Origin: Marisa cornuarietis
Taxonomy: Eukaryota; Mollusca; Gastropoda; Architaenioglossa; Ampullariidae
Assembly (NCBI GenBank): GCA_004794655.1
Contig: SMMW01000047.1
Span: 620,001-684,000 of the forward strand
Reading direction: 5' to 3'
DNA length: 64,000 nucleotides
In this document: one piece after another, positions 1-64,000 of the stretch
Layout: each line of letters starts with the position of its first letter
How positions within the stretch are numbered: the first letter of the stretch is position 1
Position numbers and translations under genes: made by a program
Notes under the pieces: generated by a model
The model's input: only the letters and a program-made list of their open reading frames with translations
Databases searched by the model: none
Told to the model about the DNA's origin: nothing

Positions 1-210
1 ACATAAAACAAAGCAGTAAGTGTTATGAATAAAGCAGAGTTTCAAAATGTGTCAGTCAGTTGGTCCTCTGTGAAAGTTAACTGCATTTGTCCAATCCTAA
101 TAAATGTTTTTGAAGAGTACTGCTTTTGACTAGGAAAAAGTCATAGACTTTGGGTGCTCAGTGGTGGTTACTTGAGTCACTAGTGTAACATTTAGTGCTA
201 CAGGCTTCCT

Positions 211-600
211 TCATAATAATAATGAACATTTCCAATGATTTGCTCAAAGCGCTTTACAGAAATGACACACAGAAGTAAATGGAATCACCAACAACCATGC
301 ACTCATATTCAGAACAGACATGCTCACTTCTACAACAGACACACCAGCTCATACACAAAATAAAGACAGAAACATGTTAGGCACGCTGATGGTCAGGACA
401 GGGTCACAGTGAAGTTGCTGTTCTGAAAAGATGTGTCTTAAGTATAGATTTAAAGGAGGTAAGAGAATCAGGGATGAAGGCTGATGGGTACACACATAAA
501 TCTTTATAAAGGCTGGTGGCTCCACAGTGCATCCTACATGACAGTTCTATTTTTGACACTATGGCAAGCAAAAGAATATGAATAGGAATATTTTATTTGT
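211..600 (-). repeat. LINE 3'-end repeat (copy 1)
   Basis: The block opens on the plus strand with an ATAATAATAATG run, the A/T-trinucleotide tail of a minus-strand element. It continues through a CTCAAAGCGCTTTAC core and a stretch around 395-490 that closely matches 62990-63100 (shared 'GGTCAGGACAGGGTCACAGT' and 'GAAAAGATG(T/C)GTCTTAAGT'). The second copy encodes a typical LINE C-terminal tail on the minus strand, so this is a decayed, 5'-truncated non-LTR retrotransposon end. The exact inner limit is not visible. Confidence 0.6.
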
Positions 601-683
601 TAGGCCTTTGAGCCCATTCAAAAAGATTGTCATACAACATGATTCGGGGAAGAAATATAGTACATAATAAATGCAAAATGTCA

Positions 684-1748
684 TTAGTATATAATAGCAT
701 CTCTTTTCTTTGCCACTAAATACAAAAACTTGGCAAGATTGTACAGTATTGTTTCGTTTTTTGTTGACATAAGATATTTTTGCAGTTTGGAATTATTTGG
801 TATGGTGTAGTACAATTCCGGAATAAAATTTGTTCTCAAATCTTTTAGGCATGGACAACATAATATAAAATGGAACTTATCCTCTTCATCAATTTGACAC
901 ATAGGGCATATTTTACTTATATTATTGTCAGAATATCTTAAAGTATGTGTCATTATATATGAAATACCAAATCGGAATCTTACTAATGCATTTCTGATGA
1001 ATTTATTAACATCTAAACTCAAATACATTTCTCTGTGAGTCACAGATTTCATTGATTTATAGAAGCTAAACCTTTCACTGCTATTGATTATAAAATCCTA
1101 TTCTTGCCAGTGACAATCAATCAATCTTTGTTTAAAACATTTTATAAAATTGCTTACTGATTCCACTCCTTGATTTAGCCAAACATGTCCAAAACCATAC
1201 CTAAATAGAAGTAACCTGATCTCGGATATCCAGTTTTGTTTTCCATTATTGTCTAATCGTTCTAACATTTTGTAAGCTCTCCATGGAAGTCTTTGTTGCT
1301 CCATCCTTGTTAATTTTATCCAATATCTGACACAGCTTATGTATATGCTAACGAAAAGTGGATATCTGCCCAAATCACCGTATATCATGTTAGGGGTGCG
1401 TACACCCACACCCAAAAATCTTTTCATAGCATATGTGTGAACCTTTTCAATTTCTATACAGACACTTCCATGAAGGCCCCAAACTTTGGCTGCATAACAT
1501 AAGATTGGTTTAACTTGCATATCAAATAGTCTGGTAAAAACACTTACAGAATGGTTTCCTATCTTGTATAATGTATTAATTATGCAGAATACTGCTTTCT
1601 TGGCCTTAGCAGTTAGGTCTTCAGATGCACGAGAAAAACTTAATCTTGAGGAGAAGTAAAGGCCTAAATATTTATATGTATTTACCACATTTCTTTGCAT
1701 ACCTCCATAGAGCCACCTTTCACTCGCTGCTAAAAATCCCCCTGGCAA
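684..1748 (-). pseudogene. Degenerate LINE reverse transcriptase, C-terminal part
   Basis: Two minus-strand ORFs (1748-1098 and 1052-684) are in the same frame, 45 nt apart, and are separated by a single TAG that follows WQE. Together they give about 350 residues. The first part has the 'YLGLYFSSRLSF' and 'KPILCYAAKVWG' blocks seen after the RT catalytic core of many non-LTR elements. The second part ends in a Cys/His knuckle (CPMC, then HFILCCP). No catalytic YxDD or endonuclease is present, so the copy is 5'-truncated and dead. It differs from the LINE family found inside the ROCO gene. Confidence 0.8.
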
Positions 1749-2299
1749 GCAAAAGAAATGCTGGGTGACTAATGTGAAGGAGTGGACCAGCTATTCACTG
1801 GGGCACCTTCTCACATACTGGGGCAGCTTCTCACATGGGTGACTGCTGTATCCCATTTTATCTCCCCTATGACTGGTACTTCTGGTACCAGCTAAGGGAT
1901 GAGAAAAAGAAGAAGACCGGGTGTGTTGGGGTGGGGGGATGGTGCAACTGCTGTATTGAATATGTCAGATAAATGTGTATTTTTGTTAATATTGATATCA
2001 TAGTAATCACAGATGTATCTCCATAATGATTTGCCTGAATGAATTTCTTTGTGTGGAGCTGTTGTGATGACAATATAAGAAAAAAGTGCACTTTTTTGGT
2101 TAATGGTGATGTCAAGATAATCACAGCAATTATCTCTATAATGTTCTGCCAGAAGTTTTAATAAATGTGTGCTCTCCAAACAAAAAAAGATTCCAGAAAC
2201 ATATGCAAAATGTGTAGAAATAAATTCATAGATTTTTCAATTAATTGTACAATTTATTTTCCTTTAAAAGATATAAAATATATCATGTCATTTACTTAA

Positions 2300-2435
2300 C
2301 CCTCTTAGCATAACATAAAAGTGTAACTATTACAAAGACTGGATAATAACTGAAGACTACAATAAAAGTAATGAAAATCGCCTTGCCCATGCTTTCCTGG
2401 CAAAGCCACAATCATGGCCTATCATACTAAGAGGG
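2300..2435. mobile_element. piggyBac-like MITE, 136 bp
   Basis: The element is bounded on both sides by TTAA (2296-2299 and 2436-2439), the piggyBac target duplication. Its ends are inverted repeats: CCCTCTTAGCAT on the left and, read in reverse complement, CCCTCTTAGTAT on the right (nine identical outer bases, one mismatch in twelve). It carries no ORF, so it would be a non-autonomous element. The assignment to piggyBac rests on TTAA plus CCC ends and is an inference. Confidence 0.65.
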
Positions 2436-3333
2436 TTAAGTAACCTAATTTAGAAAATGTTCACAGTATATATATATATAAAGAGAACGAGTTATTTATA
2501 AAAAAAAAGTTGCACAATGTTTGTTGTCAGATGTTGAAATGCAGTGCTATCGAAGAAGCCAAACACAGGTACCTTGATCACAACATGCAATTATTCATGA
2601 TTATAATTTTAAATGCTAAATTACTGTTTTATACATCAAAACATAATCAGGTATTATTATATGTACTTGCATCACATTCATGTTTTAAACAGTATAAATT
2701 AATTTCAGTTTAAAGCATTGAGTCTCTTGAAATATCAACCCTGGTTAATATAAGAATTGAATGTTCTGTCTTGGCATTTTGAGTGTTTTGAATTTCTGTG
2801 AAAAAGTTATGAGTTTTCAGACTTTTGTGCTCCTTTGGCTTAACCCTGGCTTTAAAGTGCATAGGCATGTTTGATTCAAGTAGGCATATTTTATGGGTTA
2901 TTACCAATTTGTACAGTTGTTTTTGAAGTTTAGGTACTTATTTATTAGTAAGTTTCAGAAAGAAACAATAGATAGCTACAAGTATAAAGCACTCCAGGCT
3001 GGGTCCATCCTGCACAGGTTTGTTATCTATCAAGGAAAGCACACAAAAAGAACTGTAAAACCAAATAGCAACAAGAAAATATGAAAAACATCAAATAAAA
3101 TATTTTAGAAAGATCTAGTAAGGCTAGTGGGATAGCAACTGACTATTACTGTCACACTTGCTACAAAAGGGCTTCGATGTGCTTTGAGACCTGAAAATCT
3201 TACCTAAATGGTATAGTGCAAACTGTAGTAACCTCTGTAAAGATTAGTCAGTGTTTTCTGAATTTTTAACCAAAGGATGTTGACACGCTACAGAAAACTA
3301 CATAGTAGACATTTAAAGGTTTAGAAACTGGCT

Positions 3334-4833
3334 CTAGAAAATAGAGCAGGTCCCTGTTATTTGAAAAAAAAAGATTGTGGTAATACAAGTTAACGCAGCC
3401 AAACTTACACAAAGGAATATTTGGTCAAGCGTTTTGGCATTCAGTTTGTTAGATTTTTTCCTTTGCGTGGACAGTTTGGTTTGTAATTTACCACAGCATT
3501 TTGAGTCCTTCCCTGATAAATCTTCCTCAGATTTGTCATGTTGTGACATTACTGAAGTGTTTTCAAATATGCTTTCATCTGGACTAGTTTGTTTTGAACC
3601 TTTTAAAGTTGATCTTGTTTGTAAATAACTTCTCATGTGAGGAATCTCAGACTGTGGTGAATTTTTTACAAACATGGGCTGAATTTGGCCATTGATTTTG
3701 TTTCTTTTGTTGAAAATGTTTGTAAAGAAATTGCTCAAGCAATTTACTGGTGTTATTTTTTCTATATTGTTCTTTATGCCTTCCCCATCATCTTCTATGA
3801 CAGGCTCTTGATCTTGGTGGTACCGATAAAGGACAAAGATTGTAGCAAGAAAGGTCAAAACACTCCACAGCCATAGTCCTAATAATAAAACTATCAGCAG
3901 TGGAACTTTTTTCTGAAAGGTGTGTGGCATAATGTCACTGAGATAACCAGAAAAAACAGTGTTGGACAGAAAGATAGAAATAAGAAAGGAAACTTTTTCA
4001 CCTGCTTTAAGTGGAATAGTAAACACCAGACAGTTCATGAAGGCAGAAATAAACATTGGAACAATTAACGTAATTATATAAAAGTATTTCTGACGACTGA
4101 GCACAAACACAAAATTCAATATGCTTGGTTGGTAGCTTGAAGAACTAGGTGTTATTTCCCAGTACATGTGTGTAATGTTCCACTCTCCTCCTTGTGAATA
4201 TTGTCTCATAAAACTTTCAGTCACCTCACTTGTGTACATGAGTTTAACAGAGCTCGAAGATGCACTTAAGATTGTAATCGAACATTTTTGCTCATCAAAA
4301 GGAAACTGTGAAAAATCCAGCTTGCAGTAAGTCTTGAAAAGTTTTTCTAATGGCACTGTGATACCTCCAGTTTGATTAATTGTCAAGGTAATGCTATCAT
4401 CAAGAGCAATTTCTTTTTTTTCAACTTCTTCCATCACAGTTAAAAATGGAGTCCATACCTGCGAAGCTTTAAGTTCAGCTGCCATAATTCCTTCATACTC
4501 ACTTGAATTCCAGGTGAGATGTGGATCATTCCATCTTAATATGAGATATGCAGACATCACCATAATTTCCTGATTACCATCTACTTCCAGAATATTGGTA
4601 GGGAGTAGTTCTATTTGAACCACTGTGTTATGTTTGGGGTAGCTTGAGTTAACTGAAGTTGCCACTGCTGGAATAGGTGGGATCTTGAATTGCACAATTG
4701 GATGAGTTAAGAGATTCTCCATCAAACTGCCATAACTTTTTCTGACAGGATCTGTCAGTGGAGCTAATGTACCCTCTGCTAGAAAAAGATGGCACACTGC
4801 CGCAATGAAGGTTTGTACTGAGAGTATGTCCAT
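3334..4833 (-). CDS. Cys-loop ligand-gated ion channel, nicotinic-receptor-like subunit (intronless)
   Basis: Single uninterrupted ORF of 499 residues. It has a hydrophobic N-terminal signal peptide (residues 1-24), an extracellular ligand-binding domain with a canonical Cys-loop (C170 to C184, 13 residues between, containing FPFD), then M1 (about 251-273), M2 (280-300), M3 (310-335), a long charged cytoplasmic loop and M4 (about 470-492). M2 begins GEKV and keeps Leu at 9' and Asp at 20', which in this family points to a cation-selective plasma-membrane channel. The agonist site is atypical: loop C lacks the vicinal Cys pair, the loop-A WxPD has become WTPF, and the loop-B Trp is absent from the SASSSSVK stretch. 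It may therefore be an accessory subunit or bind another ligand. The complete lack of introns, beside intron-rich genes, suggests origin by retroposition. It lies opposite in strand to the ROCO gene. Confidence 0.9.
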   Translation of the reverse strand: MDILSVQTFIAAVCHLFLAEGTLAPLTDPVRKSYGSLMENLLTHPIVQFKIPPIPAVATSVNSSYPKHNTVVQIELLPTNILEVDGNQEIMVMSAYLILRWNDPHLTWNSSEYEGIMAAELKASQVWTPFLTVMEEVEKKEIALDDSITLTINQTGGITVPLEKLFKTYCKLDFSQFPFDEQKCSITILSASSSSVKLMYTSEVTESFMRQYSQGGEWNITHMYWEITPSSSSYQPSILNFVFVLSRQKYFYIITLIVPMFISAFMNCLVFTIPLKAGEKVSFLISIFLSNTVFSGYLSDIMPHTFQKKVPLLIVLLLGLWLWSVLTFLATIFVLYRYHQDQEPVIEDDGEGIKNNIEKITPVNCLSNFFTNIFNKRNKINGQIQPMFVKNSPQSEIPHMRSYLQTRSTLKGSKQTSPDESIFENTSVMSQHDKSEEDLSGKDSKCCGKLQTKLSTQRKKSNKLNAKTLDQIFLCVSLAALTCITTIFFFQITGTCSIF

Positions 4834-5049
4834 GATACAAGTTCAGTGATCCTAGTAAAACTCCTGACTTTTTACTTTATTCACTCAGTATATCTCCAGA
4901 ACTGACACTTCTGTGTTCTCTCCAGGCTGGCAGTACTCTGTTGACAGCTATGTACACACGTCTGACCAATCTGATTACACCCATTTGAAGTAACAGTTAT
5001 GTCACCATGGTAGCAGAGAATCAATGGGAACTTCTTTCTCCTACAAACT

Positions 5050-5060
5050 CCTTTTATACC
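5050..5060 (-). promoter_or_regulatory. TATA box of the channel gene
   Basis: Read on the minus strand the sequence is GGTATAAAAGG, a near-perfect TATA box. A start site about 30 bp downstream (near 5020) would give a 5' UTR of roughly 190 nt ending at the ATG at 4833. A downstream polyadenylation hexamer (TTTATT on the plus strand at 2941-2946) would fit the 3' end, but that is weaker. Confidence 0.55.
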
Positions 5061-7130
5061 ACTTCCTCTTTAGTACAATACAAATTCTGTTGCTAGGGTT
5101 TAAAGGGAACTCAAAGACAACAATAATTAAATTCTAATAAACAGTTTTACTGGCAGCATGGTTTTCTCACTAAAATTGACCAGAGAATTAAAATGACCCA
5201 GTCAGGGAATTACACAGTCTCCTATCAAGGTATTGCAACAGTCTTTTTATCATATGATGTGAGGCTTGTCCTGTGTATACTTGTATCATCTGCATAATTT
5301 ATGCCAATGCTGCTTGTTCTGGTGTGATGCTTAACAGCAGAAATATGTTCTAACTGTGTGTCAAACTTAAATTTTGTCATTTTAGTGGTGGTACAAAACA
5401 GTATATCTTCTTTCTGCAAAATGTATTTTTGTTGATTAAAGTTTGTATAGTACATTTCTATGCAATACACATATTTTTAGCAATTATGGAACACAGATGA
5501 TAAATGAATGTTGTCTTATCTCAATTAAAACAGAGATTCAAAAATTGTTTTGTAATTTGGGTGTTGATATACCTTTTAAAGTCATCTGTCATCGTGTTAG
5601 ATTTCAATAGCTATTCTCAGCTGAGATATATGAGAAAGAGCAAGAGAAATAGGGGTGGGGAAAATGGTTGCTTTCAAGCAGACCTCAGTCCTCTGCTAAG
5701 TGATTGGTTTTGCAGCGTTATCATTTCAGACAGGATCTATTAGTAGTGGTGCTTCTACATGACTAGTACATTAGCTTTTAATTGCACTCAGATTCTGCAG
5801 GATGTGCTGAGCTGGTGTGCAGAGTGCTGTGTAAATTTGCATCTGAAATGAGTCCAAATCACTATTGCTTTAGTTACCTGGCTTAGTGGACTTGTAATAA
5901 TTGCTACAACTGTCTTGTTAAACAAAAGTCATTCTGTCCTCTTTCCTCTGGGGATTAGCTCTGACATTGCAGTTTTACTGATGTAAGTGGAGAAAGAAGC
6001 TTTTGAAGCAGAACATTCATGGAGGTTCTGCAACCATTTGGTTAATGCCCATGGATGTGAATGGTAATAAGGTTACCCTTCAAAGCTTGTGAAGGCTTAG
6101 CAAATGGAAAACTCCCACTCTGCAGCAAGCATGTATGGATACCTGATGGTAAAATGTTGTGTGGAAGTAGATGGTTGGGCTCTGGGTCACATATGTTGTG
6201 CCACAAACTGTGAGCCACTTAAGTTCTAAAACCTATGGGACATCATATATATGCCAACACACTTTATATGAGTGGGTTAGGAACAGAACATTTTTAACAA
6301 TATGATTTGAATTTCAATATTGACTTACAACTATAACATGCTTTCTTAAAATTTCACAAAAGTTCAAGTTGCACATTCTTACTCACACACAGATGCTATA
6401 TAGTTAGTGAACACAGATTGCTATTTTTTCACATCACTAAAAAAAGAAAATTAGTCCATCAACTCTCACATATTGACACATACACACATACATGCATGCA
6501 GGGTATTCTTCCATCTTAGTATTTAGTCAAGGTTTTCAAATATGCTAAAAGCATAATTGGTTTTTGCAACAACTGTGTTGTTTCCCAGGAGAAATACAGG
6601 AAGGAAAATGGTGGTGATTATTTTATGTTTGTAATACTCTCAGCCCTTTCATCTGAGCTTTTTTTTTTTTTGATTGAAGCCAGGCACTAGTGGTTGCTTA
6701 ACACTGCTTGAAGAGCAGAGCAAACATTGACAGAAATTCGAGCATTATGGCGATAGGATTTCTTTGTGTTTGACCATTAGTGGCAACAGAGTTGTGATTA
6801 ACAGTGCCCTACTATTTCACAGATTTGATGATGTGGTACAAGGAACATTCTGTTCTTTAGAAATATATTAGCAGACTATAATTGTTATGTATTTTACTGA
6901 ATTTTGTTTTCATTTAATTCATGCTACCATGTGTCTGGTTAGAAAATTTGCTTTAAAGTTTCTGATTTAGTTATGTGACTGTTATTCATTGTTTATTTAG
7001 GTGAAGATCCTATGGGAGATTTTTAAAAATTTATTTTACTTTTTGTTCACTAATATTCTATGTTCTCATATTATGTATACATTTTCAGTGATTCATTGAT
7101 ACACATTATTTTTTATTAGTTAGAATTTGG

Positions 7131-7132
<2 letters not shown>

Positions 7133-7191
<59 letters not shown>

Positions 7192-7193
7192 AC
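7133..7193. repeat. (CA)n microsatellite
   Basis: About 60 bp of nearly uninterrupted CA dinucleotides, about 460 bp upstream of the first recognised ROCO exon. Confidence 0.95.
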
Positions 7194-7653
7194 ATGTATG
7201 TTGTCTTTTTAGCACACGATCGCTAGTTCAAGGCATGCCTGGGCCTACGGCTGGAAAACTTCTGCTTCTAACAATGGGCATGGGTCCCTGACTTTTATCA
7301 GGGAAGATAAACAATGGCCATAAAAGAGGGTTAGATTCTGTCTTCCAAAAGCCTTACCTGCATCATGAACCACCTCTTTGCCTATTTGGCCAGTAGGCAG
7401 CAGAAGCCTTTATAATATAAACCTTTATGCTTACCTTTACTAGTTTAAGGTTAGACCAATAGCAGACTAAAGATTACCAAACTATAGAAACATATTTGCT
7501 GCAACAAAATTAGTCTTGAGTGGAACTGAAAGTCTTGTACATAAAAGCACTATATATTTACAGGTGCCACAGTATTTATAGTTATTGCACAATATATTCC
7601 TGTTCTATTATTTTGTCACATTTATCACACTTGAGTCATCTTTATGCAAACAG

Positions 7654-9865
7654 GTGGATGACTTTATAAAGTTGACAACAAAACAGGCATTGGTTTTACC
7701 TCTTCGCTGGACACCCACTCAGAAGCCTCCCATAGAGGAAGATAGCGTTGACAGGAAATCCTCTGACAGCAAGTTCTCTGAGATGGTGTTCATTCATATT
7801 AAAGATGTACCAATTACTCATCCAGCCTTGGTATGTTATTTTTCCTGGCTGTGAATTCTTTATAACGCCTATACACTTCTAGAATAATTATTCATTTGAA
7901 ATATTTTTGACTTATTAGAATACACATTTATTTATTTTTAAAAATATGGACAGTGTCTTGTGCTTTGCATGCACAAGCAGATAAATGTTCCTTTCAGCTA
8001 ACCTTATGATTGTGTGGTTGTATGCAATGCACTCTTCTCTTTAGGAATCAAGGTGATTTACTGTATGATTAGTCTATTCATTTTGGTGCAGTAGTTGTTT
8101 GAGCTGGTGGCAAAAAACCTCCTTTGTCCACCCAGTAGCAGATGGATACTTGTTTTTTCAGGAAAGATGATGGAAGGTCTTGCCTTCTATGTGCCATGCT
8201 TTGGCTTGGGTGAATCACTTCTATATGATGGCTATAGGCTTTGTGGCCTTTATCTGTCACCTTTACTGATGAAAGTCAGGATCGAGTAGTTTATACTGCA
8301 AGCATTTTGACATTTCTAATATTAGAAGTCAATAGATATTTTAAAAGTATCTTTCTATTTCCTTAAGTCATTATTAAACAGTATGTATGAAGCTGTGGCC
8401 TTTGTCATGCGCACTGCATTAGATACAGAACACTTAAGTTTTGTGCTCTTCTTTGTTGAAGGATCAACTATGGCCAGAAAAAGTTCCACCCAACACCCAT
8501 CATGCCAGCTTGTTCTACACCATCTTTCCTGGTCTACCACCATCTGTCCTTATAAGTGTCTTCAGGTCTGGACACCTGTAACACATCAATATTATATAGC
8601 TTGTGCTGATTACAAATGTATTGCAATAGGTACATTAGCCAGTACTGGAGTCTTCCATGCTCTCAAGAGTACACTTCTAGCCAGTTCAGTAGACAGTGCT
8701 ACATAGAAGTTCACACACACATATATATATACATTTGTGTCTTTAATTTAGGCATATTGTGAAAGTGATCAATCCCATGCTTGTGTGGAGGACAGGACTC
8801 CTACTTCGACAAGGACATGTTGATGTTCTCGTCCAGCTTTGTTACACAAATCTAGAGCATCAGGAAAGTAAGCCTTTGATATTTATTTCTTGCCAATAAA
8901 TATATAAACCCTTAGCTTGGATTTCTTTTAAAATGACAGTGATGACAATAACAATGCTTGTAGTGTTTTTGTATTTTTTTCTTACTATAACAGAGGATGA
9001 GAAATGCATGCTATCGACTTTTAGCAAAGAAGCAATTAAAGATCTGTATAATAGAAAGATAGAAATAATTATGGAATGATCATAAACAATGCTTTTAGAC
9101 AATTAACAAAGCAGACATAAATTACTAGATTTTGATAGCCACCTGGACTGGTTTATAAGGTCCTCTCATGAGAAATAACAGCAGCAATGGTAACATTTTT
9201 AAGCTGATCAGCAGAAACAAAGCTGGAAAAGATGTATTTTTTCTATGTCTGAGCACAATAACATTTAGCTGAGAATTTTTACTATCTCAGCAGCACTCAG
9301 TCAAGAGTCTTCCACATCCAGGCTGCAAGGCTCCCCTGTGCTTGTAATCAGTGGAAGGCTGCCCATGTTACCTTCAGAGATGCCGGAGCCAACAGCTAGA
9401 CTAAACAACAACAAGTGTTTGTGGGGAGCTTTGCAGACAGTCTCTGTGATCACTGACTATGTTTTCCGCAAACACAACATTGCCACACATGTTAGTCTTT
9501 TTTTTACTTTTTTAATACAAAGTGTGTGTGTGTGTGTGTGTGTGTGCGCATGGATGTATGCATATGGACATGCACATGAAGTAGTGCTATTTTTTACCCA
9601 ACCTAAATTACAGCTACACTGGAATAAAAACCATTATAATTGCTAAATAAAGAAGAAAAATGTGTGATCAGGGAAATGCAGTTTCTTTTCTTTATTCAGG
9701 TCACCATACCCTGTGATCAGTGCTGTGAAGGCAACCTTAAACTGGCTTTGAAAAGGGAATCAGTTTTTCATTTTGTCTACTATGCCACATTTTCTGCTGA
9801 TGAAAGGGGCTCAATGTGTAAGATTCACAAAGTCAAGCTCAACATTGAAGAGAAATGTGGGCCTC
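7654..9865 (+). CDS. ROCO gene, orphan COR-B-like module (module 1)
   Basis: Exons 7654-7830, 8462-8565, 8752-8867, 9291-9490 and 9700-9865 join in phase (0-0, 2-1, 1-2, 0-0). The product repeats the pattern of the complete COR further downstream: an FIKL...LVLPL start matching LRLT...LTFPL, then [13 protein letters not shown] matching [21 protein letters not shown] matching [12 protein letters not shown], and VTIPCDQC matching YLIPCPEC. It therefore looks like the C-terminal half of a first Roc-COR unit whose Roc and COR-A are missing from the window. The exon at 7654 has an AG acceptor and no ATG, so it is an internal exon. Confidence 0.75.
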
Positions 9866-12800
9866 GTATGTATTCTCTGTCATTTCATCCATATTTTTTA
9901 ACCTAGAGATGCATATTTTGAGGGTTTTTTCTAAACTTGGCATGTTGAGACATTATTAGTGTCATAGTATGCCTTGAAAATTTAAGAAAATTGCATGAAG
10001 TCTGCTATGTTGAGGTTTATTTTATATGCATGGTAAGAGCCTTGTAAAACCATTGAATGTTGAGTCCTTGCAAGAATTAATGATGGTTAGATACAGAATC
10101 TGCAATAGTGATATTCAGAGGCCTTTTCCCAAGCACAGTGCATAACTAGGGAAAACGCTCTTTATCTCAGTGTAGCAGATTCTTTATCTATAGAAGTATA
10201 ACAGTTAATTAGTTTATGTTAATTGTTTTTACAAGTGAACGTTTTGTTTGGTGGTATTTCCTGCTTCAATTAGATCATTTCCTAACATATATGATTTACT
10301 TAGTTTTGTCTTTTCAGAATATCCAAGCATAGTTCCATTCCACAACTATGTCTACCTGCAAGCTGCCAACCAGAGATTTAATCAGCTGAAGACAGATGGT
10401 CATTTTAGCGGTTCAAATACCATCCAAATGTCAGTCCCTTTTCACTTTTCCTAGGAATACAAAACCAGTATTCTGTCACTTTTAGAGTAAATAATCTCTT
10501 TGCCTGTTTTACTTAAGTAGGACAACAGTAATGTTGGAATGAAATATAATCAGATAAACATACATCTATAGCAGATAACAAAAGAACACTTGTTAAAAGA
10601 AACCTCCATTTTATAAGTAAAATATAGATATTACACATTGCCTTTGTGTGCATTCTTCATTAGATTTACCACAACAGTGTTAATGTCAACTGGAAAATGA
10701 AAAAGACTGTGTTTCTATTTTCCTTCCACTGCAGATGCTTTATGTGTTGTGATGGTATGAACCTTCTCTGTCAACACTGTCACATCTGCTCCAGATGCAT
10801 CCAGTACTTAGCAGTGAGTGGTGCTTTCAAGTGTTTATATAAGTAATGCCAGAATTAAAGTAACTTCTTGCCCACCATGAGCTATAACAAGATGTATAAT
10901 CAATAACCATACATGGCTTGTTCACCTCTGATTGCTGAGTCAGGAGTAAGTAATCTTAGTAAAACTGAAAACTTTTAGAAGATAAGGACTTTCTTTACAA
11001 AATTTCTAATTTTATTCACCTTTACTTTGCCATGAGATATGATTGAGATATTTATATTTAAAATCCGGATTTAATTCATTTTATTTCTGCAGAAATATGA
11101 GTCTTTCATCAAGCCTGGGTTTGTTCGCATCAGCTCAGTTATCAAACATGGGGTGCAGTCAGAGCCAATGGCTGACCCTGAAGCTGAAGCCAGTCATATT
11201 CAAACAACTGTTACTGGTCCTCTCCTGAACATGAAGAAAGGTCAATCTGTGACCCTGAGCCAGCCCTTGACACCAGTTTATTTTGATAAAGCCAGTATCA
11301 GCATTCTTCGAGGCTACAACTTCTCTGTTAGAGGGGACTTGTACGTGTGCAATGCTGAGATTTAGAGGAGTGACAGTGTTTAGACCTTCATTTATGTTTT
11401 ATGAAGAATAACGTATCTAATGTAGTAGGATATAAGAAAAATCTTTGTTAAAAACTAATGACAACTTAATTAGTTTCAGCATTTCTTTATTATTAATATA
11501 AAAATTACTCTTTTATACTATATTATTCTTTTGCATTGTACGTTTTCATATTGTACAATAACATTTATTATTTCTGAAAAAATCGCATTCTACAGTTTCT
11601 GGTGTTTGTGATGTTTTATTTTCAGAGTTAAAACCATGCTTATATCATCCTGAAATGTGCAGGATTTTTTTTTCTTCTGTTTATTTATTTTGATCCCTAA
11701 TATATTTCAGACCAAATGGTCAGTTCTTTGAGTTCCAAGGACCTACAGGCACTTTCTTAGACACACAAGGCAATTCAAAGACTCATGCTGACATAAAGTG
11801 CCGTCAGGGCAGTGTCTTGTCTCTTCGCATGCAGTTCTCAGAGGTTCATATATACTTTGTTAATCTTAGTTGAATATGATTGGTCACTTCTTAAAGCGGT
11901 TTCAAGATTTGGTGCAAAATTTTAGAAAAAAAGTGGGTGGGGGAGGAACTGGTGTTTTACACCAAGCCAGGAGCTGAGCCTATATCACAGCAAGTCAGCC
12001 AGCCCTTTAAACAGATGCCACATGCAGAGAAAGAATAGCATGCCTGAGGCGAGAGCTGAACCCAAGACAGCCAACCTTCACTGTATTGGTGACAGGCGTT
12101 AACCGTTGTGCCAATGGACCGCTCTAGAAAAGAGGGGGTTGACACAACTTATGCTGCATCTATATTATTATACTTAGTGTATTGTTCACATTGAAAAGAT
12201 AGTTTTGAAACCTTGATATCAAGGGCAATAACAAGAATTATTTTGGTTTGTCTCAGCTGCCTGGCAAGAGTGATGTTTCATTATACTTGAATGGATTGGA
12301 AATCAACAAAGAGACAGTGGATGGATGGGGAATTCAGTTAACTATCAGCAAAACCATCACTGGCTTAACTGCACTATGTATACCTGGAGTTAAGGTATGT
12401 ATATCTCTGACATGTTTACAGCAGAATGTTTTGCCATATAGCTGTTCTCGTATTTTTGCTGTCTCCCTATGTTTATGTTTTAAATCTTTTCCAATCAGAC
12501 TGTGCTTAGACATTCCACAGAGCTTGTAGCAGATGCTCCTGTGTCATTATTCTGGTATGAAAGCATTATTCAGAGTTCTAAATTCAGTCGCCATCTGATT
12601 TAGTGTCTGATGTTTCAATAAGTGTTTTTTCCCATCACAGAGCTGCTGGCAGCTGGCAGAAAGTTCTCAGTTTTTGCCAGGCAATACCATGGAGATTCTT
12701 CAAAAAGACAGTTCTGTTATCCTACCTGGACTTGTCACTGCAACTGAAAATGGAAGGACACAATTTATAGGTATACAGAGATCACATACACAATTTTCCT

Positions 12801-13597
12801 GTTATAGTCATATGGATAAAGTAAATATAAAAGTAGTTTCCTAATCTTTCAGTTGTTGTGGTTGAAGATGTTAGAGATAACACTTTTCTCGAGGCCAGCT
12901 TTTTGAGAGGGTGATACCAGTCTCCTTTCCCTTGCTGCCTTACCTTTTCCAACCTCCTTCAGGTCCTGCAGGTACCTAGTCAACATCTGGGTCAGCTAGA
13001 AAAAGTTTGCTGCGTCTTACAGGCATCAAATGAGCTAGCATGCACACCTTCATATTCAGGTGCCAGTGCTCTGACTGCTTAGCTGTCCACTTCATGAGAC
13101 ACATGCAAGGATTTCATGAGATATTGCATAGTTTGTAATCATTATCTTGAAGCTAGTTCCGACTCATATATTATTCATGCCAACATCACTCAGGTCAGGT
13201 ATTATGGAGAAGGTATAGGGCTTGTAGCCTTGTGGCCATATAGCCAATGTACTATAAGTTGTCCAGCATGCAAAGCATGCGTGGAAAAGGTGGAACCCAA
13301 CTCTCTTCTCCCACTGCCTCTTACTTCTTTAGTATTTCAAGTACCCATAGCATGAGTGGCCCTATGTGAGCTCAAGTAAATCGATTTCGCAAATGTTTTG
13401 AAGCACTAAAACCCTCACTATGGCACCAACCCCATGTACATCAGTTGTCTTGCTCTTTAAAAGCATCTTCCATTGGAGAAAAGATCAGCTTCAATTCTAA
13501 GAGGATTCGCCCAAGAGGTTATGCAGAACTCAAGCAGAAAGAAATGAGTGGAGATGTTGCAGGTAATCTTTTATGAAAAACTGGCATTCACTGTGTT

Positions 13598-13629
<32 letters not shown>

Positions 13630-16600
13630 TGTGTGCGTGTGTGTGTGTGTGCACATGCGGGCTCATATGTGTGTGTGCATGTGTGTGTGTGTGTGCATGT
13701 GTATGTGTGCATGTGTGTGTGTGTGTGTGTGCACTCATGTATGTGTGTGCATGAGCATATCTATGTGAAGAACAAATTATAAGATTTGGAACAATGCATA
13801 TATTTAAAACCAAAATATAATGGTTAATATGGTTTAATTATGACGTTGTAAGATAGTATTGGAGCACTATCCTATCCACAGATCTCGAAGCTCCACCACA
13901 CATATTTAAAGAACCCCTGCCACTTTGGAAATTTCATGAGGTCTGTGTTTGTATTTCTTTCCTCTTATTTCCTAGTTTATACAAAGAATCCATCAATGAA
14001 AGACCTGTGCATCAGTCTTATATTCTATGAACAAATGATCAATTATTATATGTGTTTTAATTTGTCTGTATTTAAATTTGTCTTTATTTGACAAGACCCA
14101 TCCGTGATATTTTCATATTAGCTTTAGAAAAGAAGCCTCGATGAGTAATGTATCTTTGCATGCTTTGTAAACTTTTGTGTTAAACATTAGTGATAATGTT
14201 TGGTGTAGGCAAGAAAGACTTGCATGTTCATTTTTTGCCATGTATGCCGTATGCAAACAAAAACCTTTTAGCAAATATATTTTCAGCAACAGTTTCTGAA
14301 AAAATTGTTTTAGCAACACTTTCTGGATTGCCTAGAGGAGCTGCTGATGAAGGTCAATGATTTGGATGAACTGATTGCTCCATGCACTGATATCATATCT
14401 CCTGCAGGTACTGATATAGATTTTGCTCATTTAGAACAGTCTTTTAATTGGAATACTTGAGAATTATGATTGATTATTCTGTATTACATTTACCTGTGAT
14501 ATAACCAGTGCCAATTGTAGACAGTCCAAAGAACTTCACAATAAGAAAAGACACTTTAACCAGTTCTCAAGCATTCCAGAAATGTGTCTTGTAAAGTTAC
14601 TATATTTTTTTAAGACATAAAAGTAACCACAAAAGAGGTTTTTTTAAATGTCATTTTGTGAAACTTTTGATTAAGTTTTCAACTTAAAAAATGAGTTTTA
14701 GACTGGTTAAAACCCTGATTTCCCTGCTGAAAATCACTAGAAAGAAGACCATCTCATAGTCTATTTTTTCTGCTTTTCAGTATTGTTTGCAGAGATGGAG
14801 AATAAGAAAGATTTAGTGGAAAAGGCTCTTTTTCAGAATGGGCACGTGGACTTTAATGGTAAACAGTAATTTTAGGAGCATTCTTTCTTCCACTTATGCT
14901 TGGAGTATTTAACAGAAGCTATTGCAGGGTTTCATGTGTTTTGATGGATTGTATATGTGATATATTACTTATATTTATAGTTTATTTCTTGAAAATTGTT
15001 AACTACACAATACATAGGCAACTTGGACTTGGATTGGCTATGTCTTGTCTTGAAAGAGAATTGAAAGAAGATTTCTGTAAACCATGTGTTGAGTAATGTG
15101 GACTACCACTAGGAATATGTGTGAAAAACCATCCACTAAAAAAACAGATATATTTGCAGGAACAGCTATGGTCCTTCTGCCCTCTTACCTGTCAGTAGAA
15201 GACCTGACCTTCATTCCTTTAAATCGTTTAACACATGAGCTCTGTGCACACCCACTTTGCTACGTCCGTGGTGGGTATTTATATATTTTGGCAGCTGTGC
15301 TTTGATCTATGCAAATTACTTTTATTTGAAGGATACTTTTGAGAACAAATTCTAGGAATTCATCACTGTTTGCACAAAGGTGTGTGTGTGTGTGTTAGGA
15401 TTGTGTGTGTGCATGCATGCATTCTCATATCCCTATTAAATGTAGCTGTGCTAGTAGCAGAGCAGAAATGTTAAAAATCTGATGAAATTTTCTTCTCCAG
15501 GTGACATCAACAGTGTGATGTCTGTGCAGCCTACCTACAACCTACCATCACAGGTGGAGTGTTTTCGCATAGTGCATTTGCTCAACAATCCAGGATTTCC
15601 ATTTTCCATTGAATCAGAAACTTCCTTCCGTCCACTGATCTGGGCATGGGCATTGATGTTGCTACACCTCCAGAAGGTTAGTGTGTCAGTAGCTGGAGTT
15701 GTTTTTTACTGATCTCATGTCAAGAATGAAGTTCTCATTTTTCTGTTAAATGTGAACGCTTAATTCTGGCATGTTCTTATGAAGTTTACTCTTTGTTTTA
15801 TGTGTACACTTTAATTCTTATCTTAATTTTTACCTCATGTTTTCTGTATACCTGTTTAGGAGTTTCAGATGCTTGTTTCAGGCTTTATTTAGAATGGTTT
15901 TCTTGCACAGTGACAGAAAGTTCTGAAGTGTGGCAGTCAGAGACACTTCATTTAGTTTAACAGAGCAAGTCATAGATTGTTGGATGGATTCATACTCGGC
16001 TGCAGTCATTTTTATATCTGCATGTTTAATCAGTTTCCACCATTTTAATATGTTCATGCTAATTTCAACCATTTTCAGGAAGGTCTGAAAAATTATGACC
16101 ATCTGTTGGAGAATTTTTCTAAAATGGAGATTTCACCCCATGATCAGGTAAAGAGTCTGTGAAGTTCTCTGTCTGTACTCACTGGTTGCTGTGTAATTTT
16201 TCAAAGGCATTGGTGAACATGTAAGAAGTGGTGTTCAAATCTTGTGACATTAGCAGTGGCTATACATGAGTTCTAGAGACATTCTTTACATCTGTCTATA
16301 AAAAAGTGCATAAATTTAGTAAATATAGCATACAGTTTTTTTTTAGAGAAAGGGTCATACACAGATAATCAGCTCATGGTATTGTGTGCTGCAGATCTGG
16401 AAGGGACTGCGTCAGGTGATCACAATGCTGGCTTTCCTGCTTTACCTTTCTTTCAAAGATCAGCTGTCCCCGTATTATTTTCAGGAGTATGACACTGTCA
16501 AAGAACATGCAGCAGTAAGCACATGGCTAATTGTGTGTGTTAATGTGTACACTAGTTTGCATATTATATATATATATATGTGACAGAGAGAGGGGGAGAG

Positions 16601-19600
16601 TGCATGCATGCATACTTCCAGTGCTGGAATGGGGATGGGTGTGTTCAATATTTATGGCCTTTATCTGACATCCACTATATGTACATGTTTTCTGTTGCTT
16701 ACAGAATCTAAAAAATAAACTCAGAATGCAAATGGGAGATGTGGCTAGTCAAGAACTTGAGATTAGAACCATGGCTTTCACCAGTGATGAACTGCTGATG
16801 TGTGCTGGCCACTCCTCAAGCTGGCAAGCTGGTCAAGCTCTCACAGAAGTACTTGAACAAATTCATTATTATATCACAAGAAATTCTGTTAGCAGACATC
16901 TTTTCCTTGTTTTCTGGTTGTTATGTTTTGTTGCATATTCAATTTGAATATCATATTAACTGTCATGACTATAAAAATTAGAATTGTATCTGTTAAATTA
17001 CTATCACCAGAACTGATAAAAAGAATCCTTGCATGAGATTCACAGGATGCACTGTTTGTTTAGACAGACCAATTTGCAGGCGTTTTTGGTTTAACTATAA
17101 ATATTAAGGGATGTGTAGTATATTGAGCCATTCAGCTGCTCTGATAGCTCACTGTGTAAAATCCAGTTGATATTAGGAGACTCCTCTAAAAGCTAATAAA
17201 AAAGAACAATTATTAAACTATACAACTTTTAAACAAAATCTTTGCTTGCAGGTGTCCAAGCCATTTCTTACCCAGTACCCACAGTTCATCTACTCAGTGA
17301 TGTTGAGTAATAATCAGCTGAAAGCCATTCCAGGGAGTGTTTTCACATCACTATACAATATCAAGGACCTGGACCTCAGTGATAACTTACTTGAAGTCCT
17401 GCCAGAAGAAATTGGACAATGTCAGCTTCTTGAATCTTTAGCATTAGACAAAAACTTCTTGACAGCTTTGCCAGATTCTTTGGAGAACTGCAGGAACATG
17501 CGGCGCTTGGATATAAGCAGAAACCATTTCACAAAATTTCCTAAGGCAAGTACAGACTTTGTTTTTTACTTATGTTTGTAGATTTGTTGCATATTCCATT
17601 TGAATATCATATTAACTGTCATGACTATAAAAATTCTGTTCTTATAGTTATATTTGCATACCATGTACCTTGGAACTGTTGCACAGGTGGTGACAAAACT
17701 GACTTCACTACTGCGCCTCTATGCCCAAAATCTTCAGCTGACATTCTTACCTGATGATATTGGCAACCTTTCTAACCTACAGAATTTATATGTGAATGGC
17801 AATTGCTTCTCTTCACTGCCATCTTCAGTCACAAAACTTCAGAAACTAAAGGATCTGAGTCTGAATGGTGTACCATGGTGCAAACTTAGAGCTAACCAGC
17901 TTCTGTCCAAAGAACATTTTGAAAACATGATGATAGAGCAGAACTTATCCCGTTGGCTGGATGCAAATAACCAGGTTTGTGGAAAGCATTAAAGAACTGT
18001 CACAACTTTTCAATGCATTCATTTTTATTGCAATTATTCTGATGAAAATATGGAATATACATAACAGGAAGCTGGTAAAAATGTCATGCAAAGATTCATT
18101 TAGAAAAAAGAAGAGATATAACATGAAAGATATAGTGTTTTGTGGTTAAAATTTCAAAGGCTTTCTTGCTCTAAAGACATCACAAATAAATGAGAGGGTG
18201 CATAACAGGTGGGAAACATATGTACACAATATCTTTGGAGCATAAATAGCCTGAAAGAAAAAAGATCTTGAAAAATTCTTGAATTCCAGAGCAAAGCAGC
18301 TATTTTTCAACTGTTTGATGAAGATGCCAATGGAACCCTGGACCCAAAGGAGATTGGGAAACTCAATGCAACGATTTTCACTATTTTCCCAAGATTTGGA
18401 TATGTCAGTTCAGAGCCACCAAGTAATTCTTTCTTTTGAATTTTCATGATACTCTTGTCTGTCCTGTCTGTATCTGGGTCCTTACCCCATGGCACATACC
18501 TTATGAAGATAATAATAATCATATTATAATAAATGAAGATTTTTATAGCGCATATTCACACTCATAGAGAGCATGCTTTTAGCGCTTAAAATGGGGAGTG
18601 GTTAATGTTTAGCTGTAGGTTGTTTGTATATTTATTATGGCAACTGCTTGCTGGTTGCTTGCAGCAACTGTTACTTCCACTGCTTAACAGGATACACTCC
18701 AAGCAAACTGTGCAGAAAGTCCTCAGCTGGGCTGCTGGCTTATACAGTGATGTGCCAGTAGTGCAGGGACATGCTTAACTCTCTCAAATCTTCTCTTGCT
18801 GTCTTGTGTGTTGCTGCACATCTCCCTTCCCATATCAACTTGTCGGAAGGGTTTATGTGTGAAGGGTCTCTAGCTGTATTGTTGGACAGTGCTGATTGTG
18901 CTGCTGTGGTTTGCCTAATGGGAGGTTGGGTGCTGCCCCTTCCTTCTCCCCATGGCCTCTGGACAAGACAAACTTGTGAGCCAACCAGTGCTACTGACCA
19001 GCGCTGCCAACCAACTGGTCTCAGAGCCAACCTCTACCACATGTTCATCAAGGATGTCCCCTACCACATATTCTTGGAGAACATCATGCTCGAAGGTCTT
19101 CATGACCATCATATTTCCATTTCAATCGGTGGAAGACCAATCTGCAACCTGCGCTTTGCAGATGACATAGCAGGCACTAACAAAGAACTGCAAGACCTCA
19201 CCCACAGACTGACAGACAGCTCAAATGCATATGGAATGGAGACCAGCACTGAAAAGAGCAAAGTTATGATCAATGGCAACAGCAAAGCAGAGATCTTTAT
19301 GAACGGGGTACAGCTTGAAGAGGTAAGCATCTTCAATTCTTGGGAGCCACCCTCTCCAAAGACGGCAGCTCCACACTAGATATCCGCATGAGGATCTCAA
19401 CAGCAACAGCAGCAATGGCTAGGCTAGATAGGATCTGGCATAGCCACAAGATCCCCCCGGAGGATCATTACCTTGTCGCGGTCGGGGGGCTTGTGTGTAT
19501 CGATGACCCTGAGAGCTATACTGGGCAGGGCCACCCAAGCCGGGCAGGTCAAAGGGTAGATGCCAGACGAAACATGATCCCTGGCCCTCCAGGTTGGGGG

Positions 19601-22600
19601 TTGGGCACAGGGCTAACAACCCTGTCCCGTAAAAAACACTACTGTTACGGAAACAGCGACAAAGAAAGCTACCACTATTGTGTGCGATGGGCTCCCAGAG
19701 GTATCGCAAGATCCTTGTATGACTGCTAGTAGTGAAAGCCGAAAGGAAGCTACTAGCACGAAGATGGAAGTCTTGAGCGCCAAATGCAAGACCAGAATAG
19801 GTTTCTGGAATGTGCGTACCATGTACAAAACTGGTAAGTTAGCACAAATTACGACCGAGATGAGGCTTTACGACCTACACATCCTAGGAGTAAGCGAAAG
19901 CAGATGGACAGGTTCTGGAAGAATAAAGACCCAGACCGGAGAGACAGTGCTGTACTCTGGCAGAGAAGACAACCAACACCATGAGGGAGTAGCCATCATC
20001 CTGAGGAAAGGAACAGAAAAGTGCCTGATAGAGTGGAAACCGATCAACAGCAGACTGATTACAGCCAGAGTGAAGGGGAGACATGGCAACATGACCTTGA
20101 TCCAGTGCTACGCACCAACCAACGATAGCGATGATGAGGCGAAGGACACCTTTTACGACCAATTACAAGCAGAAGTAAGTGCAGCACCCCGCCATGACCT
20201 GTTAATTATGATGGGCGACATGAATGTCAAAGTTGGGAACGACAACACCCATGTAGAGAGAGTCATGGGCAGACATGGTTGTGGCTGCATGAATGAGAAC
20301 GGAGAGTGACTAGTGGAGCTATGCACTACGTACAACCTGGTGATTGGAGGAACATTATTCCCTCACCGTAACGTCCACAAGCTAACATGGTGCTCACCCA
20401 ATGGTAGGGACAGTAACCAGATCGACCACCTAATGATCAACGGCATCTGGAGACGCTCCCTACTCGACGTCAGGGTGAGAAGAGGAGGAGATGTTGGGAG
20501 TGACCATCACCTTGTTGTAGCAAACATAAAAATGAAACTGCGAAGTACAGGATGCAAGTCAGCAGCACACAGACGCTTTGATGTGGAAAAATTGCAGGAC
20601 CCCAAACTAAAAAATGCCTTCATTCTTCAAGTGAAAAACAGATTTCAGGCACTTGCAGACATGACAGACATCTGCGAAGTAGATACAGAAAGAATAAACC
20701 AGAGATGGGACCTTGTAAGAATAGTGTACCAGAAAAGCAGCGAGACTAGTCTTGGACTAAAAGAAACTAAGAAGAAAGAGTGGATAACACCAGAGACGTG
20801 GAAAGCAATAGAGGAAAGAAGAGACATTAAGAAGAAGGTGGCTAGCACCAGATCTGAAAGACTGCAAGAGAAGTTCAAACTACAGTACAGAGAAATGAAC
20901 CAGAAAGTGAAGCGTTCGGCAAGAACAGACAAGCGTGCCTACTTGAACAACCTGGCAAGTGAGGCCGAAGAAGCAGCAAGAAAAGGAGAACAAGGAAAGC
21001 TGTACAAGATCACCAAAGCGATTAGCGGCAAGTTCCACAGCACCAACGATGCCCCAGTCAGGGACAAGGAAGGGAAGCTACTAACGACAGAGAGAGAACA
21101 AGAAGCACGCTGGGCCAAACACTTCAAAGAGGTTCTGAACAGACCACCACCTTCCGAAGAAGCCGACATACAAGAAGCCACTGAGGACCTAGACGTCAAC
21201 ATCGCCCCACCAGATAAGCAGGAAATCATCACAGCAATCAAATCCTTGAAGAACAGAAAGGCACCAGGCCAAGACAATCTGAACGCTGAACTATTCAAAA
21301 CAGACCCAGAACTGCTCACTATCGCCCAAAATAGGCAAGAGTGGCGGCCTGACAGCTGCTGCGTCTATCCATGTGATTCCCCCCATCGCCAGGTGCCAGG
21401 CATGGGACGAGTGACTGGCTGACTGACATGTTCATTGTTTAAGTTTTTCATCACATTATCTTTATTAATTACTGTGTGTATGGCTCTGCATATAGACATG
21501 TATGTGTGACTGAGTAAAGCTAGTACACGCAGTTTCAATCCATTTTGTATATCACTTCTTAAAAAGTGCACAAACTGTTTGCATTTATAAGTCATAGAAG
21601 TTAATAAACCCATGAACTTTGTTGTTCACAGATGATGAAACACCCTCTGGATTTCCAGAAGAAATCCTATCACTGGAAACTTTAGAGTATCTGAGTCTAC
21701 AGTATCAGGGAATTGTGGGTGTGCCAGGTGGCATCCAGAGACTGTCTAAACTCAGTGTCCTCAATGTCAGTCATAACCCTAACCTTCTGTCTGTGTCAGC
21801 TCAAGCTGGCAATCTACCATTGAAACGTAGGTTGGCCTGCTTAGTATTGAAATACATGATAGCTAGAGTTTGTGCCTGTGAATGTGAACGTCTTCATAGC
21901 TATCAGTTGCATCGCTACATCTGTATCAAATGAGTTAAAGGCTTAGTTTTAGTAGTTTTGCAAGAATGGCACATCTTTTGCTAGAATTAGAAGAATTTCA
22001 GCTTTCTTTTTTAGGCTTGGAAATGGATGAATGCCCACTGCTTAAGACTCCACCCAAAGAAATCAGAGCTAAAGGATTCTTCAGCTGTCATGCATATCTA
22101 AAACGTCTGCTCAGTGGGTCTGTAGACTGCAAACGCACCAAGTTAATGCTGGTTGGACTTGGAGGAGCTGGAAAAACCAGGTTTTGTTCTATTTCCTATC
22201 TCTGCTTGCAATTATAATCGGCAGTTCAGGATTGATAAATAGGATTGGAATGAATGAGCAGCTGCAATTTGAAGCACCCCTGTATGAATCTTAAAAGTGC
22301 TTTAGATGCTGGCAGAAATGGTAACTATATGTTCATCAACAGGTGTTGTGTGTGTGCGTGCGTACGTGCCTGTCTGCATGTGTCCATGTGCAATTTATTG
22401 TATGTTCATGCATGTGTGCATTTCTATCCTTAAATACTCAGTTAAAAGGGGCTTTTAACTTTTCTTCCCTAAGATTTGGCTGGCTATGATGCTTTTATGT
22501 GTACCCTACCTGTTAACCTCAATGACAGATTACTCAGACTCAGACCTAAAAAAAAAAAGGCAGAATATTTAGCAAAGAATCATTGTCGAACTTGTTCAGT

Positions 22601-25600
22601 TGCCTGGTGGCAGTAACTCGATCTTAGCTGCAAACAGATAGATCTACCTTATGCTGTTATTTCTTACAATATTTATGAGTAATTCTAATCAGTCAGCCAG
22701 TCAGTCAGTCAGTTGTCCCTTGACCGGCACCTGATAATGGGGGCAGCACATGGATAGATACAGCAGCTGACAAGGCCCGCCACTCTTGCCTATTGTGAAC
22801 GATAGTGAGCAGGTCCTGTACAGGATGACCAGTCCAGTCTTTGATGTTCATAAGCCAGTTCTTCCTCTGGCCACCATGGCATCGACTACCCTCCAAGGTA
22901 CTTTGAAGAATAGTCTTCGACAAGGTGTCGTGCCGGGTCACATGACCAAAGAAGACCAGCTTGCGTCGCCTGACTGTTGAAAGTAGAGATTCCTAGTGTC
23001 CTATGAGTGTGACCATCTTGTTTCGTACAAAGTTGTTGGTTTTGTGTTCTCTGTATGAGATCTGGAGCAGCCTCCTCAGGTACTTGTTTGCAAATGCCTG
23101 GATTTTCTTTTCTGTTTCTGCGAGCAGAGTCCACGTGTCGCATCCGTAGAGCAGAATCGGCACTATCAGGGATTTGTACAGCTTGTACTTGGTAGTGAGC
23201 CTTATTTTATGGCTATGCCAGATAATATCTAGCTTAGCCCTTGTCGCTGTTGCTGATGCGGATATCTGGCGTGGAACTGCCATCCTTGGAGAGGGTGGCT
23301 TCCAAGAATTGAAGCTGCTTACCTCTTTGAGCTGTACCCCATTCACATAGATCTCTGCTTTGCTGCTGCCATTGATCATAACTTTGCTTTTTTCAGTGCT
23401 GGTCTCCATTCCATATGCATTTGAACTGTCTGTCGGTCTGTTGGTGAGGTCTTGCAGTTCTTTGCTAGTGCCTGCTAACAGGTCTCTGTTTGCAAAGCAT
23501 AGGTTGCAGATCGGCCTTCCATCAATGGAAGTGGAAGTATGATAGTAGTGGAGGGTTTCGAACATGATGTTCTCCAAACAGATATTGAACAGCACCGGTG
23601 ACAGGGGACATTCTTGACATACACCCACTGTGGTGCAAAAGTAAGCTCTTGTTTGGTTATTCAGCAATACTGCACTTGATGAGCTATTATATCGCGCTTC
23701 CGTGACTTGGAAGAGGCCTTCTTTGGTGTTGAAGTTTCGCATCATATGCCATAGCCCCTCAAAAGTGAGGTCTCTAACACCTCACCCCCCAACAACCTCA
23801 AAAGGTTAGGGGATGACCTTTACCTGTTTTTTACCTCATGCCAGACTCTTTAAAATGCCTTTTTAAAGTCATTGAAGTTGTGGTAAAGGTCCCGCTGTTG
23901 CTAAAGATGCTTTCCTATAAGGAGGTGACAGTTGAAGATCTGCTCAACTGTGCTCCTATGTGGTCTGACTCCAGCGTGTTCCTCCGCTAGGAGTTCCTCT
24001 GTGGTGGCGCTGATGCGGTTCTGTATGACCTTCAGCAAGACTTTGCTTGGGTGGCTTCTGGTTCTGTAGTTCTAGCACTGTTTAATTTTGGTGTTACCAT
24101 TTTTTGGGAGCGGTATGACTACTGACTGCGTCTGTTCTTTTGGGCCATTAATTCTTTGCATTCCCAGACTTTTTGGCACAGGACAGTGATGGCCTTTTTA
24201 GTTTCTTCCCCACCCTGCATTAAGCAGCTCAGCTGGCACATTATCAAGTTTGGCAAATTTTCTCCCTTCAGACTATGTACAGCTCTTTCAACCTCTGTCC
24301 GTAGGACAGGTATGTCTGCAGGTTCACTGTTTCTAGTCTGGTTGTTTTGTAGGATGCTCACTTTGGTCTTCAGTTGGAAGTTGTACAGGTCTTTGCAGTA
24401 CTCAGTCCAAAGGTTGAGTATATAGCATTGCTTTCTGTGAGAAGGTGGCCATTGCTATCCTCGATGACTGAGGTCTTGTGCTGATCTGTCTTAGTGAGGG
24501 TCCTTAGTAGCTAGCAGGCCTTTTTGCTATCACCTCTGCTGGTACTGGCTTGATCCATTTCTCCCTAGCTGCCTTCATCCCTTTCTTGATGGCACAGTTC
24601 ACTGTTTTGTATTTGGTAGCTGCTTCAGGTTTGATTTTTTTTTTCTCTTCAAAACCCTCCTTTGCTCACAGATCTAGATATTGGTGATTCCAGAGATAAT
24701 AGTTCTAAAAATGTTTTTTAGCCTCATACTTCTTGTTCCTTATTACATGATTAGAATATACAAGTTTATTGGTCACGCTGAGAACTACATGAGACTTTGC
24801 TTTCTTTCTTCACATATTTAGTTCCAGTGTTGAGAAAGATTTATGTCACCTTGATGTCTTTATGTGGTTATTTTTTTCTTCAGCTTAGTAAAGGCTCTCA
24901 TGAGTGACACAGATAAGGCTGACATGAACATTGGTGAAGAGATCACAGATGGTGAGTGAGGAAAAAAACGGATATTTAACAAACTAATTGGATTTAGTTT
25001 TTGGCACAAAACACTGCATTCAAATACAACCTTGATGTAGCCTAATATTCGTTCTCAATGTTTGAATGATTAAAAAAAATGTGTTAGCTTATACTTAAAT
25101 GTTCTGCTCTATGGAATAGCACAGGATTGTAAGATAGCAAAAAACATAACAAATACAATTTTTAGTGTTACATTTTTGTTTTGCAGGCATTGACATATGT
25201 CCATGGATAGTTGATACAGAGGAAGGTCCACTAAAGTTCAGTGTGTGGGATTTTGCTGGGCAGACAGTATATTATAATACACACCAGGTTAGTGTTTTTA
25301 TTTGTTTGTCCTTTGTCCTCTTTTTATATGAAGTTGGGATGACTGCCACATGACACAAGCTCATGCATTGAATGACATAAAGTAAAAGTTTCTTCTAATG
25401 CAATTTACTGTTTGATTACAGAAAAAATTAGACTGAAATTTCAACAAAGTATCTAATAGTTAAGTTTGCTTGACAAAATCCAGCTTCATTTACAAATTAC
25501 ACAATTATGCTTATGTTTAAGCTTTGTATATTATTTTCTGGAATGTGCAGTTCTTTTTGTCAGACCGGGCTGTGTACTTATTAATGTGGAACATCCGCCT

Positions 25601-28600
25601 TGGTCATGAGCATGCAGGTCTTGACTTCTGGCTGAGCTCCATTTCTGTCCATGCCCCAAAGGCTCCCATCTTTGTTGTTGGGACACATGTTGATCAGGTT
25701 GTGCTGCTACCTAAAGATTATGGTTTATCTTTGTATACATATCAGTGTGCATGTTCATTATTTGTTTTATAAGTGTTTTAAGAGAGTGATCACAGCCAGA
25801 CCATAACTGAATATGATCATATGGGATTTGTGTGCACATCAGGAAAGTGAGTAGAGGGGAATGGTGAAGGGAGAAAAGAGACATTATTAATTAAACTTTT
25901 TGTTTTTTGTTTTAAACATTAAATTTTGAAAGAAAAAATATTTCTGTGATCTTTATCATATATCTGTTTTTGCTGTCTTTTATTAAATTAGGTTTCCAAG
26001 GCAGAATTGCCAACAAAAGAGATGCAGAAGAAGTATAATCAGATTGTTGGGTTCTTCTTTGTGTCATCATTTTCTGGTCAGGTAGGTTATAAAAGATATA
26101 AAAATATACACATGGACAGTGTCATACAGATGCACAGCATATATAGCAAAGAAATCAGTTAACAGATTTTGAATCATTCTAGAGTGCTAAATTAAGTACA
26201 AGCCTAAAGTCTTATTCATTAACATAATCCAGTTTTGCGTAAATATTCAGGGTATAAAGAATCTGAAAGAAAAAATTGTAGAAACAACACTCCAGCAGCA
26301 GTACATGGGTGAGAAGATACCAGGAGTGTGGCTTTCATTTGAAGACAACATGAAAAGGTAGACGATACATATTCTTGCTCTGTGACATTCTGATATCTCA
26401 CCATCACACTGACATTATTATGCTTAAAATATAACAGCATAGCTGTGAAGATTTATCATGCACTGACATTATTATGCTTAAAATATATGTAGCCAAGTGG
26501 TGAGGTCTTTCGGTGTGTCTCAGTAACAACAAACTTTCAACACCCACTCGAGCAAAGGCAGGAACAGTCAAGCAGGTCTGCAACCCTTTATTTCACAGTG
26601 TAATGGCCACGGCTGCGTCGCGTCGTCTCGAAGTCAGGGCGGTCTCTTCTCGTCGTCTTCTATAAGCCGCATGTCTGTTCTCTCCATCTCGTCTCAGCTC
26701 TGCCCTTATATACCCATCGCAGGGCTAACTTTACCGCGATGCTCCTATATGGCTGCCACATAGCGCCATATCCCTAGCCAATCAACATCGAGCAGCTCTG
26801 CGTCGAGCAACAAAAAGGGAACGCAGAGTCCCGCCAAAACTAGCAACTAGTGCTTAAAACAAAAGCCCCAAACTAACAAATAGCCCTGGCCTACCGGCCC
26901 TCTACATCCCCGCCGTCTCTTTCTCCAACAGCGTCCTCGCTGATGAGCTTTAGCTAGCAAAACTAGGGCTGATATTCAAGCTCACCTAATTATGCTTCCC
27001 TGAGGGTGAGGTACCTTCTAATATCAAATTCAAAGATCTCCTACTTCTGCCGAGATGTGTATGACATCAAGGTTTTAGAGCATGGCCTGATCAGAAGCTG
27101 GTACTATTTACCTAGCAAAGAACAGATTTGTCTTTAAACAAAAGCCCCAAACTAACAAATAGCCCTGGCATACCGGCCCTCTACATATAACAGCATAGCT
27201 ATGAAGATTTATCAAGTCTAGCTCACAGTATTTTAAATATATATATAGAGAGAGATATATAAAAATGTTTTTTGCAGAATCGCTGATCGCAGTGTAATAC
27301 CATACAGTGAACTGGAAAAGATTGCCAATCAGTCTGGCATTTTTGAAAAATCTGAGGTACTTGACTGAAATTGTCAGCTTCTTCTAATCTTACATTATAA
27401 TGTGGGATGCTGCAGAAAAATAAACATACCATTATTTTCTTCCTAGTTCTCTAATTTATATTTTTTAGGCCTCAAGTGCATAAAGCAACAGCTGAGATTA
27501 TTACCAAATAGATACCTTTTGACAACCCCCTATAAGCCAATCTTTAGATGTTTCAGAATAATTTTTTTATGGAGGAACATCTGTTTAATATTTGCTTAGT
27601 GTCTCATTAGTAAGTTCTTTTTTTAACCTGTCAGGTGGTCCAGGCAGTGCAATTTCTTCATCAGCTGGGCTCCTTGCAGCATTTTACAAAAGAATTTCTG
27701 AAGGACCAGGTTGTCATTAATCCTCAGTGGATTGTTGATGTCATGTCATGTGTAGTGTCTGTGAAGGATTCACCAATAAAGGTCAGTTGTGCATATCAAA
27801 AATTTGCTTTCAATTAATTTTGCAAGAATCGTATAGAAGCAGTTGACAGTCTCAAAGAAGGAGGTGTTGGTGGTTTCTTTCTGAAACAGGATGGTAGGCT
27901 GAAACATGAGGATATTAGTGCAGTGTGGAAAGACTACCCAGTTCATCTGCATTCCTGGCTGTTGAGGCTGACAGAAGAGTATGACCTAACATTTCCTCTT
28001 GGTGATGAGAAAGTGAATCTTGTCCCTTGTCTGCTCACAGAAAAGGAACCAGAGGTACAGAACAAGCTCATATTTAGACTATGGACCTTGCTGGTGTACC
28101 TTCACAGTATGCAAGCTTACTTGTTCAGCAGGGAGAATTAAATGATACGGTTTTAAAACATTGTCATTTTTTCAAAATCCATTTGTGACAATAAATTTAA
28201 TGGTGTTAGTCATTATATTTGTAATTATTTATAATTTTTACTGAAAGTTGTACTTAATTGAGATTATAGCCATGCACATGGTGAACGTCTGCATTGTTTT
28301 GTATTTTAGTTTGAATGGCCAGAGATTGAAAAGGGCAGTGAAGTCAGGGAGACTAAAATGGTGTACAAGTTTGATTACCTCCCTGCTGGTCTTTTTAATC
28401 GAGGCCAGGTAAGATAAGAAATCTTCTTTGAAGAACATTTTTATTTTCTTCAAAGGAGTATTTGTTTAGAGTGATGGTGGAATATAAAAATCTTGTCTTT
28501 TTTGTCTTACTCAATAAGCATCAAGTTTGTATAGGTTCTGTTTTCACAATCTACATGCCAACCACTATTGAATGAAAATATGACATGATCATACAAATTT

Positions 28601-31600
28601 ACTATGTTTAAAATACAATGGTACCTTGGCATTCAAACTGCTTTGTGCTCGAACATTTCATGTATTTACATATGTAAACCATACAGTCATCACGGCCTCC
28701 AAACTTTCTAGTGAAGGAGAGAGGAAAACAGTAAGAATCAACTATTGAATTGAAAAAATAACTTATTGCCAAATGTGAGAGTGGCATATGTGCGTTTGTG
28801 TGTTTGTTCGCTGAGGAGCGATTGGTCACGCCGCATGCATCGTGTGTCTGCGTGGTAGAAAGTGTGTACGAGAGTGTGGAAGGTGTGGCGCTCGATCGCA
28901 AAATGCGACAACAAGCTAGTTAACTGTTGGTGAATGCTGTAACCAATTATTTACATTGTTTCTTATAGGGGGAAAAGGTACTTGCCACTTGATCTGATTG
29001 GTGCTCAACTAGCCTTCCAGAATGGATTATGGTTGAGTGCCAAGGTACCATTGTACATAAAAAATAGTTTCAATGTCTTTTGAAGGTCCGTCTGCATGAA
29101 TTTAGTGATGGATCACTGATCTGGAAACGAGGATCATACCTGCACAAAAATGGACATCTGTGCCTTGTCAGACAGAACAGGTATATGGCCTCAGTATGCA
29201 TTCAGTCACATTGTGTAATGACAGTTTCACAATTCGCTATGTTATTCCTTATAAAACATTTGTGCTCTCTTCTGAATTTTGAATTTTTTTCCTTTTGGTC
29301 TGTATCTATTGAACACATTAAATATAATCTGTCAACAGGGATTCAGAGTTGCTGGTTCAAGCACAGGGACCACGACCAGACAACATTTTGTTTCTTGTGC
29401 ATGAAGTATTTGAGGGGCTTATTCTCGAGTCTTTTCAAGGAGTCACATATGACTACCTTATACCTTGTCCTGAGTGTCTGAGACTAGTGAGTATAGAGAC
29501 AAAGTGAGAGAAAAATTAATGCTATAGAACAATTTATAGACATGTAGAGAGGGCCGGTAGGCCAGTGCTAGTTGTTAGTTTTGGGACTTCACACAATAGG
29601 TTACAAACAAATTTCAGTTTTAGTCAAATTCATAAACATACACTAGTATCTTATATGCAAGTATAATGGCATGTTTTAATGGATGTACCAACTTTCTTAC
29701 TACAGTTGCAATATGAATCAATCCTAAATTGTTATTAAATGTGTATGTAGCCCAAATCCTGCAGTGGAACAGTCAAAAGTACAGAAAAAGTCAGCAGTTG
29801 ATTTCTTCTAAACACTACTCTTTTTATCAGATGCTGAAAGATCCACATATGTTTCCTGCCTCCATTGTGCGGCGTGCTGTAGAGCTAAAGGCACCTTTCC
29901 TTCAGTGTCTTAAATACTTTCACACCATCTCCATTGTAGATCTACAGGGTAAAATGTCAGCTTTTCTCTGCTCTATCATGCTGTGCTCTGTATGAGCCTA
30001 TGTTTGTATGTGTGGATGTATGTTAGTGTGAGAGCTTGCGTGTTTTGTGTATTTTGACAACTACTAGTGCACAGCACTTAATCACATAGTCTAAAAATTG
30101 TAAACTCTTTCGCACACAAAAAGACAATGATTATCTGCTGGTGCAAATGCCTGTTTTACTGTTTCTGTCCTCAAATTCAAACGAGCAATTCACTTGTTAA
30201 AAATCACAGTAATTCATACATTTCCTCAGACAACAGCTCTTACTTATACCTTCACTCATTCTCATAAAGACATCTAATATCCACCTGCTACACTGTTATT
30301 AAGAGAACTCTGAATTCCATTGTCACAAAACTTGGTAATAATAATTTATAAGTAAGTGCCATCGTATGCTAGTGCACTTGCAATCCTTAGTGAAGAAGAA
30401 TTCACAAGCAAGTTGCCTCTAATTTTCAGCCTCCATGCCTCCTGACAGCAGCACAGACTTTGACATGCACCTTGTACAGGCTGTACGAGGACTGAAAGAA
30501 CTGCATCATGACTTGGCAGCCGGTGAGAATAGCCACACATTTAGATGTTTAGTGAGCTTTACCTTCCTATCCATTTAAAGACAACAAAATATGGTTGACT
30601 GAGTGTAACAATGTTTTCAGAAACTCGGGTGTAGTGAGAAATATTTTTTTCTGTGGAGAAAAAGAATGTTGTGTCTATTGTTTTATGGCTATTCTCATTG
30701 GAGGAACTAAGTTTAACTCTGTCTTCAAACCTGTCCATATCATCATCATCATTACATCCATCCCTTTGTTCATCCTTCTTTCCTTCCTCTCTTTATCTGT
30801 CTATCCACCTTTGATCCACTATCCCTTCCTCTTTCCATTCATCAGTCATCCATTGGTTGTCCATCTTCCTCTCTCAATCATCCACAAACCTTATCACTCA
30901 TCATCATTCATTCATTATCACCAATTAAACAATTGAGATGGAAATGGTGAAATAGGTTCTATGCAATGGTTTAGTAAAATGCTGAAAATCTTGCATCTAA
31001 GAACTCTATTCCAGATATATTTGTATCTTTCTGCAACAAAGATGAAGTGGGGGATAAACTAGGAATTATATCACCATCGAAAGTAATCAGTGAGATGATG
31101 AAAATGGGCTACAAAAGGTAGGAGCTATTTGAATGAACTTTATGGCATTAAATATTCTAGTGAGCAACCCTTGGATAACACATAAAGTGGATGCCAAGAA
31201 ACTAAACGGTTATTTTTTATTAATGTCTGGATACAATAAGTCTTCACTGTTGTCAATAGGTTCTTGAAAATTGCAGCTTTTAGGAAAATGATAAAATGTA
31301 TAACCAAACCAGTTTTACCATGGGCTAATTGATAGAAACAAGTGTTCAATAAAACCATAAGCACTTCTTATGTTCTGCCTGCTCAAAAAAGCATGAAGAC
31401 ATGGGAAGTGCAAACTTCATACAGACAGTGGCCTCTGATGGGAATCAAATTTTTGTTATTGTTATGAACATTATAACAAAATATAATAAGTAAGGATTTA
31501 TTGCAGTGGCGTAGGAACAGGAGGGGCAAGGGGGGCAGCCGCCCCCCCCCAAAAAAAAAGATGCTGGGAAGGCAAGAATGTGAACGTTATTCATTGTCAG

Positions 31601-34600
31601 CATGGAGCTTGTCCCCCCAAAGCCGAGCATCTTCCTACGCCACTGTATTGTACTGCTGTCTCTCATGGTACTGTACTGTGTGCAGTCTACATGAGTTTTC
31701 CAAACATGAAATAGCATATATTTGACATTTTAAGAGTTTCTAGCTGGTAAAAATAAGTGCAAAGTTTATTCTGTGTAGCTGGGCTGCTGACAAAAACGTT
31801 TCGATGGATGAAATGGTGAAGGCTTTGATGGATGCTAGGTTGTTTGTGGTATTCATGACAAATGCATATGTCAGTGATGAGGAGTGCTGCAATCTCTTCA
31901 AGTATGCTCGCCTCACCTTGCACAAGCCATTGCTGCTGATTACTATAGGCACTGGCTTTGAGTGGCAACAAGGGAGACTTGGCATTCTTCTGGCAGATGA
32001 GGTAGTCATATGGTTGAACCAGTTTATTTTTTATTTTTTATATTTTCTATATTGTCCATTTTTGCTCTTGCTTTTGTTTTGAATTTGCACTTTCAGAACA
32101 TAGCTATTTTAGTGTTATACATGTTGCTCGGTAGACTTGAAGAACACAGCTGTTTTTGTTGTTATACATATTGCTCTGAAGACTTTTACAATATAGCTGT
32201 TATGGTGTTATACAGGTTTTTCAGTAGTTTTTCAGTTGATTTGGGGATTGAAAAGAAATCAGAACAGTCAAATGGCAGATCATAACTTGAAAGAGTTGAA
32301 AGTAATTATCATAAAGAGAAAGGGAAACTTTGAAGATATTTGTAGCTCAGGATACTGATGTTACTGTAGAGCAGCCTCATTGCAAATCCAAAACACTTAC
32401 ACTGATTCTGGAGTCTTCATTGCTTGATGCGCAACCTGATGAAATTGTTTTCTTTCCCAGGTTTATGTGAACATGCAACAAGCAGATAGATATGAGGTTA
32501 AACTTAAAGAACTGAAAGAAAGACTGAATGATCGAATCATGCAGAAAGTGGCCAGAGAAGAAAAGGAATTTCCCCCTTGCTTCATCAGTTACTGCTGGCA
32601 AAATTCTGCCAGAGCAGTTGCTAGAGGCTCGAGGTGTGTAAGAGATCTCATGATAGTGAGGCCTGTATATACTTCTCTGAAGACATAAAACAAAAACCCT
32701 TGATATTAACTGGTGTATCTCAGAATATGTTGGCCTGTATCTCATAAATATGAATGGGAGTTAAGATGGTGAATTCAGGGATGTTGGATAAGTAGTTTAG
32801 CTGCTCACCCACCGCAAGCTTAGCATAATTAGCTCTTGATAAATACCCTAGAATAGAATGCATTTGCCTAGCCTGCTGTTGTTTAAAAAAGTCACAATAC
32901 ACATTACTCTTCTACAGATTTACAGAAGGAGCCATTGGCCATGGTGATCCACGAGACATTAAAGACTTTCTGGAGAGCAAAGGCATCGCTTGCTGGATTG
33001 ATGTGGAACGCGTTGGTGTAGTATGTTGAAAATATTGCTATGGTTTGCTTATTTCAAAATAAAAGGGGGAGGCTGTTGTGGGTTTTGCTGTGTAGACGCA
33101 TATATAGATGGTCCAATGTGTACAGTCATTTTAATTATGCATACATGGAGACACACACACACACACACACACATATAGCAGTATAAATTTTTATGTGTGG
33201 ATATATATATATATCTAATTTATATATCAATTTTTGAAGCATTTTGTTTCTTTTGTTTGTAGACAGATATTTATGTTTCTCTTTTAGCATGGTCTATTTG
33301 AGGACATTGGAGCAGGTCTGGTCAAAGCCAGGGTTGTGGTAGCCTGTATATCAGATCAGTATGCAACTTCAAATAACTGCATGGTTGAATTTCGTTATGC
33401 TGCCAACACTCTGAAGCTACCAGTTATATTGGCTACTGTTGGGACCGGCAGCAGATGGAGAGCTACTGAGGTATGAAAAATATTAAGGGTGCAGTTTGGC
33501 TTATAAAGCAGATGGATTGATGTACTGGGTAGATTTTGTTTTCCTCAGCATTACTAAAGCTAGTATAGTAAAACCTCTTTCCTGATAACAACCCCCTCTT
33601 AGTACAACCTAACAATTTTTTATGGACATATTTCTGAACATCATCTGAACATCATCTCTATAACAACTATACCTACCCAACCCAACATTTTAAAATAGAC
33701 TATGCTAGGTCGCTCAATTTAATTACGGACTTTCGACTTTTATCCGTAACATCGGGGGGCATCGTCCAAGATCTGCATCGTTAATCTCTTCTGCTACAGA
33801 GAAGCGGCGGCAGTCAAGACAAGGTGAAGCTGTAAGGAGTCAATAAAGGAGCTAGTAAAGCTAGGCAAAGAGTTGGGTCTCGAAGGAGAAGAATTAAGAG
33901 AGTTTGTGAAAGAAAAAGAGAAGAGGGAGAGAGAAGAAAGAGCTGCAGAGCGAGAATTAAAGAAGCTATAATTAGAGAATGAAGAAAAGCAACGTGCGCA
34001 TGAGTTGGAAATGGCACGATTAAGACCGGCATCCAACAACTCGGAGATTCATGTGAAGTACGAAAGGCCAAAACTGCCAAAGTTTATTGATGGAAAAGAC
34101 AGTGTGGACAGTTATTTGCAACGTTTTGAGCGCCATGCTGAGTTGTCCAGTTGGCCGTGAGCTGAGTGGGCAGTGTCACTGAGTGCACTGTTATAATAAT
34201 AATAATGCGAACTTATAATGTGCAGAATCACGAATAAGATAGATCGCACTCTCTGCGCAGTACAATTTGATAGAAAGAAACATAACAACCAATAGACAGT
34301 GAGGTACACATAGGGACACTGAACAACATAAAGATGAGGTACAAGTCAGGAATAGTACTTTGTAAAAAGATATGTTTTAAGAGAGCGTCTGAATGCAGCC
34401 TTGGAGGCTGAGTGGCGAATGTGATGTGGTAGAGAGTTCCACTGCTGAGCAGCACAAAGGGAGAACATCCGTTGTCCGTATGTGACTGTCTTTGTGAGAG
34501 GGAGGAATAAAATGCGGGAGTCTGATGAGGAGCGAAGGGTTCGGGCAGGAGTTTTGACAGACAAGATTTCATTAAAGTAGCTGGGGGAGTGACCTTATCA

Positions 34601-37600
34601 GGGCATGTGCTTGATATCTACTCCCGCATGCCAGCAGAAGCAGATCAAGACTATGATGAGCTGAAGCAAGCACTATACTGAGTGGGTATGACTTCACTGA
34701 AAACGGATTCAGATCGAGTTAGCAGGGCAGGGGAAGAACTTTGAAGGTCTTTTATATATTGTACTGAAAGAGCAGTTTGTCGAAGCCTGCCCAAAGACCT
34801 GGCTGTCTTCTTGCAGCAGCAGGAAGATCAAAGTTTGAGAGCACTGTCAAATGCTGGGACAAGATATTTACAATCTCAAGGGAGAGGTTTTGTTTCTGGA
34901 TCGAGGGATCCGTCACCTGTGGCTCCACCACCATCACCCCCTGTCCACGAGAGAAGGAATAAAGACCAGCAGTGCTTCTCGTGCGGAGGGAGAGGTCACA
35001 AGGCAGTGGTGTGTCCAAGTGGGCTGAATAAGCAACGGTCCAGCCGTAAATGGTTTGAAGACAGCGGTGACCAGCAGTATGCTCGCCGAGCAGTGACTTC
35101 GGCAAACGTTGTGTTGATTGAGAGCAGGCAGAATGTGATGAATGGCAATGGAAGAGAGAACCGCGCAGGATCTGCAAGTCAAGAACTGCGGTGGTGGAAT
35201 GTGCTCTGGCAGTTGTGGCGGGCGCCAAAGCAGGTGGCATCAGAACTACGGTCGGTAGAATCGGCCACAAAACAGTGTCAGTGCTGAGAGACACTGGCTG
35301 TAGTGGTGATGTCATCAGGAGGAGCCTCGTATCACAAGGGCAGTACACTGGGCGAGTATCAAGTCTACGATGTTGCCACGGCCACACCCAGCAGGTGCCA
35401 GATGCAGAGGTCGAGGTGTCGACGCCATATTTCAGAGGGCGGGTGACGGCAGTGTGTGTAGACGACCCGCCGTACGACCTGATCATTGGCAACATTCCGG
35501 GAGCAAGAGACATTGGTGTCCCTTACCCGCAGATGCCAGAGAAAATGGTGTCAAGGCCATCGAGAGGATGGGAGGGTCAGACTACCAGTGTGGTCATCTT
35601 GTTTCGTACAAAGTCGTTGGTTTTATGTTCTTTGTATGAGATCCGGAGCAGACTCCTCAGGCACTTATTCTCAAATGCTTGGATTCCCCTTTCCGTTTCG
35701 GCGAGCAGAGTCTATGTGTCGCATCCGTAGAGCAGGATCGGCACTACCGGGGATTTGTTCAGCTTACTTGATAGTGAACCTTATCTTGTGGCTATGCCAG
35801 ATCCTATCTAGCCTAGCCATTGCTGCCGTTGCTGTTGCATCCTGATGTGGATATCTGATGTGGAGCTGCTCACATTAGTTCAGCCAACATTTAACCAAAC
35901 AAAAAAATGGCTGCTTGGCAATACACATTCAAAGAAAAAAAATCACACAATGGAGCATAACATGATTTTCTTTTAAATCATTTTTTAAAAAACCTTTGTT
36001 GTCATTGTTCTTTAGGTTGGAGACTCTAATTAAATGTATATGCAGGCATCCATTTAATATCCTTGGGTATTCGTTTAGCCTGGACCCAGTCAATTCAATT
36101 TTCGATTTGGGGGGATGTTACTGTATGTAGCATGTATGGACATGGTGGGGTCAATTCGACTTGAATGGGTCAATATATAGCCGAAGCAATATAGGTTTTG
36201 GTTGAAATGACCAGCCCCCAGTTCATTGTTGTCTCTTTACCAGCATGCATTAGTTAATTGTACTTCATTAATCATCTTTTGCAGAAGTCACTTGTCTATA
36301 AATTAAAATTATAATGACTGTTTGTGCTTTATTGAGATTTTTCAGAAATCATTCAAAAGTGCATTTTAAGAGAATGTCTTTGTCTGCCACAGCACACATG
36401 CTGATTTATTAGAGAGCATAATCTGCTATAAGTCTTCAGTCAAACCTAACAATGGCAGAATAAGCATGACTAAGCGACCACAACCCAAAACAACAAAAAG
36501 CATTATGATATAGTTTATAAGAGCACTATTTCAGCATTTCAATAATGAACTTGAGTTTATAGGTGTTTGAAATCATGGTTTGTGGAATAAAAGCAGACTA
36601 GCTGATCTCCCTACAATGACCCCTCTCAGTTACCACCCAGCTGTGTTGGATTTTAGTGTCTTATTAGGGAGGTTTTACTGTATTGCTATACATTTAATCT
36701 ATCTCAACAATTTAATGATTTATGCAGAAATACTTAATTTAGATTCATTTCAGCAAGAACTATGATTCATTGTCTATTTTTCTGTCTGGCATGTGTTTGC
36801 ACAAACATGCAGGTAGGCACACTGTCCCAAAATTATCCAATGGTCAGCTTTCAAGAACAGCAAAGTCAGGCAGCCTTTGAACGCCTAGCTAACATGATTC
36901 AACCATACCTTGCCACTCCATGTATTGAGCATGAAAAAGTGAAGGTGGCCAAAGCCAGCCATGACCCCAAGTCCCTTTCCTTTCAGGTCAGTGTCACCAT
37001 TTCATGGGTGTCTCCTTAAAGCATTTTGATAAATGATGCATTTACTTGATGATAAGTGCAACATTTGCTTAGTGTGTGAGTGAGAGAAATAGCTAGAGAA
37101 CATCTACATCACATTTACAGTGGGGAACCCCATACTGCTAATAACTTTAAATAATCCAACTTATTTCAGTCATTAAAAAGTAGAATTGCTTCAGCAAGAG
37201 AGAATAATGTAAACACAACCCAACTGCATGCCTTGTTTCTTTGTGTACAATATATGTAAATGTACTTTAATCTTCAAGGAGCTGTGTGAGCTTGTACAGC
37301 GTAAATTCCTACGCCAGCTTGCAGTGTATGCAGAGATCCAAGATAGTATTATATATCCCAGGCTTTTCCTCATTGATTTTGCTACAACTTCTATGGACTC
37401 TGGTGAGATTCCATTATTTTTATGTCTTAGCTATTTCTTTAAATAAAACTGACTGTAGTGGAGGATATTTTCTTTGTCCTACAGATGACATGACTATATG
37501 GAGATCACCTTCTAGCTACCTCAAATCCAGGTATCCAAACTCGTGCAAACGGGTAGGATCTCAGTTCAGCTCAGCCCCCTCCCATCCCACCTGTCACACT

Positions 37601-40392
37601 AGTGAGCCTCTCTACTCCAGAGAGGTTGGCCTCGCTCAGGAAGGGAGGCCTGTGTTCGTTCTTACCAGTGAGAAATGGAAATAATGATATCCCAGCACAA
37701 TCTTTTGTGGCCTGGGCCTAGTAGTCATTTAGGCGGCTTATGCAGGGCTCTCCAACAGTGACTTCTCTAGTTTGGGCCGAGCATTTGAGGCTCAAGCTGT
37801 GGCCACTAGTCCAGCCGTCTGGAAATGTAGCTAAAAAAAATTAGTTTTGCTATAGACTGGCGTTATTGTGCGACATTCACTAGGTTCTACCTGTGAAATC
37901 TTGCAGCCCATTTTGACTCATTGGTTGCAGTCAGTTGGGTATCAGCATCTCAGCTGGGAGAAGATACTGCAGCCTGTTCAGCAGGTCAGTAGGCAGCTTC
38001 ACATTGTTCCAGTCAAGGCAGTCTCAGTCTCCAGCCCGGGTGGATTTTAGGTGTGTCTTTTTGTTTGTTGTTTCACATAGGGTGACAGGAAATGTTGTTA
38101 CAGCATGGGCTGCCACTCCCTCTGCCTGTTAGTCATTCTCCATATAGTCATGTCATCTGGTACAGTCAAAGAATAAATAGCATTTTTGGTGGTAAAATTT
38201 CTTTCTTCAAGTACTTACCAGATGACATAACAGCTAGCTCCCTCCTGCCTCCCTGCAGTGGGTTCCAGACTCAGTCCAGGCGAAAAACTGGAGTAGAGAG
38301 GCTCACTAGTGTGACAGGTGGTATGGGAAGGGGCTGAGCAGAGTTCAGGTCCTACCGTGTTGCATAAGTTTGGACAGCTGGATTTGAGGTAGCTAGAGGG
38401 TGATTTCTGTATAGTCATGTCATCTGGTAAGTACTCGAAGAAAGAAACTTTACTACCAAAAATGGTATTTTTTTGTCTTTGTTACAAAATGCAGCATCTT
38501 ATTACAAAATGCTGATTTTAAAAAAGTTCAAAAAATGCTGTTTTATCTTTCATAATACTTTGTTGACAATGTAAAGCTCCAATATCAAGTGGAGAGGTGA
38601 CAAAAGGCAGGGAAGGTAATCAGACACAGACAGAGGATGCTTCCAAGATGGATTTCCGTGAGAAGAGTTACTGTGCACATATTTTATGCGAACAGGAGGA
38701 GGTAAGTTGTAAGAGAGGGCTGTATAAAATACTCCATACTTGCCTTTCTCCATTACAAAAAGAGGATATTTTTAGATAGCAGTAACCAAATATTTATATA
38801 ATGTTCTGTCCCAAACCAGGCTCAAAGCACTTTACATACATACAACACAATGTAGAGCACATGCATAGGAAAAATATCATTATTAGATAACAATGTTTTT
38901 TTTGAACATCGCAGGGTTGGCATATCTCAGGAGACCCTATACCTTTGCCACCTCATTTTGGAACCACATTAGAAAAATATGCTCCCTTCATGGCCAGAAT
39001 CACAGCCATTGCCAAATACAGCAAGAAAATGGTCATGAATTGCATGGGAACCGAATTGGGCAAGCAATTTCTTCAGTGGCTAGAAAAGGCAAGCCTTGTA
39101 ACATGGAATTAAACTTGTTGTATCTATTGTGTTTAGATGCTATGGACTTTTCCCTTACTGCATTTAAAACAAGCACAAGTGGACAAGATGACTGCGCTAC
39201 CTGAATACATTGTGAATGAAGGGTATGAGTTTGGTGTCACTATTATTTGTGAGTATTTATTTCTACTCTTCTCACTTTGCTGCTGCTGCTGCAGCGTAAG
39301 ATAGACATTATTTTTTTAAAAAGTCATAGTCTTTTGACACCTTTGCAGAATCCTCAGATTGCAGAGAATTCTGATTTCCAAGACAGTTACCATGCACTAC
39401 GCCAGATTATTGCGGAAGCAGACCAGTCTAGTGCTATGGGAAATATGGCCAGGTATGAAATGTCTGTATATGTTTGCAAAGTTATCTGTCAGTGCTTGTA
39501 AAAATATATGAATAAGTATTCAAAGGTGTTTGTGTATATTCTTATTTATAGGTTACCAATAATTTGATCTGCTTCTGTATGTGTATATATGTTTATAGAT
39601 ATATGTATGTATCCATCCAACAATAACATGTTGACATAGACATCATGTAAGCTACTAGCATTTTTTTGCCTCCCTTTTCAGATGTCATCTTCCAAATGGC
39701 CGTGTGGTATGGTTATGTGAAAAGCACAGGAAGAATGCAAGAGTAACAGTGCTAAGTGAGGCAGACACCATTACTAGCTCACTTCATACTACAGAGTCTG
39801 TTTCTGTGGACTACATGATTCAAGCCCTCCGGGAAATGACCACCACAGACTTGTCAAAACATGAGCCCCACAATGAATTCTTTACAGGTCAGAGAAGGGT
39901 TGATAAAAACTCCTTGATTATTTATTTAGTATTCATCTTGATTATTAATAATTTAGTATTCATGTATTCCCCTCCTGACTAGACTGACTTGCCTTCCTTG
40001 TGAGTAAGCATCACTCATGATTCAGTATGGCCATATTTCTGACTGTAAATTTTTATCATTAATAATATTATCATCAATATTAATCTAAGATAGTTTTTAT
40101 ATGAATTTATCACATATGTTTGTAGTGTAAGATGTTTTAAATTTTTGCCTTTGCAGGAAAGCCTTCAAAGCTGCTACATACTAAGCAAGAAATTGCAACA
40201 TTTGTAGCATCACCATCTCCACTGTCTCCCTCAAGCACAATCAGAGATAAATCTTCTACAGAACCACAGGCATCCACATCATCACAGTCACTTCAGGTGC
40301 AGGAGACTGTGGGACTTTCAGGATCTCTGTATCGTCAGCCCTCACAACTCACCTTCTCTGGAGTGAAGAGCAGAGCATGTATTTTGATGTAG
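7654..40392 (+). CDS. ROCO-family protein: COR-B / LRR / EF-hand / LRR / Roc / COR / TIR / TIR (5'-incomplete, ~50 exons)
   Basis: Exons joined in consistent phase give about 2370 residues ending in a stop at 40390-40392; the start lies outside what I can see. In partial numbering the order is: COR-B-like half-module (1-254), Cys-rich linker (255-814), leucine-rich repeats (815-1008), EF-hand (1009-1052), more LRRs (1053-1117), Roc GTPase (1117-1343), COR (1344-1609), linker, TIR-1 (1680-1788), TIR-2 (about 1825-1960) and tail. ROCO proteins use the Roc-COR unit as a GTP-dependent dimer switch; TIR domains assemble signalling complexes or cleave NAD. The protein has no recognisable membrane segment and is probably cytosolic. 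Exon coordinates are given in the sub-entries. Two introns appear to use GC donors (after 17545 and 39088). No vertebrate orthologue is recognised; MFHAS1 and LRRK are only family relatives. Uncertain parts are the 5' end and the 37.4-39.3 kb exons. Confidence 0.85.
10318..16848 (+). CDS. ROCO gene, linker exons with Cys-rich element
   Basis: Exons 10318-10429, 10735-10813, 11093-11340, 11711-11843, 12257-12394, 12641-12770, 13464-13562, 13882-13940, 14314-14407, 14781-14858, 15501-15676, 16079-16147, 16395-16514 and 16705-16848 are in phase throughout. Exon 10735-10813 encodes CFMCC, then [10 protein letters not shown]: seven cysteines spaced like a zinc-binding knuckle. The remainder (about 480 residues) has alternating hydrophobic strands (11.1-12.8 kb) followed by helical, Leu-rich sequence just ahead of the LRRs. 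I recognise no named domain here. Confidence 0.75.
10735..10813 (+). CDS. ROCO gene, Cys-rich exon (possible zinc knuckle)
   Basis: This 79-bp exon is bounded by a CTGCAG acceptor and a GTGAGT donor. Its 26 residues include seven Cys and two His in the arrangement CxxCC, then CxxCxxCxxC. This could chelate one or two zinc ions. RING-type fingers are a possible relative, but the spacing does not fully match one. Confidence 0.6.
11930..12130 (-). repeat. tRNA-derived SINE
   Basis: On the minus strand the element starts near 12125 with a tRNA-like head: a box A (TGGCACAACGG) and, about 45 bp on, a box B (GGTTCAGCTCT), matching RNA polymerase III internal promoters. The body continues to a GGTGTAAAACACCAG palindrome near 11945-11960. 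The element sits in an intron of the ROCO gene. From memory, a similar core occurs in SINEs shared across molluscs; that identification needs a library match. Confidence 0.65.
13600..13752. repeat. Compound (GT)n/(GA)n microsatellite
   Basis: About 150 bp of GT repeats interrupted by a short GA run and GCAT/GCAC variants, starting some 40 bp after the donor of the exon ending at 13562. The apparent ORFs on both strands here are repeat artefacts. Confidence 0.9.
17252..17974 (+). CDS. ROCO gene, leucine-rich repeats, first block
   Basis: Two exons (17252-17545 and 17687-17974) encode about six repeats of the LxxLxLSxNxLxxLPxxIxxL type, for example '[15 protein letters not shown]' and '[15 protein letters not shown]'. 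LRRs form a curved binding scaffold, here N-terminal to Roc as in other ROCO proteins. The junction requires a GC donor: the exon ends CTAAG and the intron begins GCAAGT, and only that choice keeps the frame. Confidence 0.9.
18290..18422 (+). CDS. ROCO gene, single EF-hand exon
   Basis: The exon (phase 0 in, phase 1 out) encodes FQLF followed by [12 protein letters not shown] and IGKL. The 12-residue loop has Asp at 1 and 3, Asn at 5, Gly at 6, a hydrophobic residue at 8 and Glu at 12, the canonical calcium-binding EF-hand pattern, flanked by hydrophobic helices. It sits between two LRR blocks and gives the protein a plausible calcium input. Confidence 0.85.
18530..18600 (-). repeat. LINE 3'-end fragment
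   Basis: ATAATAAATGAAG followed by TTTTTATAGCGCATATTC and TTTTAGCGCTTA. The same core is found at 53222-53290, where it is a clean insertion, so this is a fragment of the same minus-strand LINE 3' terminus. Confidence 0.6.
19057..19449 (+). pseudogene. LINE reverse-transcriptase fragment, family A
   Basis: Encodes the catalytic neighbourhood FADDI and the following [13 protein letters not shown] and [11 protein letters not shown] blocks, with a frameshift near 19335. It stops abruptly after RIWHSHKI at about 19449, where a second copy of the family begins. Both 5' and 3' ends of this fragment are missing. Confidence 0.8.
19450..21425 (+). mobile_element. LINE family A, copy with endonuclease and an internal deletion
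   Basis: After a GC-rich leader (19450-19740) comes an APE-type endonuclease: [31 protein letters not shown] and MGDMNVKVG (19740-20309). One in-frame stop near 20309 interrupts it. The ORF resumes at 20313 with [10 protein letters not shown] and [12 protein letters not shown] and runs to the pre-RT region ([15 protein letters not shown], about 21290). There the sequence jumps directly to the element's 3' terminus ([11 protein letters not shown]), which matches the ends of copies at 22.7 and 51.9 kb. Essentially all of RT is therefore deleted. The 3' end carries a short CTGA-type tail. It lies in the ROCO intron between the EF-hand exon and the second LRR exon. Confidence 0.85.
21632..22180 (+). 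CDS. ROCO gene, second LRR block and Roc P-loop
   Basis: Exons 21632-21826 and 22015-22180. The first encodes further repeats ([30 protein letters not shown]). The second closes the LRR domain and starts Roc with [13 protein letters not shown], a canonical Walker A (G1) motif whose final Ser codon is completed by the next exon. The intron falls inside G1. Confidence 0.9.
22690..24640 (-). mobile_element. LINE family A, minus-strand copy, 5'-truncated and decayed
   Basis: Minus-strand sequence reads from a pre-RT part (24.36-24.12 kb, [18 protein letters not shown]) through RT (23745-22993: [21 protein letters not shown] in place of FADDx[17 protein letters not shown]) to the C-terminal tail and ends at 22692 in a tandem TCAG/CTGA tail on the plus strand. 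Several frameshifts are present and the catalytic Asp pair is lost. It occupies the Roc intron between G1 and the next exon. Confidence 0.8.
24884..26357 (+). CDS. ROCO gene, Roc GTPase core
   Basis: Exons 24884-24951, 25187-25287, 25551-25697, 25992-26081 and 26251-26357, all in phase. Motifs in order are SLVKALMSD after the P-loop, WDFAGQ (G3, the ROCO form of DxxGQ), VVGTHVDQV (G4, THxD in place of NKxD, common in Roc), then the [14 protein letters not shown] segment at the G5 position. Together with 22015-22180 this is a complete, apparently intact nucleotide-binding domain of about 225 residues. Confidence 0.92.
26407..26487. repeat. 54-bp tandem duplication, second copy interrupted
   Basis: Copy 1 is 26407-26460. 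Copy 2 begins at 26461, is broken at 26487 by an LTR-element insertion and resumes at 27190. The intact copy shows the sequence before insertion. Confidence 0.85.
26488..27185 (-). mobile_element. LTR retrotransposon remnant, 698 bp, with 4-bp TATA target duplication
   Basis: Flanked by TATA (26484-26487 and 27186-27189). On the minus strand it begins TGTAGAGGGCCGG and ends TTGGCTACA, i.e. TG...CA LTR ends. A complete LTR (26906-26488, about 419 bp) is preceded by a purine-rich tract, GAGAAAGAGACGGCGGGGA (26907-26925), typical of the 3' LTR primer site. The 5' LTR survives only as its first ~52 bp (27185-27134, 'TGTAGAGGGCCGGTATGCC'). The LTR holds a TATATAAGGG box (26704-26715, minus). No coding sequence remains. 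A related LTR start occurs at 29554. Confidence 0.75.
27278..29486 (+). CDS. ROCO gene, COR domain
   Basis: Exons 27278-27356, 27635-27781, 27827-28054, 28310-28408, 29086-29180 and 29339-29486. COR-A contains the winged-helix-like [13 protein letters not shown] and [15 protein letters not shown] segments. COR-B contains [29 protein letters not shown] and, at the end, [15 protein letters not shown]. Length (about 265 residues) and order are normal for a Roc-COR tandem. The last Cys pair is shared with module 1. Confidence 0.9.
28616..29053. mobile_element. Mariner-type MITE, 438 bp, TA target site
   Basis: Flanked by TA at 28614-28615 and 29054-29055. The ends are inverted: CAATGGTACCTTGGCATTCAA on the left and CAATGGTACCTTGGCACTCAA in reverse complement on the right (20 of 21 identical). 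No transposase ORF. It lies in the COR intron, ending 32 bp before the exon at 29086. Confidence 0.8.
29554..29600 (+). repeat. LTR-end fragment
   Basis: TGTAGAGAGGGCCGGTAGGCC followed by a CTAGTTGTTAGTTTTGGG stretch. It matches the first ~45 bp of the LTR at 26906-26488 but lies in the opposite orientation; the remainder is absent. Confidence 0.6.
29831..30522 (+). CDS. ROCO gene, linker between COR and TIR-1
   Basis: Exons 29831-29948 and 30430-30522, in phase (0-1 and 1-1). They encode about 70 helical residues ([33 protein letters not shown]) without a recognised domain. Confidence 0.8.
31015..32001 (+). CDS. ROCO gene, TIR domain 1
   Basis: Exons 31015-31117 and 31779-32001. The start [11 protein letters not shown] is a TIR box-1 (strand A). 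[19 protein letters not shown] and [18 protein letters not shown] follow, corresponding to strand D, the DD loop and strand E. Where NAD-cleaving TIRs have a conserved Glu (C-x-x-E-F), this domain reads C-C-N-L-F, so it is probably non-catalytic. Confidence 0.8.
31504..31645. mobile_element. Inverted-repeat MITE, 142 bp
   Basis: Ends are perfect 14-bp inverted repeats, CAGTGGCGTAGGAA and its complement. A TATTG repeat flanks both sides (31499-31503 and 31646-31650). The interior has G-rich and poly-C/poly-A runs. It is inserted in the intron between the two TIR-1 exons. The superfamily is unclear: the end motif resembles hAT, but a 5-bp rather than 8-bp duplication does not. Confidence 0.7.
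32461..33470 (+). CDS. ROCO gene, TIR domain 2
   Basis: Exons 32461-32633, 32918-33020 and 33288-33470. After a coiled, charged linker ([16 protein letters not shown]) comes CFISYCWQN (box 1), [15 protein letters not shown] (box 2 region), [16 protein letters not shown] and then [10 protein letters not shown], which keeps the Glu used by NAD-hydrolysing TIRs. The block [11 protein letters not shown] parallels [10 protein letters not shown] of TIR-1, showing that the two arose by internal duplication. Confidence 0.85.
33735..35585 (+). pseudogene. Gypsy-like LTR element, gag and protease remnant (broken)
   Basis: After a GGGGGGCATCGTCC sequence of the kind found near LTR primer sites comes a charged gag start ([16 protein letters not shown]) with internal stops. 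The gag is interrupted at about 34192-34590 by another LINE and resumes with [23 protein letters not shown] zinc knuckle ([14 protein letters not shown], about 34975-35020) and an aspartic-protease motif (VLRDTGCSG, about 35281-35307) follow. Frameshifts lie between them. The RT/integrase part and LTRs are absent. Not a functional gene. Confidence 0.8.
34192..34590 (-). repeat. LINE 3' fragment nested in the gag remnant
   Basis: Minus-strand ORF ending [14 protein letters not shown] and [11 protein letters not shown], a common non-LTR retrotransposon C-terminus. Its 3' tail is the TTATAATAATAATAATG run at 34192. It splits the gag frame between LSALL and SGHVLDIYS. Confidence 0.75.
35586..35870 (-). 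repeat. LINE family A fragment
   Basis: Reverse complement of the segment at about 51500-51700 (LLYGCNTWTVLAKTERRIQ and [11 protein letters not shown]). It is joined directly to the protease remnant and truncated at both ends. Confidence 0.75.
36813..37402 (+). CDS. ROCO gene, end of TIR-2 and following helical segment
   Basis: Exons 36813-36986 (phase 0-0) and 37279-37402 (phase 0-1). The first, starting [14 protein letters not shown], matches the end of TIR-1 ([15 protein letters not shown]). The second encodes [18 protein letters not shown] and FLIDF, of unknown fold. Confidence 0.85.
37482..37640 (+). repeat. Partial inverted copy of the fold-back MITE
   Basis: Matches the reverse complement of about 38270-38425 (shared TCTAGCTACCTCAAATCCAG and CACCTGTCACACTAGTGAGC). 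It begins right after a CCTACAG that mimics a splice acceptor. Confidence 0.65.
37904..40392 (+). CDS. ROCO gene, C-terminal exons and stop
   Basis: Exons 37904-37981 (optional, phase 1-1, 78 bp), 38577-38701, 38915-39088, 39137-39211 (limits uncertain), 39349-39452, 39682-39887 and 40157-40392. The protein has [13 protein letters not shown] and a helical [17 protein letters not shown] segment, then [16 protein letters not shown], a Cys/His pair that might bind metal, and ends in a Ser/Pro/Thr-rich tail. After 39088 a GC donor (AAAAG, then GCAAGC) is likely. The weakest join is 39211 to 39349, where only a poor GTGAAT donor keeps the frame. Confidence 0.7.
38180..38465. mobile_element. Fold-back MITE, 286 bp, TA target site
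   Basis: TA flanks at 38178-38179 and 38466-38467. The terminal inverted repeats are about 50 bp with few mismatches: both arms carry (C)CATTTTTGGT(G/A)GTAAA, TTTCTTTCTTC and CTTACCAGATGACAT. A partial copy of its interior lies inverted at about 37482-37640. Confidence 0.75.
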
Positions 40393-42213
40393 CTGTGGCA
40401 GGCTACACATTTTCCTCCTTCATTGCTCTTTAGAGCAAAGATCTCAGCTTTCAGCACAGACTTTTAGAGTTTGGGGCCATACATTGTTTCTATGAAATTG
40501 TGCGTTTTGCACGTTACACTGCTATTTAAAAACTAGCTTCACCTGTTGATCGTAGTGGACCAAAGCTTATTGTCATGATAGCAGCTGATTTAGATTCAAT
40601 TTGGATTTAGTACTTCAGAACTGCCAGAAGTAGTTTTGTCATTGTGGATATGATTGTATCTACAGGAACGGGAACATTCTTTCCCTTACATTGTTTATCT
40701 AAGATTCAAGCAAAGCAAAAATTGACTGTTTCTACACTATAATCCTTTTGCTTACAAGAGTGATGTCCCTGCACCTCACAGGCTTGATAAATTTAACAGT
40801 TTTCTGTTAGCCTGTTAGTTTTGTGCCTATTATTTGACACCTGCTTCTTCATCATTGTGCTGAGCAGTTTGCTTGTCCCTGGCCTTTTGGTTTTCATCCA
40901 TAGCCTTCTATTGTCCCACTAACTGGCTGCCCACACTATCTCGCCATATTACTTTAATGACAATGCTACAGAATGGTATCAGCAAGAATGTAATTTATTA
41001 TAGTATAGATGTTTCATGTTCAGCAAATTATGACAAAATTCTTCATTTTTTTTATTAACATCGCTTCATTTTTGGTTTTAGGAATATTGTCAATATGTTT
41101 TTCTGTGCCAGTTTTCATGAAATAAAGTATAACTCACTCAGAATGTACCAAAAATGTTCTTACGTCTACTTGCACTTTCAAATGTGTCAGACAACATTTA
41201 ACACCTATTAAAATCAATTATTTTTATGCAAAAAACCCATAAAAGGATTAATCCATACTGGGGTGTAACTCCACAAACATTTCCATATTGAGAAGCTCCT
41301 TTAACCAATGTATTAGGTAAATGAAAACTAAGAGAAAGATGGATAAAATGTTATGAAAATCAACAAACATCAAGACCACCCTGATGCATTGCTGCTAAAT
41401 CCTCATAAAATAAATGTCGCACAAAAAAATCTTCAGGGTTTTCTGCCTCCAGGAATTTCATTGACACACCAGCTTATGAGTCTTTGTGTAACATTGTAAA
41501 GAGAAATATTTTTGGAAAGTCTTATTTCTTTTTGATTTACAAAATGTGGTATGAACAGGAAAAGTTTATTTTTTCTTATTTTGATGTTTTTTTTTCAAAC
41601 TGTGCAAATTAATTGCACATAAGGGTAGCAACATCAATGTCATGATAAAAGTCTTAAAGAGTTCAAAATATAAACATTACTGCTGTGTGGATGTTGCAGG
41701 AAGAATTTGTGCTCTTTTAGATCTTGTGATTTATTAGACATTATTATAAACTTGATAACAATTTTACATTTAGGAACTGTCTTCTAGTATTTAATCTGAA
41801 TTGCTCAGGTTTTAGAAAAGCATTCATATTCACATGCCTCATCATATATATGTTAGTACACAAGGAGGCAAAAATTAGTGCAATATCTGTGTTGAATATT
41901 CTTGTACTTGAAGCTGCCTAATGTGCACCATAAGTTCGCGTGTGCAAAATTATACTCACTACAGGATACTAATTTCAAATATCTGATCAAATAAATTTTC
42001 TGTTCATGAGATAGAGCTATTTCATATTGGGAATCTCTCCTAGCAGTTTCAAAAATTATGAAAACTACATTCTAACATCATACAGTGGGTTTGCTGTTAC
42101 AGTGGCACATCATCATGATTGAAGTACAATATCACACTGGCTGCAGTCATTAATGATGCAAGAAGTCAGATCTAGGTCAAATATTTTGTACTTTTCCAAA
42201 AGAAGTTTATTAA
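40393..42213. other. ROCO 3' UTR and AT-rich spacer
   Basis: No coding potential or clear repeat is visible beyond the polyadenylation signal at 41121. Confidence 0.5.
41121..41126 (+). terminator. Probable polyadenylation signal of the ROCO gene
   Basis: AATAAA about 730 bp after the stop at 40392. The intervening DNA has no ORF of note and fits a 3' UTR. Confidence 0.45.
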
Positions 42214-42461
42214 CCCGCTTAGACCAGAATAAAAATATTTCTATGTTCAGAAACATGGGCTTAAAATTCACGATTTTGAAGACGATAGTGAAACTGCAGA
42301 GCCAGGCTCGTGGAGCACGAGCCACAATAGTAAGCGTATCGTTGCTCATTGTGTTCTCCCAGTAGGGCCACAATCGTGCAAAGAGAAAATCACGATCGTG
42401 GAGCAGAGCTCATCGCGCTCTACCAGGTAAGCCAGTAAACTGGCGCTACGGAGTCAGCGGG
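42214..42461. mobile_element. Possible piggyBac-like MITE, 248 bp
   Basis: TTAA flanks (42210-42213 and 42462-42465). Inner ends are CCCGCTTAGACC and, in reverse complement, CCCGCTGACTCC: the first six bases agree and the rest only roughly. The interior contains CGTGGAGCACGAGCC and ATCACGATCGTG palindromes. Confidence 0.5.
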
Positions 42462-42814
42462 TTAAAAACTGTGAAGAGTTAATAACCAAATTTCGCTAAC
42501 CTGCCAGCAACTTTAAGCTTAATTTCATCTTCAGCTGGACAGTTCAAATTTCCTGTATAGATAGGTAATCATTTCCAGAATATATACAACTACATTATAT
42601 CAATTTAATAAATGCACAATTATGATATTAGAAGCTCGCACTACTTGCTCAGGTTTTACACATCTGGACATTATCATAACTGTCTATAGGTTGAATATGT
42701 ACAGATTTAATGAGCTATATAATAATACACAAGAACATGCAATTTCGAATTAAAAAGTATAGTATATTTTGGGGAGCTTGTTTCTGTTAGATGCTGCTTA
42801 CAGAAGTTATATTT

Positions 42815-43161
42815 GGTAGACCTTTTGATTAATAATTAACATTAAAGGACATTTAAACCACAATATTTTGTGCATGTTTTTTTAATAAATGTGTATACTA
42901 TATCTGTGACTGGACACGCATGTAGCATTGGTAGACCTTTTGATTGATAATTAACATTAAAGGACATTTAAACCACAATATTTTGTGCATGTTTATTTTT
43001 ATAAATGTGTATACTATATCTGTGACTGGACATGCACGTAGCATAGGTAGACCTTTTGATTAATAATTAACATTAAAGGACATTTAAACCACAATATTTT
43101 GTGCTTGTTTTTTTAAATAAATGTGTATACTATATCTGTGACTGGACATGCACGTAGCATG
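42815..43161. repeat. Three tandem copies of a ~115-bp unit
   Basis: Units start at 42815, 42930 and 43046, each opening GGTAGACCTTTTGATT and ending near CACG(T/C)A(T/G)GTAGCAT-like sequence. Copies differ at only a few positions, so the array is recent. No ORF. Confidence 0.9.
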
Positions 43162-46100
43162 GAGTGTGTTCTTTGAATCCACAACCACCAATGGCTAGGA
43201 AGTAATATTGCCTGGCATAGAAAGAATACTTTATTTCAATGCACCCAGTACTACAACTGTGCTGGCAGATTCTATCATCAGGTATGTTAGATTTATCATG
43301 GTTACATGATATGACATCTTTAATGCCAATGGCTTGTGGTCACTACAATATTGGAGAGATATTTACAATACAAAACAGTATGTTCAACAGCAATCTAAAG
43401 GCAAATAATGGACATTTTCATAGAATGAATCTATGTATAATGTGGTTGTCAGGTATATTCTCTTACCAAAGGGACAGGACTAATGATATATTTAGGTATG
43501 TTTATTATGCTTCCATCGATCTATGCATATACATATCTATAAGTAGTTGAAACCATTAACCCTGGTTTGTGTCAAGGAAACGCAACGCACCGACAGGACA
43601 CATATACAACACTGACCAGCACGGCGTTCCTCACATGTTCTTTCACACAACAGAGCACAAAGATCTACATGTGGGTTACAAGCTCTGTGTCATTTTTTTT
43701 TTGGGGGGGGGTGGTGGTGTCCAAATGTGTACTTTATAGGGTAGCTGCGTAATTTATCAATTCCAAATGCTGTTTCCACTCTCAAAGAAATTTTAAACAA
43801 TATCACATCACATATCTAACAACCAATGACCGGCTACGTAACTCTTTTGATAGCATAGGGTACTCTAACCACTAAAGGGCAACATTGAGCATGAATCAAA
43901 ATATTACAATAATCAAGAATGAATATCATATACATACATAGCATTCTCTCAACCTTTCAATCAATCGTCTACCATAAATCATTTTTCTTACTACGAGTCA
44001 AAACCTCTACAAATGTTCATGTCAAACAGTTCTCCAGCAGGTATTCCCACTGGGCATTCAAAAGTCCCAGATGAAATTCTTATTTAAATTAGAAATAATC
44101 AAAACACACTAATAATTCAAGCACTCACTGATATATCCGCTCATGGAATATCCCCCTTGATGTGATTCGGTGGTCAATCTGTTGGTACTAATCGTAGACT
44201 CCCAACTGTCCAGCTCCAGTACTCATGCCGACGAGGTGCGTGCGGCATGCAGATGCCAAGCTACTCCGGAGTCAAGGCGTACTCAGCACGCTGGCGACGA
44301 TATACTCCTTAGTCATAATACGCACAGGTCGTTGATGAGAATATACTCCAAGGGACTAGTTAGTCTGGTACTAGAGGGTTTAGTCTGGACTAACAGGGGC
44401 CTAGCTACGCCCAAGCAATTCAACTGGCCCCTGGGTCGTAATGCACCGACACATAAAGACAATATACTCCTTGGTTGTAATACACACAGGTCGTTGAGGA
44501 CAATATACTCCTGGGTCGAAATGCAAATCTCTCACTGATGACAGGAATCTCAAATGTCGAGGTGCATCCCACATGTTGAAGTCCCGTACTATTCTCCTTT
44601 ACTCCGGGCCAACGATATCTTAGTTCACCGTCTTCTAGGCCCTCCAACTAATTCCTGAAAATCCTTATGTTTATGTGAGTACTCACACCAATACATTACG
44701 TTACATCTTAAAACTACCATAGCCAAAACTTGCAACCAAAAATTAAAAGCACACAGCATTCTCTTGCTAACCATATAGAATCAATAAAGAAAACTTATTT
44801 CATACCTTGACTAGTCTATCTCCTTCTACGTTCGGTCGGGGAATAGCCAGAATCCGCTCACCTAGCTTACAGTGACTAGTTCACTCGTTCTTTCATAAAC
44901 TCCACTCACAATCTTGTTTTCACCATAAAGGGGGACTAGCCCTGCATCATAGAACCTACAAGGGGAATAACTATCTTTTTTTTAATTTTTTTTTTGAAGA
45001 CGAGCTGCTGCAAAATTAATTCTGAGAGAAGAGAGTTCTTTCACTCAAAAATCTCATGCTGTTTACTTTGATAGACACACGAACATGTGCACTTAGTAAG
45101 AATTTCTGGGGTATCAAACTCGATAGATGCACTGTGGGTGACGAGGTTTGTTAATTAGAGTAGACTTGTCTTGTCCGGTCTTTCATGGTTAAAGCTAGTT
45201 TATTCTTTTATGTTTGTTACCCAAAATGTTCTTCGTTCATCTCTGTATCGACACCTATACTTAGACTCCTGAAGGACGATGTTGGAGAGTCGTGTTGGGT
45301 GAACCAGACCAGCTTAGTTGTGACTTTTAAAAATCTGACCACTGTGTTTAATCAATCAGTACTCAAGTTGTGTCTCTATAAATGAGGAGACGAATTAATT
45401 GTCATTTTATACTATTAAAATAGTTATTGTTATTTTAAGGAGTGATAAAGAGAAATTAAATTGCATGTCTTGAAATAATTGAGCGAGGTTTGTTCGTTTA
45501 AGAGTGCATGCAAGAGAAAGAGACAGTAGTGATGAAAGCAATGTACAGGTGAGAGTGATTGAACAAATCTCCGATGTCTCTAATAGTTCTCCCCATTGTC
45601 AACATACATTAATACTTACTCAATCACTCAAGTACTCACTTACTCGATAAGTCACTTATTTTCTCAGTGTTTTGATTGATGGGCACTGTGAGGGTACTGT
45701 ACTCTTCCTCTCTCTTGAGTTGAGTAGTCCGTATGTTAGTCGTGGATGCTGTTTTACTCACTAGTATTGTATAGTTATTTCTTGTATTTCAGTGTAAAAT
45801 ACGGTGTCACACGCACAGTCAGAAGCACACGCGGAAAACTTAACTAACCATTTCCATAAATAGATGGTCTGACAAACCTAATGATGGCAGGACGGGCGAA
45901 TTCAATCCTCTGCAGTACTTTGGATGTCTGCAGTTCAAGTGTAAGACTTTCCTCTCTTTCTCTTTCCTTCTCTCTCTCTCTATCTCCAGGGCCATGATTG
46001 TAGTATTTATATGTTGTGTTTTTATTGAACCCGAAGTCTTCTCAGCTTTCGTTCCCACGTTACTTTCCTCCTTGTAAGCCACGTCGACATGTCCTGCTAT

Positions 46101-46200
46101 TGTTTCTCAAGCTGTCTGCATGAAGACTGAGCTACTTGGCTTAAATGGTTTGCTGTCCGTATGTTAATAGTGAATAGTGCATACGTGTGGCTATAGATGT
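43162..46200. other. Unassigned spacer with a short repeated motif
   Basis: No gene is supported. Within 44280-44520 the motif AATATACTCC(T/A)(T/A)GG-like recurs four times and CACAGGTCGTTGA twice. A purine run (ATCAAGGGGGAT, reverse strand near 44150-44165) raises the possibility of an LTR, but no matching partner was found. A G-rich run lies at 43690-43715. Confidence 0.4.
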
Positions 46201-46212
46201 GTCTACAGAGTG

Positions 46213-46213
<1 letters not shown>

Positions 46214-46252
<39 letters not shown>

Positions 46253-46270
46253 CTCTCTCTCACACACACA
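46214..46270. repeat. (AC)n/(CT)n microsatellite
   Basis: Uninterrupted ACAC run followed by CTCTCTCTCT and a second short AC run. Confidence 0.95.
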
Positions 46271-46799
46271 GCTGAGGTAACATCTTTTCTACACTCTTTG
46301 TTTTCAATTAGAAAAGGTGTTCTCAGATATCCACTCGACATTCGTTTCTACCTGAAAATGCAACGACTCAGCTCTCCCACTATTGTTTCCCAAGCGATTC
46401 ACTGGACAGCTTCATGCACCATCCCAGCCATTGATCAGTTCTTACTCCCTACAAGTGCCTGTCGCACTCATTGTAGTTATTTTCATCGTGCAACTTAACC
46501 GAAGCAGTTACTACTCACTGTTATACGCTTTAAAGTTTTCCTAGGGTTGATATATTCCTCCACAACTGATATTACACTTATGTTTTAGAAAATTATATTT
46601 GAGAGAAAATCAAAAAAGGATATAGAACTGTCTCTTAACCCTTCTGTTTTGAGTGCTTATTCTTTCCTTATAAGTTGAAACGAATGTCAAATGGAAATGT
46701 GAGCCAACGGGCTTGTTACTAAAAACGTTGCAAAAAGGATGTTACCTCAGCTCACTACACTTACACCTTCTCCCCCTCCCTTTCTCTCACACAGAGCTG

Positions 46800-47754
46800 T
46801 AGCGGATAGGGTGCAGAGTGGGGGTTGAACAGTATTATAGACAAGTCGTAGTTCAACACACAGGGTTGTCAATGACACGCAGGAATTTGGAGAAATTCAA
46901 GTCCTTGTATTTTTCGTTCTTTCCCGTGCGGAGCTCACCCTCTGTCCGCAGGTAAACAGGGTGGTTTTCTAGTCGCTGCCGCATAGAGATCCGGGGAACT
47001 TGTATTTCTCGCGCGGTCTGGAGTGAGCTCACCTGTTGTCCAGGTGAACACAGGTGGGTATTTAATCCCGACCACAAGCGGCCAGTGGGTCGCTGCTGTC
47101 ACTGCTGCTGGTTCTTCAGTGCCGCACCTTTGCTACTGAAGAGATGAGGCTACTAGCTGTTGGTGTCGCCGGACGGGTTGTTACGAAGAGATCTGAAGAC
47201 TCTACGCCATTCTGCTGCTGTGAGAACAAGCGCCAAGCTGACGGAAGGTTGCCAGAACCAGCCAAGACAACCGGAGCTGGCGAGAAAGGCGGTACGAGTC
47301 ACATCATCGTTCCAGAGTGTCGAGCTACTGTGCTCCACCAACACCAGTGTCAACGACGTTAACCCACCGACTGAGGGGAGGTCCGTCGCGGTATTCCCGG
47401 GGCAGCGAGCCAAAGATAGCCACGTCCATTGTGCACCGCACCGTTACATCCGGGGGACCTCTGACGCAGCCACGCAGGCCAAACGTGAGCTATCGGGGAC
47501 GCCGGACTTCCATGAGACACGGCGTACACAAAGTAAGACTTTCTTTTACATATTTTTCAGTTAGAGGGAGATTCCGTCACCTCGTTTACTTTTCTCCACC
47601 TTTTTACCGGGGGTAGAGGTAAAACTGTTGATTGAGAAGCTTCAGTAATTACAGTAGATTTGTCTGTGCGGACTGTTATGTTGAGGACTTGTAGGTATGC
47701 ATGTTAGAGACTGCTGAGCACTTGCTTGCGTGCAGTCTGGAAACTTTTACAGAC

Positions 47755-47791
<37 letters not shown>

Positions 47792-49450
47792 CTGTACCTA
47801 ATGAGGAGGACTTATAGGTATGCAGTTTTAGAGACTGCCGACGACTATAGCCTGTGAGCGGTCTCATCTTTGTTGCAAATCACGGACCTTATGTAGATGA
47901 AGGTCCATGTTGCAAATTGACAGTTTTAGTATTATAGTGTGTTGTGCCTGTTGTTATTCTGCTAACATAGATTGTTTCTTTGGAATTGATTTGGAGATTG
48001 CCTAGTGGCAAAAGACATTTGTAATTTTGATAATCTTGACATTCGTGTGTATAATTGTCCGGGAAGGGACGTCTTGAACTGAAGCGATCTCGTGTTTGGA
48101 ACCAATGACCATGGTCCGTGACATTCTGGTCACCCGGACGTGATCGCTTCAGCGAGGGACAGTCCTTAGGACACCCTGTTATAGCAGTTAACAAAATGTT
48201 CAAGATTTGTTCGCGTTGTTTTGAGTTTATGGCTCTGTCAGTGTGTATAGTTCTGACAGAGAGGGCCGTAGGACTCGTCTTGCTTTTGCGTGTTGTCTAT
48301 TTTTTTCCAAGCTCTGTCTGCTTAGCGTAAAATCTTTTTGAAATTTTGTAAGTTTGTTTCGTCCCTGTCTTGTACGTTTGTTATAAATTTGCAGTACCAA
48401 TTGTCCGTGTTTCGACTTGCTATTTAATTTTAACTACGTGTCAGGTACACTAGTATTAATTTCTGTTAGAACCTCCTAGCTAATTAGTTGGCAGAATGCT
48501 GTTAGTAAAAAAAAAATATTGGTGAAACAGATCAAGCGGTAACATAAGTAGCAAGACGTGTTGGCAGGACAATTTCCCCAAAAGTGTTTTCTTGTGATTG
48601 TCTAGTGCAATGTTTATCACAAACAGCCTCCTGACGGCGACCATAGTCATTAAAGTTCGTCCTAAAATCATCCGATCACATCAGATTTATCTTCTTCTCT
48701 AGGTCAAAGACCACATCGTCTGCAACCAAATTAAAAAAGTTTAAAAGGAAACCATAAATTTATATTAAAAGAAAGCATTAAAACCCAATCCAGTATTAAA
48801 GTACATTCACGCAAACGGTTTCAATTGTTTGGTTTTTCTGTTAACATTTCTTCGACACTGCCTGCTTGAGTTAGGTAACAGATATTTCAGTTCATCAATT
48901 TTTTAATTACTTTTTAATTCTTTTTGACATTTTATTACAAGTATGCACAAGACTGAATGCTGATAATATTCCTCCTGCCATTTCATGTCTTTCTCGCGTA
49001 AATTTAGTACTGTACGTAGAGACGTTACTCACGAAGTAACTACATTGATGATAAGATGTTTTAGTATGTAAGAAAAATTACCTGGTCCTGCGTTGATTTT
49101 TTGTTTCTTTCTTTCACAGGCTCGTCAGAGGGCAGCACGTGACTGCTACACTGCACCCGCTACACACACACACTTGTGCTGACACGGGTAAAGAGTGACA
49201 TCAGATTTCGGGTGGCCTTACAACCCACATGGCAGCCCCACTCGCTTCAGCGTTTTCTCCAGGTTATATTGTTCTCAAGTGTGAAGGAGAAGTCTTCGGA
49301 CCCTCGTCTCGTCTTCAGTTTTACAGCAGACTTGACACACCACACACGCGCGCACACGCACACAGAACAAGACAGTAAACGCTTGTGGGTTTGTAGCCGC
49401 AGACCCAACTGTTATTGCTGCCTATCTGTAGCTCCGGTCAATAGTTTCGA
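46800..49450 (+). other. CpG-rich block with splice-like signals, no supported protein
   Basis: Between about 46.85 and 47.55 kb the DNA is visibly richer in GC and CpG than its surroundings. A TATTTAA sequence (47056-47062) precedes it, a strong donor (ACAAA, then GTAAGA) follows at 47532, and a strong acceptor (pyrimidine run then CACAG) is at 49119. The open frame across exon 1 lacks an ATG. It could be a non-coding first exon, an lncRNA or part of a retroelement. A GT microsatellite (47757-47788) sits in the putative intron. Confidence 0.35.
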
Positions 49451-49584
49451 CTAAAAACTGTATTTTTGGGTGGGTGGGGGGGTGGGTGGGTGAGTGGTCC
49501 TGCCAGGGGGCAGCTGACAGGGTCCTGCCACGCAGGGTAGTAGATGTTTGAATTGTGTTCTGTGAATTGTAATACGGAAATACA

Positions 49585-50306
49585 TTCCAGAAAGAGAACC
49601 CACCCTATTCTGTTTACTCCAGTTATGGTCTGTACAGACAGCCAATTTTGTGTTCTTCTAAGCTTATATTGTAAGAGATTATGGAGTCTGGGGTAAAGAA
49701 GTTTTGAAAGTCTTTTTGGTGTAGGAATTATCCTGACCATAATGGGTTTGTTGATCGCATCATCTTAACATCTGTAGAGAGTAAACTGGACCCATTGTAG
49801 TTTGCTTACAGGAGGGGGAGGGGTGTTGATAGCAGTACTGAGTAATTGCTGTACTGTTTTGTCCGACACCCATTAAACGCCTGAATGTCACACTAACTGT
49901 AATTGCATAAGAACCAGATGAGCAGTTATCTTTTAAACTACAGTTATGGACACTTCATGCCACTTACTTTCAACAAATGTAGCCAAAGAAACAAGAATAT
50001 TAAAATTATTTTTACCCCCATATGGCCCATTTTGTGGGACGAACTTTCGGCACAGTGTCATGTCGTTAAGTCAGTGACTAACTAAAAGGTCTCTAAATAT
50101 ATATTTTCCACATTATATATTCTGCTTTTTGTGCATCTTGCACTGCCATACAAAATTAGGACACCTACTGTCAATCTCATCTAACTGAAGATGTTGCCAA
50201 AAGTTTCTCCTTTTTTTTTTTTTCTTTTGGGGTTGGGTTGGGATGTGGGGAGTCTGTACAGACCATAACTGGAGTAAACAGAATAGGGTGGGTTCTCTTT
50301 CTGGAA
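49585..50306. repeat. Perfect 55-bp inverted repeat enclosing ~612 bp
   Basis: 49585-49639 and 50252-50306 are exact reverse complements over 55 bp (left arm begins TTCCAGAAAGAGAACC and ends with the palindrome GTCTGTACAGAC). The DNA between has no meaningful ORF. No target duplication was identified at the outer edges. Confidence 0.85.
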
Positions 50307-50959
50307 GGTATGAAGCCTCTAGTTATCGGTAATCAGGTATGAGTAGAGAGGGTCTGCAACTCTCACCAGGACTTGCTATTTTGGAAAAGTTTATCAATAT
50401 CTTCCACAACTCAAGAAGCTCTAACCCCATGAGAACTGAAATCTAGTCTGTCAAAAGGAGAATTTACTTTTGCTAGAAAGATATCAGTACTTCAAGCTAA
50501 GGAAACAAGAATTAAATTAAATCTGAAGGCAGGCAGGGTAAAACCTATCAACAAAAAGCAGGAAGCATGGAATTATGGCACATGCTTTGACAAGGTTCGA
50601 TCAAGGGCTATTGGAACTGTCGTCTGCTCACAAGAACACTGGCTAATAAGCGAGCACTGGGCTCTCACAAACGTTAACGAGTGACTGAGATTATGTGTCC
50701 TCACTAGTCTGTTGTCTTCCTAAAAACACTGCTATATTATCAGATCTGTGAAAAATCCCCCCCTTTTTGTTAACAAAATTTATTCTACACCATTCCCAAC
50801 TGTGGGTCTACTTTGAAAATCCCTGTATTAACGACCTCCGACAGTTCTCCAACTTGTTTGCCAGTCCGGAAGTGCATTAACTTCTGAGTCCGGTCACATT
50901 CTCCGACGAACAAAAAGTATAAGTAATGTTTTGCTGTCTTTCAGTGAACGATTAAAATG

Positions 50960-52012
50960 ACTACAGTTAACTTTCCACAGCGCATCAGTCTGGCATGTGA
51001 TGCGAAAATTCAACATCGAAGAAGGCCTCGTTCAAGTCGTTGAATTGCTGTATAAAAGCTCAACGAGGATAGTACTGCTAAACCAGGAGCTTTCTTTCGC
51101 ACCACAGTAGGGGTACGTCAAGGTACGTTCCCTATCACCGGTGCTGTTTAATATATTCTTGGAGAACATTATGCTCGAAGCTCTTCACGACCATCACACT
51201 TCCATTTCAATTGGTGGAAGACCAATCTGCAACCCATGCTTTTGAAGATGACATAGATCTGTTAGCAGTTACTAACAAAGAACTGCAAGACCTCACCAAC
51301 AGACTGACAGGCACCTCAAATGCATATGGAATGGAGACCAGCACTGAAAAAAGCAAAGTTATAATCGATGGCAACGGCAAAGCAGAGATCTAAATGAACG
51401 GGGTACAGCTTGAAGAGGTAAGCAGCTTCAAATACTTGGCATCCACCCTCTTCAAGGACGGCAGCTCCACGCTAGACATCCGCATCAGGATATCAACAGC
51501 AACAATGGCTAGGCTCACTACCAAGTACAAGCTGTACAAATCCCCAGTAGTGCCGATCCTGCTCTACGGATGCAACACGTGGACCGTGCTCGCCAAAACA
51601 GAAAGGAGAATCCAATCATTTGAGAACAAGTGCTTGAGGAGGCTGCTCCGGATCTCATACAAAGAACATAAAACCAACGACTTTGTAAGAAACAAGATGG
51701 CCACACTCGTAGGACACTAGGAACCTCTCCTAGCAACAGCCAAGCGACGTAAGCTGGTCTTCTTTGGTCACGTGACCCGGCACGACACCTTGTAGAAGAC
51801 TGTCCTTCAAGGCACCTCGGAGGGTGGCCGACACCGAGGCGACCAGAGGAAGAACTGGCTTACGAATGTCAAAGACTGGACTAGTCGTCCTGTACAGGAC
51901 CTGCTCACTATCGCCCACAATAGGCATCGAGTGGCGGCCCCTGTCAGCTGCCGCGTCTATCCATGTGCTGCCCCTAACGCCAGGCAAGGGACGACTGACT
52001 GTCACAAACCTT
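50960..52012 (+). pseudogene. LINE family A, 5'-truncated RT copy
   Basis: Runs from an RT segment (MRKFNIEEGLVQVVE-like with shifts) through [22 protein letters not shown] (FADD altered), TEKSKVIIDGNGK, ILLYGCNTWTVL and [11 protein letters not shown] to the 3' tail LLTIAHNR and a poly-T at 52012. Stops and frameshifts are present throughout. It is the best reference in this window for the family's 3' half. Confidence 0.85.
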
Positions 52013-53200
52013 TTTTTTTTTTTAAACTGAGAAAGGGATGGGAAATGGGGAAGGAGGGGGAAGATGCGAAAGGTTAGCGATCGGTGTGTGTGTCGGCGTG
52101 CGAGTCCTGGGATGGCTGACAGTTTAATTAAGTGCTGTTGAGAGGATGGGATGGAAAGAATTGAGAAGAATGAGAAGAGTGTTTTGGTGTACTTTGATTT
52201 TATTCGTATGCTGGTCCTCCTTGACGGGAGCGGGGAAACTTGACGGTCTCCTCGGGTGTTGGGAAAGTCCTGACCAGCCTTGAGTAAAATTTGTCATTTC
52301 AACCTGTTGAGGTGAGTGTATGTCTATGTTAATTACTGTCTTTAAATGGTGGAGTTTGAAAGAGTGATTATATAATTTTTTATGAGATAAATAGATGAAT
52401 GTATGTTATTGTTGTGGGGGAAATGTTTAGATATTGATTATTGTAGGTTAAATATGGTTATTTTCTGTCTAGGTTTATTATTTTTTTGGTTTCATTTTTT
52501 CTTTGTTCGTTCATCTGGACAATCAACTGTGTATCCGTCGGCGGTCGGGATTGGGAGGTGCCTGAATTCTGAAGGGGACAGCACCAGGACCGGAGACTGT
52601 GCATGGTGTGTGACGTGTTTTTTTTCTGAAGATTTGTTGTTGTTGAGAGGACCGCGCCTTCAGGAGTGGAGGACTGCACTTTCAAGAGTGTAGGGAATAT
52701 TGGGTTTGAAGGAACTATGGGTGAACATTGAATTCTTGACTGTGTTTAGGTGTTTATTTTGAATTTAGATTTGTTATAGTGTTTAGTTAATTATTATTTC
52801 TTCTTTTCAATTATATTTATCTTTAAATTTAATTATTTGTTTGTTGTGATCTTGTCTGAAAGTCACTAGCTGTAGATTGCACGTGACACTAACTCATGCT
52901 ATCAGGTTCACTTGTACTCGTGCTGCCGCATTCACAAATAAACGTGACTCTTATTAATATGTTTTAAATTAAAGATTTTGTCATCATTTTATTGTGAAAT
53001 TGTATTTTGTATAAGTAAAAATGAGATTTAAAAAAATTTAATTTAGTTTTATTCCAACATTTTTTACGATGTGCTTTAATCTAAATGTCTACTCGATCCG
53101 CGATCACGTCTCTGCGACGAACCTCCAGCTAACTAACGACAGCGACAAGTTCACAACAAAATCTAAAACACTGTGTTAATTGAAGAGAAACATAATGTCT
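52013..53200. other. Spacer without supported gene
   Basis: Moderately GC-rich at first (52050-52680), with a donor-like GTTGAG/GTGAGTG at 52310, then AT-rich. No ORF with recognisable similarity on either strand. Confidence 0.4.
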
Positions 53201-53217
53201 ATTTGCCATTGTAAGAT

Positions 53218-53518
53218 GATAATATAATAATAATAAATGATTTTTATAGCGCATGTTCACACTCAGAGCATATGCTATTAGCGCTTAGAGACATAGACTA
53301 CAATCTACATGGATAGAACACGAGGGCGTAAGAATAAACGACAATACTGACGACAAACAGAAAACAAAGATGGAAAACACAAAAAGACACCAAGTAATAG
53401 AAACATAGAAAATATAGGGATTCTGCAGAGACAGATGGGTAGACAAGTAGCAAGAGCAGAAGGGGGAGGGTAAGAAGGACGAGCATTGTGTGGACTGTGT
53501 TAGGAGTAATGCTCAAGG
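53218..53518 (-). mobile_element. LINE 3'-end insertion with 5-bp target duplication
   Basis: Flanked by AAGAT (53213-53217 and 53519-53523). Read on the minus strand it ends in GCGCTATAAAAATCATTTATTATTATTAT, i.e. a trinucleotide tail, as expected for a 5'-truncated non-LTR element of 301 bp. The empty site is preserved in a duplicate at about 53640-53665. Confidence 0.75.
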
Positions 53519-53852
53519 AAGATACGTCCGCTGCAAGCCTATTGGCTAACGGACATTTTTAATAATGATAAGCAAAAATTTTAAAAATCAAACTACAAGT
53601 TCACAACAAAATGCTGAGAAAATCTGAAAGAAAAATCACGTCTATTTGCCATTGTAAGATACGTGCGCTGCGTGCGTATTGACTAGTGGCCATCTTTGTT
53701 TAGTAAAATGGTGGCTTAACTTATTCGCATGGCTCTGCTTAAAATAGGCAGCTGAGATTTCGTATCTAATTATAACTCTATTGTTCGAAAGACATATGAC
53801 TCTTTTGGTAATATTTGACGTTAATAGCTACTTGTTTCAGCGCCTTTTTGAG

Positions 53853-53999
53853 CTTGGAACGAATTGACTTTTCTGTCTTGGGACGAATTGGACCATGCGT
53901 GGGACGAATTGGACCTACGTGGGACGAATTGACTTTCGGTGTGGGGCGAATTCGTAGGGACGAATTGGTCTTGGGGCGAATCGACCGCCCCCCCCCCCC
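53853..53999. repeat. Degenerate GGGACGAATTGG minisatellite
   Basis: About seven units of roughly 20 bp built on GGGACGAATTG(G)AC and GGGGCGAATCGAC, closing with a poly-C run. It ends about 65 bp before the SPG11 start codon, within its probable promoter or 5' UTR. Confidence 0.85.
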
Positions 54000-54066
54000 T
54001 TCTACTTGGTCGACAGGCTACTAGCGGCAGTAACTCTCAACGATAAAGGGAGAAAACTTGTTTGTT

Positions 54067-57000
54067 ATGAAGCATGTGATGTACAAGGATCTGAGTGGCA
54101 GTCAAATGGCGAACGATGCTACAGTTGCAGTTTTGGAACCCAATTATACATGTTTACAATGTCGACTTATTAAATTTAAACAGAAGGCAGACTTGGACAG
54201 AGTTGAGAAAATTTCATCTTCCCAACATGGAATGCTTTCTTTGCAAAAACAAGATGGGCATACGTCGATTCTGCATATGAAACACGGAAGGATTGAAAAA
54301 CTTGGAAAATGGGAAAGGTTAGTTTGAAGAGTCTTTTTTGATACACATACGTTACTCGGATGGTGCGCCATCATTAAGGTGATTGAACAGAAGTATTGGG
54401 TACGATCCCATTAAACAGAGGGGGAGTGGAGCTGAGCATGCAGACTGAACAGAGAGGACTGATCGTGCCGTTTATGAATCGTGGGGGCGGGGATATTTTA
54501 TTATTTATTTATTTTAGTTTTTGCATCAGTTAAAATTTCGCTCTGTAGTTAAAGCTCTTGGATTCGCGTAATATCCAAGTAACTAAAATTGTTCCAGTCT
54601 ATTTGTCAAAATACTGATTTTCATCAGTTATTGCATCTTAAAAACAAATAACTGACAAAATAGCGGTTTCGCTGACGTTAAATTTGTTGTAAGGATCCGT
54701 TATTGGAATATGAGATGACTAGATATACTGTGAGAAAGTATAGAGAATTTTATTAACTATTAGTTTTAATTAAACAAACCATAATCACTAAGCATGATAT
54801 TTATTTGATGTGTTTCAGTGTGTACTGGGACAAACACTGTGCAGGATCTGATGAGATCAATGTAATGTTTGCACAGGATCATAACCAAACAGTAAGCGAA
54901 GTTGTTATCTACAATGACAAAATTGCTGTGAGACGCCAGATTGAGTTTCAGCCTCTTAAAAAAGCAGTTGAAGGCTTTGGTAAGCAACTGGTACATTCCC
55001 ATATGAAGGCATAAACACTTATATATATATAGTCTGATTGTGTTGAAAACTTGATAAAATTAAACAACAAGCATTTGCATTTTGTGTATAGAAATTAACA
55101 GAAAATGCATCAAAGCTGGAGATTATTGTATAGTATCCTTACTTTTTATTTCGTGTTCTTTATGAGCCAGTTATAGGTTTCCACATAACTGTTAAAATAT
55201 TTACTCTTTTTTTTCTAAAATGCATCTACTGTTTTAACACTCGGTTCAAAACCACATGCTAAGTTTATGTGTACATGGTATGCCTGCACTCTCTCTCTCT
55301 TCCTTTTTGACACCTGTGCACATCCTCACATACATATAAATATAGACACATGAACGTAGACATATATTGTGAAAATACATTTACAAAGTAAAAATAACTT
55401 CCATCCCAAAGCAGCAGTATTGCATTACAATCAACATCGGTGTGTTTCTTTCATGTACCAGGCCAGTGCAAAGTTACCAGCATCAAACTGGTTGGTTTTG
55501 AGTCTGGGTATCTGTTGTTCATTGTTGACTCACACACACTGTGTACAATGGAGATCATTAACAATGTTTGTGTGCCTTGCTCATGGATTCCTTTGCCATT
55601 TGAAGCACAAAAGGAAGGAGATGTTTCGGACTATCAGATCTCGTCAGATGCTGTTGTTGTGCTGGACCGAAATTCTCAGCTTCTTTGTATCCTTTTCTGA
55701 AGAAAAGTATTTGTGTGCACTAGTTCTTATGTAATTGTGTTTGGAGGGGTCCCTTGAAACTTTAAACCAGTTAAAAAAATAATAATACCATATTACCAGG
55801 ATATCATGGAAGGAATATTTCCATAACCACCTGAAGTTCTTTACAGCATTCACACGGGTGAGCACATTTGTCAAGTTGATCTTGAGGCTGCTGGTTTTGT
55901 GGCAGGATCAGCCAGCAGTGAAGGTAGTGGTGGTGGTGATGAAAGAGTTGGCAACACATACCTCATTTTGTGGGGCATCTCTCCGGACATCCAAACACTA
56001 ATGTGGCTTGACTCTGATGGAATCATCCATTGTATAGACCTAGAAAAATATGTCAGTACCAAACCTGACAAAATAAACCTTGTGAAAGATGCCTCTTGTG
56101 TTTCTCTTGGTCTTGGTCACCAATCTTTGTTACAAACCTGCACAAAAGGGTCCATAAGGTGGAGGGTCCTGCTGGCAAGTATCCATCGCGAGAGAATCAG
56201 ATCTCCTGCAGGCATTTGGTCTTCTGAAAAGCTGGTTTCAACAGCATTGAGTACAAAAACTGTCAACAGAGAGACACGGGTCACAGGGTTCAGGGCCAAG
56301 ACCAGCGATCAGCTTGGGTTGCTAAAAAGTCAGGTCATTGTTGACAGCATAATGCGATTCAGTTTACCTCCAGGAAACCTACTACAAGTCGGATACAAGG
56401 TGACTAGTTCTCAGTGCACCTCATCCATGATTCAGATGATACTGCAGTCAGGTGTTAACGCCAGTGAGAAAGCCATTGGCTTGGTATGCATGTCCTCCAG
56501 CACAGTATACTTTCATGGGTGAGCATTTTGTGGCATATTTTCTGTTATCGTATTGTGACATTTATTTATTGTCTGCTTAAGAGTGCTTACTTTCATTGAC
56601 TTTTTCCTTTTCATTGTTTAGTTTCTTTTATATGGGAATGTAACAAATAGTGTGTGAGACATGGTGTGTCAGGTTGTGTGATCATATGGTTTACTCAGCA
56701 ACCATTCTTTGCTTTTCATTCTCTTAGACCAGAAGGCAGTTAAAATTTTATGGTGGATGACTGCTTTTTAAGTTAAACTGTATAAAGGGAGCATTTGTTC
56801 TAACACTCATTCAGATTTTTCTTTGTTATTCAAGATTACCAGCCCACCATCATGCAGTATTTGGGTGGAATGCAGACGAGCCATTATTAATTCTTTCCCC
56901 AGATAATCTAAGTCTTCTGGTTCCTTCTGGAACACAGCAGGAAGATATTGTTAGCCAGGTCAGCTGTTACATAATTTGTGAATATTGCCTGTATATTGCT

Positions 57001-60000
57001 TTCTTTAACTCATTCAATATGAATGAAAAGCAACATGATGCAGCCTTTAGAACGGTAGTGGTGGCACAAAGTATGATGTAGTCCAACATTTACACCTATT
57101 AACCTTTAGAAGTTAATTGACAGATCAAAGTAAGGAGAATATGTTACAGGGTGATTGATGAGTAGAGTCAGCTTAGGTAAAACCAGGTGTCACAGTTTGT
57201 AGCAATAGGAGAGTGAAAAACGATTTAAGTTCTAGATTAACTGATTTTGTAAGTTTATAGAATGTGTTCCTTCAAGTGGTACATCCAGAAGCAGTACCAT
57301 ATGAGGCAACTAACAGGAGAGAGCTTAAGGCAAGGTAGTAGGAACTCATGAGGTGTTCTGGATGCAAGTTTGTATGCAAGCTGAAGGGGAAAGACTAATA
57401 GACCTTTTGGGCTAGGAACTTGCATCATTTTCGTATATCACATTATTTTATAGTACATTGTTTTCAGATGATGACCTACAGTGGAAGTCAGTGGATGGAA
57501 CATTTGTGCCAGATGAATGAGGGGAGTAGTTCTAGCATTCCTTTGCATGCGCTGGAGGTAGGACTTCAGCAACGCCAGCTTGATACTGTCAGTTTATTTC
57601 TCCGCAGCAAAGAATCATGTGAGTTCATGGCTGGTGTTAAATTCTAAAGCATTCATTTTTTATTTTTTTTCCTTAGGTTGTTTGCCTAAAACTGCCTCAA
57701 AATCATCTTTTATTTTACAGTTAAATATCCAGGAAGGTTAGTAAATGGTATAAAAAAAAGTTGTTTTGGCATAGGCTACCACACCAAACCGGGTCCTATC
57801 ACCACAAATCTTGTCAAAAACCTAGTTTATATGTCGGAAATACACGTGGAATGATCCATCAAGAATCTTAGCACACATATGTGTTGCATATACTTAAAAC
57901 AGATGAGTTCTTTTTGCACTAAGTGACTTAAGATCTCTGACTCACCATTTTCAAAAGGCAGTCACTAGCTTTAGAAGATTCTAAATTTCCGCTAAGAAAC
58001 AACCAACTAAACAATGACAAGCAAGGTAACTCTAGAAAAATGATTAATATATCTGAAGTTAGGTCCCTTCGCCTATGGCAGTAGAAGAAAATAAACTGAA
58101 CACCCTCCGTAACACTGTCTTACGGTGACCTTAGCGCTCATGCGGGTCTTCGTAAGAACGCTCTATGAAGCGACTCCAATGAATTAAACATCTGGGAGAT
58201 CTTTGAGGTCAGAACTTTCAAGCTAGTTAGCTGCAAATATATTAGCTGGAACTTGTTAAATGAATGGTTAGCTTTTGTCTTTGTAGACATTTTGTTTCAC
58301 AGTTCATTCAAGTGCATTTTAGAGGTTCATCCAAATGCAAAATTCTTAATGTGGTAGATGCCGTGTAGAACAAAGAAAGCTTGGAGCAATATGAGACCAT
58401 TATCACTGCAAGATTTTGTGATGTCTAAATATGAGGACTTTTCTCTGTTGAAGTTAGACTAAGACCGTCATTTAACAGTTATGAATTGTCTGAGCATCTT
58501 ACACTATAGAGTGTTGGCTTGCATTTATATACAAGGTGATATGACACAATGAAAATACAGCATTTAAAGGATAAAAAGTGCTCTTTTTCAGTATTTTCTG
58601 CTAAGAAGGCCCAGGTCCTCCTAGGCAAGAGAATGTCCACTGGTCAGATTTTGCCACCACCTTCAGCCCAGAGAAGTTGCTCACATACTAGTGCTGTTAT
58701 GGAGCTTGTTCCTGCTCTTGACCTCTTCATCAGAGCTATTAATGGAGACATGGCAGGTTTAGCCACATCACATGATTTCTGCCTTCGTCTCTTTAACTGC
58801 TGCATGGAGTTTTTCCAGAACTTATTGAGGGATGGACTTGTTCTCCGGTCAGACCTTGGGGTCACCGAGGAGGAGAGAGCTGAGGAGCAGAATCTGACAG
58901 AAGCCTTATCTATAGTTATAGACTACATTTCGCAGCTGAGAAATGTTGCACACACCATCGAACTGAAGAGAAAACGTTTGGTGAGAGCTGTGACTGATAG
59001 ATCAATGAGCTCATCATCATCCACAGGAAAGGGAGTACCTGAAGAACCTGGAGTCAGTGTTGAAAACCAAGAGGTGTTTACATTTGGCATGCAGTTTGCA
59101 CACAAACATTAACTGATTAAATCTTAACATCTGTTCCAACACTTGTGTCCAAAAGTTCACAAATATAACTGCAGATAATTTCCTTTATGTTATCCTTGTG
59201 ATAAAATCTTTAGGAAAACTGTATGTGAACTCTGTTTATTTAAAGTAATGTCTTTTCAAATTACTTGTTCTGTTAAATAATTTGAATTATAATCTTGCTC
59301 CAAGCTCTTGCCCATGCTTTGTGTGCTGTGTCTAACAGGATTTGACAAAGAAAGGATTCAGTGGCATTGCTATGCCATTAGCACAGGCTTATCTTGGCAG
59401 TTTGTCTGAGGACTGCTGTGAGCAGTGGCCTGAACTTGTGAAAACTGGGCTTCAAGTAGCATGGAGACACCTGCATCAGAGAAACATAAGTGCTGCCCAA
59501 TCTGTTCTCAGCAACATGGTGAGAAAGATGTCTCCTTTAGTCAGAGAATTGTTTTGAGGAAGAACACTAAGATGCTTGCATCACTGTAATAGTAGTTCAT
59601 TACACTGCATTTGATCATTGATGACATATAATGACCTTACTTGTGTTTACCATGTTCACTCTCTTGTTTTATTCATTGCAGGGCCTGAATGTGGCTTCAT
59701 CCTTATGGAAGATGAGCCAGTTCACAACAGACAGGAAGTTGCAGCAGTATATCATTCATGAGCTGCAGACAGCTTCAGCCCTGCCCTCAAAGAACCTTTA
59801 TCTTGTGGAGTTTTTACAGAATCTTTATAAAGCATACCCCTCTGCCACCATTGCTGACTGCTTGAAGGAAAAACAAGACATGCTTGAGTACAGATTTGTC
59901 TCACTTCATTTAGAATATTTGGTGAACAAAGGTTTTAAAGGATTAGTGGGAAGCGAAGGTTTTTTTTGATAATTGGGTAAACCTCAGTGCAAGATACTAT

Positions 60001-63000
60001 TTCTTTCCCCAAATATAAATGAATACCTCATTTCATTTCTCAAGATATAAGCCTAAAACATCACCATGTGTGAAATATTAAAGAAATCAAAATGCTGAAA
60101 TCACGCTAGGCTTAGTTATTAAAGGTTTCCAGCTTTCCTATAGGTTAAGGCCTTCACAACATAAAACTATCTGTGCATTATCCTGATATCTGTGTCGTTG
60201 TCCATCAGCCCATTGTGGTCAGCAGCAAATCCTATAGCAGCCTTTCTGCGTCCAGTCAGCAGTCAAGTGGTAACCAAAGTGAGAGACTTGATCAGTAACA
60301 CAGAGGGTCAGATGTCTGAAAGTCTTGTGGGCCCATACTGTGTTGTAGCCTTGTTGTGGCTACAGCAGTGGGATGAAGAAACCAAAGATAAAGTACTGCT
60401 GGATGCAAACATACTGCGTGGAGGTATGTTTGGAAATGTCCTTTTTGTCCACTTGCCAACTTTCTTAAAAGTTTATTACACACTTAAAGCTTTATTCTCG
60501 TACAAATGCTTTCATAGTTTGAAAAAGTGTTCTATTTATAATTTATGTATTTTTGGTATAGTTTGTATAAAATTTGCTTCTCTTTGTTTCAGTTGTTTAG
60601 ATGTTTGGAGACCATTTCTACATGACTTCACAATGTATATTTTCTAGGTGTTAGGCATTGAGAGAATATATCAAGAATGAGATGAGTGCTTTTAAACTGT
60701 ATTATCTGAATTTTTAGAGACAAGCTTAGCAACGAGAAGCTCACTTCGAAATCTGTGGAGGTTTTGGTTGGGACGGAATAATGCTCATGAAGCTGTCAAA
60801 GTGCTGGATGCAGCTGTGAGCGCAGAGAAAGGTGCAACTTTCCTTGAGGAGTACTTTCAAGATCTCATCTCCAGTGCCGACTTTGTCCAGTGTCATATCA
60901 AAAGCCATATACTGAGGTGAAAAGTCTTAATTGTGTTGTAAATGTTCTGGATCCTTGTTGCAGAATTGTATTGAATGAGTGGTAGTTCATCTCCTCCCAC
61001 CCTTCTCTTCCAGTTTTGAAGTAAAGGTGCCATATACACACACACTCTCTCTCTCTCTCTCTCATATATGTATCCCCATGCATGCACACACATAAATGCA
61101 TACAAAGTATTTTAAATGTTTTCAGTGAGAAAATTTTAAACCCACTGTGTCAGGTATTTTTGCTTGTTTTGTTTTATTTTTTGCTTTTCTCCAACTCCAA
61201 ATACATTCTTTATGCAATCCAAAAAACTATATAGGCAGAGAAGGAGCCAGTTTGTGCATGTTTTGCACACCCTACAGTTGGATATTGAGGACCAGGTTAG
61301 CCTCTTGGAAGGTCTGTTTCACATGCCACACCCACTGCATGGCTGCTTGCCTGAGGTCATGCAAACATTCCATCGGCAGTTTGCAGAGTACTGCACCAGT
61401 CATGGCTTTGTTGTGCCCTTGTGGCAGTACTGCTCCATTCATGAGTGAGTGCTTTCTTTCTGTACAGATTGCTTGGTAGTGATTGAAAAAAATATGGTCT
61501 ATTGATAATAAAGTTCTGTTGATAGAAGCACTGTTTTCACAGTTCATCTGCATATGATGTTGTTCTGTTTTCCTTCTTTTCACCATGTTTCATAGTATAG
61601 TGTTGCTAGATTGGTTTTATGTTAAATGAATAAGCTAGACTTAGGGATAATAGGTTTGGTATAAATCTCCATGATTTATTTCTAATACAAGACATTAGAC
61701 CTTGTGGGATTGATAGATGCCTCTTTCTGGATTGACAGGCTGGACGTGGAAAGCTTGTTGCCAGAAGATGGTAGTAATGCTGCTTCATGGTTTATGCCTT
61801 TTGTTTGTCTTCATTCCTTCATCAGACAGCCATATGGTATGTTAGGAATGTGCATATAGTGTAGATGTTGATGTGTATGTGCACTCATGTATGTCCTTAT
61901 GTGTACACTCATATATGAGTGTATGCCCTTGTGTGCATCTCAAATGTGTATGTGTGGAGATGTGGGGTGAGGGTGCATAAAGCAACATGTAAGTTACATT
62001 GTGACTGTGTGCATGAATTGTTATACATTTGTCACTATGTGCGCACAGGCAGGTGAAGTGAAAAATTTTGAATTTCTGTTTGAGATTTTTTTCCTTGATT
62101 AATTTTGTTTCTATATTCCTGGATCAGATCCTAGCAAAATGTTTGCTGCTAGCCTTAGTGTAGCACGTGTTCACTGGAAATCTGATGACTGGACAGTAGC
62201 TCAGCTTCTAAAAGAGGGTCACACTACAGCTGCAATTGCAAGCATGGCATATCTACCTGAGGTGAGCATTGCTCAGGTAAACAAACCTGCAGAACTGTTT
62301 TGGCTTTATGGTTGCCTGGATCAGTGCCATGCATTTGCATATGTGTGTATGTGTGTGTGTGTGTGTTATATATATATATAAAACCAAGCAAATGCAGCTT
62401 AGTATTATAAAATGTTTTAACTTTTGCTGTATATCAAGATTATCATACCACCAGCTTTGCCTATTTTGTAGCATGGTGAGCTGTAAAAGCTATAGTGAAT
62501 TTGAACTAAAAGGTAGCAGCACTAGGTCATCTTGTCCTTCAGTTATCTCATGTTATTTAAGAATCTTTAAATGTGTGGTCCAAAACATATAGAAGGAAAG
62601 GACAGGAACAAAGTTCATTCAGTGTGAGTCTAAAGAAGTAACATCTCTTTTCTTACAACCCACCTGGAACCAAAGTTATGAAACAAGGGTAAGTTGTTGC
62701 ACTGGGGCAACATGGGGACCTCAAGGAAAAGTGTCATTTCCAAAGTTATAAAATGGTATCCCTGACCCTGCAGATGATGTTTTGGAGCCCTGGATAAATG
62801 ATTATAATAATAATGAGGATTTGTATAGCCCCTTTCCAAAAATTGGCTCAGAGCGCTTTGCATAAAGCATATAGAGACTAAATCATCAACAACCATGCAT
62901 CCATATTTGCATATAACAGACACGCTTACTTCTACAACATACACTCACTTATACATAAGTAAATTACAGACACACATTAACATTATGCACGCTGGTGGTC

Positions 63001-63682
63001 AGGACAGGGTCACAGTGAAGTCACTGTTCTGAAAAGATGCGTCTTAAGTTTGAACTTGAGGATGGAGTAAGAATCAGAGTGTCAAAGGCTGATGGGTAAT
63101 CTGTTCCAAGTTGATGGGGCTTGGAAGGAGAAAAACCTCTTTCCATAGCTAGTGGGGCTCGAAGAAGCTTGGTGTCAGAAGATGAGCAAAGAAGTTGTGC
63201 AGGCTTATAGATGGGAGTGAGTTCGGAGAGGTACCTAGGACTAGTGCCAGAAATGGCAGAGTAATTGATTTGCAAATATGTCCTGAGGTAAAGAAACATG
63301 AAGTAGTTTCCATGGGGTCTTGACATTGAATTGTTACTACCAAAATAAAACAGTGAGTTCCCCATTTTCCCCCAGGGAAATGACTTTTGCTTCATGGCTA
63401 CGCCCTCAGGTAATGCAAAACTCTGCTTTGAGGGTGAGCTCTTCTAACCTGCAACTTTACTTTCACCTTTTACCAGTCATTCCACTTAGAGCGCCTCATA
63501 CCTTGCAGCATTAGAAATACCATTCGTCTTATGTCCAGGGACAAGAGGGAGAAGCAATTTGCGGGGTCATGCCAGACCTTCTAAAGTCATCTCTGCAGAG
63601 ATTCCCGAAGCTGCTGGCAGCCCTTTTGCCCCCAAGTGCAGACAACTCCCATTTTGACATCAGCCTGTACCAGCTGCTTGAG
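54067..63682 (+). CDS. SPG11: Spatacsin orthologue, N-terminal ~1154 residues (continues beyond window)
   Basis: Exons 54067-54317, 54819-54979, 55462-55686, 55837-56518, 56835-56958, 57468-57618, 58592-59073, 59339-59518, 59682-59887, 60209-60423, 60718-60916, 61235-61444, 61739-61836, 62128-62261 and 63539-63682 join in phase. Match to the spatacsin family is by eye: SIPLHALEVGLQQRQLDTV, followed by LFLRSKES and ALDLFIRAI, lines up with the conserved central block. LLKEGHTTAAIASMAYLPE and FDISLYQLLE fit blocks near human residue 1150-1200. The N-terminal part (to about residue 500) looks like beta-propeller sequence, the rest like an alpha-solenoid. Spatacsin works with spastizin and AP-5 in lysosome reformation; loss causes hereditary spastic paraplegia 11 in people. 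Start chosen at the first ATG of the open frame (54067; next at 54079). The last exon ends at a GTAAAT donor, so the remaining ~1200 residues lie downstream. Confidence 0.9.
57745..58560. other. SPG11: Intron of SPG11 with possible old mobile DNA
   Basis: An 815-bp part of the intron between exons ending 57618 and starting 58592. It has a CpG-containing stretch (58080-58170) with a CCGTAACACTGTCTTACGG hairpin. No ORF; identity unknown. Confidence 0.35.
62805..63200 (-). repeat. LINE 3'-end repeat (copy 2) in SPG11 intron
   Basis: ATTATAATAATAATGAGG tail at 62800-62820, CTCAGAGCGCTTTGC core, and on the minus strand the C-terminal sequence RGFSPSKPHQLGTDYPSAFD. Same family as 211-600. Confidence 0.75.
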
Positions 63683-64000
63683 GTAAATTGCAGCTAATGG
63701 GCATGATTCTGGATTTGTGTGTGTGTGTGGGGGTGCTACCCTTAAACTGCGTTCTTATTCTTTCTTCCCAGTATATCTCTTACGGCTACTTCTTGCATGC
63801 TTTTCGAAAATAGATGACATCTTCTTTTAGTAATTTATGTTGTGCAGACACTGTATGTAGATAAACACATAAGTACTGTGGTTTTTTTTAGTATGCAATC
63901 CCTTGCAATCGCCACTCCTTCACACACACATATAATCAAAGATAACCTATTTAGTGCCATATCCCATGCTTGTGAGCAAACTAATGGAGCTTTACAAAGA
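63683..64000 (+). other. SPG11: SPG11 intron, start
   Basis: Starts at the GTAAAT donor after 63682 and includes a GT run (63716-63730). No exon seen before the window ends. Confidence 0.6.

Follow-up and report, generated by a model that had tools for sequence, protein, structure and literature searches.

A gene of the TIR-ROCO kind with two TIR domains in the gastropod Marisa cornuarietis

ROCO proteins have been studied mostly through LRRK2, whose output is a kinase, and SARM1 offers an example of a TIR domain tied to a regulatory platform within one chain. Closer relatives of the gene described here have been reported from other animals. In Aplysia, LOC101845043 (with an EF-hand) and LOC101848126 (with an MBT repeat) each combine LRR, ROC, COR and TIR domains, fall in one clade and were classed by the authors as putative Toll-like receptors; the same account suggests a 'GTPase TLR signalling cascade' for Aplysia and also describes MyD88-like proteins and TIR proteins that carry a ROCO or COR domain (PMC9334734, accessible text). 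In sea anemones, Novel Gene 1 (NG1) encodes LRR, Miro/Ras/Roc, low-threshold COR and TIR_2 domains in all anemone species examined, and combinations of TIR_2 with GTPase domains are noted for oyster (with C2), Trichoplax (with MBT) and bacteria (PMC5094078, accessible text). According to the accessible text of a ROCO review in which the word TIR is absent (PMC6337361), dimerisation of bacterial Roc-COR relies mainly on the latter half of COR, and ROCO proteins are believed to alternate between monomeric and dimeric forms with their nucleotide state. The accessible parts of two articles on bacterial conflict systems (PMC7159879, PMC8195603) contain no animal TIR-ROCO case.

Here we analyze a 64,000-nucleotide stretch of the 534-Mb Marisa cornuarietis genome, called the window (C330:620001-684000, where C330 is our handle for the contig). 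All positions are those of the window unless a contig or locus is named. Inspection of stop-to-stop frames on the plus strand between 17 and 40 kb reveals short exon-like stretches with LRR, EF-hand, Roc, COR and TIR motifs. These were assembled with an exon-chaining script written for this analysis, giving the following features.

7654-7830, 8462-8565, 8752-8867, 9378-9490 and 9700-9856, plus strand: N-terminal candidate exons, termed 'COR-B-like' in the first-pass annotation (splice sites, open chain).
10735-10754, 11093-11240, 14781-14858, 15501-15676 and 16079-16147, plus strand: further N-terminal candidate exons (gene-finder chain only).
17252-17545 and 17687-17974, plus strand: first LRR block (Pfam LRR_8, LRR_4 and LRR_14; LRR in both paralogs).
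18290-18422, plus strand: exon with a 13-residue EF-hand loop (Pfam EF-hand_1 below cut-off; loop pattern).
21632-21826 and 22015-22180, plus strand: second LRR block and start of Roc with the P-loop GLGGAGKTS (Pfam, paralog matches and chain; donor at 22180 weak).
24884-24951, 25187-25287 (WDFAGQ), 25551-25697 (GTHVDQ) and 25992-26081, plus strand: rest of Roc (Pfam Roc, 1.1e-20).
26233-26357, 27278-27356, 27635-27781 and 27890-28054, plus strand: COR-A (Pfam COR-A, 9.3e-31).
28310-28408, 29086-29180, 29339-29486 and 29765-29948, plus strand: COR-B and following segment (Pfam COR-B, 1.6e-24; chain).
31015-31117 and 31779-32001, plus strand: TIR1, read as degenerate (Pfam TIR_2 below cut-off; Leu at the Glu position).
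32461-32633, 32918-33020, 33288-33470 and 36813-36986, plus strand: TIR2 (Pfam TIR_2 above cut-off; Glu kept in three of three loci).
37279-37402, 37884-37984, 38915-39088, 39349-39452, 39682-39887 and 40157-40392 (TAG stop), plus strand: C-terminal tail (chain; partly conserved in both paralogs).

When guided by hints from homologous exons, the script produced a chain of 41 exons running from 7654 to a TAG stop at 40390-40392, which encodes 1914 residues and is free of internal stops. Because the hints steer the chain, its exact borders are not independent evidence, and several N-terminal exons as well as exon 32236-32301 are doubtful. An open multi-exon chain had been proposed in the first-pass annotation and is retained here, with 41 exons in place of the 'about 50' joined there. 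Without hints, the interval 17000-40600 scored 102.9 on the plus strand (32 exons), 0 on the minus strand and 0 to 11.7 in ten dinucleotide shuffles, in a run that was unmasked for repeats, such that transposon frames can contribute, and that took its codon weights from the guided model and is thus not fully independent. A repeat-masked, self-trained and hint-free chain, run without a shuffled control, comprised 29 exons from 7783 to 42430 and scored 109.0.

Several repeat-like features lie in and around this chain. Frames resembling endonuclease and reverse transcriptase by eye occupy 18762-21422, within the intron that separates the EF-hand exon from the second LRR block, with parts repeated elsewhere in the window. 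Gag- and zinc-knuckle-like frames, likewise identified by eye, lie at 33760-35880 in the intron that splits TIR2; the end of this stretch recurs at 23006-23280 and 51511-51712. Downstream of the gene, a 116-bp tandem repeat is present in three copies at 42815-43160.

Pfam was run on the joined exons (1337 residues, some exons left out). Beyond the Roc and COR matches listed above, it returned LRR_14 (4e-19), LRR_8 (3.1e-18) and two stretches of TIR_2 (7.1e-15). Pfam and the exon chain together confirm the order given in the first-pass annotation from the first LRR block onward, such that the core at 17252-40392 is predicted to encode LRR / EF-hand loop / LRR / Roc / COR-A / COR-B / TIR1 / TIR2 / tail. 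Roc is followed directly by COR-A and COR-B, which places the product among the ROCO proteins, and its G1, G3 and G4 motifs are all present (GLGGAGKTS, WDFAGQ and GTHVDQ); GTP binding is predicted from these motifs. The same Pfam search gave no kinase match and listed no ARM or SAM family for the joined protein. Hydropathy, a crude test on an unproven exon model, gave best 19-residue means of 1.47 for the core and 1.50 for the longer model, values that are low for a membrane span such as a Toll-like receptor has between its LRR and TIR; the large encoded protein is apparently soluble.

A phmmer search of PDB with 1070 residues returned LRR proteins, LRRK2 and bacterial ROCO structures among the best 60 of 495 matches, where LRRK2 was the top relative after the LRR proteins (E 2.7e-46 over residues 255-702). 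The LRR-Roc-COR module is thus common to LRRK2, bacterial ROCO proteins and the window gene. In contrast to LRRK2, the joined protein has no kinase match and carries TIRs in the output position. As in SARM1, a TIR sits on a regulatory platform in one chain, here without the ARM or SAM families in the Pfam results. NCBIfam matches to bacterial effector LRR families fell far below their cut-offs; they reflect LRR similarity and are uninformative on function.

We next consider how the locus compares with its relatives in the same genome. A genome search with TIR2 and the sequence following it gave 23 matches, distributed as 6 in the window, 2 each on C505, C449 and C480, and 11 on C427, the strongest outside the window being those on C505 and C449. 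The 11 matches on C427 lie within ~117 kb (C427:9100790-9217221, loci L022-L024), perhaps a tandem TIR gene array, and one C480 locus (L021, C480:1934644) pairs a TIR exon with a stretch that resembles a death domain by eye and is possibly MyD88-like. For C505 and C449, 60 kb around each match was compared with the window, with paralog exons picked by the analyst. Both loci match exon by exon in the same order of LRR, Roc, COR, TIRs and tail, and Pfam finds LRR, Roc, COR-A, COR-B and TIR_2 in both. At E <= 0.05, 19 of 22 window exons match at least one paralog, the exceptions being those at 17252, 36813 and 39682. Amino-acid identity to the window is 0.56 for each paralog, and exon 25551-25697 is identical to C505 at 39 of 49 residues. 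Differences at codon positions 1/2/3 are 0.36/0.28/0.58 for C505 (708 codons) and 0.38/0.24/0.62 for C449 (695 codons), in stretches chosen by protein match, a choice that favors the third-position pattern.

ROCO genes seem numerous and partly tandem in this genome. A search for Roc, in which 150 of its 217 candidates were scored, gave at least 99 matches; the Roc of the window gene, which introns split, is missing from these 99, so Roc counts are lower bounds. Among the matches listed, clusters occur at C265:2167908-2180299, C393:2433090-2449959 and C529:42247-46428.

Since the window and both paralogs each combine LRR, Roc, COR and TIR_2 in a single gene model, the gene belongs to the TIR-ROCO kind known from Aplysia and sea anemones, whose named genes are compared here by description only. 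The earlier suggestion that this architecture is undescribed among animal proteins is refuted for the core by the accessible accounts of Aplysia (PMC9334734) and of sea anemone NG1 (PMC5094078). LOC101845043 is described with the same domain set as the window gene, EF-hand included; the second TIR and second LRR block of the window gene are not named for it in the accessible text (PMC9334734). LOC101848126 resembles C505 in that both have an MBT repeat, which Pfam does not find in window positions 7500-17200. The EF-hand and MBT pair in Aplysia mirrors the window gene and C505, which makes orthology likely by description, and LOC101845043 is probably the orthologue of the window gene, as judged from its described domains. 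NG1 shares LRR, Roc, COR and TIR_2 in one gene, and differs in that one TIR_2 is named, its LRRs are of the F-box/LRR type and an EF-hand is not named in the accessible account (PMC5094078), as opposed to the two TIRs and the EF-hand loop of the window gene.

The two TIR domains differ from one another. The first-pass annotation had proposed both from the letters alone, and a profile search bears out TIR2, which on its own matches TIR_2 above the Pfam cut-off (2e-10, 41.7 bits versus 28). TIR1 alone remains below it (E 0.00047, 21.1 bits versus 28), as does C505 TIR1 (24.8 bits versus 28), and C449 TIR1 has no Pfam match; that is to say, TIR2 passes the cut-off in three of three loci, whereas TIR1 is matched in two of three and never above it. 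C449 TIR1 was located mainly by position, and its tblastn match (E 0.063) is to TIR2. An alignment of the six TIRs was scored at what we take to be the glutamate found in many TIRs, the one that matters for TIR NADase. TIR2 has E at this position in all three loci, while TIR1 has L, L and M. We take TIR1 to be degenerate and assign the putative output to TIR2. Loss of the glutamate in TIR1 together with its retention in TIR2 in three loci may be a fresh element, as judged from a limited literature search.

Calcium sensing was also proposed at first. A 13-residue segment of exon 18290-18422 matches the PROSITE EF-hand loop pattern, and so does C505, but not C449. By chance, such a match arose in 10 of 2000 shuffled cores and, when the exon product was shuffled 5000 times, once. 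The pattern in two of three loci thus weakly favors calcium sensing. Against it, EF-hand_1 is below the Pfam cut-off in the joined exons (E 0.0046, 16.9 bits versus 25.4), and neither C505 nor C449 has a listed EF-hand family at E <= 0.1.

The region upstream of 17 kb is more difficult to interpret. Its reading as a COR-B-like N-terminus, and hence of the protein as having one and a half COR modules, did not survive. Pfam finds no family in the joined N-terminal exons, nor at E <= 0.5 in three frames of 7500-17200; a PDB search with the N-terminal stretch returns nothing at E <= 10; and hhalign of this stretch against the core scores like shuffled sequence. In pairwise alignments, the score was reached by 108 of 500 (local) and 12 of 500 (end-to-end) shuffles for the window, and by 39 and 95 of 500, respectively, for the C505 counterpart. 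The N-terminal COR-B match of C505 (E 0.098, 12.9 bits versus a cut-off of 27) is not significant. A COR-B assembled from colinear weak blastp pieces was dropped when controls did not bear it out.

Other observations suggest that the gene continues leftward. Position 7654 is a splice acceptor with no ATG, so the gene probably begins further upstream and the interval first annotated probably lacks the gene start. Exon 8752-8867 with the end of the preceding exon matches a C505 stretch upstream of the LRR at a score reached by none of 500 shuffles, and the C505 piece matching window position 8747 scores 60 versus a maximum of 50 in 20 shuffles. Between this counterpart and its LRR, C505 carries an MBT repeat (1.7e-19, Pfam on hand-joined pieces). 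Some 40 kb upstream of 7654, C330:587997-588122 matches an LRR exon of C505 (17860-18046 of the joined stretch), scoring 78 versus a maximum of 50 in 20 shuffles. These two were the only ones of 21 C505 pieces to beat all 20 shuffles in C330, and none of 21 did so in C449. Three hand-joined upstream pieces gave LRR matches below cut-off (best 0.0001; F-box LRR family 0.00048), and the C505 piece of this comparison gave LRR_6 only (0.039). A frame-by-frame Pfam scan of L009 positions 4000-10000 found no family at E <= 0.5, and tblastn of the core against C330:580001-620000 found nothing better than E 5. Taken together, conservation of 8752-8867, the C505 MBT repeat and the upstream LRR counterpart indicate that the gene probably extends past 7654, with an N-terminus of no assigned domain; the upstream LRR as part of this gene is a lead only. 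An uninterrupted 502-residue frame on the minus strand at 3334-4842 contains both neurotransmitter-gated ion channel domains (Pfam 3.1e-31 and 7.1e-15), and a minus-strand piece at L011 8790-8864 resembles an ion-channel N-terminus by eye. If the gene extends upstream, this channel gene would lie inside one of its introns; alternatively, the upstream LRR would belong to another gene.

Our favored explanation, held with somewhat better than even confidence, is a many-exon gene for a large TIR-ROCO protein in which a GTP-switched Roc-COR dimer would control the output of TIR2, with TIR1 as its partner. Both the domain content and the matching order in two paralogs support the proposed coupling of a GTP switch to a TIR output within a single chain. 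A ligand or partner would be recognised by the LRRs, GTP would switch the Roc-COR dimer between states, as it does in LRRK2 and in ROCO proteins of bacteria, and the spacing of the TIR2 domains in a dimer would shift as a result. TIR2 would then provide the output, either by cleaving NAD or by seeding TIR assembly; TIR1, having lost the usual glutamate, would be a structural or inhibitory partner (a brake), and calcium is a possible modifier. We infer an immune, cell-death or NADase output.

A serious competitor, given a little under an even chance, is that the TIRs are pure adaptors, with TIR2 recruiting MyD88-like or other TIR proteins and cleaving no NAD, in line with the GTPase TLR cascade suggested for Aplysia and its MyD88-like proteins with ROCO domains (PMC9334734, accessible text). 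TIR2 fits TIR_2 better than the Pfam family TIR and keeps the glutamate; both are weak arguments for an enzyme. The same glutamate is also present in non-enzymatic TIRs. Searching PDB with TIR2 gave four matches, headed by the CRISPR-associated TIR Cat1 (E 0.03), which is barely ahead of the unrelated ones that begin at E 0.045 (a nanobody); SARM1 is not among the four. The N-terminal exons raise a separate question. About a one-in-three prospect, in our judgement, is that 7654-16147 forms a unit of its own or a decayed one, the TIR-ROCO gene starting near 17 kb at the LRRs. These exons have no Pfam family and depend on the gene-finder, their 13 own-genome matches at E <= 0.1 all lie within the window (11 candidates scored), and 7654 lacks an ATG, but the shuffle-tested C505 counterpart of 8752-8867 lies upstream of an LRR. 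Moreover, the C505 MBT placement and the Aplysia ROCO-TIR with MBT (PMC9334734, accessible text) suggest that the sister gene, at least, has a long N-terminus.

At the other extreme, we consider it improbable that the gene starts tens of kb upstream as a two-headed sensor, where the working LRR-Roc-COR would follow an LRR of the F-box type and the decayed remains of a ROCO-like module, and GTP would release TIR2 from an enzyme-dead TIR1, a same-chain pseudo-TIR brake on an NAD-cleaving effector. Far less probable still is a pseudogene broken by transposable elements. Repeats do occur in several introns and splice sites at 22180 (donor), 25551 and 25697 are weak, but the 31 of 41 hint-guided exons from 17252 onward join without a stop, the Roc motifs are intact, and third-position bias combined with the absence of stops argues against decay.

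The favored TIR-ROCO reading, drawn from sequence comparison, carries several consequences. With a natural ROCO protein whose output is a TIR, one could test directly how the GTP state of the Roc-COR dimer is passed on to an effector, and such a protein would connect ROCO GTPases with TIR immunity in animals. That TIR1 has lost the glutamate while TIR2 has kept it would provide a simple testable prediction.
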